Shown: in pieces, positions 1 through 43,896 of the stretch
Position numbering within the stretch: the stretch's first letter is position 1
How the letters are laid out: the number at the start of each line of letters is the position of its first letter
Source: a virus
Length of the DNA: 43,896 bases
Strand: one strand, 5' to 3'
IMG/VR virus record: IMGVR_UViG_3300033149_001657
Span: 64,001-107,896 of that record
Notes under the pieces: model-generated
Databases searched by the model: none
What the model was told of the DNA's origin: nothing
What the model saw: the letters and a program-made list of their open reading frames with translations, nothing else
Program-made: the position numbers and the translations under genes

Positions 1-34
1 GAGAAAGGAGTATTTAAAAATAAATATAGATAAC

Positions 35-1105
35 CTAAAGGTCAGAAGCACTGAAGCTTCCAGACTTAGCATTAACAATTATACCGATTGCATTATCATC
101 TGTAACTGCAAATTCTCTCTCTGTCCATAGATGATACCATGTTCTATCTATTGCTGGTTTGCTCTCTTCCTCAGCTTCCAGGTCTCTCTTTATAACGTGA
201 TACCCAAGTCTGCTGGAGTCAACCATAATAGCTACTCCCTCTGGAACAAGTGGTGATTCTACTATCCTCAGATCAGCTATCATACCTATCTCTCCACTTA
301 TCAGATCTTTGTTGTAGAGTTTGGCATTTACAAACAGAGATGAAACATCTGGATCATATAACAGTGTAGATACTTCAGTGCTATTTACCAAGACTATATC
401 TGGATTTACAGTAGCAGCTAGCAAAGTGGATCTAAGATTGAATATGTCCCATGCAGTAAGAGATGATTTCTCACTAACGTCAACTACTAGACCAGATGAC
501 TTGCATCTGTTTGAGTATAAAAATGTAACTGTAGCAGCTGAAACAGAGTTTGATAGGAGAACCTTGCCATCATAATAGTCTACTGCATTTATAGTAGCTC
601 CAGGTGATACAGAAGAGATAGTAACTATCGGTGTCAGTGTTGTACTTCCAAGTGTACCACCACTCCAACTAGATATTGTACCAGATTTCAGATCAAGAGA
701 TATAGTTTGAGCTCGAAGATCCAATTCTTCAGCTAGTTTTTTACCAGCTTCATATAGAAAGTCCTTAAGAACATCTCTCACTGGCATCTCAAGAGCTTCA
801 TTATCTATTTCAAGTCTTATACCAAACTTAGATACTTCAACAGTTGTACCAGTATATGAAATTGTACTGGAGGATGAGATAGTACCTCCTTCAGAAAGAG
901 TCTCAACTGTTATACTTTCAGTAACATTAGGAAGAACAATACTTCTGGCTTTTACTTTCTCAAGATCTTTATTCTCTCTAAATATTTGAGATATTACAGT
1001 TTTACTTCTAGATACAAAATCAACAGTCTTAGATATTATTCTAGGAGTGATTTCCTGAACATCAGCTGTACCTAAAGCTAATTCAACCAGATCTTTCTCT
1101 CTCAT
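35..1105 (-). CDS. HK97-type major capsid protein, copy 1
   Basis: Forms the icosahedral shell of the head. The 356 residues are collinear from end to end with the second capsid protein at 9474-10535: shared NEALEM followed by a RDV block (residues 102-112), D-x-RAQT, LDLKS and SW-GG segments (129-150), a beta-rich insert (about 155-200) and C-terminal SGEIG, VPEG and RLGY motifs (270-302). Length and a position just after a prohead protease and scaffold fit HK97-fold capsid proteins. Start: ATG with AGGAGGG a few bases upstream, overlapping the previous stop as ATGA. It is the last gene of a minus-strand operon with protease-scaffold and two coiled-coil proteins; T-rich DNA follows the stop. 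One exact GATAGTWACTATC palindrome lies inside it. The HK97 assignment is by pattern and context, the paralogy by direct comparison. Confidence 0.85.
   Translation of the reverse strand: MREKDLVELALGTADVQEITPRIISKTVDFVSRSKTVISQIFRENKDLEKVKARSIVLPNVTESITVETLSEGGTISSSSTISYTGTTVEVSKFGIRLEIDNEALEMPVRDVLKDFLYEAGKKLAEELDLRAQTISLDLKSGTISSWSGGTLGSTTLTPIVTISSVSPGATINAVDYYDGKVLLSNSVSAATVTFLYSNRCKSSGLVVDVSEKSSLTAWDIFNLRSTLLAATVNPDIVLVNSTEVSTLLYDPDVSSLFVNAKLYNKDLISGEIGMIADLRIVESPLVPEGVAIMVDSSRLGYHVIKRDLEAEEESKPAIDRTWYHLWTEREFAVTDDNAIGIIVNAKSGSFSASDL
617..629. repeat. GATAGTWACTATC palindrome, exact copy 1
   Basis: Exact 13-bp palindrome inside capsid gene 1, coding Ile-Val-Thr-Ile on the minus strand. 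Confidence 0.75.
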
Positions 1106-1350
1106 CCAGATACCCTCCTTTTAGGTGGTTCTACTTCATAATGCTTGATAGCTAAGTTAGCAGCTAAATCAAGTCTTTCCCGTAGATCCAAGTTACTAGT
1201 TAAATCTTTAGTGATCTTGTTCATAGATAGTTCCTCTGAAGTCTTCTTCAAGGTCTCCATTTCTCTCTCTAGATTTTCGACTCTCTTAGTAAGTTCCTCT
1301 ATTTGTTTAAGACGTTCAAGTATCTGCAAAAGAGTATCTATTTCTGTCAT
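1102..1350 (-). CDS. Small coiled-coil virion-assembly protein A
   Basis: Short (82 residues) and almost wholly charged helix with a heptad-like Leu/Ile pattern, so very likely a coiled coil. It resembles its upstream neighbour (1353-1610): both start with an ILxxL helix, carry an Lys/Glu-rich middle and end in A-I-x-H-x-x-V-x-PPKRR. The two are tandem paralogs. Start: the ATG at 1350 has GGAG six bases upstream; an ATG six bases earlier would leave almost no spacing. It sits between protease-scaffold and capsid protein 1, so a capsid-assembly or internal-head role is likely, but no family is recognised and the role is inferred from position. Confidence 0.72.
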   Translation of the reverse strand: MTEIDTLLQILERLKQIEELTKRVENLEREMETLKKTSEELSMNKITKDLTSNLDLRERLDLAANLAIKHYEVEPPKRRVSG

Positions 1351-1352
1351 TC

Positions 1353-1610
1353 TCATCTCCTCTTCGGAGGTTGAACCCTGAAATGTTCTATAGCTGCATC
1401 AGCAGCTTTTTCAAGTAATGGTCTTACTTGAGCTCTTACATCTTCCAATCGATTTGATAGCTCTTCTACCTTCCTTAGAGAAGCAAAAACAGCTTGTTTA
1501 TTTTCCTCTTGAGTTAGTTTCTCCTCTTCTTTCTTCTCAAGAGTTTCTATTCTATTCTCTAGATTCTCTAGCTTTGTAAGTATCTGCATTAATATCTGAA
1601 CTTGATCCAT
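1353..1610 (-). CDS. Small coiled-coil virion-assembly protein B
   Basis: Paralog of the next gene downstream: 85 residues, predicted long helix rich in Glu/Lys with Leu/Ile repeats, ending in AAIEHFRVQPPKRR. The ATG overlaps the stop of the protease-scaffold gene (TAATG), which suggests translational coupling. The conserved basic PPKRR tail in both copies may contact DNA, the portal or the capsid interior. This is inference; I know no family. Location inside the protease-scaffold-capsid operon supports a head-assembly role. Confidence 0.72.
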   Translation of the reverse strand: MDQVQILMQILTKLENLENRIETLEKKEEEKLTQEENKQAVFASLRKVEELSNRLEDVRAQVRPLLEKAADAAIEHFRVQPPKRR

Positions 1611-2995
1611 TATATCTGAGCCTCACGTCTCTTTTTAAAATCAGCTATCAACATATCAGCTATTAAACCTTTCTCAGCTATCATCTTAGCTATCTCAGCT
1701 GGTGATGGGATGGTTTTTTCATGGCTCTGTTGAGGAGCTTGCTCTTGTGTAATAGTAGATTCTTCTTCTTTAGACTCCTCTACGTCTTCGGATTCTTCTT
1801 TATTAGAATCGGATGACTCTTTTTCTTGCTCCTGTTTCTGAGTCTTTGTGTCATCCTCTGGTTTCTGTTCTTCTGTCTTAGTTTCCTGAGTATCTTGTTT
1901 CTGTTCTTGTTCCTGAGAAGGTTCTTCCTGTGAAGAATCTTGTGCAGATTCCTCAGTATCATTCTCTTCGTTAGTAACTATCTCTTTATCAGACATTTCC
2001 TCACTTTCATCTGTCTCAGAGTTCTCATTCTCTACATCAATATCTGCATTTAAAGACTCTTCAGAATTCTCTTTCTCATTCTTAGACTGTTTCTCAGGTT
2101 CTGGATACTTACCCTCTCCATACTTACCATACTTATCAGCATGTTCTTTATTGAAGTGATCTATCATTTCCTCTTTAGTGTCGAATTCTTCTCCACACAC
2201 TGGACATTTAAACTTCTTAGATTGTTTCTCTGTTTCTCTGCTTAAGTTACCAGCTGCAATATTAAGACTAGCTATGTACTTCTCAGCTTCTTCCTTAGAA
2301 TCAAACTGTTTGAGAATCTTCATCCTTCCATCTTTTTGCTTCTCCATTACAATGTATTTACCAGTCTGTTTATTTCTAACTATTTTGTACTCACCAAGTT
2401 CTTCTATATCCTCTAGCTCTTCAGTTAAATGAGCTCCCCCTGTACCTCTAGGTGGTAAGAGCTTGTAAGCTAGATCACCAATTAGATCTAGAAGTTTTTC
2501 AGCTGTCTCCCTTCCAAAGTGAGCTATCAATCTCTCCTTATCTGATCTTGGACCAGATGGATATTCATTGTGATAGGAGTAGTAGTACTGAGGAACTGGA
2601 TATTGAGGATAGTAAGGATACTCGTATTTCTCAGGATATCCATATTGTGGATAGTAATAATACTTTGGATAAGATTTCTCTTCTTCACCTTCTTTGGGAG
2701 ATTTTGGATAGTAGTATGGATAACCGTAGTGTGGATAACCATACGTTGGATAATAATAGTAGTAAATCTTCACTTTAGCTCTCTTCTTGGATACTGGATA
2801 TTTTCCAGCTGGATAGAAACCATATATTACTCTATGATTCTTGATAGCTTCATCAGCAGGCATAAACTCAAGTTCAACTTCTCTTTCCCTGGGTTTCAGT
2901 ATAGGTAAAACAGCTACCATATCCTGTTTAAGTTCAAATATTTCCTCAATAGCTGAGTTTTCTTGAGATTCTTTTTCTGTATTTTCTTCACTCAT
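1610..2995 (-). CDS. Nested internal-start scaffold protein
   Basis: Within the protease-scaffold gene, the codons just before residue 222 read AAGGAGGAAATAAATATG: a full Shine-Dalgarno sequence eight bases from an in-frame ATG. It is stronger than any signal at the start of the full-length gene. Translation from here gives a 461-residue product that lacks the protease domain but keeps the Tyr-rich block, zinc finger, acidic region and C-terminal helix. This is the arrangement of lambda C and Nu3, where scaffold is made from an internal start in the protease gene. The signal is seen directly; production of the protein is inferred. Confidence 0.6.
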   Translation of the reverse strand: MSEENTEKESQENSAIEEIFELKQDMVAVLPILKPREREVELEFMPADEAIKNHRVIYGFYPAGKYPVSKKRAKVKIYYYYYPTYGYPHYGYPYYYPKSPKEGEEEKSYPKYYYYPQYGYPEKYEYPYYPQYPVPQYYYSYHNEYPSGPRSDKERLIAHFGRETAEKLLDLIGDLAYKLLPPRGTGGAHLTEELEDIEELGEYKIVRNKQTGKYIVMEKQKDGRMKILKQFDSKEEAEKYIASLNIAAGNLSRETEKQSKKFKCPVCGEEFDTKEEMIDHFNKEHADKYGKYGEGKYPEPEKQSKNEKENSEESLNADIDVENENSETDESEEMSDKEIVTNEENDTEESAQDSSQEEPSQEQEQKQDTQETKTEEQKPEDDTKTQKQEQEKESSDSNKEESEDVEESKEEESTITQEQAPQQSHEKTIPSPAEIAKMIAEKGLIADMLIADFKKRREAQI

Positions 2996-3658
2996 ATTTA
3001 TTTCCTCCTTATTCTCTGTATGAACATCATCATTTTTATTCATTTCTTTTATTACTCCAAAAAATTTAAACATAGAGCTTTCTGAGCTTTTATTCAGCTC
3101 TTCAGCATTAACTATAATACATGATTCACAAGCTGGTGCACTTGTAAGAGAGTTGTCTACTGGTTCAAGATCTATTCCTTTATCAACACCACCAACATTC
3201 TCTTTCTTTAAATATAGTTTCAAACTAGTACCTACAAATCTACCGTTCTTTAGCTCTTCTATAGCTTTAGGATCTGTTATCTCGGCTTCATACAAAATAG
3301 CTCCAAGAGTATCAGACCACTCAACATTAGTATGTTGTCCTACAGCCTTTGAACCAAAATCATCATCTCTCTCATGCTCTATTCTTACTGGAAGCTTAGA
3401 AAGCTTATCCTTGAATATCTTGTACATCTTTTTAATCTCTTCCTTAGAATAAAGAACACCATTCCATACACCCTCAGCTAATAGAATGCCTGAAATTCTG
3501 AGCTTGTCTGCAAGCTCTTCTACTACAGAGAAATCTGATAGTGTCTCAACCTCAACTGTGTCTGATATATTCCTCTTGGTAAGCTTTTCTATTTCTTGTC
3601 TGAGATAGGTATTTTCAGCTATTAGCTCATTAACAATACTATCACTCATTGAAACCAT
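1610..3658 (-). CDS. Prohead maturation protease fused to scaffold
   Basis: Head-maturation protease and internal scaffold in one 682-residue chain. Residues about 55-185 match the S78/U35-like prohead protease pattern: IEHERD with candidate catalytic His95, FVGTSLKLYL with candidate Ser145, then a D-x-SLTS-P segment. After a linker come a tyrosine-rich stretch (about 298-365, repeated YGYP/YYYP units), an ordered patch (about 420-465), a C2H2 finger (Cys485, Cys488, His501, His506), a long Glu/Gln/Ser acidic region (about 520-645) and a helical tail. Acidic helical scaffolds fused to proteases are known from lambda-like phages; the Tyr-rich block and zinc finger are unusual. No ribosome binding site precedes the ATG, but a TATA-like box lies about 26 bases upstream, so the message may be nearly leaderless. 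A second start lies inside (see 1610-2995). Confidence 0.82.
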   Translation of the reverse strand: MVSMSDSIVNELIAENTYLRQEIEKLTKRNISDTVEVETLSDFSVVEELADKLRISGILLAEGVWNGVLYSKEEIKKMYKIFKDKLSKLPVRIEHERDDDFGSKAVGQHTNVEWSDTLGAILYEAEITDPKAIEELKNGRFVGTSLKLYLKKENVGGVDKGIDLEPVDNSLTSAPACESCIIVNAEELNKSSESSMFKFFGVIKEMNKNDDVHTENKEEINMSEENTEKESQENSAIEEIFELKQDMVAVLPILKPREREVELEFMPADEAIKNHRVIYGFYPAGKYPVSKKRAKVKIYYYYYPTYGYPHYGYPYYYPKSPKEGEEEKSYPKYYYYPQYGYPEKYEYPYYPQYPVPQYYYSYHNEYPSGPRSDKERLIAHFGRETAEKLLDLIGDLAYKLLPPRGTGGAHLTEELEDIEELGEYKIVRNKQTGKYIVMEKQKDGRMKILKQFDSKEEAEKYIASLNIAAGNLSRETEKQSKKFKCPVCGEEFDTKEEMIDHFNKEHADKYGKYGEGKYPEPEKQSKNEKENSEESLNADIDVENENSETDESEEMSDKEIVTNEENDTEESAQDSSQEEPSQEQEQKQDTQETKTEEQKPEDDTKTQKQEQEKESSDSNKEESEDVEESKEEESTITQEQAPQQSHEKTIPSPAEIAKMIAEKGLIADMLIADFKKRREAQI

Positions 3659-3682
3659 CCCACAATTAATAGTGCATTTTCT

Positions 3683-3694
3683 ATAATTTAAATA
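3683..3694 (-). promoter_or_regulatory. TATA-like promoter of head operon
   Basis: On the minus strand AATATTTAAATTATAG lies with its centre about 30 bases upstream of the protease-scaffold ATG. An archaeal start site 22-27 bases downstream would fall a few bases before the ATG, which fits the missing ribosome binding site there. Confidence 0.45.
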
Positions 3695-4024
3695 TTAACT
3701 AACATAGAACTCTGCATTAGTATCAACATCATGCTCCTCACTTTTCGTATTAAGCTTCTTCATCACGTGTTCAGTCCATTTTACATCGTTCTTAAGAATT
3801 TTAGTTGCTATCTCCTTGAATTCAGACAGTATCTGTTCAAGTTCACTCTCATCAAAATCATTCATAATAGATGGATTGGTAAGCCATGTGTTCCATCCCA
3901 TGTAAGAAGCTAATATAGCTTTGTTGCATTTGTTTATTCCATTAACATATCCAAGTCTATCTTTGGGAAACATAGATTCTATTTCTTTTATTGTTGCCTT
4001 AACTCTATTAATCCATTTATCCAT
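3695..4024 (-). CDS. Unknown helical protein, possibly DUF2153-like
   Basis: A 109-residue soluble protein, mostly helical, with a GWNTWLTNP motif in the middle (about 43-52) followed by an acidic stretch (DFDESELEQI) and a second amphipathic helix. The DRLGYVNGI...GWN-W...ELEQI layout reminds me of the archaeal DUF2153 family of unknown function; this is from memory and weak. Start: the ATG at 4024 has AGAGGAA about eight bases upstream, while the ATG at 4030, which forms an ATGA overlap with the previous gene, is too close to it. It ends the operon of ligase and phosphoesterase-like genes. Confidence 0.6.
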   Translation of the reverse strand: MDKWINRVKATIKEIESMFPKDRLGYVNGINKCNKAILASYMGWNTWLTNPSIMNDFDESELEQILSEFKEIATKILKNDVKWTEHVMKKLNTKSEEHDVDTNAEFYVS

Positions 4025-4026
4025 AC

Positions 4027-6021
4027 TCATTTCCTCTTCTCCCTTATCTGAGATCTAACAAACTCATGTAGCTTGTTTTTCTTAATCCAATTAACTGCCT
4101 TATCATAATCCCATTTGTCAGATTTAAACGTTACATAAGCTACTCTAGCATGATGAATCTTGCCTGGTACAGAATATAGCCCTATAGCTATTTCCACTCC
4201 TTCTGGAATTTCTAGATCTGGTAGATACTTCTTTACTCTCTCATCTGGTTCTACTCTAGTAAACTTACGTATATCATAGATATGTACTATGAAATGATCC
4301 CATCCTCTCTTCTCTTCTATTTGGAATGGATCAAATGGTTCTCCTGTTCTAGGATCACCAGCTGATAATAATTCATAGTATAGCTCCATTAACCTGAATT
4401 TCTTAGATAGTTCTGGACTTGGAAGTTTACTCTTCATAAATTTCCACTCACCATTAGTCTTTCTTATAATGAAGTAACCTTTGAGTTTGCTACCTTTTAT
4501 GTTCATTGAAATAAAGTTTGGACTAGTCTCTAGCAGTGTAAGTTCACCATGATCCACAGTCTCTACTTTTGACCATACACCATAAGATCTTATCCTTGTT
4601 CCTGGTTCTTTTATAGACATCCATTTATCCACATCTACACCACAAGTTTTGTAAACAGCTTTTATTGGCTCTTCTATTTTAGCTTTTATTGGATTACCAT
4701 ATAGATTAACTTCTTCAAGATAGTTACTATCTTTTAGCTTCCATCTCAAGTCATAATGATAGTCAGGATCATCTTCAGGGAACCAGTGTTTATCTAATAC
4801 GAACTTTGCAATTCTTTCTTCTAGTTCTGATAGTTTCTCAAATGTGTAAGTATCTGTATCTGGATCTTCTTGTATTAACTGCCATCTACCACGTAGCTTC
4901 TTACCTTTAAATTCGATAGTTACTATCTCTTCCCCTGTTTCAGTTCTCTCTGTAGAATATTTAGCAGTACCACTATCTACAGTAGTAAAGTCAGCTGCCA
5001 TTCTCTTGTTCTCATTGAACTTAGTATCTGGACCAATCACACCATCATATGACATCCACTTTCTATCTGATCTGTCCATTTCATAAGCTCCCATTACTTC
5101 GTCTCTCAATGGATAGCCATCTAGTAGAAATGTACGCACTCTTCCCTCTCCTTTATCGTCAATGAATAAATACCATCTAAACTGAGGCACCTGTCTTCCA
5201 GACTTTGCTCTAAATCCCATCCAGCTCACTAAAGCTAGTGAAAACTTTACATTTTTTGATAGAAGCTCATCCTTCTTAGAGACATAGAGTTTTTCTAGCT
5301 TGTTAATATCTTTCTCATCAGACTTAGTAATCCACTGTAACCATTTTCTATATTGATCTTCAAAGTTCTTCTTAACCCATTCTTTAGGAAATGGAAATGG
5401 ACATTCCTTAGGTGGCTTCCATTTCTCTCTAATTGCTCTATTAGAAATAGTATATGGCAATTGAGTCTTTGGTATCATAAATCTCCACATCCTCTCATAC
5501 TTACCAGGAATAGGTTTCTTAGTTTCAGGATCTATCTTAGCTACTTTAATGCCTCTGATCACCACTCTAGTCCAGTCTTTAAAATACTTGTTATCTTTAA
5601 GGAAGTATTCATGGAAATAGACTTTCTGAGCTCCAGTCATATGCACACCAGTAGTTAGTATCTCAAACTTACCTGGAGCATCTTCTCCAGCTCCGACTTC
5701 ACCAGGTGGCACTTCACCCTCTACTTTTAACCATTGTAATGGTTGCCTAGCTTTAGTCTCAGCTCTAAATCCTTTACCAATATTGTCTAAAAGATTCTGG
5801 ACAGAAAATGGATCATCCTCACTAAACCCAACTATAGACCATCCAATCAAATATCCATTAACCTTCAATCTTAAATCTCCATGATTAGACTTCCCTATAC
5901 TATGTCTCTGAATAACAAATGGTTTTGGCTCCGTTACATACTCCATATACTTAGCAACTAATTTAGCTGCTATATTTTCTGAAACAACTAGCTCATCCAA
6001 CATATACTTATATATTTTCAT
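4027..6021 (-). CDS. LigD-like 3'-phosphoesterase repeat protein
   Basis: Probably trims or processes 3' ends for the ligase encoded immediately upstream. Residues 35-61 (FVIQRHSIGKSNHGDLRLKV then W) match the 3'-phosphoesterase (PE) domain of LigD, whose H-x-D-x-R triad appears here as His47, Asp49, Arg51 with His40 before it. EGEVPPGEVGAG (about 101-112) matches the PE 'EGxIPxGEYGAG' strand. At about 276-385 comes a second PE-like unit with a SYDGVIGP strand and a GKKLRGRWQLI end but no catalytic His/Asp. At about 409-530 a third has His412, HYDLR (His422, Asp424, Arg426) and SKLKGYFIIRK. At 664 residues it is far longer than a single PE domain (about 150-200), so it seems to be a triplicated PE. 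ATGA overlap and a good GGAGG tie it to the ligase gene. Motif matches are seen; activity is inferred. Confidence 0.7.
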   Translation of the reverse strand: MKIYKYMLDELVVSENIAAKLVAKYMEYVTEPKPFVIQRHSIGKSNHGDLRLKVNGYLIGWSIVGFSEDDPFSVQNLLDNIGKGFRAETKARQPLQWLKVEGEVPPGEVGAGEDAPGKFEILTTGVHMTGAQKVYFHEYFLKDNKYFKDWTRVVIRGIKVAKIDPETKKPIPGKYERMWRFMIPKTQLPYTISNRAIREKWKPPKECPFPFPKEWVKKNFEDQYRKWLQWITKSDEKDINKLEKLYVSKKDELLSKNVKFSLALVSWMGFRAKSGRQVPQFRWYLFIDDKGEGRVRTFLLDGYPLRDEVMGAYEMDRSDRKWMSYDGVIGPDTKFNENKRMAADFTTVDSGTAKYSTERTETGEEIVTIEFKGKKLRGRWQLIQEDPDTDTYTFEKLSELEERIAKFVLDKHWFPEDDPDYHYDLRWKLKDSNYLEEVNLYGNPIKAKIEEPIKAVYKTCGVDVDKWMSIKEPGTRIRSYGVWSKVETVDHGELTLLETSPNFISMNIKGSKLKGYFIIRKTNGEWKFMKSKLPSPELSKKFRLMELYYELLSAGDPRTGEPFDPFQIEEKRGWDHFIVHIYDIRKFTRVEPDERVKKYLPDLEIPEGVEIAIGLYSVPGKIHHARVAYVTFKSDKWDYDKAVNWIKKNKLHEFVRSQIREKRK
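4717..4733. repeat. GATAGTWACTATC palindrome, exact copy 2
   Basis: Exact copy (4719-4731) extended to a perfect 17-bp palindrome, AAGATAGTTACTATCTT, inside the phosphoesterase-like gene. Codes Asp-Ser-Asn-Tyr, a different phase from copy 1. Confidence 0.75.
4915..4927. repeat. GATAGTWACTATC palindrome, exact copy 3
   Basis: Exact copy, 196 bases from copy 2 in the same gene, coding Ile-Val-Thr-Ile. Confidence 0.75.
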
Positions 6022-8963
6022 TCTAGTGTCCTCCTCTCATAGATTCTATAACCATAATAATATGATTTGAGATACACACATCTGAATATACTAGCTAATG
6101 GACATGCTACTGGAAACCTAAGAGACTGAATCTTTAACTTTGTCATCTCTTCATATCTAGGTCTACCAAATATCATTTTCAATGGGCAAACCGACTTGTC
6201 CTCACTAAATGGACATAATTCCAAATCAAGTACTATTTCCTTAGAAAGCTCAGCTGGTCCAGTTCCTAGCTTAGCTATTCTCTCTACAGTCGTAAGAGTA
6301 TCTGGCTCTTTCTTGTCCAGTCTCTTCTCTTTAAAATAAGGAAACATCCATGTGTAATAATATTTGCCATCTTTAGTTTCATACCGTCTGATTCTAATTG
6401 GCATCACAGTGATGATGTCTCCTCTCCTACACTTGACATCTGTAGCATAACTTCTTCCTATAATTGCATAGTGCTTACCCTTGTACTCTACAACCTTATT
6501 CTTTGGAAAGTCATCTACTTTATCCTCTGGTATCAAATAGACAGAGACATACATATAGTTCCCTAATGGTTCACCAGTCTCCTTTCTCTTCTTTTCTATT
6601 ACATCCCATACCATTACATCTATTTCTTTGAGATTCTTGAGCTTAGCCCATCCTTCAACTCTGTTCTCTCCCTTATACTTGACTGGATATGTTGAATCAG
6701 CTGCTTTAGCTACTACTCCTTCAGAACCATTTACACGTCTCATCTTCTCAACAGCTGCTAAGAACTCTCTTGGAGAATCAACATAAATTGATCTTACCAC
6801 ATCAAGATATTTTGTATTCTTTGGAACTATCTTCTCCAATAGTTTAAATCTCTCAGAATATGGCAGATTCACTACAGGTTTCCCATTGTAATACATGATA
6901 TCATAGAACACATAGACAATTCTCTTCTCCAGATCTGGAGAAACTCTTCCAATTGTAATAGCAGCTGTATCTTCTCTTTCCATCAAGTCATAATTATTTC
7001 TCTTTAGCTTAGCAGATTTAACAGAGACATTTGAAGGTATCTCAAAAGCTACCATCTCTCCATCAAGAATACAACTATCACACTTAAGACTATCTTTGAT
7101 TTCTTTAATTATATTTGGGAACTGTTTAGCTCTATCTCTCTGTCTATCTTCTGTAAATATCTTAATAAGGTCCTTATCTTTGTCAACATGAAGTTGCATT
7201 CTGCGTCCATCAACCTTTTCCTGTACGAAGATTCCTTTATCTATGTATTCTTTAGCCCAATTCTCATACATCTCTTTGGAATCCCAGAACTCATATTTCT
7301 CGAACCCACTCTTTGGTTTGGCACCTATTATCGGTTTTCCTATCTTTATCTCTTTAGATAAATGTTCAAAACGGAATGGACCAAATCCTCTAACCATTTG
7401 ACTGTAAGGGATCTTAAAGAATCCTTTTCTATAGACATTTAGAGAATATCCAATTAAAGGACCGTATTTGTCAAAGACTGGATGTATTCTTCTCCCTAAC
7501 CATCTAGGAGAAATTGATTTTAATGCTCTAACTATCCTTGGATCATATTCTCCTTTTATGATGATATCAATATCATGATCCTTAGGGATTTTCCCCTCAT
7601 TCACTAATCGTCCAGCTATATACATATCATATGGTTCATCATTTAATATGATATGTATTGGAAGTGATTTCATTACATCTTCTAAAGTTATGTAGTCTCC
7701 TTCTGGTTCTGGCATCTCTTCTGATTGGAAAATAGCTTTTGGTGTTGGATATTCAGACACTTCTAACTCCACAGCTTTCTCCAGAATATTATTTCCTTTG
7801 TTCTCTTCCCATAGACCTCTCTTATAAAGTTCAATACCCACGAATACAGCTGCATCGTGGATATTTTCTGGTATCTTCTCTGGAGTATCAGCTGAGTGTT
7901 CCGCCATATCTACTAACAATCTCCATAGTGAAATTAGATCTTCATCTGTAAGTGATATAACAAACTCTGCATCTATATCTTCTATTCTCATTCCTTCTGG
8001 AAGTGAGAATAGTAACTGTGATTGTTCTTCTTTCCAAGGAATATTCTCTTTACCTATTTGTTTCACAATCCACTCAAATAATTCTCTAGCATGTTTCTTG
8101 TATGTCTCTGGTTTATTGAACGTAAACTTAGTAATCTCTTTCTTCTTGTATTCATTGTATCTCCTAATCATTTCTTTAGCAATAGATAATCCAAGCTTTT
8201 TGGTATCATCTATAGTAATTGGAGTACCATCCTTTCTTTTAAGAGCCTTACCTTCTTTAATCGAAGAGTACCAAGCTAATACTATTCTCCAGTCATCAGC
8301 TAGAGATCTATCATCCACATTCTTTATATTCCTAATATAATCTTCAACCGATTCTCTGATTAGATAAACAATTCTATCACAAGCTGTTCTAGATAAATGA
8401 ATCATACCTCTATCTAACATTTCATTTGCTATTATAAAGTGTGCTTCACAACATGGTGAGAATAATTCTGTGTATGAATGATAGAAAGCATGATACTTCT
8501 CCAGTTCTTCATTCATCATTTCACTTGGTTTGATAAATTCTATATTTTCAGCTCTAACAAATGTCTGAATTCCCTTTGGTATTCTTACTGGCTTAGGAAC
8601 TGAAAACGGTTTGAACATGAATTCATAAACATATAATGGTTCAGACCAATCCCATTCTTTGTATTCTTCTTCTGTTATCTTATGTTGATCTCTTAGCTTA
8701 TCAAATTCTTCTTTAGTTATCTTCTTAGGTTCTTTTAACCAAATTATCCCATAACATAGATCACCAGAAATAAGATACAGTGGTTCATCAATATGTTTCT
8801 TAAATTTACGATGTTTAACAATTAGTGTTTTCTTACCTTTCCATATAAGTTCACTATGAGGTTCTGTCAAATACAAACCCATCTTAGGTTCTTTAGGAAA
8901 CTCTTTAGGTATAATTGGTTCTATATCCTCAGGCTTAAGCTGTAACATTTCTTTCTCACTCAT
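6018..8963 (-). CDS. Multidomain ATP-dependent DNA ligase
   Basis: Seals DNA nicks by the ATP-dependent lysine-adenylate route. Counting from the upstream GTG (8981), the ligase core lies at about 575-880: motif I EKVDGRR (nucleophile Lys589), LDGEM (639-643), FYDIMYYNGK (692-701), EGVVAKA (754-760) and WAKLK (778-782), then an OB fold. Before it are an ASCH/PUA-like domain (about 34-150, LYLTEP...W-GKKT), a helical region (150-400), and a nucleotidyltransferase-like segment with AGRLVNEGK and DHDIDIII (455-476). After it a C-terminal module has Cys923, Cys932, Cys960 and Cys968, perhaps a zinc or Fe-S site. About 980 residues is far above the usual 300-600. Start: the ATG at 8963 lies about 13 bases downstream of the start site predicted from a TTTAAAT box at 9000-9006; the GTG at 8981 would lie upstream of it. 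First gene of its operon. Confidence 0.85.
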   Translation of the reverse strand: MSEKEMLQLKPEDIEPIIPKEFPKEPKMGLYLTEPHSELIWKGKKTLIVKHRKFKKHIDEPLYLISGDLCYGIIWLKEPKKITKEEFDKLRDQHKITEEEYKEWDWSEPLYVYEFMFKPFSVPKPVRIPKGIQTFVRAENIEFIKPSEMMNEELEKYHAFYHSYTELFSPCCEAHFIIANEMLDRGMIHLSRTACDRIVYLIRESVEDYIRNIKNVDDRSLADDWRIVLAWYSSIKEGKALKRKDGTPITIDDTKKLGLSIAKEMIRRYNEYKKKEITKFTFNKPETYKKHARELFEWIVKQIGKENIPWKEEQSQLLFSLPEGMRIEDIDAEFVISLTDEDLISLWRLLVDMAEHSADTPEKIPENIHDAAVFVGIELYKRGLWEENKGNNILEKAVELEVSEYPTPKAIFQSEEMPEPEGDYITLEDVMKSLPIHIILNDEPYDMYIAGRLVNEGKIPKDHDIDIIIKGEYDPRIVRALKSISPRWLGRRIHPVFDKYGPLIGYSLNVYRKGFFKIPYSQMVRGFGPFRFEHLSKEIKIGKPIIGAKPKSGFEKYEFWDSKEMYENWAKEYIDKGIFVQEKVDGRRMQLHVDKDKDLIKIFTEDRQRDRAKQFPNIIKEIKDSLKCDSCILDGEMVAFEIPSNVSVKSAKLKRNNYDLMEREDTAAITIGRVSPDLEKRIVYVFYDIMYYNGKPVVNLPYSERFKLLEKIVPKNTKYLDVVRSIYVDSPREFLAAVEKMRRVNGSEGVVAKAADSTYPVKYKGENRVEGWAKLKNLKEIDVMVWDVIEKKRKETGEPLGNYMYVSVYLIPEDKVDDFPKNKVVEYKGKHYAIIGRSYATDVKCRRGDIITVMPIRIRRYETKDGKYYYTWMFPYFKEKRLDKKEPDTLTTVERIAKLGTGPAELSKEIVLDLELCPFSEDKSVCPLKMIFGRPRYEEMTKLKIQSLRFPVACPLASIFRCVYLKSYYYGYRIYERRTLE

Positions 8964-8999
8964 AGTAACTAAATCCCTCACATTAAATTCAACATTATC

Positions 9000-9006
9000 T
9001 TTAAAT
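9000..9006 (-). promoter_or_regulatory. TATA-like box for ligase operon
   Basis: ATTTAAA on the minus strand. A start site about 26 bases downstream (near 8977) would leave a short leader containing GAGGG before the ATG at 8963. Prediction from sequence only. Confidence 0.4.
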
Positions 9007-9089
9007 AATAATATTATCTTTACATTATATTCTTGTTCTAACAGCTTAATATATTCTCCTAACTTATTGCCTAGTTTGATGAATTTGAT

Positions 9090-9152
9090 AAAAAAAAAGA
9101 TATGAAAAAAAAAACAGAGATTTCTTCTTTGATTTGAGTCATCGAAGTCTCT
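9090..9152 (-). terminator. Hairpin plus oligo-T tracts, minus strand
   Basis: On the minus strand AGAGACTTC (9152-9144) can pair with GAAATCTCT (9124-9116), nine pairs with one wobble and a 19-base loop. It is followed by a run of ten T (9114-9105) and another of nine T (9098-9090). This looks like an intrinsic or oligo-T terminator, yet no minus-strand gene is visible between it and the plus-strand capsid gene, so it may end a short untranslated RNA. Confidence 0.4.
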
Positions 9153-9208
9153 ACTTATCAGTGATTCTAGTTTAGAAACATTGATTGAAGAGTGTATATG
9201 ATATTTTT

Positions 9209-9364
9209 ATGCCATTATATTGGAAGAGAAATTATTCATCTTTATGTAAATCTCCAAAGTTAGTTACTATTTTAGTCTTACCTATAGTAGCATTGATAAT
9301 ATATTTTATGTATTTGAATATCCATACTCCTAATGATTATTGTAATTACGTATCTCTCTACTAA
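9209..9364 (+). CDS. Possible small membrane peptide
   Basis: A 51-codon open frame in the intergenic region encodes a basic N terminus followed by one hydrophobic stretch (VTILVLPIVALIIYFMYL). No ribosome binding site is visible and it overlaps the first TACGTA element, so it may be chance. It is listed because this roughly 510-base gap otherwise holds only regulatory-looking DNA. Confidence 0.2.
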   Translation: MPLYWKRNYSSLCKSPKLVTILVLPIVALIIYFMYLNIHTPNDYCNYVSLY

Positions 9365-9418
9365 ATATAAGTTAAATAGTATAGCTATACGTAATTAAAT
9401 AGCTATAATACGTATTAT
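9343..9418. promoter_or_regulatory. TACGTA palindrome cluster (candidate operators)
   Basis: TAATTACGTA (9343-9352) and TACGTAATTA (9388-9397) form a perfect 10-bp inverted repeat. A separate perfect 14-bp palindrome ATAATACGTATTAT follows at 9405-9418. All three copies of the TACGTA core lie in the 85 bases just upstream of the TATA-like box of capsid gene 2, where an archaeal repressor or activator would bind. Confidence 0.5.
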
Positions 9419-9424
9419 TTAATC

Positions 9425-9432
9425 TTTAAATA
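9425..9432 (+). promoter_or_regulatory. TATA-like box for capsid gene 2 operon
   Basis: TTTAAATA about 45 bases upstream of the ATG. A start near 9454 leaves a short leader that includes GAGGTGA (9459-9465), eight bases before the ATG. This is a strong late-gene style expression signal. Confidence 0.5.
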
Positions 9433-9473
9433 GCACTGTTCATATTTATTAGTAGATAGAGGTGAAATAAAGA

Positions 9474-10535
9474 ATGAAAAACATTACAGAACTAGCTGTT
9501 GGCACAGCAGATGTAGCTGCAATTACAGCTAAGGCTATATCTGATTCTATAGAAGAGGTCACAAGACAGACCAATGTGTTTGCTCAACTATTTAAGCCTA
9601 ACAGAGATCTTGTTGGAGCCAATAAACCAAGAGAGATAGTTTTTCCTAAGAAATCTACTGGAATATCTGTTACTTGGGGAGTTTCTCCTGGATCTTCAGT
9701 ATCTCCTAGCTCATTCTCATATGATTCAGTGACTATTGCAGTTCAAAAAGTTGGTATTCAGCTTCAATTCACAAATGAGGCTCTTGAAATGGCTCTTAGA
9801 GATGTTATTCAAGATCATATCTATGAAACTGGTCTTGAATATGCAGAAGCTGTAGATGCTCGTGCTCAGACTGTCCTTCTTGATCTAAAGAGTGATACCA
9901 TTACTTCATGGACTGGTGGATCCATAGGAGCTGCAACTGCACCTGTAATCAGTATTACATCTGTGTCTGGAGCCACTATAGAGAGTGTCAAGTATGATGA
10001 AGGAAGTGTCATATTAACTGGCTCAGTGGCAGCTGCTACAGTGGTTTATACTTATGCTAACAGACTTAAGTCAACTACACTATGGGTTGGAGCTTCCTCA
10101 GCTGGCAGCTTATCACCTAAAGACATACTCAGAGCTAGAGCCAAAATGATTGGTCAGTACAGAGATCCAGATGTCGTTATTATCAATCCAGTCGACACTA
10201 CGACACTATTCTTTGATTCTAATGTTAAACTTGTAGATGCTTCTCAGTATGGTGGAAGAGAACCTCTTCTAAATGGCGAACTTGGAAAACTCTTTGGCAT
10301 GAAAATTGTAATGTCCACTGGTGCTCCTGAAGGATGTGCTATATTAGTCGACACCAAGAGACTTGGATATGATGTTAGAAAGAGAGAACTAGAAGGTACA
10401 AGAGAAGTCAAGCCTGGTCTTGACTCAGTCTTCTATTACTTCTGGGCTGAGAGAGACTTTGGTGTTGTTGATGACTATGCAGTAGCAGCTGTAGTGAATG
10501 CAGCTAACTCAGATTCAACATATCCAGCTTCTTAA
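9474..10535 (+). CDS. HK97-type major capsid protein, copy 2
   Basis: Full-length paralog (353 residues) of the capsid protein at 35-1105. The same blocks occur in the same order: ELA-GTADV at the N terminus, NEALEM..RDV (101-111), D-RAQT, LDLKSDTITSW-GG, a beta-rich insert with GSVILTGSVAAATVVYTYAN, then GELG, APEG, RLGY-V-KRELE. It lies on the opposite strand, divergent from the protease-scaffold operon, and heads an operon with adaptor, head-closure, tail-completion and tail-terminator-like genes, the usual order after a capsid gene. GAGGTGA lies eight bases before the ATG. A perfect hairpin follows the stop. It may be the true hexamer-forming protein with copy 1 as vertex or alternative subunit, or the reverse; sequence alone does not decide. 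Confidence 0.88.
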   Translation: MKNITELAVGTADVAAITAKAISDSIEEVTRQTNVFAQLFKPNRDLVGANKPREIVFPKKSTGISVTWGVSPGSSVSPSSFSYDSVTIAVQKVGIQLQFTNEALEMALRDVIQDHIYETGLEYAEAVDARAQTVLLDLKSDTITSWTGGSIGAATAPVISITSVSGATIESVKYDEGSVILTGSVAAATVVYTYANRLKSTTLWVGASSAGSLSPKDILRARAKMIGQYRDPDVVIINPVDTTTLFFDSNVKLVDASQYGGREPLLNGELGKLFGMKIVMSTGAPEGCAILVDTKRLGYDVRKRELEGTREVKPGLDSVFYYFWAERDFGVVDDYAVAAVVNAANSDSTYPAS

Positions 10536-10563
10536 ACAGCTAGTATCTAGTTCATGTGAATTT

Positions 10564-10594
10564 GCCTATTATCTCTGTCTTCGGGATAATAGGC
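10564..10594 (+). terminator. Perfect stem-loop after capsid gene 2
   Basis: GCCTATTATC (10564-10573) and GATAATAGGC (10585-10594) form a perfect 10-bp stem with an 11-base loop, 29 bases past the stop. No long T tract follows, so it may protect or cap the 3' end of a highly expressed capsid mRNA, or attenuate read-through into the connector genes. Confidence 0.6.
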
Positions 10595-10659
10595 GTATTG
10601 TATTTCTGTAAAAGAATTAAAATAGCAGTTTACACTATCTTTTAATTGGTGACTATTTA

Positions 10660-11301
10660 ATGGGTTATGCAACAATAAATGAGGTTAGGAATTTAACAGG
10701 ACTAACTGACACTGATATAGACGATACTGACTTGTCTGATCTCATTGACTTAGCAACTAAGATGATAGTTGAAGATATGACAATTTCAGTTATAGATGAA
10801 GAACCATCTGGCAAAATAAATGGCTCAAACACTACGTTTACTGTCTATCACTATCCTATTGCAGACATAGATGGAGATGGACAAGTGACTGGTTCTGATA
10901 TAACCGTTTACACTTGGACAGATGATGACGATCCAAGTACCAAGAGCACAGTTTCTATAAACACTGTTTATCCACGTAATGGAATCATAATCCTACAGAA
11001 TCCACCATCTACTTCCATAGAGAAAATAACAATTGATTATGCCTACACATGGGAAGAAAACATCGATTGGGATCTTGTTAAGATAGCTTGTTCCTGGTTA
11101 ACAGCTTATCTGTTCTGTGTCAAGAAGTTTACCACTGTACCAGAGTCCGTTGTAAGAGGTCCAGTAAGATTCAGATATTATACAAAACCATACAATGAAT
11201 ATCTAAAAAACTACTATCATGTCATGTCTCTGATTAAGAGCAAGAACCATGTTAAGAAGACACATTCAGAGATGACTCTCAGGAGGACTAAACTAACATG
11301 A
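10660..11301 (+). CDS. Head-tail adaptor with Ca-binding insert
   Basis: Probably the connector (gp6/gp15-like) that joins the portal. The N-terminal helices (YATINEVRNLTGLTDTDIDD...LIDLATKMIVEDM) and C-terminal helices (DWDLVKIACSWLTAYLF) fit a helical-bundle adaptor. Between them is a beta-rich insert (about 46-130) containing a 12-residue EF-hand/dockerin-type loop, Asp69, Asp71, Asp73 and Asp80 with Gly between. The insert ends NGIIILQNPP...ITIDYAYTW, which resembles the insert of both capsid proteins. First of four overlapping connector genes; a GGTGA lies eight bases before the ATG. Confidence 0.68.
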   Translation: MGYATINEVRNLTGLTDTDIDDTDLSDLIDLATKMIVEDMTISVIDEEPSGKINGSNTTFTVYHYPIADIDGDGQVTGSDITVYTWTDDDDPSTKSTVSINTVYPRNGIIILQNPPSTSIEKITIDYAYTWEENIDWDLVKIACSWLTAYLFCVKKFTTVPESVVRGPVRFRYYTKPYNEYLKNYYHVMSLIKSKNHVKKTHSEMTLRRTKLT

Positions 11302-11678
11302 GTTCTGTGATGGATACCTCATGGCATCAGAATAAACTAATAGATACTTATGGTCAGGACATAGCTATTTACAAATACACAATATCTACAGATGAGAATG
11401 GTATTGTTGAAAGCGAGATTTGTTATGATACGATAGTAACTAAAGGCTGGATAATTCCAGTTACTGGTCTTATGGAAGTATGGGAGATCATTGGTTATAG
11501 AGTAGAAGGAGACTATTCAATATGTATTCCAAACACAGTCACTGTCTCCACACAAGACAGAGTCAAACTCCCTGATGACACTACCTGGAGAATACGTTCA
11601 ATAGTCAAACACTGGGACTTCAACAACGTAGCTTACATTGAACTCATAGTGGGAAGAGATAGTGGTGAGGTCGAATGA
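11298..11678 (+). CDS. Head-closure (neck) protein
   Basis: 126 residues, mostly beta, with an ending typical of small head-closure/stopper proteins of the SPP1 gp16 kind: VKLPDDTTWRIRSIVKHWDFNNVAYIEL, a strand-turn-strand that resembles 'D.I.....WrV..v....'. It follows the adaptor with an ATGA overlap and precedes the tail-completion protein, the conserved order in siphoviruses. It would plug the portal channel after packaging. Sequence match is weak; gene order carries much of the call. Confidence 0.6.
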   Translation: MSSVMDTSWHQNKLIDTYGQDIAIYKYTISTDENGIVESEICYDTIVTKGWIIPVTGLMEVWEIIGYRVEGDYSICIPNTVTVSTQDRVKLPDDTTWRIRSIVKHWDFNNVAYIELIVGRDSGEVE

Positions 11679-12091
11679 TAAAAGCAAGTTTTGAATTTAC
11701 AGATAAAAAGCTTCATAACTTAATTACTGGTTTAAGCAGAGCTAGTGTTGACGGAATATTCGATGGATGTACCCCTATGATAGATGAAATCAATGAACGA
11801 TCTGAAAAAGAATATGTAATCACTGCCAGCTACACAGATATGGAAGTACTGGTCAGACCTATAGATGAAGATTTTGAAATTGAAAGAGGTAAGAAGATTC
11901 TACTTTCTGAAGAGACAATGACATATCGTTCAAAGTGTTACATAGCTCCCCTAATAAAAGAGAGAGGGCGAGAGGGAGGTACTCAACCAATAGGATGGAT
12001 AACTAGATCTGAACTATTGAGCATATTTAGAAAATGGAAACGATATATATCTTCAACTGTAAAAGACAATATTCTAAGTAGTATGAGGTGA
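11675..12091 (+). CDS. Tail-completion (HK97 gp10-like) protein
   Basis: 138 residues with the size and layout of HK97 gp10/SPP1 gp17-type proteins: N-terminal helix (KKLHNLITGLSRASVDGIFDG), a mid-region with EKEYVITASYTDMEVLVRP, and a C-terminal helix. It overlaps both neighbours by four bases, so it is translated as a unit with them. Assigned to the head-tail joining module mainly from position between the head-closure and tail-terminator-like genes. Confidence 0.5.
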   Translation: MIKASFEFTDKKLHNLITGLSRASVDGIFDGCTPMIDEINERSEKEYVITASYTDMEVLVRPIDEDFEIERGKKILLSEETMTYRSKCYIAPLIKERGREGGTQPIGWITRSELLSIFRKWKRYISSTVKDNILSSMR

Positions 12092-12096
12092 ATAAA

Positions 12097-12987
12097 ATGC
12101 CATTTAGTCTAGAATCCATTAAAACCAGTATCAGAGATACATTAAGAGCCTATCTCTATCCTCAGTGTCTATATGGTTCTGAAGAACATACATTATCTAC
12201 TACCTTGAATATTATAGAAGTAGCTCAGTCATTCAAACCATACTCAAAGTTTTATAGAAACGTAACTCCATATTCAAATACAGTACCAATAACTATCAAG
12301 CTTAAGAAAATAGGAGATCCAGATGATGATATAGTTGTTTCACTACAATCTAGTTCTAACAATCTTCCATCTGATTCTACCTTGGGAGCTTACACAATTT
12401 CAGCTTCTGATGTTTCAAGTACTTTAGATACTGTTTCAGCTAATATTCCTATAACTTCAATGCTTGGTTCAAATACTGAATACTGGATAGTAGTTTCTCC
12501 ATTAAATACACCTTCTACTACAGATTGCTATGCAATTGGTAAGGACAGTGTTGATAGTCACTATTGGATTGGTACTAGTCTATATAGAGAATCGGGTGAT
12601 TCATGGTCAAGTTTGAATGTTGATTTGTATTTTGATGTGGATACTCCAAACTGGATCTATACATCATATCCAAGATCTGATCTAAGTCTGAATTCGTATC
12701 CAAGAATAGCTGTTGATGTAATAGGTAGAAGAGTTAATCAGAGATGGATAGATAAAAGACTATCAGAATACTGGTTAGAAATACTAATAATGGTTTATAG
12801 CAGATATCCAAACGAGCTTGATGACATAGTGTCTTATGTTGATAGATCTCTATTCAAAGAAAGAGTCAATATCTCTGGTATTAAAAGGATAGACTCTTCT
12901 GTAATTAGTCCTATAAGCAATGTAAGGAACATCATCTATGCTCGTGGCATAAGATACACTGCTATTTATCAAATGATTTCTGATTGA
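12097..12987 (+). CDS. Tail-terminator-like protein with beta insert
   Basis: The two ends resemble a small tail terminator: helix SLESIKTSIRDTLRAYL at the start, and YPRIAVDVIGRRVNQRWIDKRLSEYWLEILIMVYS...GIRYTAIYQM in the last 90 residues. Between them, at about 45-195, is an extra all-beta domain (AQSFKPYSKFYRN..VPITIKL..., NTEYWIVVSP, GDSWSSLNVDLYFDV) typical of jelly-roll, carbohydrate-binding-like modules. Start: ATG 12097 has GAGGTGA five bases upstream; the GTG at 12088 overlaps that site. The insert might reach a host glycan from the neck. Its 3' end overlaps an opposing zinc-ribbon gene by 138 bases. Confidence 0.58.
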   Translation: MPFSLESIKTSIRDTLRAYLYPQCLYGSEEHTLSTTLNIIEVAQSFKPYSKFYRNVTPYSNTVPITIKLKKIGDPDDDIVVSLQSSSNNLPSDSTLGAYTISASDVSSTLDTVSANIPITSMLGSNTEYWIVVSPLNTPSTTDCYAIGKDSVDSHYWIGTSLYRESGDSWSSLNVDLYFDVDTPNWIYTSYPRSDLSLNSYPRIAVDVIGRRVNQRWIDKRLSEYWLEILIMVYSRYPNELDDIVSYVDRSLFKERVNISGIKRIDSSVISPISNVRNIIYARGIRYTAIYQMISD

Positions 12988-13098
12988 TTTCTTGTTTCTT
13001 TTAGACCACTTATAGTGACATGATCTACACTCATATACATATCTTAGAATCTTTACCTTCTTGCAGCCACATCTTGGACATCTAACTTTATTCTTCAT
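12850..13098 (-). CDS. Zinc-ribbon small protein
   Basis: 82 residues. The N-terminal third is a clear zinc ribbon (VRCPRCGCKKVKI...YECRSCHYKW, two Cys-x2-Cys pairs) followed by a basic patch. The rest is encoded antisense to the end of the tail-terminator-like gene. Start: ATG 13098 overlaps the stop of the upstream epimerase as ATGA; the ATG nine bases earlier is possible. A 138-base convergent overlap is unusual in this compact genome. The ribbon may be the only conserved part. Function unknown; DNA or RNA binding is plausible. Confidence 0.6.
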   Translation of the reverse strand: MKNKVRCPRCGCKKVKILRYVYECRSCHYKWSKRNKKSIRNHLINSSVSYATSIDDVPYIAYRTNYRRVYPFNTRDIDSFFE

Positions 13099-14078
13099 GG
13101 TAACCACTTCAGTATCTTCAGATCTATTGGAGACAGATGTACAGACGCTTTATGTGAAACATTAAATGTTTTGTAAGATTCCAGTAACATATCAAGATTT
13201 GAATACTTCGGATTCCATTTTAGCTCATGCCTAGCAGCTGAAATATCAAAATAGAAATTCCTATCAAGAGTCATGTAATGCCATTTGGCTACTGGAATAA
13301 ATGGATCCACCAATCTGCCAAAATATTTAACACAAGATGGAAGACATACTATCCTTGACTCTGAACCAACACCAGATATTAAATATGAAATATCTTCTTT
13401 GAGAGTACCAAATCTATTTGTGCCTAGATTAAAATCCTGGTAAAATCCTCTATAAATCATCAATTCTAATGCATCCACTAGATCATCTAGAGATAGTAGC
13501 TGAAATCTGTTGTTTCCATTCCCTATTAGATAGACATTCTTATTATTTCGTATCCAATACATCAAAAGATATAAAATTCCTAATCTATGTTTTCCTATTA
13601 CTGTTCTTGGTCTAACTATGGTAATATTGAAGTCTTCTACCTCCCTAGCAATCTCACAACATTGTTCAGCCAGTAGTTTTGATTTACCATATGGCTCTAT
13701 GGGTATGCGTTCTGAATATTCAGATAATGGACCTGGAGTTCCAGCGTATACAGCTGATGATGACACAAATATAAAGCGACTGACATCAGCGTTAACTGAC
13801 TTTGTAACAAGATCATCTGTTCCATAGGTATTGACTTTAAGATAGTCACCAAACTTCAACTTCTCGACTGGAAGCCTAGCTGCCAGATGATAGACCACAT
13901 CTATTTTCTCCAAGAGATCTTTGCTTATGTTTCTAAAGTCCGTCTTATAATGAGTAAGATTTGGGTGAGCAAAGGGTTTGTCTAGTAGATCCACTGTTAT
14001 TACACTGTGCTCGGTTACTAACTTTCTAGCAAGACTTGATCCTATAAAGCCTGAACCGCCAGTAATCAATATTCTCAA
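13095..14078 (-). CDS. NAD-dependent sugar epimerase/dehydratase (1)
   Basis: Extended short-chain dehydrogenase (SDR) of 327 residues acting on nucleotide or lipid-linked sugars. Rossmann motif GGSGFIG at the N terminus, HLAA at about 71, VSSSAVYAG, and the catalytic Tyr-x3-Lys as EPYGKSK (about 149-155). The initiator is a TTG whose upstream AGGAGAA lies in the end of the previous gene. It is the last enzyme of the glycan cassette. Specific substrate cannot be told; GalE-like or dehydratase functions are both possible. Confidence 0.85.
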   Translation of the reverse strand: MRILITGGSGFIGSSLARKLVTEHSVITVDLLDKPFAHPNLTHYKTDFRNISKDLLEKIDVVYHLAARLPVEKLKFGDYLKVNTYGTDDLVTKSVNADVSRFIFVSSSAVYAGTPGPLSEYSERIPIEPYGKSKLLAEQCCEIAREVEDFNITIVRPRTVIGKHRLGILYLLMYWIRNNKNVYLIGNGNNRFQLLSLDDLVDALELMIYRGFYQDFNLGTNRFGTLKEDISYLISGVGSESRIVCLPSCVKYFGRLVDPFIPVAKWHYMTLDRNFYFDISAARHELKWNPKYSNLDMLLESYKTFNVSHKASVHLSPIDLKILKWLP

Positions 14079-15043
14079 ATTAGTTCTTTTCTCCTACACC
14101 ATTTGATGGATTCTTTCATTCCCTCTCTCAACGAGAAACTTGGACTGTAACCCAGCTCTCTCCTAGCTTTAGAAATATCACATGCTATGTTGAGAGCCAT
14201 TTCTCCAGCTACATGAATATATGATGAGTATAATCTCATCTTTTGTAAGATCCTGTCTAGTAATCTACATCCAGATGAAATGAAAGATGGAAGATAAATA
14301 GGATCTATGTTAACATCAAGTAGCTCAGCTATAGTCTCATAGATTTCGAGTGTAGTGTACGGTCTCTCATCTGCTATCCAATATGTAGTATTCCATCTAT
14401 CCGTCTCTGATGCTAGGAGAATAGCATCTATTAGATTATCTATGTAAGTCATAGATCTAATATTCCTCCCATTACCAAAGATTATTGGTCTTCCAGACTT
14501 TATCATCCTAAACAGTTTGGTTTGTCTTTCTGGTTGATTTGGACCATAATACCAACATGGCTTCAATATTATTCCATCAATCTTTCTAGACTCCCAATAT
14601 CCTCTCAAATATTCCTCAGCTAACCATTTACTTCTACCATAAGCCAAGTATGGCTTCCTGAATGTTCCTTCATTCATAAGTATCTCATCTTCGGTATATC
14701 CAACAGATGAATTACTTGAGATAAAAATAAATTTCTTGACATTGTTGTGTTCACATGCCTTTAGCATGTTTAGAGTTCCCTGAGCATTTACTTCCATTAA
14801 TGTCTTTGGTCTAGCATGAATAACACCAGCTGCATGTATAACTAAATCAATATCCTTGGTTGCTTCAACCAAGGTATATATTTCTCTAACATCACCATTA
14901 ATCACATCAGCTTTCAATGGATTTGAAGAATTTCTTAGTACTAAGCATCTAAGATTCCAATCTTTATGTTCCTTAAGTATCCTCTCAACCAATCTTGTAC
15001 ACAACCAACCAGGATATCCTGTTACAAGAACTCGAAGATTCAT
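14075..15043 (-). CDS. NAD-dependent sugar epimerase/reductase (2)
   Basis: A second extended SDR, 322 residues from the ATG at 15043, which has GGAGGTGA just upstream overlapping the end of the GT2-phosphatase gene. The NAD loop reads VTGYPGWLC, keeping the first two glycines of GxxGxxG but with Cys for the third. HAAGV and ISSNSSVGY follow, and the catalytic Tyr-x3-Lys is YGRSK. With the neighbouring SDR it could perform a two-step epimerisation. In mycobacteria two enzymes convert decaprenyl-phospho-ribose to arabinose; the oxidase partner there is not an SDR, so the parallel is loose. Confidence 0.83.
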   Translation of the reverse strand: MNLRVLVTGYPGWLCTRLVERILKEHKDWNLRCLVLRNSSNPLKADVINGDVREIYTLVEATKDIDLVIHAAGVIHARPKTLMEVNAQGTLNMLKACEHNNVKKFIFISSNSSVGYTEDEILMNEGTFRKPYLAYGRSKWLAEEYLRGYWESRKIDGIILKPCWYYGPNQPERQTKLFRMIKSGRPIIFGNGRNIRSMTYIDNLIDAILLASETDRWNTTYWIADERPYTTLEIYETIAELLDVNIDPIYLPSFISSGCRLLDRILQKMRLYSSYIHVAGEMALNIACDISKARRELGYSPSFSLREGMKESIKWCRRKELI

Positions 15044-15047
15044 TCTT

Positions 15048-16103
15048 TCACCTCCTAATGTATTTCTCATACTCTCTAAGAGACCTGAACTGTTCTCTGG
15101 TTAGATATGCCTGAGGATGTCTATCCTTTAGAAACTTGTATGATTGAATCCATGACATTCCTAGAAACTTTATTAAATATCCACACACAACCATTACAGA
15201 TCTTCCCCTACCTTTATCACAAAATACCAATACATCTTTCTTGTATACTAGATTAGTAGTTAACACATCAACATACTTGTCCAGAATGAGTGGATGTATA
15301 TAAGATCCCTCTTCCATATGAAGTCTAGCATCTATCTCTATTGGAAATTCTTCATGTCCTTTCCCACCAACATATAAATGATTTAGAACTCTTGAATAGT
15401 TACTATTTGTGATATTTCGTATTCTTGAAACTAAGAATCCAAATATCAAATCTTTCTTATCCTCGTACCAAATCTTCAGTAATCCAATAAATGTAGATAT
15501 CCCAGACTTTAATAAATTAGTAAATATTTTGCTCTTGCCATATTGTCTAGAATAGTGATGGATAGGAATCTCTTTGATGTCATATCCGTACTTATCTGCC
15601 ATAAGACAAAGTTCTGTGAGTGGAGTATACTCGAGTTTATTAAGGCTCATTATAATCCAAAGTAGATCTTTCTTTATTAGTTTATAACCACAGTTACTAT
15701 CTCTAAGATTTATACCAAATAAAAATCTAGTTATCAAATTCATAATTCTTGAAAATAGGATTCTAAGGAAACTGTCTTTTCTATCAACCTTAGCTCCAGT
15801 AACTAGATCTCCGTCAATTTCAAATATAGATCTGTCTATCTTATACTGACCATCACCATCCATAACTAGAATTTTATCATAAGAAGCAGCTGCACATCCA
15901 TCCTGAATTGATCTCATATATCCAAGATCTCTTTCGTGTTTAATTAGAACAGCTGGATACCTACTAGCTATCTCCACTGTTCTGTCTGTAGATGCATTGT
16001 CAACTACTATAATTTCTTTAATTTTATTGTATTTCATAGCATCTTCTATTACACTATCAATGCTCTCCTCCTCATTCTTGACTGGTATAACCAAAGATAT
16101 CAT
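15048..16103 (-). CDS. GT2 glycosyltransferase fused to DSP phosphatase
   Basis: Two domains in 351 residues. Residues 1-210 are a polyprenyl-phosphate sugar transferase-like GT2 (DPM1 type): SLVIPVKNEEESI, VVDNASTDRT and the metal-binding DGDG (82-85), then a DSNCGYK stretch. Residues about 240-351 resemble a dual-specificity phosphatase: VGGKGHE, then VFCDKGRGRSVMVVCGYL with the Cys-x5-Arg loop at Cys295-Arg301, then GMSWIQSYKFLKDRHP. The usual His before the Cys is Phe. Start ATG 16103 overlaps the UbiA-like gene stop (ATGA) with GGAGGT upstream. The phosphatase might remove the 5-phosphate left by the UbiA-like phosphoribosyltransferase; this is inference. A protein phosphatase role remains possible. 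Confidence 0.82.
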   Translation of the reverse strand: MISLVIPVKNEEESIDSVIEDAMKYNKIKEIIVVDNASTDRTVEIASRYPAVLIKHERDLGYMRSIQDGCAAASYDKILVMDGDGQYKIDRSIFEIDGDLVTGAKVDRKDSFLRILFSRIMNLITRFLFGINLRDSNCGYKLIKKDLLWIIMSLNKLEYTPLTELCLMADKYGYDIKEIPIHHYSRQYGKSKIFTNLLKSGISTFIGLLKIWYEDKKDLIFGFLVSRIRNITNSNYSRVLNHLYVGGKGHEEFPIEIDARLHMEEGSYIHPLILDKYVDVLTTNLVYKKDVLVFCDKGRGRSVMVVCGYLIKFLGMSWIQSYKFLKDRHPQAYLTREQFRSLREYEKYIRR

Positions 16104-16933
16104 ACAATACCTCCTATTCCCAACAAGATAATTGAACAAGTAATAATGAACATATATCTAAACATTTTGTCTTTAAACAGAGCTTGTGGATTTCTTATCT
16201 TATATGGATCTCTACTCATTAACATAAGGTACCTTCCTATTAAATATGAAATCAAAGGCAGAATATAGATCGAAGTTTGTCCAAGAACAATCAACATAAA
16301 AACCATAAACATAGCACAATTGACAAGTAGTAACTTCTCTAACAATACAACATATTCTCCAGTAAGAATAGCTCTATGTTTATACGATCTATCTTTAAGT
16401 AACTTATACTCTCCTATTCTCTTACCAGATGACATCATCATAGCAAATAAAAAGATACATGCCAACAAATAATTATCTGGTTCAATATTAGTAACTAAGT
16501 ATCCTTGAAGTACTCTAAAGACATAATTGTTAGAGAGAGATATGATATCCAACAATTCATATTTCTTAAATATGAAGTTATACAATGAACCATTAATGAA
16601 AATACAGAAGACAAATGTCAATGGTACCTTTATACTAATAATCAATAAAGGCAAAAGCAGAATCATTAAATAAACAAGAGCTCTGTCTTGTAATATCTCT
16701 CCAGAAGCTATAGGTCTATGTTGTTTCTCTGGATTTATTCTGTCACTATCGTAATCACATAAATCGTTTATAATATAGATAATTCCAGACATAATACATA
16801 ATGAGATAAATGACAATATAAGTAAAGGATAGTTACTAACATTCAGAATGTCTCCTGATAATAAAAGAGGTAAAAATACCAGAACATTCTTGTACCATTG
16901 TTCTGGTCTGAGGACTCTGAGATACTTGTTCAT
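16100..16933 (-). CDS. UbiA-family, DPPR-synthase-like prenyltransferase
   Basis: Integral membrane enzyme, 277 residues with about eight hydrophobic helices. LRPEQWYKNVLVFLPLL at the N terminus and NDLCDYDSDRINPEKQHRPIASG (56-78, the N-D-x-x-D metal site) are the signature of the UbiA branch that includes decaprenyl-phosphate phosphoribosyltransferase. That enzyme moves 5-phosphoribose from PRPP to a polyprenyl phosphate, giving the lipid-linked pentose used for arabinose in mycobacteria. It sits next to glycosyltransferases and epimerases and overlaps the GT2-phosphatase gene by four bases, which supports a lipid-linked sugar role. Other UbiA substrates cannot be excluded. Confidence 0.8.
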   Translation of the reverse strand: MNKYLRVLRPEQWYKNVLVFLPLLLSGDILNVSNYPLLILSFISLCIMSGIIYIINDLCDYDSDRINPEKQHRPIASGEILQDRALVYLMILLLPLLIISIKVPLTFVFCIFINGSLYNFIFKKYELLDIISLSNNYVFRVLQGYLVTNIEPDNYLLACIFLFAMMMSSGKRIGEYKLLKDRSYKHRAILTGEYVVLLEKLLLVNCAMFMVFMLIVLGQTSIYILPLISYLIGRYLMLMSRDPYKIRNPQALFKDKMFRYMFIITCSIILLGIGGIV

Positions 16934-17674
16934 CTATTCACCACCAAACAACCAGTTTACAAATCCATTATCATCAATCTCATATGACTTTGATACCTCC
17001 CGTTCTCTACGTTTCTCGCTATATCTTGAAGTTAGAACTGTATGCCCACAAGCTTCAAATGATCTCTCTTTCTCTCTTATATGAAATATTTCACGAGTTC
17101 TACCTATATGATAAAATTTATACCTAGAGACTTTACACTCAATCTGTTTCGTGAAAATTGGAATCTCATCATGTGCAGAACCTTCCTTAGCATGAAAAAG
17201 AATAGAACCAGTTGGAAAAAATCTTACAAAAGGTCCTTCTGTCCCTAAAGTTCTAAATGGTTTTAAAGAGACTATTTCTTCTCTCGGTATCATCCACACA
17301 CAATCACTCTTCATTAGTTCTTCAAAACAATTCTTTGGATCTGGATATATTATTTCGTCTAAATATCCCAATAGCGTCCATTCTCTATCTGACAATAGTA
17401 GTAAATAATTCCAGTTAGCCCAGAATCTCTTGTGATATCCAAAATTAAATGATGGTCTTGAAATTAACATTATGTCTAATTCTTTTCTGTCTTGTAGTCT
17501 TTTAATATATGTTACACTGCCATCTACACTTCCATCATCTAAAATTATCCATGTATCAGCAAACTTTCTAAGATATTTGTAATATATTGGAAGAATTGAA
17601 ATTTCATTATAACATAAGCTAACTACACATATACCAGGTTCAATTCTTCCTGGTACTCTGTAATTAAAGCTCAT
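16934..17674 (-). CDS. GT2-type glycosyltransferase
   Basis: 246 residues with a GT-A fold start: ICVVSLCYNEISILPIYYKYLRKFADTWIILDDGSVDGS, where ILDDGS is the nucleotide-binding strand of family 2 enzymes, and LGYLDEIIYPDP takes the place of the DxD metal motif (D-E). The C-terminal part carries many charged residues and no membrane helix. It overlaps the GT4 gene upstream (ATGA) and abuts the UbiA-like gene. Donor and acceptor are unknown. Confidence 0.75.
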   Translation of the reverse strand: MSFNYRVPGRIEPGICVVSLCYNEISILPIYYKYLRKFADTWIILDDGSVDGSVTYIKRLQDRKELDIMLISRPSFNFGYHKRFWANWNYLLLLSDREWTLLGYLDEIIYPDPKNCFEELMKSDCVWMIPREEIVSLKPFRTLGTEGPFVRFFPTGSILFHAKEGSAHDEIPIFTKQIECKVSRYKFYHIGRTREIFHIREKERSFEACGHTVLTSRYSEKRREREVSKSYEIDDNGFVNWLFGGE

Positions 17675-18720
17675 TCACATACTTCCCTCAGTATGTTCTC
17701 TACTTTTTGTCCATATATTTCCCATGTAAGATTTTGCTTTATCCAATCCCTATTCTTTGGTAACTCTATTTCTCCTTTATAGAGATTATAAATTACATTC
17801 TCGTATGCGTCAGATACTAAAGCCAATTTGTGTCTAGTTACTAAGTCTGTAAATGGAGCTTCTGGTGATACAATAACATTACACTCCATAGCCATAGCTT
17901 GAAATGCAGATAGAAATCCTCCCTGTTGCCTATATGGAATCACTACTACATTTGATCTAGCATAAATATCACGTAATGTCTCCCTTCCAATTTTGTTGTG
18001 AATTATAATATCATTGATGTTGTGTTGTTTTACAGTATTAATTATCATTTCTGCATATTTTGTATTTGTCATCCCAGTAAACACTATCTTTATGTTAGGT
18101 ATCTTATCTTTGAGTCTATAATACATTAAAAGTGTTCTAAACTGATTTTTAAACGGAGAGAACCATCCTGGATGAACCACTAGGAAATCATTATTTGAGA
18201 TTCCAAGCTCATTCTCAGCATTCTCTATATTAGCCTTTGACCTATCGAATAGATCTGAATCTATTCCAAATGGAATGACTACTGAATCCATGCCATAGAA
18301 CTCTTTAACTCTTCTCCTATTAAACTCAGAAAACACTATTATCTTATCTACAGACTCGACTACTACGTTCCTGTCATAGTGTGACAAGTATGATCCCCAT
18401 AGTACATATTCTGGCAGCTCATTGTGATTCCATACGTGTGGATGAATCTTAGGATACAATAGTGTCTCTACTGGGTGATTATGAGAATTGATTACATCAT
18501 AGTCACTGAAATTGTTCTGTACAAACTGATTCATCTGTTTAAGTGACTTTGAAATACTTAGTTTTATCCCATTCAGATCATCTTTAACATTTTCAGACAT
18601 CGCTAAAGTATTAATTGTTACTTCATGTCCTCTAGACAAAAGATAGTTACTAAGTTTTACTATAGCTAGCTCAGCTCCTCCATAAATCTCAAATGAAGGA
18701 TGTAATATTAATAGATTCAT
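17671..18720 (-). CDS. GT4-type glycosyltransferase (1)
   Basis: GT-B fold retaining glycosyltransferase, 349 residues. The N-terminal acceptor domain starts LLILHPSFEIYGGAELAIVKLSNYLLSRGHEV, with the GGAE loop usual in family 4. The C-terminal donor domain has VHPGWFSPFKNQ and PYRQQGGFLSAFQAMAMECNVIVSPE, equivalent to the E-x7-E region though the first Glu is Gln/Gly here. Overlaps both neighbours by four bases. Likely adds a sugar from a nucleotide-sugar donor to the cassette's glycan. Confidence 0.83.
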   Translation of the reverse strand: MNLLILHPSFEIYGGAELAIVKLSNYLLSRGHEVTINTLAMSENVKDDLNGIKLSISKSLKQMNQFVQNNFSDYDVINSHNHPVETLLYPKIHPHVWNHNELPEYVLWGSYLSHYDRNVVVESVDKIIVFSEFNRRRVKEFYGMDSVVIPFGIDSDLFDRSKANIENAENELGISNNDFLVVHPGWFSPFKNQFRTLLMYYRLKDKIPNIKIVFTGMTNTKYAEMIINTVKQHNINDIIIHNKIGRETLRDIYARSNVVVIPYRQQGGFLSAFQAMAMECNVIVSPEAPFTDLVTRHKLALVSDAYENVIYNLYKGEIELPKNRDWIKQNLTWEIYGQKVENILREVCE

Positions 18721-20627
18721 TTCTCATCAACTGCCTTATGTACTTTATGACCTCTCCATTCATATACGGGACAATCAATACAATATTCAGGTAATCTGTT
18801 CTGAATTAGCAGCTGTCTTAAATGTCTGTATCTTGAACCATACCATATCTTTCTAAAGTCCTTAGCTTCAAATATGTTACCCATTCTCATAGACTGTTCC
18901 CATCTCCTTCTGTTGCCTTCATGCTGAGCACAGCATGTAATGACATCTCCATTAACTAAGAAGAATGGCTGAAAAAGAGCCACACATCTGTTCAGTGGTG
19001 GTAGTCTACCGAGAGCTGGTTGATTAACAGATACTCTGATCCCTTCCTCATTAGCTTTCTCAATTATGTCTTGCCTTAGAGATTCTGGTATTTCCATGTA
19101 AAAATCCTCTATCTCTGGATATTTATGGAGCAGTCTGTTATAGAACACAAAGTCAACGTTCAACTGCTTAGCAAGCTCTATTGCTTTCAATGCCTCATGT
19201 TGATTTATCTTGTTGATGACAAAGTGAATACCTATCGATGGGAATGCAGACTTCATCTTTTTCCTAGCATTCTGTAAATGTCTTAGTCCGTCCAGCATCT
19301 TGTCCCATTTGTGTCCTACCCTGAAGTTTTCATATGTCTCTTTAGTAGCTGCATCTAATGATATTATGATCCGTTCCACTCCATACTTTACCAATTTCTC
19401 AGCTCTCTCTTTGGTAATAAACTGCATGTTGTCGTATTGCTCAAAGAATACTCCTCTCTCCTTGATGTATCTAATACAGTCTAGAAAAATTGGATTTGTC
19501 CAAGCTTCACCTATTCCTGTGAATGACATCTGAGCTAGATCTGGAAAATTGTTCATAATAAGAAGAAACTCTTTCCAACTCATCAATCTAGGTTCTTCTT
19601 CAAGATAGGTTCTCTCACACATTCTACACTTGAATGGACATATATTGGATAATTCAACTTCAATGTATCTTGGATACATTTCAGTAGCATACATCAACTT
19701 TATCTTCATCCTATCAGTTGTACAAAAAAACATGTTCATGTCATGAAATTTATAACACCATTCAAGTCCTTTCCTTGTATGTACTGGATTGGAATTGAAT
19801 TCTTTAAGAGCATTAATATCTATCATAGTACTGAAATTGTTGTAGATTAGATGATAGTAACTATCTTTTTTACGTCTTTCATACGGGACTAGTGGAAATG
19901 AATTGTCTACCCATCCATCTGGATAATAGCCAAGCTCTCTAGGAGGAGGTAGCTTAGCTATTCCATAACTCAATAGATCTACATGTTTAACATCTAACTT
20001 TGGATTTGCAACTATGTCGTATCCCATACTTCTAGCATTATAGAAAAAACTAAGGATATTGGCATTTACTGGAGTCAAAAGAAATGGTTCTCTAGCAGCT
20101 AACCATGAAGTTCCTACACAATCTACCTCAAATGGAAAGCTAGCTATAGGTGGAGACTTAGGAGAGAATCTAGCATTGTCTATCCTGAAGCTCCAAGTAT
20201 CATAAAAGTAACTATTATCTTCATTCCAAATATATGGAGCTACTATGTCAGCATCTACCATTAGAAGTCTTTCTATATAGTCATCTGGAAATTCACACAT
20301 ATGAGTATCCATCATAAGAAAGTAATCCTCACTGTCACTCATCAAATTCTGGAAATCATCTATAACACAACCAGCTCCATGAGTACCATATAGTTTCAAC
20401 AGATTGTTTCTTGGTTCCTTGTACACCTCGATCTTGAAGTCAGAATTACTCTTGAAGTCCTTTATTTTATTCAGAGTATGATCATTACTATCTCCATATA
20501 TGAATACAAGTCTAAGATTATTGTGTGGATAAGATAAAGTCATTAGATTACCTGTGAAGTCATCTAACCATTGCTCTGCATTCTTAACCATGATTCCTAC
20601 CATTATATCTGCTTCTTTGGAACTCAT
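18717..20627 (-). CDS. Glycosyltransferase-radical SAM/SPASM fusion
   Basis: 636 residues, two enzymes in one chain. Residues 1-250 look like an Anp1/GT62- or GT2-like transferase: IMVGIMVKNAEQWLDDF, LMTLSYPHNNLRLVFIYGDSNDHT and a metal-site strand LMMDTHMCEFP. Residues about 318-636 are a radical SAM enzyme: Cys330-x3-Cys334-x2-Cys337 (NICPFKCRMCE), FTGIGEA, ISLDAAT, and a C-terminal SPASM-like cysteine set (VITCCAQH, YCIDCPVYEW). The radical SAM half needs an Fe-S cluster and SAM, and may modify a peptide or a sugar. This direct fusion is one I do not recall. It contains one exact GATAGTWACTATC site. Confidence 0.85.
   Translation of the reverse strand: MSSKEADIMVGIMVKNAEQWLDDFTGNLMTLSYPHNNLRLVFIYGDSNDHTLNKIKDFKSNSDFKIEVYKEPRNNLLKLYGTHGAGCVIDDFQNLMSDSEDYFLMMDTHMCEFPDDYIERLLMVDADIVAPYIWNEDNSYFYDTWSFRIDNARFSPKSPPIASFPFEVDCVGTSWLAAREPFLLTPVNANILSFFYNARSMGYDIVANPKLDVKHVDLLSYGIAKLPPPRELGYYPDGWVDNSFPLVPYERRKKDSYYHLIYNNFSTMIDINALKEFNSNPVHTRKGLEWCYKFHDMNMFFCTTDRMKIKLMYATEMYPRYIEVELSNICPFKCRMCERTYLEEEPRLMSWKEFLLIMNNFPDLAQMSFTGIGEAWTNPIFLDCIRYIKERGVFFEQYDNMQFITKERAEKLVKYGVERIIISLDAATKETYENFRVGHKWDKMLDGLRHLQNARKKMKSAFPSIGIHFVINKINQHEALKAIELAKQLNVDFVFYNRLLHKYPEIEDFYMEIPESLRQDIIEKANEEGIRVSVNQPALGRLPPLNRCVALFQPFFLVNGDVITCCAQHEGNRRRWEQSMRMGNIFEAKDFRKIWYGSRYRHLRQLLIQNRLPEYCIDCPVYEWRGHKVHKAVDEK
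19853..19865. repeat. GATAGTWACTATC palindrome, exact copy 4
   Basis: Exact copy inside the GT-radical SAM gene, coding Asp-Ser-Tyr-Tyr. Confidence 0.75.
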
Positions 20628-21856
20628 ATCAATCGCCTATCAGCAACATTCCTACTGGAATGTAGATCCTCCATGACATTATCAAAGAACGGAACCCACT
20701 CCTTCTCAACTAGTTTGTTCCAATCAAAGCGTCTAGCAAACTTTATGGATTTCTTAGAATATCTACTTCTTTGCTTATCATTGAAATAAGACTTCTCTAG
20801 AGCTTCAGCTATATCATAAGGATCCACCATTGACGAGATGGCACCTATGGGAGTGTAAGTATACATCTTTGGCTTAACCAACCATCCACGTCCTTTGACT
20901 AGTTCAGTCATACTTGAGAAGTCATTAGATATAGCTGGAGTACCACATGCCATTCCCTCCAATATTGGAATGCCAAAACCTTCTCTTCTAGAACAATAAA
21001 GCTGAACATCCATAGCATTGTATATTGTACATAGATTCTCCTCTTTAATACCAGTCTCGAATATCATTGGATTCTGGAGGATAACTACGTTTCCTAGCTT
21101 ATATTTTCTTACCAACATTCTAATGTCTATTCCTCTTGGATCTGAAGGATTGGTATATATAAAATATTTTACATCCGATTCTTTTACATCTGGGTTGTTG
21201 TCTAGAAATATTCTTAGAGCCATTATGTGTTCTCCCCATGACTTTCTACTTTCCTTGTCAGAGTTAGCTGCTGTTGTTCCAAACAAGAACACATCTGGTG
21301 GTAGTCCTACTTCTTCCTTAGCCAGTCTCTTGTTCATTGGTTTGTACACAGATGTATCTACACCATGATAGATTACTTTATCATATTTTACTGGTGGATC
21401 ATATGATTCCCATTCATTCTTCTGGAAATAAGTAGGAGACACTCTATAATCATAGGCTCTAATTAAGTTCTGTATTTCTTCTGGATAGTTTACATGATCC
21501 AATGGTCCATATGTCATTGTTGTAGGTAGCTTAGTAGGGAACCAATCGAATGCCCAAGGATCACTCATTAGACAAGCTATGTTAGCTTTTATTGAATTGT
21601 AGTAATGTATACAACTATTCTCTCCAAACCTGCCATTCTTGGATGGAAAGTGAGGTACTCCATTTATTACTATTACTCCACCTGGTTCTATTCCATAGTA
21701 AGCCGATACATATACATTGAATCCATGTTTTACAAGTCCACTTGTAATGTACCTAGTAACTATCCCGTAGCCAGACCTTATATGACTTGCCACACTATGC
21801 CATAATATTCTAAATCTTGATCTCTTCTTTAGCTGAGATTTGTTCTCCTCACTCAT
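20624..21856 (-). CDS. GT4-type glycosyltransferase (2)
   Basis: 410 residues, GT-B fold. Early SGYGIVTRYITSGLVKHGFNVYVS is the acceptor-domain glycine loop; VIYHGVDTSVYKP is the typical interdomain strand; REGFGIPILEGMACGTPAISND holds the E-x7-E catalytic/donor motif. First gene of the glycan cassette, divergent from the plus-strand nuclease gene. A TAATTTAATA stretch about 29 bases before the ATG may be its TATA box. Confidence 0.85.
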   Translation of the reverse strand: MSEENKSQLKKRSRFRILWHSVASHIRSGYGIVTRYITSGLVKHGFNVYVSAYYGIEPGGVIVINGVPHFPSKNGRFGENSCIHYYNSIKANIACLMSDPWAFDWFPTKLPTTMTYGPLDHVNYPEEIQNLIRAYDYRVSPTYFQKNEWESYDPPVKYDKVIYHGVDTSVYKPMNKRLAKEEVGLPPDVFLFGTTAANSDKESRKSWGEHIMALRIFLDNNPDVKESDVKYFIYTNPSDPRGIDIRMLVRKYKLGNVVILQNPMIFETGIKEENLCTIYNAMDVQLYCSRREGFGIPILEGMACGTPAISNDFSSMTELVKGRGWLVKPKMYTYTPIGAISSMVDPYDIAEALEKSYFNDKQRSRYSKKSIKFARRFDWNKLVEKEWVPFFDNVMEDLHSSRNVADRRLI

Positions 21857-21878
21857 TTACTCTTCACTCTTGTTCAGT

Positions 21879-21912
21879 ATTAAATTATCTTCTAAAGGAT
21901 AACTTTATAAAG
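21879..21912. promoter_or_regulatory. Divergent promoter region
   Basis: The 98 bases between opposing genes hold ATTAAATT (21879-21886), suited to the minus-strand glycan cassette, and CTTTATAAAG (21903-21912), itself a palindrome and a good TATA box for the plus-strand nuclease gene. Confidence 0.4.
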
Positions 21913-21960
21913 GTAGTCTTAGAAAAATAATAGAAATTTGGAAAGAAAGGAGGAATGAAG

Positions 21961-22659
21961 TTGAGTAGACGAGTCTACTCGAATCTAGATAAAGAGGAAT
22001 TCCTTAATAAAGCTATCGTAAGAGCTCTGAAAATGTTGAGCATTCCTTTCCAGGACATTCACACTAGATATAATTTCTACAAGAGACCTGGGGAACAATC
22101 AGCTGACTTTGTATTGTATGGATGTTTCCTGTTGGAAGCTAAGAACTGGAACTGTGTGAAATACTATGTTGACAGAAGGAAATCTCGTAGAGAGATTCTC
22201 TACAGATTCATAGATGTCAACAATCCAGATCTGTTTCTGAGAAAGAAGATTCTTGTCATAAGCAATCCAAGATGGACTGAACATTCTAGAGAGTACCTAA
22301 TGAGTCATGGAATTGAAATAATAGAACTTGGATATTTTGTGGATGAAAATCGAATTGAAGAAGCAGCTTTCGACATAGCGACTAGACTGAAGAACCTAGT
22401 ATCCACTCTTTCTGAGTCGATACAACAGAAAACAAGACAGAAGCTACTGTCCTTCTTCGACAGAATCAGAACACAATACTACAAATCCAACTCTGGAGAC
22501 AGCAGCTACAACTCTCATAATAACTCTATAAGCTTAAGCTTAGATTTAATATTTACATACCCAAAACACAAAACAAGTGAAAAAGAATATGGGAGCTTAG
22601 AGAGAAACAATTCTCTTGTATTTTTCAATGTCAATAAAGATAGGAACATCGAAGTATAG
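21961..22659 (+). CDS. PD-(D/E)XK nuclease-like protein
   Basis: The only plus-strand gene between 13 and 44 kb. Residues 47-64 read QSADFVLYGCFLLEAKNW, the D-(x9)-E-x-K core of PD-(D/E)XK nucleases (Asp49, Glu59, Lys61), preceded by a helix with a conserved-looking Glu. It may be a Holliday-junction resolvase-like or restriction-like endonuclease; the last 60 residues are polar and low in complexity. Start: GGAGG (21949-21953) is only one base from the ATG at 21955 but seven from an in-frame TTG at 21961, so TTG is preferred (232 residues). Its end overlaps the opposing gene by 63 bases. Confidence 0.7.
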   Translation: MSRRVYSNLDKEEFLNKAIVRALKMLSIPFQDIHTRYNFYKRPGEQSADFVLYGCFLLEAKNWNCVKYYVDRRKSRREILYRFIDVNNPDLFLRKKILVISNPRWTEHSREYLMSHGIEIIELGYFVDENRIEEAAFDIATRLKNLVSTLSESIQQKTRQKLLSFFDRIRTQYYKSNSGDSSYNSHNNSISLSLDLIFTYPKHKTSEKEYGSLERNNSLVFFNVNKDRNIEV

Positions 22660-22860
22660 GTCTGGATCATCTCCTAGACATGTTTTGATGTATCGTTCTC
22701 TAGCTACTCTGTAGGCTGTTCTTATGGATGAGTACTCGTTTAGTTCATCTGGTTCCAGTATCTCTAGACATATCTCTAGTCTTCTTCTAGCTGTTTGAGA
22801 AAGACTATTCAACCATTCTTTGTTCTTTATCTTCCTGGATAGTGGATATCGTTTCATCAT
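22597..22860 (-). CDS. Unknown small basic helical protein
   Basis: 87 residues, rich in Arg/Leu, helical (SQTARRRLEICLEIL, AYRVARERYIKTCLG), with an acidic middle. It overlaps the end of the metallophosphoesterase gene by 56 bases and the opposing nuclease gene by 63, and has no clear ribosome binding site, so its exact start is uncertain. No family recognised. Confidence 0.5.
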   Translation of the reverse strand: MMKRYPLSRKIKNKEWLNSLSQTARRRLEICLEILEPDELNEYSSIRTAYRVARERYIKTCLGDDPDLYFDVPIFIDIEKYKRIVSL

Positions 22861-24058
22861 CCTGAGTCATCTCGTATTGTTTGAAATGTTCTCTTAGGAT
22901 CTGAGCATAGTAAGCCATGTTCTTGTATTCTAGGTTTGGTTCGTTTCTCTCGTACATCTCTATTTTCTCTATTGGATGTATGGGAACTACTGAACATTCG
23001 TTGCCTGCATATATCAGTAGTAAGATTCCAGATGGTCTCTGTTGTATGCTGTATTGCCATTTCTGGAATCCACCTGTAACAGAGATCTTGGTACTTTCAA
23101 ATATTATCTCAGGATTCAGCCAGTGTGAATGTGCAGTTACTACTCTTTCAACTATTACTCCTCTATGTCTGTAGTCTGATATTGTCTTTAGTATGTCTCT
23201 GATGAATGATGGAGCTACTGGATAATAGTCGGATCTTCCGTATCCATGTGTGAATAGTACATTGTAGTGTCCTATTGGAATGCCAATGTCAATAATGGAG
23301 TATCTACTACAGTATCTAGCTCTACTTCCTATGGACTTCTTTAGATACAGCATATAGTTGGACTCTGTATCTTCATGGTGTCCCTTCAACATGTATATTC
23401 TGTGAACTGGAACTATCTTCTCTATCTGCTCAATGGTCTTCTTTATCACACGTTCAGCTAGGAACACTTGCCAGTGTCCTCTCTGTACTAGATTCTCCAG
23501 CTCTTGTCTTCTATAGATGTTTCTACCAGACACTATGTCTCCATTCAGTACTATTCTGGCTCTTTTGACATTGTGGTTGGAGTCTAGATATTTCAGTACT
23601 CTTTCTAGATTATAGATGCAGCTCCAGTAGGTTTCTGGTAGATGGGACTCATGACCCAGATGTAGATCGGAGATAACTACAGTAACTGTGATGTCTGTTT
23701 TTCTATTGGATTCCAGGACCTTGAGTGGTAGTGAGACATTGATGTTCTCTCTTTCTCTGTATTTGTATCTTATCTCTGGCATCTTGTCAACTAGTTTATC
23801 AGCTATCTTGTCTATTATTTTCATAAAAAATTCATCTTCTACTTCATCAAGATCAATATCGTTGTGTCTAATCATGTTCTCTTTGGCTTCACTATAGGTT
23901 CTCCTTGGGATGTCAAACTTTCTCATCCATCTTCTTATGGTTGACTCATTTCTTCCAACTATCTTTCCTATCTGTCTGATAGATAGTCCCTTATTCCAGT
24001 ATAGATCATATAATGTGTCTCTATCTAGCACAAGATCGTACCTCCAAGGTTCTGTCAT
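22805..24058 (-). CDS. HTH-metallophosphoesterase fusion
   Basis: Residues 13-50 form a homeodomain-like helix-turn-helix (LYDLYWNKGLSIRQIGKIVGRNESTIRRWMRKF), as in resolvase/transposase DNA-binding regions. From about 124 comes a calcineurin-like phosphoesterase: SDLHLGH (Asp131, His133), NGDIVSG (Asp174), LKGHHED, FTHGYG and TAHSHW give all the usual metal ligands. It could be a site-directed nuclease or phosphodiesterase, somewhat Mre11-like but without Rad50. A TTTATAAG box ends 16 bases before the ATG, pointing to a leaderless message. 417 residues. Confidence 0.8.
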   Translation of the reverse strand: MTEPWRYDLVLDRDTLYDLYWNKGLSIRQIGKIVGRNESTIRRWMRKFDIPRRTYSEAKENMIRHNDIDLDEVEDEFFMKIIDKIADKLVDKMPEIRYKYRERENINVSLPLKVLESNRKTDITVTVVISDLHLGHESHLPETYWSCIYNLERVLKYLDSNHNVKRARIVLNGDIVSGRNIYRRQELENLVQRGHWQVFLAERVIKKTIEQIEKIVPVHRIYMLKGHHEDTESNYMLYLKKSIGSRARYCSRYSIIDIGIPIGHYNVLFTHGYGRSDYYPVAPSFIRDILKTISDYRHRGVIVERVVTAHSHWLNPEIIFESTKISVTGGFQKWQYSIQQRPSGILLLIYAGNECSVVPIHPIEKIEMYERNEPNLEYKNMAYYAQILREHFKQYEMTQDDETISTIQEDKEQRMVE

Positions 24059-24073
24059 AGATTCTCTTTTTCT

Positions 24074-24081
24074 CTTATAAA
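24074..24081 (-). promoter_or_regulatory. TATA-like box for HTH-phosphoesterase gene
   Basis: TTTATAAG on the minus strand, inside the end of the small zinc-protein gene. A start site about 25 bases on would fall close to the ATG at 24058, which has only a weak AAGAGAA upstream. Confidence 0.4.
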
Positions 24082-24084
24082 TGT

Positions 24085-24249
24085 TTATCTATTGAGGTTT
24101 CTCTTTAGTCCTCTGAACATTTTGCTAATACAGGTTTCACATAGTCCTCTTTTTAGTGTGAATATCCAGAAGTTCACTATCAAAATGAATCCTTCATCAG
24201 TTCTTCCACATACAGAACACTTAACTTTGTTCTTGTAGTAATATCTCAA
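24085..24249 (-). CDS. 54-residue zinc-finger protein, TTG start
   Basis: A hidden small gene. GAGGTGA lies five bases before an in-frame TTG; the product reads MRYYYKNKVKCSVCGRTDEG then a hydrophobic strand, a second Cys-x2-Cys (LCETC) and a basic tail. Two cysteine pairs about 25 residues apart make a treble-clef or zinc-ribbon fold likely. It fills most of the gap between nrdD and the HTH-phosphoesterase gene. Function unknown; similar in style to the many other mini zinc proteins here. Confidence 0.65.
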   Translation of the reverse strand: MRYYYKNKVKCSVCGRTDEGFILIVNFWIFTLKRGLCETCISKMFRGLKRNLNR

Positions 24250-24260
24250 ATCTATCACCT

Positions 24261-26348
24261 CTATACTTTAAATGTCTTTCTAGATTTAAATTCAGCTTGT
24301 TTGCCAGGATGCCATGCATCTACTGGTCTTAGGTATCCAACTATTCTTGAGTATACCTCTGTCTTAGATCCACATTGTGGACATCTGTGTACTTCACCAG
24401 CTATGTATCCATGATTCTCACATATACTGAATGTAGGGGATAGAGTAAAGTATGGTATTCTAAAGTTGGTGAATACTTTCTCTAGGAGTACTGGAACTAT
24501 GCTTGGATTCTGTATTCGTTCTCCTAGGAAGGCATGAAAGACTGTTCCACCAGTGTATCTGGTCTGTAAATCCTCTTGAAGCTCAAGAGCTTCAAATATG
24601 TCGGCAGTATAGTCTACAGGTAGCTGAGTGCTGTTAGTATACATTGGATGTTCTATGTGCTTGAGGTTTCCGTTCATGAAATGACATTTACTGAACTTTG
24701 ACTTGTCTAGAAGAGCGAGTCTGTATGAGCATCCTTCAGCTGGTGTAGCTTCCAAGTTGTACATATGTTCAGTTTCTTTCTGATACTTCAGTAGCTTGTC
24801 TCTCATAAAGTCGAGTACTTTCACTGCAAACTTTATTCCCTCTTTGTCAGCTATGGTACAATCCATGAAATTGAGTAGTGATTCATTCATTCCAACCAGA
24901 CCAATGGTGCTGAAATGGTTGCTCCAGTAGCTACCAAAGTGTTTCTTAACATCTCTAAGATAGAACTTGACGTATGGATAGAGTCCTCTCTCTGTGAGTC
25001 TCTCTAATACTTTACGTTTGATTTCTAGTGATGTCTTAGCTATGTCCATTAGTCTTTCCAGTCTCTCAAAATACTGGTCATCATCTTTAGCAACTAAGCC
25101 TATTCTTGGCATGTTGATAGTCACTACTCCTATTGAACCAGTTCTGGAATATGCTCCAAAGTATCCACCACCTCTTTTCTTGAGTTCTGTCAGGTCGAGC
25201 TGGAGATGACAACACATTGACCTTGCATCCTCAGGTTTCATGTCACTGTTGATGTAGTTGCTAAAGTATGGTATTCCATATTTAGCTGTCATCTTCCATA
25301 GACCATTGTAAGATTCATTGTTCCAGTCGAAGTCTTTGGTAATAGAGTAAGTGGGAATAGGGAATGTGAATACTCTACTAGCTCCGTCTCCATTGTAATA
25401 TACTTCATAAAGAGCTTTGTTGATCATGTCAGCTTCATCCTGAAAGTCACCAAGTTCCTCAACTGGACGCCCTCCTACGACTCCAGGAGTCTCTTTCAGA
25501 TAGTCTGGAACTTCTAGATCTAAGCTGATATTGGAGAAGGGCGTCTCACCAGAAGTTCTGGTTGGGACATTCAAGTTGAAAATCAGTTCTTGGACACATT
25601 GATGTACTTCCTCGTAGCTGAGACCATCGTATCTAACAAACGGAGCTAGAAACGTATCTAAGTTGGATACTGCCTGAGCTCCAGCTGCTTCAAGAGACAT
25701 GCTGAAGATGAAGTTTACTAGTTGTCCCATAGCTGTTCTTAGATGTTTTGGTGGTTTGCATGTTACTCTTCCAGAGACGCCTCTGAAGCCAGTGGATAGG
25801 AAATCGTATAAGTCATGTCCTTGACAGTACACAGACAGCATATTCAGGTTATGTATGTGAAGATCACCATTTAGATGAGACTCTCTTACCTCAGCTGGAT
25901 ATATCTTGTTCAACCAGTAGTTCTTTGTTAGTTCTGAGCTTATGTAATTGTTTAGTCCCTGGAGGGAATATTGTCTGTTTGCATTCTCCTTTACCTGCCA
26001 GTCAAGCTGATTGAGGTATTGATCCATTAGGTCAATACCGTTTAGAGACATAACCATGTCTCTAAGCTCTTTATGTTGATGTCTATATATAATGTAAGCT
26101 TTAGCTATCTGAGTAAGGTTTCTCTTTATTAGAACTCTCTCTACAATATCCTGTATTTCCTCAACAGTAGGAACTCCATCCTCTCCATACTTCTCCTGTA
26201 TTATTCTGTCTGTTTGTCTTCCTATTTGGAATGCAAAGTCCTTACTGTCGTTTCCCACAGCTTGAGAAGCTTTCCATATTGCTTCACATATTCTGTTAGG
26301 ATCATAACTTTCTAGTTTACCATCTCTTTTTCTTACGTACATAACCAT
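24261..26348 (-). CDS. nrdD: Anaerobic ribonucleoside-triphosphate reductase
   Basis: Class III reductase that makes dNTPs from NTPs with a glycyl radical. Residues 1-95 are the ATP-cone allosteric domain (VRKRDGKLESYDPNRI). The core includes YCQGHDLYDFL and SMCCHLQLD with the candidate thiyl cysteine. The C terminus has the zinc-site cysteines (ICENHG, CPQCG) and the glycyl-radical loop RIVGYLRPVDAWHPGK (radical Gly near 671). 695 residues is a normal length. It needs the radical SAM activase NrdG, which is not seen here and may come from the host or lie outside. A 12/13 match to the palindrome overlaps its start codon. GGAG lies 11 bases upstream of the ATG. Confidence 0.97.
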   Translation of the reverse strand: MVMYVRKRDGKLESYDPNRICEAIWKASQAVGNDSKDFAFQIGRQTDRIIQEKYGEDGVPTVEEIQDIVERVLIKRNLTQIAKAYIIYRHQHKELRDMVMSLNGIDLMDQYLNQLDWQVKENANRQYSLQGLNNYISSELTKNYWLNKIYPAEVRESHLNGDLHIHNLNMLSVYCQGHDLYDFLSTGFRGVSGRVTCKPPKHLRTAMGQLVNFIFSMSLEAAGAQAVSNLDTFLAPFVRYDGLSYEEVHQCVQELIFNLNVPTRTSGETPFSNISLDLEVPDYLKETPGVVGGRPVEELGDFQDEADMINKALYEVYYNGDGASRVFTFPIPTYSITKDFDWNNESYNGLWKMTAKYGIPYFSNYINSDMKPEDARSMCCHLQLDLTELKKRGGGYFGAYSRTGSIGVVTINMPRIGLVAKDDDQYFERLERLMDIAKTSLEIKRKVLERLTERGLYPYVKFYLRDVKKHFGSYWSNHFSTIGLVGMNESLLNFMDCTIADKEGIKFAVKVLDFMRDKLLKYQKETEHMYNLEATPAEGCSYRLALLDKSKFSKCHFMNGNLKHIEHPMYTNSTQLPVDYTADIFEALELQEDLQTRYTGGTVFHAFLGERIQNPSIVPVLLEKVFTNFRIPYFTLSPTFSICENHGYIAGEVHRCPQCGSKTEVYSRIVGYLRPVDAWHPGKQAEFKSRKTFKV

Positions 26349-26353
26349 AGTAA

Positions 26354-27736
26354 CTATCTCTCCTCAAGGGTGTCTTCCATTACTTCCCTAATAACATCTT
26401 CATCAACATTTACATCAGACTTAGGTTTGGATCTTTCAGGAATCTTAGACTCATCATTGTTCCATTTTTCTAACTCTCTTTCAACAAATCTAGATGGTAG
26501 TCCAAGTTCTCTTCTTATCTTGAGCTCAAGCTCTGGATCTCTCCTAATCATGTCTCTTCTTCCAAGTCTTGACACCAGGTTTATTGTTGTCTCTAGAGTG
26601 GCATGGGACTTGGATCTAAGGACTATTCTAGGTACTTCCTTGTAGCTCTTTATCTTCCTCCTAGCTTTGAACAGTCTATACAGAAGCTTTTCTCTTACCT
26701 GTTCAGCTAGCCTGTCTTGAAGAGCAACTATCCTACGTTCAAAGTCGAGATCAGAAGACTCTGTAGCTCTAGCAGCTACTCTTGATCCTGGTAAAAAGTG
26801 TCTTGAGGGAGGAATACCCATTCCTAGGCTCTGGATAGATGCAAAATACAGAATCAGTCCCTCAGTACCAGTTATATCAGGAGATGGCATCCGTTCAATC
26901 TTTACATCTATTGGAAATCCGAACACTGACTCTATGGAAACATTCTGTAGATCATCAACTATCCTGTCTATTAGCTCTGGTGATGGTCTAGGCATCTGTT
27001 CTGAACCTACGTAAGCTATTAATGAACCAGATCTGAAGGCTCCCTCTCCAACTGTCTCCTCCAGATTCAATCTGATAAGAGCTTGCTTGTACACAGATTC
27101 TAGTGGAGTTATACCAAGAAATGCACCTCCTATGCTAAATAACTTGAAGTGAGCTATTCTGTCTCTACCATCTTCATTCTTGTTCCTGGATTTCCATATA
27201 GTCTTGCCATCTCTTGTTATTGTATCCTTTCTCCACTCTGTCAAAGAGCCTGTATCTTTATGTTGGAAACCTACTGGTTCAAAGTTCTCATCTAGTTTTA
27301 CATCCTTTGTAAGTGGATCTCTAATATAGTCTGTTTTGGAAGGATCAAGTATCCTTAGAGCTAGAATGTCGTTTCCGTTCTTGGAGTATCCAAGCTCTAC
27401 AAAAGCATTTCCAGCTCCACCTACAAATATATCTCTTAGGACAGATTCCAGGATTCTCTTAAGCTTTACGTCTTCAGCCCATTCCTCAGCTTCTTTGCAT
27501 AGTTCTTCATCACCTTCAAAATAGAATCCCTCTCCTATCACAAAGTCTATGTAGTCATTAACTTCTCTGAATGTTAGACCATCTATACGATACAGAGTCT
27601 CTAGAGATTCACCAGTAACCTTCTGTTTTTCTCTGGTATCCTTACCTACAGCTAGCAATGGCTGAGTATTTATCTGTCCTACCCTAACTAGTTCTTCTAC
27701 AGATGGCTCTGGTGTCTTTCTTCTGATAATTCTCAT
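26354..27736 (-). CDS. Portal protein
   Basis: Dodecameric DNA gate of the head. 460 residues with portal hallmarks: early LYRIDGLTFREVNDYIDFVIGEGF, IFVGGAGNAFVELGYSKNG, RIAHFKLFSIGGAFLGITPLESVYKQALIRLNLEETVGEG, the crown-proximal SLGMGIPPSRHFLPGS, and a long C-terminal helical part. It lies directly before nrdD with six bases between stop and ATG. It is 14 kb from the connector genes and on the opposite strand, so head genes are split over three transcription units. Confidence 0.85.
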   Translation of the reverse strand: MRIIRRKTPEPSVEELVRVGQINTQPLLAVGKDTREKQKVTGESLETLYRIDGLTFREVNDYIDFVIGEGFYFEGDEELCKEAEEWAEDVKLKRILESVLRDIFVGGAGNAFVELGYSKNGNDILALRILDPSKTDYIRDPLTKDVKLDENFEPVGFQHKDTGSLTEWRKDTITRDGKTIWKSRNKNEDGRDRIAHFKLFSIGGAFLGITPLESVYKQALIRLNLEETVGEGAFRSGSLIAYVGSEQMPRPSPELIDRIVDDLQNVSIESVFGFPIDVKIERMPSPDITGTEGLILYFASIQSLGMGIPPSRHFLPGSRVAARATESSDLDFERRIVALQDRLAEQVREKLLYRLFKARRKIKSYKEVPRIVLRSKSHATLETTINLVSRLGRRDMIRRDPELELKIRRELGLPSRFVERELEKWNNDESKIPERSKPKSDVNVDEDVIREVMEDTLEER

Positions 27737-27742
27737 AGATTA

Positions 27743-27952
27743 TCACTTCTTTACCAATTTCAATATTGCTGATATCAAACCATCGCTTATCAGCATCTTT
27801 TCAAATAGCTCTGGTGATATCTTTCCACAGTATAGTAGACCAGCTAACACTAGGAATATGGAGAAAAACACTACTACTGGAGCTTCTGCATTAGTTATCT
27901 TTTCTATTACTAGCTCAGTCAGACTTTTCTCTTCTACTATTTCCTCAGACAT
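27743..27952 (-). CDS. Small single-pass membrane protein
   Basis: 69 residues: an acidic N terminus (about 25 residues), one hydrophobic segment (APVVVFFSIFLVLAGLLY), then a helix ending in KLVKK. The size and topology would allow a holin-like or virion membrane role, but no motif supports a specific function. It lies just before the portal gene and after a trypsin-like protease gene, likely in one transcript. Confidence 0.65.
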   Translation of the reverse strand: MSEEIVEEKSLTELVIEKITNAEAPVVVFFSIFLVLAGLLYCGKISPELFEKMLISDGLISAILKLVKK

Positions 27953-27971
27953 TCTCTCAACCTCCTATATT

Positions 27972-29024
27972 TTATTTGTTTAGTACAACTTTAACTTTAG
28001 CTATCTGCTCTATTCTTTGGTGTTTACAATATATCATGTGACCTTGATCGGATCCAGCAAATAGAGCTCCTAGAAAAGCAAATTTGCCATCTGCCAAGTG
28101 CTTATCATCTGTTAAGGGTGTAACAACTGGAGATCCACTGTCTCCACCAGCACATTCACACAGACACAGAACTACATCTTCATAGTAAGCTATACCTCGG
28201 CTTCCATAAACATATCCATTATAGTGTGCATCCTGTATTGTTCCATATGTCACACCAGTAGTCCTACCAGACTTTATTACAGTAGCTCCTTCTTTATGTT
28301 CACCTTTAGCTACTATCTCTCCATCAATCCCGAGAATCCTAAGTTCATAATTCACTGTTGGTTTTCCAAATGAAATGTCTACATAGTTTACTGGAGCATC
28401 ATTTCTAGTGACTATTCTATAAATTCTATGTAGAAAGTTCCTATACTTACAGTTGAAATAAGCAAACTTGGTTTCAACATAGAAAGTTAGCCTAGCCACT
28501 ATGTCATTTGGAAATGTTCCATTATCATATGGACTTGGTTGTAGCCATTCGTCTCCTATCCTAGCTTTGTTTGATAAGCTTCCACAATGATTGTTAAGTC
28601 CTATCAAGATCTTTCCATCTTTCTCATAGAACCAATTCAATGTGCAAGCTGTACCATCTCTGTGAATACATGAGATTCCAGCTACTAATGGTCTGTAACG
28701 TTTCTGATGATCATTAGGAGAGTCAGTCTTTACTGTCATACATCTACATGGTAGCTCCTCTACATAATACATTCTCTCTAGTTCCACTACATCTGTTTCC
28801 ACTACATTATTTCCAATATCCAGATGTCTTGGTATAATGTCTTTAGCTGCAAGAGAATCAAATGGCTCCTTCTTCTCAACATAGATCCTTACACAGCTGG
28901 TTCCAGGCAGCTCCTTTCCATTCTTTATTCTAGGTCTTAGAATACCACTGAATCCATGCACGTTCTTCTTTTTGTATATAGATTTCCAGTGTCTTTTCTT
29001 AAATTCTTCAATTACACTATCCAA
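27972..29024 (-). CDS. Trypsin-like serine protease
   Basis: Chymotrypsin-fold protease, 350 residues. The triad appears as His146 (LNNHCGS, like the AAHC loop), Asp216 (NYVDISFG, like DIAL) and Ser296 in CAGGDSGSPVV. Residues 1-90 form a lead domain (GTSCVRIYVEKKEP, IP-HLDIG) known from bacterial S1-like proteases. No signal peptide is seen, so it acts inside the cell or in the virion. Start is TTG with GAGGTGA eight bases upstream; it overlaps the PHP gene by eight bases. A trypsin-like protease beside a portal gene is unusual because head maturation already has its own protease. It may act on host proteins or tail components. Confidence 0.88.
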   Translation of the reverse strand: MDSVIEEFKKRHWKSIYKKKNVHGFSGILRPRIKNGKELPGTSCVRIYVEKKEPFDSLAAKDIIPRHLDIGNNVVETDVVELERMYYVEELPCRCMTVKTDSPNDHQKRYRPLVAGISCIHRDGTACTLNWFYEKDGKILIGLNNHCGSLSNKARIGDEWLQPSPYDNGTFPNDIVARLTFYVETKFAYFNCKYRNFLHRIYRIVTRNDAPVNYVDISFGKPTVNYELRILGIDGEIVAKGEHKEGATVIKSGRTTGVTYGTIQDAHYNGYVYGSRGIAYYEDVVLCLCECAGGDSGSPVVTPLTDDKHLADGKFAFLGALFAGSDQGHMIYCKHQRIEQIAKVKVVLNK

Positions 29025-29583
29025 GATTCATCTCACCTCTAATTACAAAGTTTCCTTTCTTAAGATTCTTAATTACTTCATACTTATTAAACTCATCAAT
29101 TTCCATCTCTATCCAGTTCTTACCTATCATACTGGGAGAATGAACATCATCCACACCAAATCCTATCACATCTGGAATCTTATCATCGTACTGTCTGATT
29201 CCACTGTTGCAGATCTCAGCTCCATCAAGCTTGTAAGCTCTACAAATTTCTCGAATCTGATCCACACTAAGTCCCTGTCTACCTGGATGAGCTAGCCAGT
29301 CTACTGAAGCCAGATCCAACCTGTCTCTCCAATCCAAAGATCTCTCCTTCTCATCCATTGGGAGATCCAGCTTGATTATGTGATATCTGAATGTCCATTC
29401 CACGCCGTTCAGAAAAATAATGTCTCTAGGGATCTGAAGCTCATGGGGTATGGTCCATGTATTGTGATCTGTAATAGATATGACTCTAAATCCTCTGTCT
29501 CTCAGAGTGTGAAGTAATTCATGAGGACTTAACTGTCCATCACTAAGAATTGTATGGTTATGTAATGAACACTTTGCTAGAAT
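29017..29583 (-). CDS. PHP-domain phosphoesterase with ATT start
   Basis: 188 residues with all PHP-family metal motifs: LHNHTILSDG (His8, His10, Asp15), SITDHN (Asp39, His40), GVEWTF (Glu62), LAHPGRQ, ICNSG and GFGVDDVHS. PHP domains hydrolyse phosphomonoesters or act as polymerase proofreaders. The conserved HNH begins at residue 8, and only two codons, ATT and CTA, stand between LAKCSLHNH and an in-frame TAG. AGGAGGG lies seven bases before the ATT, so ATT is the likely initiator. Starting at the GTG inside GVEW would remove the metal site. The neighbouring zinc-ribbon gene ends inside the ribosome binding site. Confidence 0.8.
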   Translation of the reverse strand: MLAKCSLHNHTILSDGQLSPHELLHTLRDRGFRVISITDHNTWTIPHELQIPRDIIFLNGVEWTFRYHIIKLDLPMDEKERSLDWRDRLDLASVDWLAHPGRQGLSVDQIREICRAYKLDGAEICNSGIRQYDDKIPDVIGFGVDDVHSPSMIGKNWIEMEIDEFNKYEVIKNLKKGNFVIRGEMNLG

Positions 29584-29595
29584 CTATATTCCCTC

Positions 29596-29832
29596 CTATC
29601 TAATCCATACTCTTCCTAATATGCTCTCCCATACGGGTTCAATATCTATATACGGACAGTCTATCTCTATGAATCGTAGTTTCTTTCCACACTTAGGACA
29701 GTAGTTCCACTCTGGTATAACAGGATAGTTACATCTAGGACATCTCATGCTAGCATAAGGTGAATATGGTATTGTTATCACCATTCTAGGTTCCCTAGCT
29801 GTAGTCTCATTGTTGTTGGTATAATCTCTCAT
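29596..29832 (-). CDS. Zinc-ribbon protein
   Basis: 78 residues with MRCPRCNYPVIPEWNYCPKCGKKLRF, a compact zinc ribbon like those at the ends of many archaeal proteins, preceded by a disordered 28-residue lead and followed by an acidic, tryptophan-containing tail. GAGGTGA precedes the ATG and a GTTTATAG box with the exact palindrome (29890-29902) lies upstream, so this gene may start an operon with PHP, protease, membrane protein, portal and nrdD. Function unknown. Confidence 0.7.
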   Translation of the reverse strand: MRDYTNNNETTAREPRMVITIPYSPYASMRCPRCNYPVIPEWNYCPKCGKKLRFIEIDCPYIDIEPVWESILGRVWIR

Positions 29833-29886
29833 ATTTTTATTTCACCTCAGACATTGATTATAATATATTCCTAATCCTATAAACTT

Positions 29887-30012
29887 TTAGATAGTAACTA
29901 TCCTATAAGTACCTTTTATTTTCAGGTAAGTATAATATTCATAGTCTTTACCTAACAAATAAGATTTAAACTTATCAGAAGCTAATCTCATCATTTCCTT
30001 GTAAAATTCCAT
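29887..30012 (-). CDS. Possible 41-residue peptide
   Basis: Open frame from ATG 30012 encoding a basic, tyrosine-rich peptide (MEFYKEMMRLASDKFKSYLL...) that stops within the exact palindrome. No ribosome binding site. It lies in a 327-base gap between zinc-protein genes; the rest of the gap holds the frame below and a promoter. Could be chance. Confidence 0.22.
   Translation of the reverse strand: MEFYKEMMRLASDKFKSYLLGKDYEYYTYLKIKGTYRIVTI
29890..29902. repeat. GATAGTWACTATC palindrome, exact copy 5
   Basis: Exact copy in an intergenic region, directly upstream of a GTTTATAG box for the zinc-ribbon gene at 29596-29832, where an operator could act. Confidence 0.75.
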
Positions 30013-30128
30013 TTTAAAATAGCTTCATTGTAATTTTCCTCAAATCGCTTGACAGCTACTTTCATTGCATATTCTTTGTCGTTTATTTTATTACCTGGAA
30101 TTGCAAGACCACACTTCTTACATTTTAG
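29991..30128 (-). pseudogene. Zinc-ribbon frame lacking a start codon
   Basis: From just after a TAG at 30131-30129 an open frame reads LKCKKCGLAIPGNKI followed by a helical VAVKRFEENYNEAILKW and stops at 29991. It carries one Cys-x2-Cys knuckle like those of nearby zinc proteins but has no ATG, GTG or TTG ahead of the cysteines and no ribosome binding site. It is probably a decayed or truncated relative, or starts in an unusual way. Confidence 0.3.
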
Positions 30129-30159
30129 CTACTGAGACAAAGAAAAGATTACTATGAAC

Positions 30160-30495
30160 TCAAAGTCTCCTAGCTAACAGATACTTTCTTAGATCTTTAC
30201 TAGCTTTGTTCATCAAAATCTTATGGTATTTAGCCATTTGAACATGAGTTTCATATCTCTCTTCAAGTCTGTTATAATACTCAATAGATTTCTGAAGTAT
30301 CTCATCGTTGTTTAGATCGGCTTTAAATACAAACCTACATTCAGGACAAAAATATCTTCCATCATTAGTAGCAATAATGGTTTCTAAATAAGATATATTT
30401 CCACAGAATGGACATTTCCTTGTTCTAGGATATTTCTCAAGAAGCTTCTTCATAGCTTTTCTATAAAGATCGTCAAAGTCAACTTCATCGTTCAA
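30160..30495 (-). CDS. Zinc-ribbon coiled-coil protein (paralog 1)
   Basis: 111 residues: short helical lead, a zinc ribbon KCPFCGNISYL...YFCPECRFVF (about 27-56), then a long helix IEYYNRLEERYETHVQMAKYHKILMNKASKDLRKYLLARRL. It is a clear paralog of the gene directly upstream (same ribbon, IEYY motif and ending). TTG start with AAGGAGAG about nine bases upstream; that site is made from the last codons of the paralog. It may bind nucleic acid as a dimer. Function unknown. Confidence 0.7.
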   Translation of the reverse strand: MNDEVDFDDLYRKAMKKLLEKYPRTRKCPFCGNISYLETIIATNDGRYFCPECRFVFKADLNNDEILQKSIEYYNRLEERYETHVQMAKYHKILMNKASKDLRKYLLARRL

Positions 30496-30497
30496 TC

Positions 30498-30857
30498 TTA
30501 TAGTCTCTCCTTGAGTAATATAGATTTTACATTTGTACCAGCTTTGTCAAGTATATTCTTGTAATGTAAAAGATACTCATTCAGCTTCTCTATTTCATCA
30601 CGTACTTTGTTGTATTCACGTTCTATCTTTTCATAATACTCTATGGCATAATCAGTCAATAGATGAGTAGGAGTATTAGGATAGAACTTGAACTTACAGT
30701 TGCTACAATAGTATTGTTCGATAAATTGACCTGTCTGTCTTAGTCTAGCTGTCATCTGTTCACAGTACGGACACTTAACTACTCTCTTGATAAATAGATC
30801 TCTAGAAAGAGTAATATTGACGTTTACTCCACCTATCATACTATCGTAGCTACTCAT
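30498..30857 (-). CDS. Zinc-ribbon coiled-coil protein (paralog 2)
   Basis: 119 residues with KCPYCEQMTARL...YYCSNCKFKFYP then a helix starting IEYYEKIEREYNKVRDEIEKLNEYLLHYKNILDKA. Aligns along its length with its downstream neighbour. I prefer the ATG at 30857 because it leaves 28 residues before the first Cys, as in the paralog (27). The ATG at 30896 would add 13 residues and overlap the upstream zinc gene further. Neither has a good ribosome binding site. Confidence 0.66.
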   Translation of the reverse strand: MSSYDSMIGGVNVNITLSRDLFIKRVVKCPYCEQMTARLRQTGQFIEQYYCSNCKFKFYPNTPTHLLTDYAIEYYEKIEREYNKVRDEIEKLNEYLLHYKNILDKAGTNVKSILLKERL

Positions 30858-31032
30858 CTTTGGTCCAGTAGCTCCATCCACATTTCTTACATTCATATGT
30901 TATTTCAGTAACTATCTTTTTACTTTTGAAGACTCCATCTGTTATCTTGTAGTATCTAACAACATTCTCCACTACTTCATCTCTACATACTGGACAGTAT
31001 AGTTTCCCATCTATCTCAATTGGTCCAGGCAC
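30850..31032 (-). CDS. 60-residue zinc-ribbon protein, GTG start
   Basis: LYCPVCRDEVVENVVRYY...ITYECKKCGWSYW: two Cys-x2-Cys pairs 34 residues apart with beta strands between, a zinc ribbon and little else. GTG start, GGGAGGTGA five bases upstream; that site is formed by the last codons and stop of the polymerase gene, so translation is likely coupled to polymerase. May be a polymerase accessory, by position only. Confidence 0.7.
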   Translation of the reverse strand: MPGPIEIDGKLYCPVCRDEVVENVVRYYKITDGVFKSKKIVTEITYECKKCGWSYWTKDE

Positions 31033-31037
31033 TCAGT

Positions 31038-33590
31038 TCACCTCCCAAAGAATGAGGATATAGAAGTCTGACCTCTAGCACTTCTCATTACCTCGTTCCA
31101 TGATAAGCCTATAAGAGCTAATAAGTCTTCTGTCTTCTTCTTAATAGTACGTTCAAGGAGTCTATCTCTGTCTATAATAATACCAGAAGCTTTCTCTAGA
31201 TCAGAAGCTTCTCTAAATCCAGCTACGTCAGAATAAACAGTCTTTGTTATATGATAAATTATCTTGTTCTTGTCAGTCTTTGGATCTTTCTTGTTGATCT
31301 CTAGTGGTTCCTTTAGCTTTACTATTACGGTTATTGGCTTGTAACGATATTCCTTTATTGGTACGTAGAAGAACCTCTCTCCTTCCTGAATATCTAAATC
31401 AAGTATTTGGTTAGCAAACTCCATTGCTTTGAGCTGTATAACCATACTTGTGTATTCTGTTCTAGGTTTGGTCAAAGTTACAGCTATACCTATTTTCTCT
31501 AGAGGATACTTGTCGAGTTTCCTAATCTGTTTCTCTATGAAGTTCTTTATTTTCTGTTTATCAGCTCCATTTAACATCAGATCAATTAGTCCCTCTTGAG
31601 TCTCTATGGTTAGTTCAGACTGATCTTTCCTTACTATCTCAAGTCCCTTGAAGACCTTTCTACCATCTAGAGTCTTACCAGCATATCGTTTCTTAGCTAG
31701 CACAATAAGTCTTTTGTAGATCTCGTCTATCTCTAGAATTATTAAGCTTGGATCCACTCCATAGTGTCTGCTGATATAGTCATGTAGTCTTGACTGAATC
31801 TTGTCTCTTATCTGTTCAGCTTCGTTTTCAGAACCAGTCCTCATCTTGACAAATAATGAGTCAGTGTCGCCCATTATAGCCTCATATCCTATTTCTTTGC
31901 ATATCTCAATTGACTTTTTTAGTACATTTCTAGCAGCTATAGTTATACTTTCAGCTATAGCTATTGAGTAGAATCTAGACGCTGGTAGGTGACGTTCTGG
32001 ATCACCAGGAAACCCAAAGAACCCATATATTCCATTTACTATAGATTTGTACGCAAGTCTTCTACGTTTGAGAGCATTCAAAAGATCCCAGTCCCTTTTC
32101 TCTCTAGCTAACTTCTGTTGTCTCTTGTTTTCATCCAGTATAGGAGCCATCTCCTCTAGTAGTTGTACTGTCCAGCTCTTGGTACTTGATACATATCTGG
32201 CTCCTTCCAGTGAGATGTCACCAGAAGCATCATAAGTATCCCATCCAATATTGAATGTTCTGATTATGGATGGATACAGAGACTTAAAATCTACACATAC
32301 AACCCAGTCATGTATTCCAGGTATAGCTTTTAGAACTATGGCTCCTGAATATCTTCTTCTGACTTTCTCTACTGGTCTGGTTCTTAGAATCATCTTACCA
32401 TGTAGTAGTCTAAGATATGAAATGTCAGCTACTCTAGCTGCATACATGGCATCGTTGAATGAACATCCGACTTTGCGTCTAATAGGATCTAGATATTCAT
32501 CGATGAGCTTGAGCTTTCTGTCTATCTGCTTGATTAGATGAACATCTCTAAGGTTGTAATATAGAACATTTCTATAGTCACGTTTCCACGTTTCTCCTAT
32601 ACTACCATGTTTCAGAGGAATCTTTCCATGTCCAAGTACAACTTTGGAGATAAAGTCCAGAGTCTGGAATCTCTGTCCTCCTTCCACTTTTTCATATACC
32701 TCCTGTAGATCTATGTACTCAATACCACCTATGCTTAGATAGTCGGATCTCTTGGATTTCTTATCAGGATCTCTTTCTGAACTGACATACACTTTGAATA
32801 TATCGGAGAGTCCTCTGTATGGTATTTTGAGGTCTCTCATTCTACGTAAAAGAACCATCATATCGAACTTTGTAAATGAAACAAAAATATCTGGTCTTAT
32901 CTTTCTAATATAGTCGATGAAAGCATTCAGTACAGATACTTCGTCTCTGAAATATCTAATGTATTCATGATCTATTCCCTTGGTCTCTCTCCAGTATAGC
33001 TGGAGATACTGTTTTGAGAATGAATCCCACATCCCTATGATGGAGATTTGTTTGGAGCTTTCTGACACAGTCTCAACATCTAGAAACAATACTCGCTTAG
33101 ACGAGTATGGACACTCAGCTCCTTTACAATATGTGTCATCCCATGGAATGTATCTGTCAAGTTTATGCAGACTGAAGTAAAGATCATTCACTTCGATCCC
33201 GTTGCGAATATCCTTATCTATCAAGTATCGATATACAAATAATACATCTGCTTCGTAAGTATCAAAACCCCTAGGTCTGTACTTGCTCTTCTTATTATGC
33301 AACCATTTCTTAAGTTTAGCTACATCACTTGGAATTTTAGTTACTATCTTAGCAGCTAAGTCTCCACCACCCATCATAGGCATTCTAACAGTTTCTATTC
33401 TTTTAATCATAGATTTGTAGTCTTCAGGAAATTGAATATATGATAGATCCTGTCTTTGAATATAGAAGTATGGCTCAAAGTTTGGATCTCTGAAAATAAA
33501 TCTATTTCCATCTTTGTCTCTAGTAAACAGATATACAACTGGAGTTCCTTTCTCTATTCTATATGTAGCTGTTACAAGAGACAATAACAA
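31038..33590 (-). CDS. polB: Family B DNA polymerase with PIP box
   Basis: Replicative polymerase with proofreading. Numbered from TTG 33590 (850 residues): exonuclease motifs LDVET (Asp171, Glu173), SFTKFD (about 238-243) and YYNLRD (344-349); polymerase motifs DFKSLYPSII (434-443), K-x3-NGIYG (515-523) and GDTDS (574-578); KKRYAG in the thumb side. The C terminus ends QTSISSFF, a canonical PCNA-interacting peptide (841-848). No PCNA gene is seen, so it should use the host clamp. Start: GGTGA lies seven bases before TTG 33590 and one base before TTG 33596. A T9 tract lies just upstream. ExoII has Ser-Phe-Thr-Lys where NGYNFD-like residues are usual. Confidence 0.97.
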   Translation of the reverse strand: MLLSLVTATYRIEKGTPVVYLFTRDKDGNRFIFRDPNFEPYFYIQRQDLSYIQFPEDYKSMIKRIETVRMPMMGGGDLAAKIVTKIPSDVAKLKKWLHNKKSKYRPRGFDTYEADVLFVYRYLIDKDIRNGIEVNDLYFSLHKLDRYIPWDDTYCKGAECPYSSKRVLFLDVETVSESSKQISIIGMWDSFSKQYLQLYWRETKGIDHEYIRYFRDEVSVLNAFIDYIRKIRPDIFVSFTKFDMMVLLRRMRDLKIPYRGLSDIFKVYVSSERDPDKKSKRSDYLSIGGIEYIDLQEVYEKVEGGQRFQTLDFISKVVLGHGKIPLKHGSIGETWKRDYRNVLYYNLRDVHLIKQIDRKLKLIDEYLDPIRRKVGCSFNDAMYAARVADISYLRLLHGKMILRTRPVEKVRRRYSGAIVLKAIPGIHDWVVCVDFKSLYPSIIRTFNIGWDTYDASGDISLEGARYVSSTKSWTVQLLEEMAPILDENKRQQKLAREKRDWDLLNALKRRRLAYKSIVNGIYGFFGFPGDPERHLPASRFYSIAIAESITIAARNVLKKSIEICKEIGYEAIMGDTDSLFVKMRTGSENEAEQIRDKIQSRLHDYISRHYGVDPSLIILEIDEIYKRLIVLAKKRYAGKTLDGRKVFKGLEIVRKDQSELTIETQEGLIDLMLNGADKQKIKNFIEKQIRKLDKYPLEKIGIAVTLTKPRTEYTSMVIQLKAMEFANQILDLDIQEGERFFYVPIKEYRYKPITVIVKLKEPLEINKKDPKTDKNKIIYHITKTVYSDVAGFREASDLEKASGIIIDRDRLLERTIKKKTEDLLALIGLSWNEVMRSARGQTSISSFFGR

Positions 33591-33604
33591 GTTCAATTCA
33601 CCAT

Positions 33605-33613
33605 AAAAAAAAA
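33605..33613 (-). terminator. Oligo-T tract between ParB-like gene and polB
   Basis: Nine T on the minus strand, 16 bases after the stop of the ParB-like gene. Oligo-T tracts end archaeal transcripts, so this may separate the ParB-like transcript from that of the polymerase. Confidence 0.5.
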
Positions 33614-33628
33614 GAGGAAATTTTTAGT

Positions 33629-34537
33629 TTAGAACATTAGTCCTAGCTCTTTAGCTCTTTTGTTTACATATTCCCATAGTATTTGAGCTACTATATCGTC
33701 CAATGTATCATTAGGAAAATCGAACTTAGCTATAGTTATTAACTTAGTTACTAGATCTGATGGAAGTCTCACTGGTCTCATTAGATATTTACGTTCATTC
33801 TTTGGCTTTCTTAGCTCTTCACTCATCTGCTTATATTTCTCTAGCTTAATCTCTGGGTTGACATCCAGATGACCCATCTTTGCATCTTGTACTAGTTCTT
33901 CTACAAGTCTCAATGGAGCTTCATTAGCTATCTCAAGTGTCTTGACAGCTACTTCTGGATTCTCCTTGAATACATCAAGTGTTTGAAGACTATTCCTGAG
34001 CAACTGTTTCTTCTTGATTGGAAGCTTCTTATATTCCTCTTCCTTCTCAGCTTGCTTCAATACATCTGGTACTTTATGAAGTCCCAACCATTCTCTTATA
34101 GTACTTGGAGATCTACCAGTAATAAGTGCTATCTGTTCCACAGACAGATTTTTGTCTCTAAGTGTCTTTGCAAATTGATATCTGTCCTCCATAGTCATAT
34201 CGTACTTTAGTTCATTCTCAAGGAATGAACGTACTATCTTTTCATTCTCTGACATGCGTTTCTTTAGACACCATATTTTTGGAATATCAGCTAATAATGC
34301 AGCTCTATATCGTCTTCCACCAGATACAACATACAGTTCCTCATCAACTATTATTGGTTCAGTGTTTATTCCAGTCTCTCTCAAAGATACTACTAGAGAA
34401 TCCAGGTCTACCTCTGGCTCATCCTTACGAGCATTGTAAGGAGATACTCCTTTTAGCTCTTTAGGATCAATATAGAGTATCTCCCATTCTTCATCTAGAA
34501 AATCTAGAAGCTTCTCAGGTGTAGTGTTCTCTGACAT
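33629..34537 (-). CDS. ParB-like DNA-binding protein
   Basis: 302 residues. Residues about 17-95 form the ParB/Srx-type N-terminal domain, with VSPYNARKDEPEVDLDSLVVSLRETGINTEPIIVD and the GGRRYRAA box that binds CTP or related nucleotides in ParB. A helix-turn-helix follows (LSVEQIALITGRSPSTIREWL, about 131-151), then helices, a basic linker, and a ribbon-like C terminus (RPVRLPSDLVTKLI). No ParA is seen. ParB proteins bind short palindromes (parS); the 13-bp palindrome scattered through this window is an obvious candidate. GAGGTGA lies five bases before the ATG. Confidence 0.85.
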   Translation of the reverse strand: MSENTTPEKLLDFLDEEWEILYIDPKELKGVSPYNARKDEPEVDLDSLVVSLRETGINTEPIIVDEELYVVSGGRRYRAALLADIPKIWCLKKRMSENEKIVRSFLENELKYDMTMEDRYQFAKTLRDKNLSVEQIALITGRSPSTIREWLGLHKVPDVLKQAEKEEEYKKLPIKKKQLLRNSLQTLDVFKENPEVAVKTLEIANEAPLRLVEELVQDAKMGHLDVNPEIKLEKYKQMSEELRKPKNERKYLMRPVRLPSDLVTKLITIAKFDFPNDTLDDIVAQILWEYVNKRAKELGLMF

Positions 34538-34547
34538 TTAATTCACC

Positions 34548-35570
34548 TCATAAATTGACAAACTCTGACTCTAGTGGAACATTGATGTATCCTCTCATGT
34601 TCATCACTATCTCTTCTTCGCCAGAGCCATATCTCTTGAGCTTTGATAGAGTTCCAAAGGCTAATATCCTGTTGTTCTCTGAGAAATTGATGGTCAGATA
34701 TTTTGGCACAAAGCAAGTAAGTTCATTCTGAGTATCAAAGTCTGTAAGTCTAACAACATTTTGCTTGTTCTCTCCTGTGAATATGATGTTCACTACATCG
34801 CCCTCAATGAACACTGGATCTCTCCTCCAGTATCTTCTCTCCTCTGAATCCTCTGGTGGTACAAACTTTATCTCATATATGCTCTCTAGTTCGTTGATAC
34901 TGTAGATGTCAAATGTTTTCCTAACCAGTCTCTCCTGCTCAAGAGGATCTATCTGTTTGAGGGTTGGTCTGAACCTAGTAACTGTACAAGCATTTAGATG
35001 ATAGTATGGCAGCTGTTTATCAGTCTTTTTTGGTAGAGCCCTGAAATTGTAGAGAACGTGAAGATTCTTTGGTCTTGTCTCTGTGATCAGGTCTCCCCAC
35101 ACTTCGAGTTGACCAAACTTTAGACGTTCCTCTTCCAACTCTCTTCCAGTGGAACCAATAAAGTAGTATGTTCTATGATCTATTCCCTCTATCGGTTTCA
35201 GATAGTTGTCAGATCCCTCTCTATAGTCAAGCCATACCTCTGGCTGTGGATGATATTTTGACTGTAGTTCTGGTGACATTCTTTTTATCTTAGAAATCAT
35301 ACGATCAGCTGTGTTTTCAATTGGGGAACATCCAAAGAAGAACCCTGTGTGCATAATAGCTCTGGAGTTAGCTCCACCCTCTTCTCTCTGAAGCTGTAGC
35401 TTAAGCAATCTTAGACACAACACTAGTCGTTTTTCTTGTTTCATTCTTGGATGTTCTTCTCGTATTCTAGGTAGATACTCAAGCATTTCATTCCTCAATA
35501 CTTCTATTGGTATTCCATACATCTCAGAGAACTGATTCAATCTTTCTTGTATTTTAGATGGTATCTCCAT
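34548..35570 (-). CDS. OB-fold, RPA-like ssDNA-binding candidate
   Basis: 340 residues. The last 100 (VFIEGDVVNIIFTGENKQNVVRLTDFDTQNELTCFVPKYL...ILAFGTLSKLKRY) have the strand pattern of an OB fold with a closing helix-free barrel, as in replication protein A. The N-terminal 60 residues are helical and the middle is mixed (GFFFGCSPIENTADRMISKI). Position between the XPF-like nuclease and ParB-like genes, in the replication cluster, supports single-strand DNA binding. I do not recognise the whole-length family. GGAGGGAT precedes the ATG. Confidence 0.55.
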   Translation of the reverse strand: MEIPSKIQERLNQFSEMYGIPIEVLRNEMLEYLPRIREEHPRMKQEKRLVLCLRLLKLQLQREEGGANSRAIMHTGFFFGCSPIENTADRMISKIKRMSPELQSKYHPQPEVWLDYREGSDNYLKPIEGIDHRTYYFIGSTGRELEEERLKFGQLEVWGDLITETRPKNLHVLYNFRALPKKTDKQLPYYHLNACTVTRFRPTLKQIDPLEQERLVRKTFDIYSINELESIYEIKFVPPEDSEERRYWRRDPVFIEGDVVNIIFTGENKQNVVRLTDFDTQNELTCFVPKYLTINFSENNRILAFGTLSKLKRYGSGEEEIVMNMRGYINVPLESEFVNL

Positions 35571-35591
35571 ATTTATCCCTCCTTGTTTGTG

Positions 35592-35603
35592 TTTTAAATA
35601 AGT
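35592..35603 (-). promoter_or_regulatory. TATA-like box for OB-fold gene
   Basis: TTATTTAAAAC on the minus strand about 25-30 bases before the ATG at 35570, within the 84-base gap after the small zinc-protein gene. A seven-T run and a short GTCC/GGAC inverted repeat lie nearby. Prediction only. Confidence 0.35.
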
Positions 35604-35654
35604 CCGTTAAGGACCATGATCCAATTCAAACTTATAGATAAGATTTTTTTATGA

Positions 35655-35810
35655 CTAAAGACTTGCAGCTAGAGCACACTCCTTTGAACAATAAACATGT
35701 CCAATTGAAATCTTACCATCTTTCCAAACAGTCTGTATAATTGGATTATTAATTTTCCTACCACAGTATTGACATCTATATTCTCTTTCTTTAGTTATAG
35801 TACTACTCAT
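35655..35810 (-). CDS. 51-residue MYM/treble-clef zinc protein
   Basis: Hidden small gene whose ATG overlaps the stop of the XPF-like nuclease (ATGA). The product reads YRCQYCGRKINNP, a beta hairpin, then VYCSKECALAAS: C-x2-C followed by C-x3-C, the pattern of TRASH/MYM-type treble-clef fingers found beside archaeal DNA-metabolism genes. Its place between the nuclease and OB-fold genes suggests a repair or replication link. Function unknown. Confidence 0.7.
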   Translation of the reverse strand: MSSTITKEREYRCQYCGRKINNPIIQTVWKDGKISIGHVYCSKECALAASL

Positions 35811-36457
35811 TCTCTAAGTACCTCAAATATTCTTTTTCCTTTCTTACCAAGTCTTCTATTGTTTATAACTATAGATGAGAGCTCATCCTCATCCATGTCA
35901 CATAGCTCAGCTATTGTGTATGTACGTCCAAGATAGTTAGCTGTTTTCTTACCAAGACCAGGAACACATCCAAGCATCTCTATTCTTATCTCCTCATTGG
36001 TAACACCACGTTTCGGTCTCAAAGGTTTAAGGCTTGGCTCTGTTTTTAAGCTTTTCTTATAATATTCCAACAGATCCTTTATGAAATCATCATCTGAAGC
36101 TACATGGATAACTGGTATTCTAAAGGAATAGTAACTAATGATTCTATGTAGTCGTAGTTCTCTTTCAATATCAACTGGTACAAGCTTATTTCCTACTCTT
36201 TTCTGAGGTGGTCTTTTAGGATAGACTCCAGTAATATAAACTATTGGTCTCTTAAGATCCTTCATTCTATACAATTGAGAATAGTATCGTTGTTCAACTA
36301 TACTGTTGAAGAAGTCATCAATTGTCTTTCTTTCTATTACAAGCTCATCTCCTAGTACATAATCTCCTATAGGTAGTCTAATTTTCTTAACTTCCACTCC
36401 ATAGTTACGTATTTTTTCCATCATTATGCTAGGTTCTCTATCGTCAACATATATCAT
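35807..36457 (-). CDS. XPF/ERCC4-type structure-specific nuclease
   Basis: Cuts branched or flap DNA. Residues 1-130 are the ERCC4 nuclease: DDRE (5-8), GDYVLGD (31-37) and the catalytic V-ERKTIDDFF (41-50). Residues about 150-216 are a helix-hairpin-helix pair (EMLGCVPGLGKKTANYLG, LGKKGKRIFEVL) that binds DNA. At 216 residues it resembles crenarchaeal XPF or the C-terminal half of Hef without helicase. No PIP box is visible at its end. Sits with RadA and PolB in the replication/recombination cluster. Confidence 0.93.
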   Translation of the reverse strand: MIYVDDREPSIMMEKIRNYGVEVKKIRLPIGDYVLGDELVIERKTIDDFFNSIVEQRYYSQLYRMKDLKRPIVYITGVYPKRPPQKRVGNKLVPVDIERELRLHRIISYYSFRIPVIHVASDDDFIKDLLEYYKKSLKTEPSLKPLRPKRGVTNEEIRIEMLGCVPGLGKKTANYLGRTYTIAELCDMDEDELSSIVINNRRLGKKGKRIFEVLRE

Positions 36458-36458
36458 T

Positions 36459-36674
36459 TTATAACACCTTAGCTAACTCTAATCCATCTATCCATTCTAT
36501 AAAACATTTTCTACAGTATACACTTCCTTTGGGTCTATTACTTGGTATGGTAGGAAGAAAGAATATGAGATGTTGTTCTGAAATGAACTCATTACACTTG
36601 TCACACCTAGTTGGTCTTGTGCAATCTCTTATGAAGACAGGAATCCATGATGATCTCCTCTTCTTAGAGCTCAT
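36459..36674 (-). CDS. Zinc-finger small protein
   Basis: 71 residues: basic lead (KKRRSSW), then TRCDKCNEFISEQHLIFFLP and VYCRKCFIEWIDG, two C-x2-C pairs about 30 residues apart. Overlaps the upstream zinc-ribbon gene by 11 bases. The VYCRKC ending resembles a treble clef. Unknown function; lies between XPF-like nuclease and RadA. Confidence 0.65.
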   Translation of the reverse strand: MSSKKRRSSWIPVFIRDCTRPTRCDKCNEFISEQHLIFFLPTIPSNRPKGSVYCRKCFIEWIDGLELAKVL

Positions 36675-37041
36675 TAGCTAGTCCCCATTCATCAATATTA
36701 ATTGTTACGGTGTATCCACAGTTCTTACACTCTAGAACAAGCTGAACAAAGTCTCTTAGTAATGACTCAAGCATAATATGTTTAGCAGCTGTAGAGCTTG
36801 AAGGATTAGAGGCATTAATTGTTATAGTACCTGTCGGGTAGATTGAAAACCAATCAGTCCATACAGTTCCATTGACAATTGTACCTTCATAGGTGTTTTC
36901 CTGAGATTCTCTTCTAAGTATTTCTCTAGCATAATCTCTAAATGAGAAAGTACTCTTTTCTTTTTTATATCTTTTAACCCAGGTAATTCTAAAGTCAGTA
37001 TGTTTGCAATTTGGACATAAAGGAATTCTTATCATTCTCAA
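36664..37041 (-). CDS. Zinc-ribbon protein with beta insert
   Basis: 125 residues. A first knuckle LCPNCKHTDFRITW and a second LECKNCGYTVTINI are separated by about 85 residues of mixed structure (YTGTI-like strands and a helix LLRDFVQLVL). It has the same overall plan as the gene upstream, with a long loop between the two knuckles. TTG at 37041 overlaps the upstream stop; the ATG at 37035 is an alternative. Function unknown. Confidence 0.62.
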   Translation of the reverse strand: MRMIRIPLCPNCKHTDFRITWVKRYKKEKSTFSFRDYAREILRRESQENTYEGTIVNGTVWTDWFSIYPTGTITINASNPSSSTAAKHIMLESLLRDFVQLVLECKNCGYTVTINIDEWGLANEL

Positions 37042-37271
37042 AGATCACTTCTAGTATAGACTTCTGTATATCCACATCCCTTACAATATATCACTATTTG
37101 AAGTATTTCATTGCTAGTAGCGGGGTATGGATAGAGCTGCATTTCGAGAGAGATTCTTTTTGATATTTCTTCCTTGCTATAATCAAGAGGATCTACTAGA
37201 TCTACTTCTCGTTTAGTTACTATCCTTGAAGAGATAGCTACAGATCCACAGTTAGGACATCTAGTATTCAT
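37038..37271 (-). CDS. Zinc-ribbon protein
   Basis: 77 residues: RCPNCGSVAISSRIVTKREVDLVD, a helical loop, then IVIYCKGCGYTEVYTR. Split zinc ribbon with a roughly 55-residue loop, similar in plan to the next gene (36664-37041), so the two may be distant paralogs. Starts directly after the radA stop and is probably co-transcribed with it. Confidence 0.68.
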   Translation of the reverse strand: MNTRCPNCGSVAISSRIVTKREVDLVDPLDYSKEEISKRISLEMQLYPYPATSNEILQIVIYCKGCGYTEVYTRSDL

Positions 37272-38261
37272 CTACACTCCACGTCTCTTAGTAAAGTCTC
37301 TAATACCAGTCTCATCTATTATAAATGTACACTCATCTCTAGGTACTGGACCATCAGCTATAACAGCTCTCCACGTCTTGTCATTCGCTGATACTTGTTC
37401 TAGAGACACTAGATAATTCACTCCATGCTTCACCACATGTGGAGCTACTGGTGCATCTCTTATTCCATATCTTTTGATACTAGCTAACTGTTGACCAGAG
37501 TCTGGGATTCCCATAACTTGTAGTGTCATAACAATAGCTATGTTGTGTTGTGAAGCTAGTTGTTGAAGATATCCAATGTGTCTTCCAGACTCAGCTGATC
37601 TCTTTGGTAAGGTCTCTCTTCCAGCATATGCAGCTCTGAACGGAGCATTGAAGCTATCTATAACTATCAGTCCAATATCCTCTTTCTTCTCCGTTATAAG
37701 TTTCTCCACCATTTCATAGGCTTTGAACAGATGTACTGGTGTCTTAATAAACTTAGCTGGTATCACATAAATATCATTCTTTAAGTCAAAGTTTACTCCA
37801 TTAGCATTAGCTATTTGCTTTATACGATCAAGGACACATGTCTGTGGTTCTGTTTCTATCCAAACTGATTTTCTGTTATGTTGTTTCTTCATATTGACTA
37901 CCAATTGTTTAGCTAGCTGTGTCTTACCAGTAGCGAACTGACCAGCAAATCCAGTCAATGCATCAGTAGGCACTCCACCACCAAGTATCTTGTCGAATAA
38001 GGAGCTGTTGGTAGATATCCTCTGAATCTTACTCTTCCTCTCCTCGTTCAGATCTTCACCAGTATAAATATGTACTGCATTGACTGTTGCATCTTTAGCA
38101 GCTGTAATAATTTTCTTAGCCTTAGCTAGTGAACATTTGAGTATAACTTTGATCTCTTCTGGATCTCTCACTGACAAATCCTCAGCTGATGTTATTCCAG
38201 TTTGTTTCAGACTTTCAGCTATGCTTGGTCCAACACCTTTAATTTCTTCCAACTCTGTCAT
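37272..38261 (-). CDS. radA: RadA recombinase
   Basis: Archaeal RecA/Rad51-family strand-exchange protein, 329 residues. N-terminal helix-hairpin-helix domain (ELEEIKGVGPSIAESLKQTGI, 1-60), Walker A GQFATGKT (107-114), Walker B LIVIDS (about 198-203), and the DNA-binding loop region YAGRETLPKRSAESGRHIGYLQQL. QVMGIPDSGQQ and APVAPHVVKHGVNYLVSLE follow as in host RadA. The Walker A Gln-Phe-Ala-Thr differs from the common Glu-Phe-Gly-Ser. ATGA overlap with the SWIM gene; GGAGGT eight bases before the ATG. Serves recombination-dependent replication or repair. Confidence 0.97.
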   Translation of the reverse strand: MTELEEIKGVGPSIAESLKQTGITSAEDLSVRDPEEIKVILKCSLAKAKKIITAAKDATVNAVHIYTGEDLNEERKSKIQRISTNSSLFDKILGGGVPTDALTGFAGQFATGKTQLAKQLVVNMKKQHNRKSVWIETEPQTCVLDRIKQIANANGVNFDLKNDIYVIPAKFIKTPVHLFKAYEMVEKLITEKKEDIGLIVIDSFNAPFRAAYAGRETLPKRSAESGRHIGYLQQLASQHNIAIVMTLQVMGIPDSGQQLASIKRYGIRDAPVAPHVVKHGVNYLVSLEQVSANDKTWRAVIADGPVPRDECTFIIDETGIRDFTKRRGV

Positions 38262-38473
38262 TCTTTCTTACCTCCTTTAAATACATACAAATTCATCATC
38301 ATGAGATGTTTGCAGTGTCCTCTATATCTTGAATATGCAGGACATGAACATACAAGCTTATCGTTACACAACCATACATAATACAGTCTTCCTTTTGGAG
38401 ATATAATTTTCCATACTCTGTATGATTCCTGAATTATCTTGTAACCAGACTTAGTAACTATCTCAGCTTCCAA
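38258..38473 (-). CDS. SWIM zinc-finger protein
   Basis: 71 residues with the SWIM signature VCSCPAYSRYRGHCKHL (Cys42, Cys44, Cys54, His56). In eukaryotes SWIM proteins (Shu2, SWS1) bind Rad51 paralogs and promote recombination, and archaeal SWIM proteins are known. Here the stop overlaps the radA start by four bases, so the pair is translated together. TTG start with AGGT seven bases upstream; overlaps the RNase HI gene by 11 bases. Likely a RadA mediator; the partnership is inferred from coupling. Confidence 0.8.
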   Translation of the reverse strand: MEAEIVTKSGYKIIQESYRVWKIISPKGRLYYVWLCNDKLVCSCPAYSRYRGHCKHLMMMNLYVFKGGKKE

Positions 38474-38804
38474 GAATCTTACCTGCCTTATTTAGTTTTC
38501 TAGGAATCCATTCAAATCTTATATTGAGATTCTTTTCACTTATCATACTCCATATTCTAAGAGCTGACTCTCTCAAGTGTTCTTTGTTTATTCCATATTC
38601 GTGTTTGAGCTGATTGATTACAACTTGTGAGTCAGAATAGATAACAGCAGAAGCATTGTTCTCAAGCATTGATATAGCTTTTTCAATAGCTAGATACTCT
38701 GTATGAACACTGGACTTAGCTTTTACCTTTTCATAAAATACTTTGTCTCCTACTATTCCAGAGATACTGTATTTGTCACTTCCATCCACATACACTTCTA
38801 TCAT
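38463..38804 (-). CDS. RNase HI-like ribonuclease
   Basis: Degrades RNA in RNA-DNA hybrids, such as primers. 113 residues: VYVDGS (Asp7), HTEYLAIEKAI (Glu36), IYSDSQVVINQL (Asp58) and FEWIPRKLNKAGKILGS. The usual fourth acid in N-x-x-AD is Gly here, and the protein ends soon after, so it is a short form. Start: ATG 38804 overlaps the preceding stop (ATGA) with AGGTGG upstream; the GTG at 38813 is less likely. Confidence 0.85.
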   Translation of the reverse strand: MIEVYVDGSDKYSISGIVGDKVFYEKVKAKSSVHTEYLAIEKAISMLENNASAVIYSDSQVVINQLKHEYGINKEHLRESALRIWSMISEKNLNIRFEWIPRKLNKAGKILGS

Positions 38805-39016
38805 GAGAACCACCTTTCCCTTATCCAGATCTTAAAATCATTGAAGTAATATTTTAACTTCTGGAACAGAGAGAGATGTTTCTTTACTATGACAATTCTA
38901 GTAGGAAACACTGGTCTGTCTCCACTCCATTCTGGAACTAGAGATACATCTTCTTTTGTCTCGTAGTGTGTAGACATGAAGAGACAGTACTCTTTATCTT
39001 CAACTAAGCTTCTCAT
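38801..39016 (-). CDS. Unknown 71-residue basic protein
   Basis: Two strands (EYCLFMSTHYE, PTRIVIVKKH) then a basic aromatic helix (FQKLKYYFNDFKIWIRERWFS). ATG 39016 has AGGTGAG five bases upstream; a GTG nine bases earlier overlaps that site. Lies between DHH nuclease and RNase HI genes with tight spacing. No family recognised; may be an accessory to either. Confidence 0.62.
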   Translation of the reverse strand: MRSLVEDKEYCLFMSTHYETKEDVSLVPEWSGDRPVFPTRIVIVKKHLSLFQKLKYYFNDFKIWIRERWFS

Positions 39017-39026
39017 GATTCTCACC

Positions 39027-40019
39027 TTAGAACGGTGTTCTAGCTATTTCTCTCAAGTCATTCATAAAAGTTTCCAGTGGTTGATCCTCTTCACTCAATA
39101 GAGAGACTCCACCGAATCCAGCATGACCGCCAGCTATATATCCTTTCTCAGATAGTCTATCAGTAATGTATTTAGTCAATATTCCTCTAATGGAGATAGA
39201 TCTTGTCTTTTTATTAATAACTACAAACGTCATATACGATTCTGAGTTTGAAAGTTCAGTAGCTACTCTTCCAGATATAGAATAGTCAGATTCTATGACA
39301 ACAATGGATATATGCTTTATTTGTTCAATAATTGGATTGGAACTGAATATTCTCTTTATTTCTCCACTAAGCTTTTCACTTGCTCGTTTAGCTACTGGAT
39401 TGTTAATTATCTCTCTTACACTCTTGGCTGATCTAAGGAGCTTGTAAGCTCCCATAACATCTCCCATTCTACACATACTGTTTATTGGTCCAGAAATAAT
39501 AGAAAACAATGGATATGGATATGTTCTAATTTTCCTATACTGATCTCTATATATTTTACCTTGCATTTCCCAGAGAAACGGACTTCTCATCCACACATCA
39601 CTAGGAATAACTTCTGGTTGTCCATCTCCACAAGCTGAGAGACACACTAGCCATATCTTATTGTCTGGGATTAGATCTTTAAACAGCTTGTATAGAATCA
39701 CGCCTGTAGGTTCTATTCCCAATACAAGTCTATATTCTGGATTCTCTGGATGATCTGGATGATGATCAATGATTATTCCATCGTATGCTCCTAGTGGAGA
39801 ACCTAGATCAACAGCTAAATCAGAGTCAATATAATCACCAAATATCTCTGGACTGTAAGGATAGTTACTATCCTCTCTTACCTTGAAAATACTAGCTATG
39901 ATACAAGCTGAAGCTAGTCCATCTGCATCTCCATGAAATGCTAGTCGTAGTGGCTCCATAGAACGTATCTCTTCAACCAATCTGTTTCTATCTATATTAT
40001 AGAACTTTATTTCTCTCAT
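39027..40019 (-). CDS. DHH-family (RecJ/GAN-like) phosphoesterase
   Basis: 330 residues. HGDADGLASA (Asp31, Asp33), LAVDLGS, the name-giving DHHPDHP (85-91) and, in the C-terminal DHHA1 domain, GGHAGFGG (about 297-304). Archaeal members of this family (RecJ, GAN) are single-strand exonucleases or nanoRNases linked to replisomes. Association with radA, RNase HI and polymerase genes fits DNA end resection or nucleotide recycling. Contains an exact palindrome extended to 17 bp (39858-39874). Confidence 0.92.
   Translation of the reverse strand: MREIKFYNIDRNRLVEEIRSMEPLRLAFHGDADGLASACIIASIFKVREDSNYPYSPEIFGDYIDSDLAVDLGSPLGAYDGIIIDHHPDHPENPEYRLVLGIEPTGVILYKLFKDLIPDNKIWLVCLSACGDGQPEVIPSDVWMRSPFLWEMQGKIYRDQYRKIRTYPYPLFSIISGPINSMCRMGDVMGAYKLLRSAKSVREIINNPVAKRASEKLSGEIKRIFSSNPIIEQIKHISIVVIESDYSISGRVATELSNSESYMTFVVINKKTRSISIRGILTKYITDRLSEKGYIAGGHAGFGGVSLLSEEDQPLETFMNDLREIARTPF
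39858..39874. repeat. GATAGTWACTATC palindrome, exact copy 6
   Basis: Exact copy (39860-39872) extended to a perfect 17-bp palindrome, AGGATAGTTACTATCCT, inside the DHH nuclease gene, coding Asp-Ser-Asn-Tyr. Confidence 0.75.
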
Positions 40020-40048
40020 TTGATATTACTCCACAGATAAGTATTTTA

Positions 40049-40351
40049 TTATAACAATTCACTTAGATGTTTCTTTATTGTATCCTGTATTCTCATCTTA
40101 GATAAGCTTAAGTAATCATCAATTAAATCTTCGTATTCTCTGTTAAGTGTAGACTTCATGATCTCAAGCACTACACCCAGAGATTTTCTTTCTTTTGGTT
40201 CGTAAACAAAATAACCAAAGAACTGAAACCTATCATCTTTCTCCCTTATTGAGGACTCCATACTAACAAAGAACTCATATTCATCTAGGATTTCATTCCA
40301 TAATTTCCCTACTTTTTCTTTTACTTCTGACAATGGTATTTCTTCACTCAT
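40049..40351 (-). CDS. Unknown 100-residue protein
   Basis: Helix (LSEVKEKVGKLWNEILDEYEF), a beta hairpin (RFQFFGYFVYEPKERKSLGVVLEI) and two further helices. GGAGG lies nine bases before the ATG. Like its upstream neighbour it pairs helices with a central beta region, but I see no convincing similarity. No family recognised. Confidence 0.6.
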   Translation of the reverse strand: MSEEIPLSEVKEKVGKLWNEILDEYEFFVSMESSIREKDDRFQFFGYFVYEPKERKSLGVVLEIMKSTLNREYEDLIDDYLSLSKMRIQDTIKKHLSELL

Positions 40352-40371
40352 TTCAAATTGCCTCCTAGTGT

Positions 40372-40737
40372 TTATACTAATCCAGCTGGTCTCCTATTTA
40401 TAATTTTCTGATATCTCTCTATATCTTCCTTTAGATTACCAAGTATCTGCTCAGCTAACTTTCTGTAAAATGAAGAAGCTTTCTCTGGTGTCATAAAAGA
40501 GTCCTCTACTGATTTTTTCGTAATTGAGAAAAATATCCTTAGAGTCTTGTTTGACATAACTTCGGATCTTATTTGATAGAAAGAATCAATAAGATATTCA
40601 TTGTTGTTTTTGTCCGAATAAACAACATATGCATCATTTAGAAACTCATACTTTTCTACCATTTCATCAGCTACCTCTTTGACAGCATCAGCTATCTTGT
40701 CCATCTTACTTTTCCACAGTTTAAATCTAAGTTTCAT
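40372..40737 (-). CDS. Unknown 121-residue protein
   Basis: N-terminal amphipathic helix (KMDKIADAVKEVADEMVEKYEFL), a central strand region with NNNEYLIDSF and LRIFFSI, and a C-terminal helix ending in RRPAGLV. GAGGTG precedes the ATG. Between the DHH nuclease and a Vsr-like nuclease. No family recognised. Confidence 0.6.
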   Translation of the reverse strand: MKLRFKLWKSKMDKIADAVKEVADEMVEKYEFLNDAYVVYSDKNNNEYLIDSFYQIRSEVMSNKTLRIFFSITKKSVEDSFMTPEKASSFYRKLAEQILGNLKEDIERYQKIINRRPAGLV

Positions 40738-40739
40738 AT

Positions 40740-40886
40740 CTACACCTCAGAAGCTCCGATAGCAACTATCTTTGCTGATGGTAGATTATGACAAATTGTC
40801 CATGATAGAGTTTTCACAGCTTCTGGAGCTGACTTAGAATCTATATCCATCTGAATAGTCACTTCTGCTCTATATCTTTTTAACAT
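40740..40886 (-). CDS. 48-residue hidden protein
   Basis: GAGGTGATAAACA precedes an ATG within the last codons of the Vsr-like nuclease gene (17-base overlap). The product KRYRAEVTIQMDIDSKSAPEAVKTLSW...AKIVAIGASEV has a strand-helix-strand pattern, like half of a ferredoxin-like fold. It contains a 12/13 copy of the palindrome. The good ribosome binding site and the perfect fit between neighbours argue it is real; function unknown. Confidence 0.6.
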   Translation of the reverse strand: MLKRYRAEVTIQMDIDSKSAPEAVKTLSWTICHNLPSAKIVAIGASEV

Positions 40887-41493
40887 TGTTTATCACCTCA
40901 TTTATTATTCTTTCCCATTCATTCTTGTTCTTATCTGTAAGCTCGTAGACAGTGATTCCCATATCTGACAAAATCTTGTATTTAATGCTATCGCTAAGTT
41001 CTCTGTTCCACATGCAATGCCAAATACTTGGAGAGTACTCTAATACTGCTCCATAGTCTTGAAGATAGAAATCCACCCAGTAGTATCTTTTACGATTTCC
41101 TATCTTTATCATTATCCTATAGTTATGATGAAAATCCTTTCCTTCTTTTAGACCTTTAGTAACTAACATTTTTCGTATCTTGTCTTCACCTGGAGTGTAG
41201 TAGTTAGGATCTCTATTTGGTTTGGAAGCTACTTCAGAACAGAACTTTCTAAAGTTAAAGCTAACTTTGATACTGGTCTTGAATACTCCATGTTCCATAC
41301 AGTTCATATAAGCATATCCATTCTCATGTTTAAATGGAGCATAGTACATTCCACATTTCGGACATGGATACATCATTGGTCTAAGTTTGTTATCTACTAG
41401 TTCAAACAAGCCATCTCTCTCACATAGATAAATAGTCTTGTGTTTAAGATTAGCTTCATCAGAGAATTCATTATTACATATTGGACATTTCAA
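40870..41493 (-). CDS. Zinc-ribbon Vsr/DUF559-like nuclease
   Basis: 207 residues. Three cysteine knuckles at the N terminus (CPIC, YPCPKCG, MNCMEHG; 3-68), then from about 98 a very-short-patch-repair-like endonuclease: TPGEDKIRKMLVTKGL (Glu103), YYWVDFYLQDYGAVLEYSPSIWH (Asp141, Glu152, His159), SDSIKYKILSDMGITVYELT. This is the PD-(D/E)XK fold of Vsr and DUF559 proteins, often found in mobile or homing-type nucleases. TTG start. It may be a stand-alone homing or defence endonuclease. Confidence 0.72.
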   Translation of the reverse strand: MKCPICNNEFSDEANLKHKTIYLCERDGLFELVDNKLRPMMYPCPKCGMYYAPFKHENGYAYMNCMEHGVFKTSIKVSFNFRKFCSEVASKPNRDPNYYTPGEDKIRKMLVTKGLKEGKDFHHNYRIMIKIGNRKRYYWVDFYLQDYGAVLEYSPSIWHCMWNRELSDSIKYKILSDMGITVYELTDKNKNEWERIINEVINNVKKI

Positions 41494-41494
41494 T

Positions 41495-42406
41495 TTACAT
41501 ACTCTCCAAATCCTTGATTAGAATACTAATTCCTTCTTCTAAAGTAGTTCTAGATTTAAATCCAAGTATTTTCTCAGCTTTAGTAGTATCTGCAAGAGTA
41601 TGATAGACATAGTTTTTGATGGGGTTAAGAACGTATTTGGGTTTGATGTCTGTTCCAAGTTTCTTGTTGATGATGTCTACGAGCTGGTTTAGACTGTAGG
41701 CTTTTCCAGTTCCAACATTGAAGATTTCGCAAACATTACTGCGAGTTAGCATAAACCGCATGGATTTGAGGATGGCTAATACTACGTCTTCTACATATGT
41801 AAAGTCTCGTGTCTGTGTGCCGTCTCCGTAGATTTCTGGTGGTTCTCCCTTCATCATTTTCCAGATGAATTGTGAAACCAAGTTTGCATATCTTCCTTTA
41901 TGGCGTTCTCTCTCTCCGTATATTGAGAAGAATCTTAGTCCTATGGATGATAGACCGTAGAGTTTGTTGTAGAGCTGTGCTAGTCTTTCCATGTAGTATC
42001 TTGCTTCTGTGTAGAAGTCTGTTACGTGGATAGGCATGTCTTCTCTGTATGGAACTGGATTTCCATTGTATAGTGATGAAGTTGATGCGTAGACTAGGAG
42101 AGCATTGTTTTTTCTGCAATATTCCAGAATGGACTGGAAGGTTTTTAGAGCTGTTGATACTAGATATGGATTAGCCTTATACATTGGAGATGAAGACGGT
42201 ATCCCAAGATGGAAGATTACATCATATTTTTCTTCGGTAAGCATTATGTTTTCAAAGTCTATCAAACGGAATGTTACTCCCTCTGGAATGTTGTCTCTTG
42301 TTCCTAGAGATAGATCATCTAAAACTGTTACTTCATACTGGTCTTTTATTGCATGAACTAGATGACTTCCTATGAACCCACATCCACCAGTTACTAAAGC
42401 TTTCAA
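41495..42406 (-). CDS. NAD-dependent sugar epimerase (3), GalE-like
   Basis: Extended SDR of 303 residues: GGCGFIG (7-13), HLGIPSS, ASTSSLYNG, IYGDGTQTRDFTYVEDV and FNVGTG are all typical of UDP-glucose epimerase-like enzymes. The catalytic Tyr-x3-Lys is Tyr132-Thr-Glu-Ala-Arg136, so the lysine is arginine. TTG start. It stands 19 kb from the glycan cassette and uses more C-ending codons (ATC, AAC, GAC) than its neighbours, which favour ATA, AAT and GAT; recent gain is possible. Confidence 0.88.
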   Translation of the reverse strand: MKALVTGGCGFIGSHLVHAIKDQYEVTVLDDLSLGTRDNIPEGVTFRLIDFENIMLTEEKYDVIFHLGIPSSSPMYKANPYLVSTALKTFQSILEYCRKNNALLVYASTSSLYNGNPVPYREDMPIHVTDFYTEARYYMERLAQLYNKLYGLSSIGLRFFSIYGERERHKGRYANLVSQFIWKMMKGEPPEIYGDGTQTRDFTYVEDVVLAILKSMRFMLTRSNVCEIFNVGTGKAYSLNQLVDIINKKLGTDIKPKYVLNPIKNYVYHTLADTTKAEKILGFKSRTTLEEGISILIKDLESM

Positions 42407-42407
42407 T

Positions 42408-42587
42408 TTACATCACTTTTCCTTTTTCTTCATATCTCCATTCCAAATTAGATTTAGCTATTTGTTTCCAACATTTATAGCATATAGGATGAATAGAACC
42501 ATTGTAGTAAATATAGACAGCTATATCTGTATTCTTACATTTCTTTCTAGAAAAGGGATTGGAACAATGTTTAGTATTGTTCTTCAT
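42408..42587 (-). CDS. 59-residue zinc-finger protein
   Basis: Hidden small gene; the ATG overlaps the stop of the upstream gene (ATGA). KHCSNPFSRKKCKN, a strand pair (IAVYIYYNGSIHP) and ICYKCWKQIAKSNLEW give four cysteines in a treble-clef-like order. Very basic. It ends two bases before the TTG of the epimerase gene. Unknown function. Confidence 0.66.
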   Translation of the reverse strand: MKNNTKHCSNPFSRKKCKNTDIAVYIYYNGSIHPICYKCWKQIAKSNLEWRYEEKGKVM

Positions 42588-43090
42588 TCGATACGACCTG
42601 TACCATGTTTCTTTACTAGCTCTTCAATCTTGTCTTTGTTGAGAGAAAGTATCCATTTCCAATGGTTAAACACTGCTGGATGAATATCAGAAGATTCTTC
42701 CATCCTCTCTTTAACAAGATTTTGAAGTTCTGATAGATTATCTCTTATAAGCTCAAGATAACATGGAAAATGCTCACTGTCACAATACTGTGGATAGATA
42801 AGATTCTTATAATCGACTATTCTAAATCCATGATTCATATTTCTAGTTCTCCTGAGAATATCTAGATCAGCACAGCTAGCTTGAAAACCAGTGACTCCCA
42901 ACTTGTGAACAATATATCTGAATGTAGCTACTGAAGCTATAGACATAGCATAGACACAAGTACCATAAGTATGTGATCTATCTACTAGTTGTCTGATAAT
43001 ATCAAGTAACTGATCTTCAGTTTCTATAAATGGCACTTCATACTCTCTCAATTCACGTTCACTCATATTAGATAGAGATTTCTTTTTCAA
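42584..43090 (-). CDS. Conserved phage protein of unknown function
   Basis: 168 residues. The block TYGTCVYAMSIASVATF followed by KLGVTGFQASCADLDILRR, TRNMNHGFRIVDY and YPQYCDSEHFP matches, as I recall, a conserved protein seen in many bacteriophages, with the same GFQASCADLD core. No catalytic role is known to me. TTG start with GGAGGTGA upstream. Its presence in an archaeal virus suggests an old or exchanged phage gene. Confidence 0.75.
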   Translation of the reverse strand: MKKKSLSNMSERELREYEVPFIETEDQLLDIIRQLVDRSHTYGTCVYAMSIASVATFRYIVHKLGVTGFQASCADLDILRRTRNMNHGFRIVDYKNLIYPQYCDSEHFPCYLELIRDNLSELQNLVKERMEESSDIHPAVFNHWKWILSLNKDKIEELVKKHGTGRIE

Positions 43091-43220
43091 GTTATATCAC
43101 CTCCATTTAAATACCTTAGCTTAGCCTAACAAACTTCAACCCTATCAGAGCAAATTCTGACCAATCGGATCACACTCTACCTTACCCAATCAAAGATCAT
43201 CAAATCATATCCCATTTTTA
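43091..43220 (-). other. Intergenic leader, GAT-rich on minus strand
   Basis: 130 bases without a convincing gene. The minus strand carries GAT-rich DNA (GGGATATGATTTGATGATC) near 43190-43210 and a TATTTAAAT box (43105-43113) close to GGAGGTGA. Only very short frames. A similar GAT-rich stretch precedes the next gene upstream. Confidence 0.4.
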
Positions 43221-43784
43221 CTAGATGAATTCAACTTCAAATAATCCGAACTCTGGTCTCCTATCACCGATACCAACATATCGTCCAGCATACTTTAGAA
43301 TGTCCTTGAGTACAGATAGTGGTAGTGCTGTCTTATCAAGAGTAATAAGATCAAACTCAGCTTTCCATCCTTTGACAAACTTAGGTCTAGTTCTTAGAAC
43401 TCTAGCTCTCTGTACTCTTTCCCATCTTCTATCAAGAACATACTCCTGTGGTTCTATAAGAATCTCCTCTGGATCTACTAATACAAATCCTTTAACAAAG
43501 TCTTTGTATGTTTTCTTACCCTTTCCTCCAATTCTGAAATTACTAGCTGCTTTTATCATTGCACTCTTGATATGTACAGACGGAATGTAGAGCCCATTAT
43601 CATTCTTGTACACATAGATCTCAGCTTCTCTGGTAAATGATTCTTCGTTTGAAGGATCTTTGGAAAGAATCTTGCTTATTTGACTTAGTTCTTTAATGAG
43701 TTCTGGTTCTACAGGCATCCTGTGTTGTAAATAGTCTCTTATACCTACTACTTTGCATCTTATTTTATCTATCAAAGAAGACAT
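43221..43784 (-). CDS. Unknown protein with glycine-rich C-terminal loop
   Basis: 187 residues. YIPSVHIKSAMIKAASNFRIGGKGKKTYKDFVKG lies mid-protein, followed by a beta-rich part and a distinctive ending, LKYAGRYVGIGDRRPEFGLFEVEFI. The G-x-G-D-x-R-P-x-FG loop and the 'H-I-x-x-A-M-I-K-A-A' helix remind me of RAMP/Cas7-like folds and of a phage family, but I cannot place it firmly. GGAGGTGA lies 12 bases before the ATG. No CRISPR array is nearby, so a defence function is not implied. Confidence 0.6.
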   Translation of the reverse strand: MSSLIDKIRCKVVGIRDYLQHRMPVEPELIKELSQISKILSKDPSNEESFTREAEIYVYKNDNGLYIPSVHIKSAMIKAASNFRIGGKGKKTYKDFVKGFVLVDPEEILIEPQEYVLDRRWERVQRARVLRTRPKFVKGWKAEFDLITLDKTALPLSVLKDILKYAGRYVGIGDRRPEFGLFEVEFI

Positions 43785-43896
43785 ATTCCATATTCACCTC
43801 CTAATCTTATCATATCAAAACAGATATGACCATAATCAAATCTCATCATATCAGAATCCATATTAGACATCTTATCCGAGCTTATGTCTTAAGAAG
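43785..43896. other. Window edge with TCATATC repeats
   Basis: TCATATC (43810-43816) and GATATGA (43823-43829) form a perfect 7-bp inverted repeat with a 6-base spacer, and another TCATATC lies at 43846-43852. The minus strand also has an open frame of 32 codons (ATG near 43872) without a clear ribosome binding site. Likely leader or operator DNA of the 43221-43784 gene. Confidence 0.35.

Follow-up and report, generated by a model that had tools for sequence, protein, structure and literature searches.

Distribution of the palindrome

The window, by which we mean the whole stretch of 43,896 nucleotides analysed here, belongs to a virus record of 107,896 bp (record A); the virus is large and tailed and has archaea-like genes. 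Among the genes of the window are those for a major head protein, a radical-SAM-like protein, an NrdD-like protein, a DNA polymerase B, a ParB-like protein and an ERCC4-domain protein, and dispersed across it are copies of a 13-bp palindrome, GATAGTWACTATC. The invariant unit is narrower than the 13-mer, a 9-bp palindrome, TAGTNACTA (hereafter the core), which occurs 73 times in record A and 26 times in the window. The sites are listed below by window position, without strand, along with their state in B, a colinear relative of A (83.6% identity) that carries 76 cores. The last line is the gene of the ParB-like protein.

617-629: exact palindrome, within the major head protein gene; one change breaks the core in B
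1970-1982: palindrome with 1 mismatch, intact core; core lost in B
4719-4731: exact palindrome, 17 bp when extended; B identical
4915-4927: exact palindrome; core retained in B
8961-8973: core shortly after a gene start, 3 mismatches to the 13-mer; core lost in B
9259-9271: palindrome with 2 mismatches, intact core; no alignment to B
11432-11444: palindrome with 2 mismatches, intact core; core lost in B
12553-12565: palindrome with 2 mismatches, intact core; core lost in B
15395-15407: palindrome with 2 mismatches, intact core; B identical
15689-15701: near copy with 2 mismatches, broken core (from the motif scan)
16487-16499: core, 4 mismatches to the 13-mer; core retained in B
16828-16840: palindrome with 1 mismatch, intact core; B identical
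17833-17845: core, 4 mismatches to the 13-mer; B identical
18642-18654: palindrome with 2 mismatches, intact core; B identical
19853-19865: exact palindrome, within the radical-SAM-like gene; B identical
20480-20492: near copy with 2 mismatches, broken core (from the motif scan)
21752-21764: palindrome with 2 mismatches, intact core; core retained in B
25116-25128: core in the NrdD-like gene, 3 mismatches to the 13-mer; retained in B except for the free centre base
26346-26358: palindrome with 1 mismatch, over a start codon and the next gene's stop codon; B identical
28404-28416: core, 4 mismatches to the 13-mer; lost in B
29890-29902: exact palindrome, intergenic or within a very small ORF; B identical
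33336-33348: palindrome with 2 mismatches, intact core, in the DNA polymerase B gene; core retained in B
33743-33755: core within the ParB-like gene, 4 mismatches to the 13-mer; lost in B
36127-36139: core in the ERCC4-domain gene, 3 mismatches to the 13-mer; B identical
37212-37224: palindrome with 2 mismatches, intact core; core retained in B
38450-38462: palindrome with 2 mismatches, intact core, barely inside a gene start; B identical
39860-39872: exact palindrome, 17 bp when extended; core retained in B except for the free centre base
40758-40770: palindrome with 1 mismatch, broken core (from the motif scan)
41155-41167: core, 3 mismatches to the 13-mer; B identical
33629-34537, minus strand: ParB-like protein (ParB N-terminal domain and HTH, from domain matches), disfavoured as binder

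All six exact copies and all four one-mismatch copies in the initial annotation were found again. The nine two-mismatch copies given there are also present, but there are 11 in all, those at 12553 and 20480 having been missed, and the one placed at 21762 begins at 21752. Two of the exact copies (4719 and 39860) do extend to 17-bp palindromes, and the copy at 26346 does cover a stop and a start codon, as had been stated, the start belonging to one ORF and the stop to the following one. The exact copy described as intergenic, at 29890, lies between ORFs by one ORF rule and within a small ORF by another.

The motif also recurs outside the window. Record A holds 15 exact copies of GATAGTWACTATC, six of them in the window, against 0.024, 0.056 and 0.31 expected under Markov models of orders 3, 4 and 5, and a reversed-pattern control gave none. 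Allowing up to two mismatches, the window has 21 copies, while dinucleotide shuffles average 2.07 with a largest value of 6, and 0 of 100 shuffles reach 21. The second commonest odd 9-bp palindrome in record A occurs 16 times, against 73 for the core, which is spread evenly over the whole record at 5-9 per 10 kb. Both the outer GA and the outer TC are missing from 52 of 149 cores. The claim that this is not a codon effect also stands: 200 codon shuffles of A, with protein and per-ORF codon usage held and the 19 cores not fully within ORFs mostly untouched, gave a mean of 32.1 cores and a maximum of 39.

Conservation in a close relative

When A is aligned to B, 48 of 65 cores are retained, compared with 29-31% of other 9-mers. 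The figure is 31 of 43 for cores inside genes (background 29%) and 17 of 22 for those in 5' or noncoding DNA (background 31%). Third codon positions within in-gene cores agree between A and B 90 times out of 100, the rate elsewhere being 70%. Because both the cores and the third codon positions within them are unusually conserved, we conclude that selection acts on the DNA itself, as the initial annotation had proposed.

Relatives with a changed or absent palindrome

C, a distant relative, has a single TAGTNACTA but 24 copies of TATATC-N5-GATATA, where 0.04 would be expected; its site sequence, TATATCTGAGAGATATA, is the counterpart of the A-type GATAGTWACTATC, and has an asymmetric centre that is found in both orientations. 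D, some of whose genes match those of A at DNA identities of up to 87%, has no excess of the motif, with five copies of TAGTNACTA against 2.5 expected and five of the reversed control as well. Among the dispersed words of D itself, TGTGGTAAA reads Cys-Gly-Lys at the places listed, as in zinc-ribbon codons, GAGGACTATG is scattered, and TGGGA-N5-TCCCA occurs six times, a weak excess.

These relatives bear on the suggestion that the palindrome is a methyltransferase or restriction site, forms a hairpin in RNA or simply reflects codon usage, which we consider highly improbable. Record A encodes two DNA-methyltransferase-like proteins, and the palindrome is self-complementary. Since D, which shares genes and an A-like ParB helix with A, is without the motif, methylation is disfavoured, as are a host factor and a parS site. 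The methyltransferase encoded at 5222-5881 of record A has 94% amino-acid identity to its counterpart in D, and we reject a methyltransferase mark on that ground; the methyltransferase-like protein encoded at 1385-2122 of record A is also found in D (58%). A hairpin in RNA is disfavoured because both orientations of the centre occur in C. Codon usage is rejected as the source, as shuffles fall short of the observed counts in A (32 against 73) and in C (mean 9.9 against 24).

Alternatively, the palindromes could be parS-like or KorB-like sites of the ParB-like protein, with a role in partition, DNA organisation or long-range silencing. This protein matches the ParB N-terminal domain (PF02195, 4.8e-9) and, below the cut-off, HTH_38 (2.1e-4), it aligns with Spo0J/Noc structures, and the even spread of sites over record A fits such a role. 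KorB of plasmid RK2, a ParB-type protein, is described in the cited sections of PMC11790492 as repressing at a distance via OB operators, the core of which, TTTAGCGGCTAAA, shares the odd-palindrome shape of our sites and has TAG and CTA at the spacing seen here. Unlike KorB, however, the ParB-like protein does not track the palindrome among relatives: its recognition helix is nearly the same in D (GRSHSTVREWL) as in A (GRSPSTIREWL), yet D lacks the excess, and the ParB of C is 45% identical but C carries another palindrome. A scan of part of the ORFs recognised no ParA. As the palindrome does not follow ParB, this protein is no longer our leading candidate for the binder, and we think the reading unlikely.

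Position relative to promoters

Cores are concentrated 18-26 nt upstream of start codons, with seven in A (1.07 expected from circular shifts) and eight in B (1.18 expected), and the C palindrome shows the same tendency, with three against 0.42 expected (circular shifts, p 0.007). Within the wider interval of 8-50 nt upstream of called starts lie 13 of the 73 cores of A; the other 60 do not. A recurring TATA-type promoter cassette, read in gene direction, includes the core in three of six instances in A and four of seven in B, the remaining three in each having no intact core. In C's version of the cassette, the C palindrome follows the element in two of five instances.

Of the functions listed in the initial annotation, an operator fits best, given the peak at 18-26 nt and the place in the cassette, while a parS site for the ParB-like protein is disfavoured. 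We find no specific support for packaging, recombination or self-recognition roles, some of which may nonetheless apply.

A candidate regulator

Twelve crude ORFs of A are common to B and C and not found in D, and the only one with a Pfam HTH match is P0001, a lax E limit having been applied to all twelve. P0001 is an HTH, transposase-like protein of 248 aa, encoded outside the window at 43935-44681 of record A; the HTH hits of the A and B proteins fall short of Pfam's cut-offs. Homologs are present in A, B and C, and a profile search in which B and C served as positive controls found none in D, E or G003. This distribution rests on three records with and three without, and D is linear and may miss the DNA at the place of P0001; in G003, the palindrome scan covered locus L011 only (21.8 of 60.6 kb), and the searches for TAGTNACTA, ParB and P0001 the whole record. 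A DNA pattern derived from P0001 peptides matched only B and C in a viral scan and one bacterial contig among genome contigs, a match we attribute to chance because it has stops in frame.

The HTH of P0001 is strongly diverged between A and C, and three residues, D89, D152 and E181, are invariant in the three sequences. A and B differ from C in both palindrome and P0001 HTH, a comparison of two putative specificities. The predicted structure, a weak model with a mean pLDDT of 63.7, has an RNase H-like core that compares with integrase cores at Z 5.7, a value to be read with the low confidence of the model. No transposase family scored above its cut-off for P0001, and a profile search against solved structures returned antibody chains only (E 0.14-0.89). 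There is no core directly upstream of P0001 in A, and so no autoregulation is seen.

The binder might instead be another viral protein, such as one of the small proteins in which no domain is recognised, an HTH-phosphoesterase (22805-24058) or the small terminase, which seems to us rather unlikely, although somewhat less so than the ParB-like protein. Most small ORFs have no family match, and a weak HTH in one of them could escape the E limit of 0.001. Between A and B, which have the same palindrome, the phosphoesterase helix is different, and C and D, with no palindrome in common, have similar helices; we reject this protein, since helix and motif do not go together among relatives. The small terminase has a homolog in D as well.

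The sites might also serve a transposition-type activity of P0001, through binding, target immunity against self-insertion or viral self-recognition. An RNase H-like core with D89, D152 and E181 invariant suits such an activity, as does the genome-wide spread of the sites, and none of the 82 ORFs scanned matched an integrase family. The promoter-proximal peak and the place in the cassette point to transcription, no insertion or end structure was seen, and we hold this alternative to be distinctly unlikely.

What we propose, with about an even chance of being right, is that the palindromes are dispersed, stoperator-like operators of a virus-encoded and probably dimeric HTH regulator, most likely P0001. 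Counting against it are the few records compared, the 60 cores of A away from called starts, the cassettes with no intact core, the lack of a core directly upstream of P0001, the weak model and sub-threshold HTH hits of that protein, and the 52 cores with neither outer GA nor outer TC. We infer that P0001 would bind the sites and act as a repressor. At short-leader promoters, a copy sitting on the TATA box or immediately past it would keep the transcription complex from assembling, while copies within genes may be roadblocks to elongation, or extra sites that silence the whole genome. Such silencing would serve a carrier or lysogen-like state, and might also act against superinfecting kin. It is possible to go further and envisage a transposase-like protein as master regulator of a large archaeal-type virus group, in which roughly 25-75 palindromes per genome would both silence promoters and tag or cover the DNA of the virus itself (silencing, protection from self-insertion), regulator and sites having changed specificity together between lineages, but as a whole we judge this unlikely to hold.

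Comparison with known systems

The cited sections of PMC6550527 describe the stoperators of cluster A mycobacteriophages as having many genome-wide copies, some at promoters and most not, with consensus sites that differ between related phages. Their cognate repressors have diverged as well, and repressor bound at a stoperator halts elongation. The system described here is similar in its 73 dispersed cores in A, 13 of them promoter-proximal, and in the difference in consensus between A/B and C. Stoperators are, however, asymmetric and mostly oriented with transcription (PMC6550527). Our sites are palindromic in A and B and occur in both orientations in C, in an archaeal-type virus with a transposase-like protein as its candidate regulator.

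In Bacillus phage SPbeta, SPBRE is found at several promoters and is bound by the master repressor MrpR, which has a recombinase fold, according to the relevant text of PMC10516654. Here, too, an element is repeated at several phage promoters and the candidate regulator is recombinase-type, but SPBRE is described as promoter-associated or intergenic and most of our palindromes are in genes (PMC10516654). Moreover, the fold of MrpR is that of tyrosine recombinases (PMC10516654), while the low-confidence model of P0001 has an RNase H-like core; no tyrosine-recombinase family appeared among the family matches of the ORFs scanned, P0001 included.

As the passages on it in PMC5569661 describe, F55 of the archaeal virus SSV1 maintains the carrier state, and at viral promoters its sites overlap BRE and the start site. 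Our proposal resembles it in having a virus-encoded regulator, sites at promoters and a carrier state. F55 is a ribbon-helix-helix protein with tandem-repeat sites at few promoters (PMC5569661), in contrast to a genome-wide set of palindromes. Among the matches listed by text searches of the literature, we found no dispersed, co-evolving repressor-site system for archaeal viruses; such systems are already known from bacterial phages. If P0001 is the binder, it would join the recombinase-type proteins that act as master regulators of viruses, and the change of site from A/B to C would make the specificity between regulator and operator directly testable. If our proposal is true, it would also speak for these uncultured viruses having a dormant or carrier state.

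The repeat unit and its conservation

The initial annotation had reported a 13-bp palindrome dispersed across the window, with six exact copies, four copies with one mismatch and at least nine with two. All six exact and all four one-mismatch copies were recovered where they had been reported, and the lower bound for two-mismatch copies holds, since eleven were found, although one listed coordinate was 10 bases off. Record A (IMGVR_UViG_3300033149_001657; 107,896 bp), of which the window forms bases 64001-107896, contains 15 exact 13-mers in all, against 0.024, 0.056 and 0.31 expected under Markov models of order 3, 4 and 5. The real repeat unit is the 9-bp core TAGTNACTA, with 73 copies in A, while the runner-up odd 9-bp palindrome has 16. 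The claim that this is not a codon effect was borne out: codon shuffles, which keep the protein and codon usage and leave mostly untouched the 19 cores that lie outside ORFs or extend beyond them, gave a mean of 32.1 and a maximum of 39 cores (200 shuffles).

The gene order of the close relative B (IMGVR_UViG_3300033156_000141; 109,754 bp) is colinear with that of A, the two records being circularly permuted relative to each other, and 84,770 bases align at 83.6% identity. B has 20 exact 13-mers and 76 cores, at a density of 3 to 13 cores per 10 kb (5 to 9 in A). Among the 149 cores of A and B, the centre base is A or T in 86%, and the flanking GA and TC are both present in 36, one is present in 61, and neither in 52. 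Eight of the 73 cores in A could not be aligned to B; 48 of the other 65 are kept and 17 lost. Retention is 31/43 within genes, compared with 29% for other 9-mers, and 17/22 in 5' or noncoding positions, compared with 31%. Third codon positions agree at 90 of 100 sites inside in-gene cores and at 70% elsewhere. Because both the cores and the third positions within them exceed background conservation, selection acts on the DNA, as had been proposed.

A and B begin at different points in one gene order, implying a circular or circularly permuted genome, and both ends of the B record, about 90 bases, match one stretch of A. The RadA gene of B (locus L016, ~12400-14330) has an in-frame insert at the P-loop that A lacks; it begins at Cys and terminates in HN before TGKT, as intein ends do, and we read it as a putative intein.

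Tailed-virus genes in the window include those for head proteins, the portal and the large terminase; alongside them are genes for DNA replication and repair of archaeal type (family B DNA polymerase, Rad51/RadA protein, ERCC4-type nuclease). Haloarchaeal viruses give the best matches to the polymerase among the phage-collection matches listed. Judged by these genes, A is probably an archaeal-type virus. Two different major-head-protein genes lie on opposite strands, at window 35-1105 (-) and 9474-10535 (+), and a small RNase H-like protein is encoded at 38463-38813 (-).

Placement at predicted promoters

With start codons taken from a simple ORF caller, 7 of 73 cores in A (1.07 expected) and 8 of 76 in B (1.18 expected) lie 18-26 nt upstream of a start, peaks that none of 10,000 circular shifts equaled. 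The wider interval of 8-50 nt holds 13 cores in A (5.1 expected, p 0.002) and 12 in B (5.6, p 0.011). The majority of copies sit elsewhere, within genes.

A promoter cassette recurs in a small-gene region outside the window (record A 39.6-43.5 kb; B 23.7-27.2 kb). An inverted repeat (~ACAACAnnCTTAsTAAGnnTGTTGCA) comes first, followed by a TATA-like CTTATAAA; then come the palindrome, a ribosome site (GGTGA) and finally the start codon. An intact core is present in 3 of 6 cassettes matched in gene direction in A and 4 of 7 in B. A second regulator probably binds the 25-bp inverted repeat upstream of the TATA-like box. In the archaeal virus SSV1, F55 represses from sites that overlap the BRE as well as the start site (PMC5569661).

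Other relatives

Record C (IMGVR_UViG_3300028891_000081; 128,201 bp; terminase 56% identical) has a single TAGTNACTA, yet it contains 24 copies of TATATC-N5-GATATA against 0.04 expected, the prevailing form being TATATCYGAGRGATATA; A and B have no copies of TATATC-N5-GATATA. Codon shuffles of C gave a mean of 9.9 and a maximum of 13 (200 shuffles; 9 of the copies are not fully in ORFs). In a set of 28 sites, with C or G permitted at the inner arm base, 3 lie 18-26 nt upstream of starts (0.42 expected, p 0.007, circular shifts) and 10 lie 8-50 nt upstream (2.0 expected, p 0.0003). Five same-direction cassettes bearing the CTTAsTAAG element occur at 15.9-17.7 kb; in two (15862, 17144) the palindrome occupies the TATA position after the element, and one further cassette has it immediately before the element. 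A Band_7/SPFH protein (record A 18345-19292) is 80% identical in C, compared with ~35-65% for most shared proteins.

Record D (IMGVR_UViG_3300033149_003115; 113,897 bp; terminase 58%) has 5 cores against 2.5 expected, and the reversed control also gives 5. A scan of D for other dispersed palindromes gave none comparably strong, TGGGA-N5-TCCCA reaching 6 copies. Only 1 of 12 alignable A cores is kept in D, against a 9.7% background. Genes shared by A and D reach 87% DNA identity, and the two viruses therefore probably have the same host or closely related ones. Proteins from record A 100-978, 2371-2742, 2939-3280 and 5222-5881 are 85-94% identical in D, compared with ~40-65% for most shared proteins, which suggests recent gene exchange. 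Cores number 3 in record E (IMGVR_UViG_3300002052_000213; 65,235 bp), where 2.1 are expected and the reversed control also gives 3; record G003 contains none.

Candidate binding proteins

Candidates include the following.

Window 33629-34537, minus strand: ParB-like protein
Window 22805-24058, minus strand: HTH joined to a calcineurin-like phosphoesterase domain
Record A 43935-44681, plus strand: P0001, a transposase-like HTH protein of 248 aa

The ParB-like protein, originally suggested as a possible binder, has homologs in A, B, C and D (weak and partial in E). Its recognition helix in D (GRSHSTVREWL) is nearly that of A (GRSPSTIREWL), so it wrongly predicts the palindrome in D, and we no longer favor it. 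A, B, C and D all encode the HTH-phosphoesterase as well, which fails to track the motif among relatives.

Homologs of P0001 occur in B (93-94%) and C (39-40%); a profile search that detected both found none in D, E or G003. With P0001 found in three records and not found in three, the sample is small. The D record is linear and may lack sequence in the stretch from the terminase to the record end, where a different ORF, of 180 aa, adjoins the terminase. Twelve of 173 crude ORFs of A are present in B and C and not found in D, and P0001 alone among them has an HTH match (Pfam, E up to 0.1 or 1). These matches fall below the Pfam cut-off (HTH_38, 0.0021 in A and 0.00012 in B; HTH_28, 0.00032 in C). 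Between A and C the HTH is strongly divergent, while D89, D152 and E181 are invariant. In a model built from the three sequences (mean pLDDT 63.7), three helices at the N terminus precede an RNase H-like core. The model matches retroviral integrase cores (Z 5.7) and the ISCth4 transposase HTH (Z 5.3), in a range that the tool rates as possibly ordinary; ISCth4 transposase is also the top Foldseek match (E 6e-4). A joint change of regulator and sites between A/B and C is the most parsimonious interpretation.

Proposed role

None of the open-licence papers listed by text searches pointed to dispersed palindromes or superinfection immunity of this kind in archaeal viruses, and the match for stoperators together with archaea concerned cyanophages. 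In cluster A mycobacteriophages, some stoperators are promoter operators and most are not, and consensus sites differ between relatives (PMC6550527). The sites here, unlike those, are palindromic or occur in both orientations, and for this reason we do not class them as a stoperator system. A recombinase-fold protein can serve as such a repressor, as MrpR of SPbeta shows (PMC10516654).

The motif is conserved, lineage-specific, and located both at predicted promoters and throughout genes. We suggest that P0001 dimers would bind the palindrome, blocking initiation at promoter copies, while binding at the remaining copies would block elongation or silence the genome, a mode of action like that of cluster A stoperators (PMC6550527).

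Follow-up and report, generated by a model that had tools for sequence, protein, structure and literature searches.

What does a phosphatase do when it is covalently joined to a glycosyltransferase in a tailed virus? The question is raised by one open reading frame in a window of 43,896 nucleotides (positions 64,001 to 107,896 of IMG/VR record IMGVR_UViG_3300033149_001657), which forms part of a 107.9-kb virus record. The record is taken as that of an archaeal tailed virus because it encodes a tail tube, a terminase, an HK97-type capsid, an archaeal-type RadA, a Hef/Xpf-type nuclease and an archaeal DUF2153 protein. Two capsid-like genes of the window (35–1105, minus strand, and 9474–10535, plus strand) lie in opposite orientation and have similar N-termini (..ELALGTADV.. 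and ..ELAVGTADV..); a related record, L042, likewise has two capsid-like genes.

A glycosyltransferase–phosphatase fusion in four virus records

The initial annotation described the frame as a family 2 glycosyltransferase (GT2) joined to a dual-specificity phosphatase (DSP)-like domain. This description is correct: both domains reside in one frame of 351 residues, with PF00535 matched at residues 3–90 and PF00782 at residues 274–347 (Table 1). The strand, which the annotation did not give, is minus. The ATG of the fusion gene overlaps the stop codon of the UbiA gene (ATGA), and an AGGAGG sits 7 nt upstream of it. Similarly, the gene of the first extended SDR starts at an ATG at position 15043, and its upstream GGAGG is embedded in the 3' end of the fusion gene.

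Table 1. Genes and domains of the fusion locus (window coordinates)
Feature	Position	Strand	Basis
GT2–DSP fusion ORF, 351 aa	15048..16103	minus	ATG at 16103
GT2 half, residues 1–225	15429..16103	minus	PF00535 E 6.7e-19
DSP half, residues 229–351	15051..15419	minus	PF00782 E 2.2e-11
Candidate UbiA-fold polyprenyl-phosphate phosphoribosyltransferase (PPPRS), 277 aa	16100..16933	minus	NF008977 E 3.7e-35
Extended SDR 1 (NAD-dependent epimerase/dehydratase family)	14075..15043	minus	PF01370 E 2.4e-32; YxxxK present
Extended SDR 2 (GalE-like)	13095..14078	minus	PF01370 E 5.1e-34; galE TIGR01179 E 1.1e-23
Second GT2-like protein, directly upstream of UbiA	16934..17674	minus	PF13704 E 1.6e-4
Remaining glycosylation cluster: GT4, GT2-like/radical SAM-SPASM fusion, GT4	17671..21856	minus	Pfam

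Other GT2–DSP fusions near UbiA genes were sought and found in three more virus records, all of which carry UbiA: L002, L042 (from another metagenome) and L043/L032, at 83, 70 and 50% identity, respectively. A frameshift or chance fusion is ruled out because these three records, like the window, show both domains in one uninterrupted frame. In the two relatives tested, L042 and L043, both domains score above the Pfam cut-offs (PF00782 at 49.9 and 39.7 bits, respectively, and at 44.1 bits in the window, for a gathering score of 33.5). Separate, unlinked homologues of the two domains were looked for in relatives and not found.

The cassette UbiA–[GT2–DSP]–SDR–SDR has the same order in all four viruses, with genes that overlap or are Shine–Dalgarno-coupled, and in these records the fusion gene never occurs without the phosphoribosyltransferase gene. 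In L042, these four genes alone are kept as a block, while most other glycosylation genes are replaced or rearranged. Between the window and L002, the two closest viruses, the GT2 half has a dN/dS ratio of ~0.16 and the DSP half one of ~0.12; both halves are therefore under purifying selection.

The surroundings of the cassette are more variable. The second GT2-like gene is also present in L002 and L043, and none was detected in the L042 region compared; the gene order of the remaining glycosylation cluster differs in L042. Within this cluster, the product of 18717–20627 (minus strand) joins a GT2-like/Anp1-like domain to a radical SAM/SPASM domain, kin of a tungsten-cofactor oxidoreductase maturase, and L042 has additional radical SAM genes. 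The record has a second block, on the plus strand (L005:8208-11504), which encodes a radical SAM-like protein along with two unannotated proteins that resemble each other, are 206–220 residues long and are perhaps glycosyltransferases.

The UbiA-fold neighbor and the two halves of the fusion

The UbiA protein is very probably a polyprenyl-phosphate phosphoribosyltransferase, because its sequence retains 10 of the 11 PRPP-binding residues mapped from the structure of Mycobacterium tuberculosis Rv3806c (PMC10994848). These ten (Arg22, Lys28, Tyr70, Asn73, Asp77, Lys87, Arg90, Tyr138, Lys143 and Tyr157) are found in all four viruses, counting Arg-for-Lys swaps at Lys28 and Lys143 in two of the four, and Gln135 is not preserved. 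Retention of the PRPP ligands, including all three that bind the 5'-phosphate (Lys28, Tyr70 and Tyr157), supports PRPP as the donor. The NDxxDxxxD motif is also present. The match to NF008977 (decaprenyl-phosphate phosphoribosyltransferase) amounts to 121.8 bits for an equivalog cut-off of 234, under which five PPPRS-like bacterial homologues likewise fall. The Rv3806c structure (8j8j) is matched with E 1.4e-16 by the protein alone and with E 3.3e-27 by a four-virus profile. The PPPRS match beats those to other UbiA families and the gene adjoins the fusion in all four viruses, in agreement with the initial view of a UbiA-like phosphoribosyltransferase coupled to it. An archaeal lipid-ether synthase is disfavored (PRK12882, 29 bits vs 122 for the phosphoribosyltransferase).

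The GT2 half looks like a dolichyl-phosphate hexose synthase in type. It carries DGDGQ at residues 82–86, D135 and HYxRxxGKS at residues 183–191, followed by interfacial helices, and thus resembles AglJ, DPM synthase, ArnC and GtrB in its fold family, its DxDxQ and RxxGKS motifs and its predicted interfacial helices. Unlike the dolichyl- and undecaprenyl-phosphate hexose synthases, it has a DSP added at its C-terminus. Its match to AglJ (TIGR04182, E 2.7e-16) reaches 59.8 bits for an equivalog cut-off of 325, and it stays below every NCBIfam equivalog cut-off; in structure searches it matches ArnC (E 1.6e-12) and DPM synthase (E 2.3e-9). DGDGQ is identical in all four viruses, and the Asp aligned to ArnC (D135) is present in three. 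In the fourth (L043:10001-11029, the same as L032:5581-6609), an in-frame loss of 11 residues in the GT2 half removes the D135 equivalent; the DSP half is complete.

The catalytic loop of the DSP half, VFCDKGRGRS, contains F294, C295 and R301. The Cys-x5-Arg signature reported earlier is intact in all four viruses, in a CxxGRGRS loop that reads CDKGRGRS or CKYGRGRS. The reported Phe in place of the usual His holds for the window; across the four viruses the position is aromatic (F, F, F, Y). The residue 31 positions before the Cys is acidic (E, D, E, E) and the Glu 30 positions before it is invariant, so that [E/D]264 and E265 are the candidate general acids in the window. In DUSP8, the general-acid Asp lies 31 residues before the Cys. 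The domain is short: PF00782 profile positions 1–58 are unmatched, and only ~19 residues separate the LYVGG strand from the general-acid position.

A profile search with the DSP half retrieved DUSP10/16 structures (E ~1e-8). The AlphaFold model of the whole fusion, built from two sequences, had a pLDDT of 40 and was set aside. The model of the DSP half has a pLDDT of 66, with values of 79–91 in its C-terminal half and low confidence in its first half; its top Foldseek matches are DUSP16, DUSP8 and PTPMT1, the last in a structure with bound PI(5)P. The fold thus includes lipid-phosphate enzymes, but it does not in itself indicate a lipid substrate because the top sequence and fold matches, DUSP8/10/16, are ordinary protein phosphatases. 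As judged from the model and the profiles, the domain belongs among the DSPs, and these searches do not choose its substrate. It shares the Cys-x5-Arg loop and C-terminal helices with DUSP8/10/16, PTPMT1 and archaeal Tk-PTP, and differs from known DSPs in the Phe/Tyr for His, the Glu/Asp at the general-acid position, the short N-terminal part and the GT2 fusion.

Candidate substrates of the phosphatase

Phosphatases of several unrelated folds are found next to PPPRS, or fused to it, elsewhere. In Citrobacter youngae, a PPPRS and a HAD phosphatase together yield farnesyl-P-ribose from PRPP and farnesyl phosphate in vitro, and a GalE-like SDR sets the identity of the pentose (PMC11127046). Among annotated plasmids, a HAD domain is fused to PPPRS in Rhizobium, Cereibacter and Granulicella (in Granulicella the HAD score is sub-threshold), a separate HAD adjoins PPPRS in Lactococcus, a PAP2 phosphatase does so in Rhodococcus, and a PHP protein in Halostagnicola and Haloterrigena. 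The EEP fold is possibly another such case: in Streptomyces sp. SAT1, an EEP-family protein lies with a GT2 and an epimerase beside a PPPRS-like UbiA. One PPPRS plasmid locus examined has no adjacent phosphatase. Since a phosphatase of some fold is commonly found beside PPPRS, we propose that the DSP fills that place in these viruses. In the haloarchaeal plasmids, the PHP-domain gene directly follows PPPRS (L036:9890-10570 and L037:9922-10602) and is itself a candidate for 5'-dephosphorylation. Two contigs retrieved by the UbiA pattern, L033 and L034, gave no DSP match in the stretch examined; in L033 (868-2513), an unrelated 63-kb viral contig, a PPPRS-like UbiA is followed, in overlapping frames, by what by eye appears to be a DprE1-type FAD oxidase.

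The initial annotation held that the dephosphorylation step lacks another candidate here, and a Pfam scan that covered almost every ORF of at least 95 residues in the record agrees: it found no HAD, PAP2 or PHP protein, and the DSP is the sole phosphatase in the cluster. Outside the cassette, the window encodes an HTH protein with a calcineurin-like phosphoesterase domain (22805–24058, minus strand), which is also present in L002 and has a similar-looking counterpart at the corresponding position in L042; a second calcineurin-type protein of the record lies outside the window. Near the structural genes are two large neighboring proteins (4027–8981, minus strand), one with a LigD 3'-phosphoesterase-like domain (4027–6021) and the other, 987 residues long, with an ATP-dependent DNA ligase domain.

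Cellular counterparts of the pairing were sought in one bacterial phylum. No DSP lies near PPPRS at any of 81 loci in 78 genomes, the nearest on the same contig being not less than 367 kb away, though many of these genomes are fragmented and short contigs could conceal a pair. On this bacterial count, the DSP–PPPRS pairing has no known cellular precedent; its likely origin would be archaeal chromosomes. In the same phylum, none of 20 long DSP ORFs matches PF00535. A contig scan for GT2–DSP in cellular genomes returned GT2 matches only, and a tblastn search with the DSP against phages and plasmids gave no match. Taken together, the sequences and literature searched contain no precedent for the fusion.

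The initial proposal that the DSP dephosphorylates polyprenyl-phosphoribose-phosphate is thus strengthened by the invariant cassette, the PPPRS ligands and the phosphatases beside PPPRS elsewhere, and weakened by the lack of a DSP at the 81 bacterial loci. It is the best-supported interpretation of the sequence data, with roughly even chances of being right. Also counting against it are the fusion of the phosphatase to GT2 rather than to UbiA, the chance that a host phosphatase performs the 5'-phosphate step, the resemblance of the DSP to ordinary protein phosphatases, and its short N-terminal part with a low-confidence model there.

The covalent link of the DSP to GT2 instead of UbiA speaks for the strongest alternative, in which a host enzyme dephosphorylates the UbiA product and the DSP acts on another phosphate of the same glycolipid pathway. 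Its substrate could be, for example, a polyprenyl diphosphate, a sugar phosphate, or the molecule that GT2 itself makes or uses as acceptor. DSP-type domains are indeed joined to many partners that do not act on proteins; of the 20 bacterial DSP-bearing frames, eight also match ADP-ribosylglycohydrolase, and matches to a starch-binding domain and to MazG occur as well. But in the four records GT2–DSP always accompanies the phosphoribosyltransferase, and the 5'-phosphate step requires a phosphatase, of which the cassette has no other, so we regard this alternative as unlikely, though still a serious contender.

Tyrosine phosphatases are common in bacterial capsule clusters, where they tune polysaccharide synthesis. 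With DUSP8, DUSP10 and DUSP16 as its nearest structures, the DSP might likewise be a regulatory protein phosphatase that acts on Tyr/Ser of host or viral proteins and tunes glycan synthesis. A covalent fusion to GT2 inside a metabolic cassette argues against such a role. Furthermore, no match to the bacterial tyrosine-kinase families was found in the record, by a family search that may miss weak matches: a PF00149 protein detected by direct hmmscan (E 3.4e-8) escaped it, whereas the phosphatase, flippase and GT-C negatives rest on direct hmmscan of the ORFs. We consider a regulatory role improbable.

Finally, the replaced His might mark a degenerate, non-catalytic DSP that only provides GT2 with a binding module or a scaffold. 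The His is replaced in all four viruses and the N-terminal half of the domain is reduced; loss of this residue is uncommon among DSPs because 14 of 15 others with a recognizable loop, a small sample, retain it. Yet low-molecular-weight PTPs lack the same His and are active; the residue is therefore treated as usual rather than defining, and by this analogy its absence does not imply an inactive DSP, nor does it amount to a functional novelty. The Cys and Arg, the GRGRS stretch and the acidic residues all persist at domain identities as low as 45%, which, together with the low dN/dS of this half, makes a scaffold role very improbable.

A proposed route to a lipid-linked pentofuranose

We give marginally better than even chances to a reading of these sequences in which the fusion is part of a viral route to a pentofuranose donor carried on polyprenyl phosphate, with the DSP removing the 5'-phosphate. 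We infer each of its catalytic steps as follows. The UbiA protein, to judge from its ligand residues, would transfer ribose-5-phosphate from PRPP to host dolichyl phosphate. The DSP half would then strip the 5'-phosphate by a Cys-x5-Arg mechanism, with Cys295 as the attacking residue, Arg301 and the loop binding the phosphate, and either Glu/Asp264 or Glu265 acting as the general acid. By comparison with ORF13 of C. youngae, one of the two extended SDRs encoded alongside would probably epimerize the polyprenyl-P-ribofuranose product. The GT2 half, with its membrane-interface helices, may anchor the phosphatase to the membrane next to UbiA and would either make a second lipid-linked sugar or extend the ribose. 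In a more elaborate and rather doubtful version, the fusion would be bifunctional: its DSP would free the 5'-OH of polyprenyl-P-ribose-5-P, and its GT2 would then take this 5'-OH as acceptor, giving a virus-built lipid-linked glycan that contains ribose. We know of no earlier DSP in a phosphoribosyl-lipid pathway and of no earlier GT2–DSP enzyme.

Among the ORFs scanned, Pfam found no flippase (MATE/SMR/GtrA) and no GT-C in this possibly incomplete record, and only UbiA has at least six predicted transmembrane segments. Because neither was found, flipping and final transfer to virion or host-surface glycans would rely on host proteins, and the cassette is classed as a PPPRS-pathway variant rather than as a full three-component system. 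Such a system is the pentofuranose pathway of C. youngae, with the HAD-PPPRS ORF15, the SDR ORF13, a MATE protein and GT136 (PMC11127046). Both clusters combine a UbiA-fold PPPRS with a phosphatase of its own and an epimerase of the extended-SDR type (all predicted here), but the viral phosphatase is a DSP fused to GT2, the flippase and GT-C were not found, and the carriers are archaeal viruses.

The mycobacterial Rv3806c/Rv3807c pair shares with the cassette the UbiA PRPP-binding residues and, as predicted for the viral DSP, a phosphatase for the 5'-phosphate that is separate from UbiA. PMC11127046 assigns Rv3807c to a structural family distinct from HAD, and this phosphatase is not known as a DSP; mycobacterial epimerization uses DprE1/DprE2, whereas the viral record has no match to the FAD oxidase family. 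The haloarchaeal PPPRS clusters on the Halostagnicola and Haloterrigena plasmids are likewise archaeal; a predicted phosphoesterase adjoins PPPRS, and an NAD-dependent epimerase/oxidoreductase is present. They differ in that the phosphoesterase is a PHP protein and that they also encode a transmembrane LPG-synthase-like protein and a DolP GT-C. Like the viral cassette, the plasmid cluster of Streptomyces sp. SAT1 (epimerase–UbiA–GT2–EEP–GT2) has an SDR, a PPPRS-like UbiA, a GT2 and a predicted phosphatase in a row, but there GT2 and phosphatase are encoded by separate genes and the predicted phosphatase has the EEP fold.

If the proposed pathway is correct, the dephosphorylation that follows PRPP loading has been filled repeatedly by unrelated phosphatase folds, here by one of the protein-phosphatase type. 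The cassette is compact and conserved, which makes it amenable to direct in vitro testing. The phosphatase probably helps the virus to build an unusual sugar coat, and archaeal viruses would then carry their own supply of lipid-linked pentofuranose and with it control over surface glycans, for which our literature search found no precedent.
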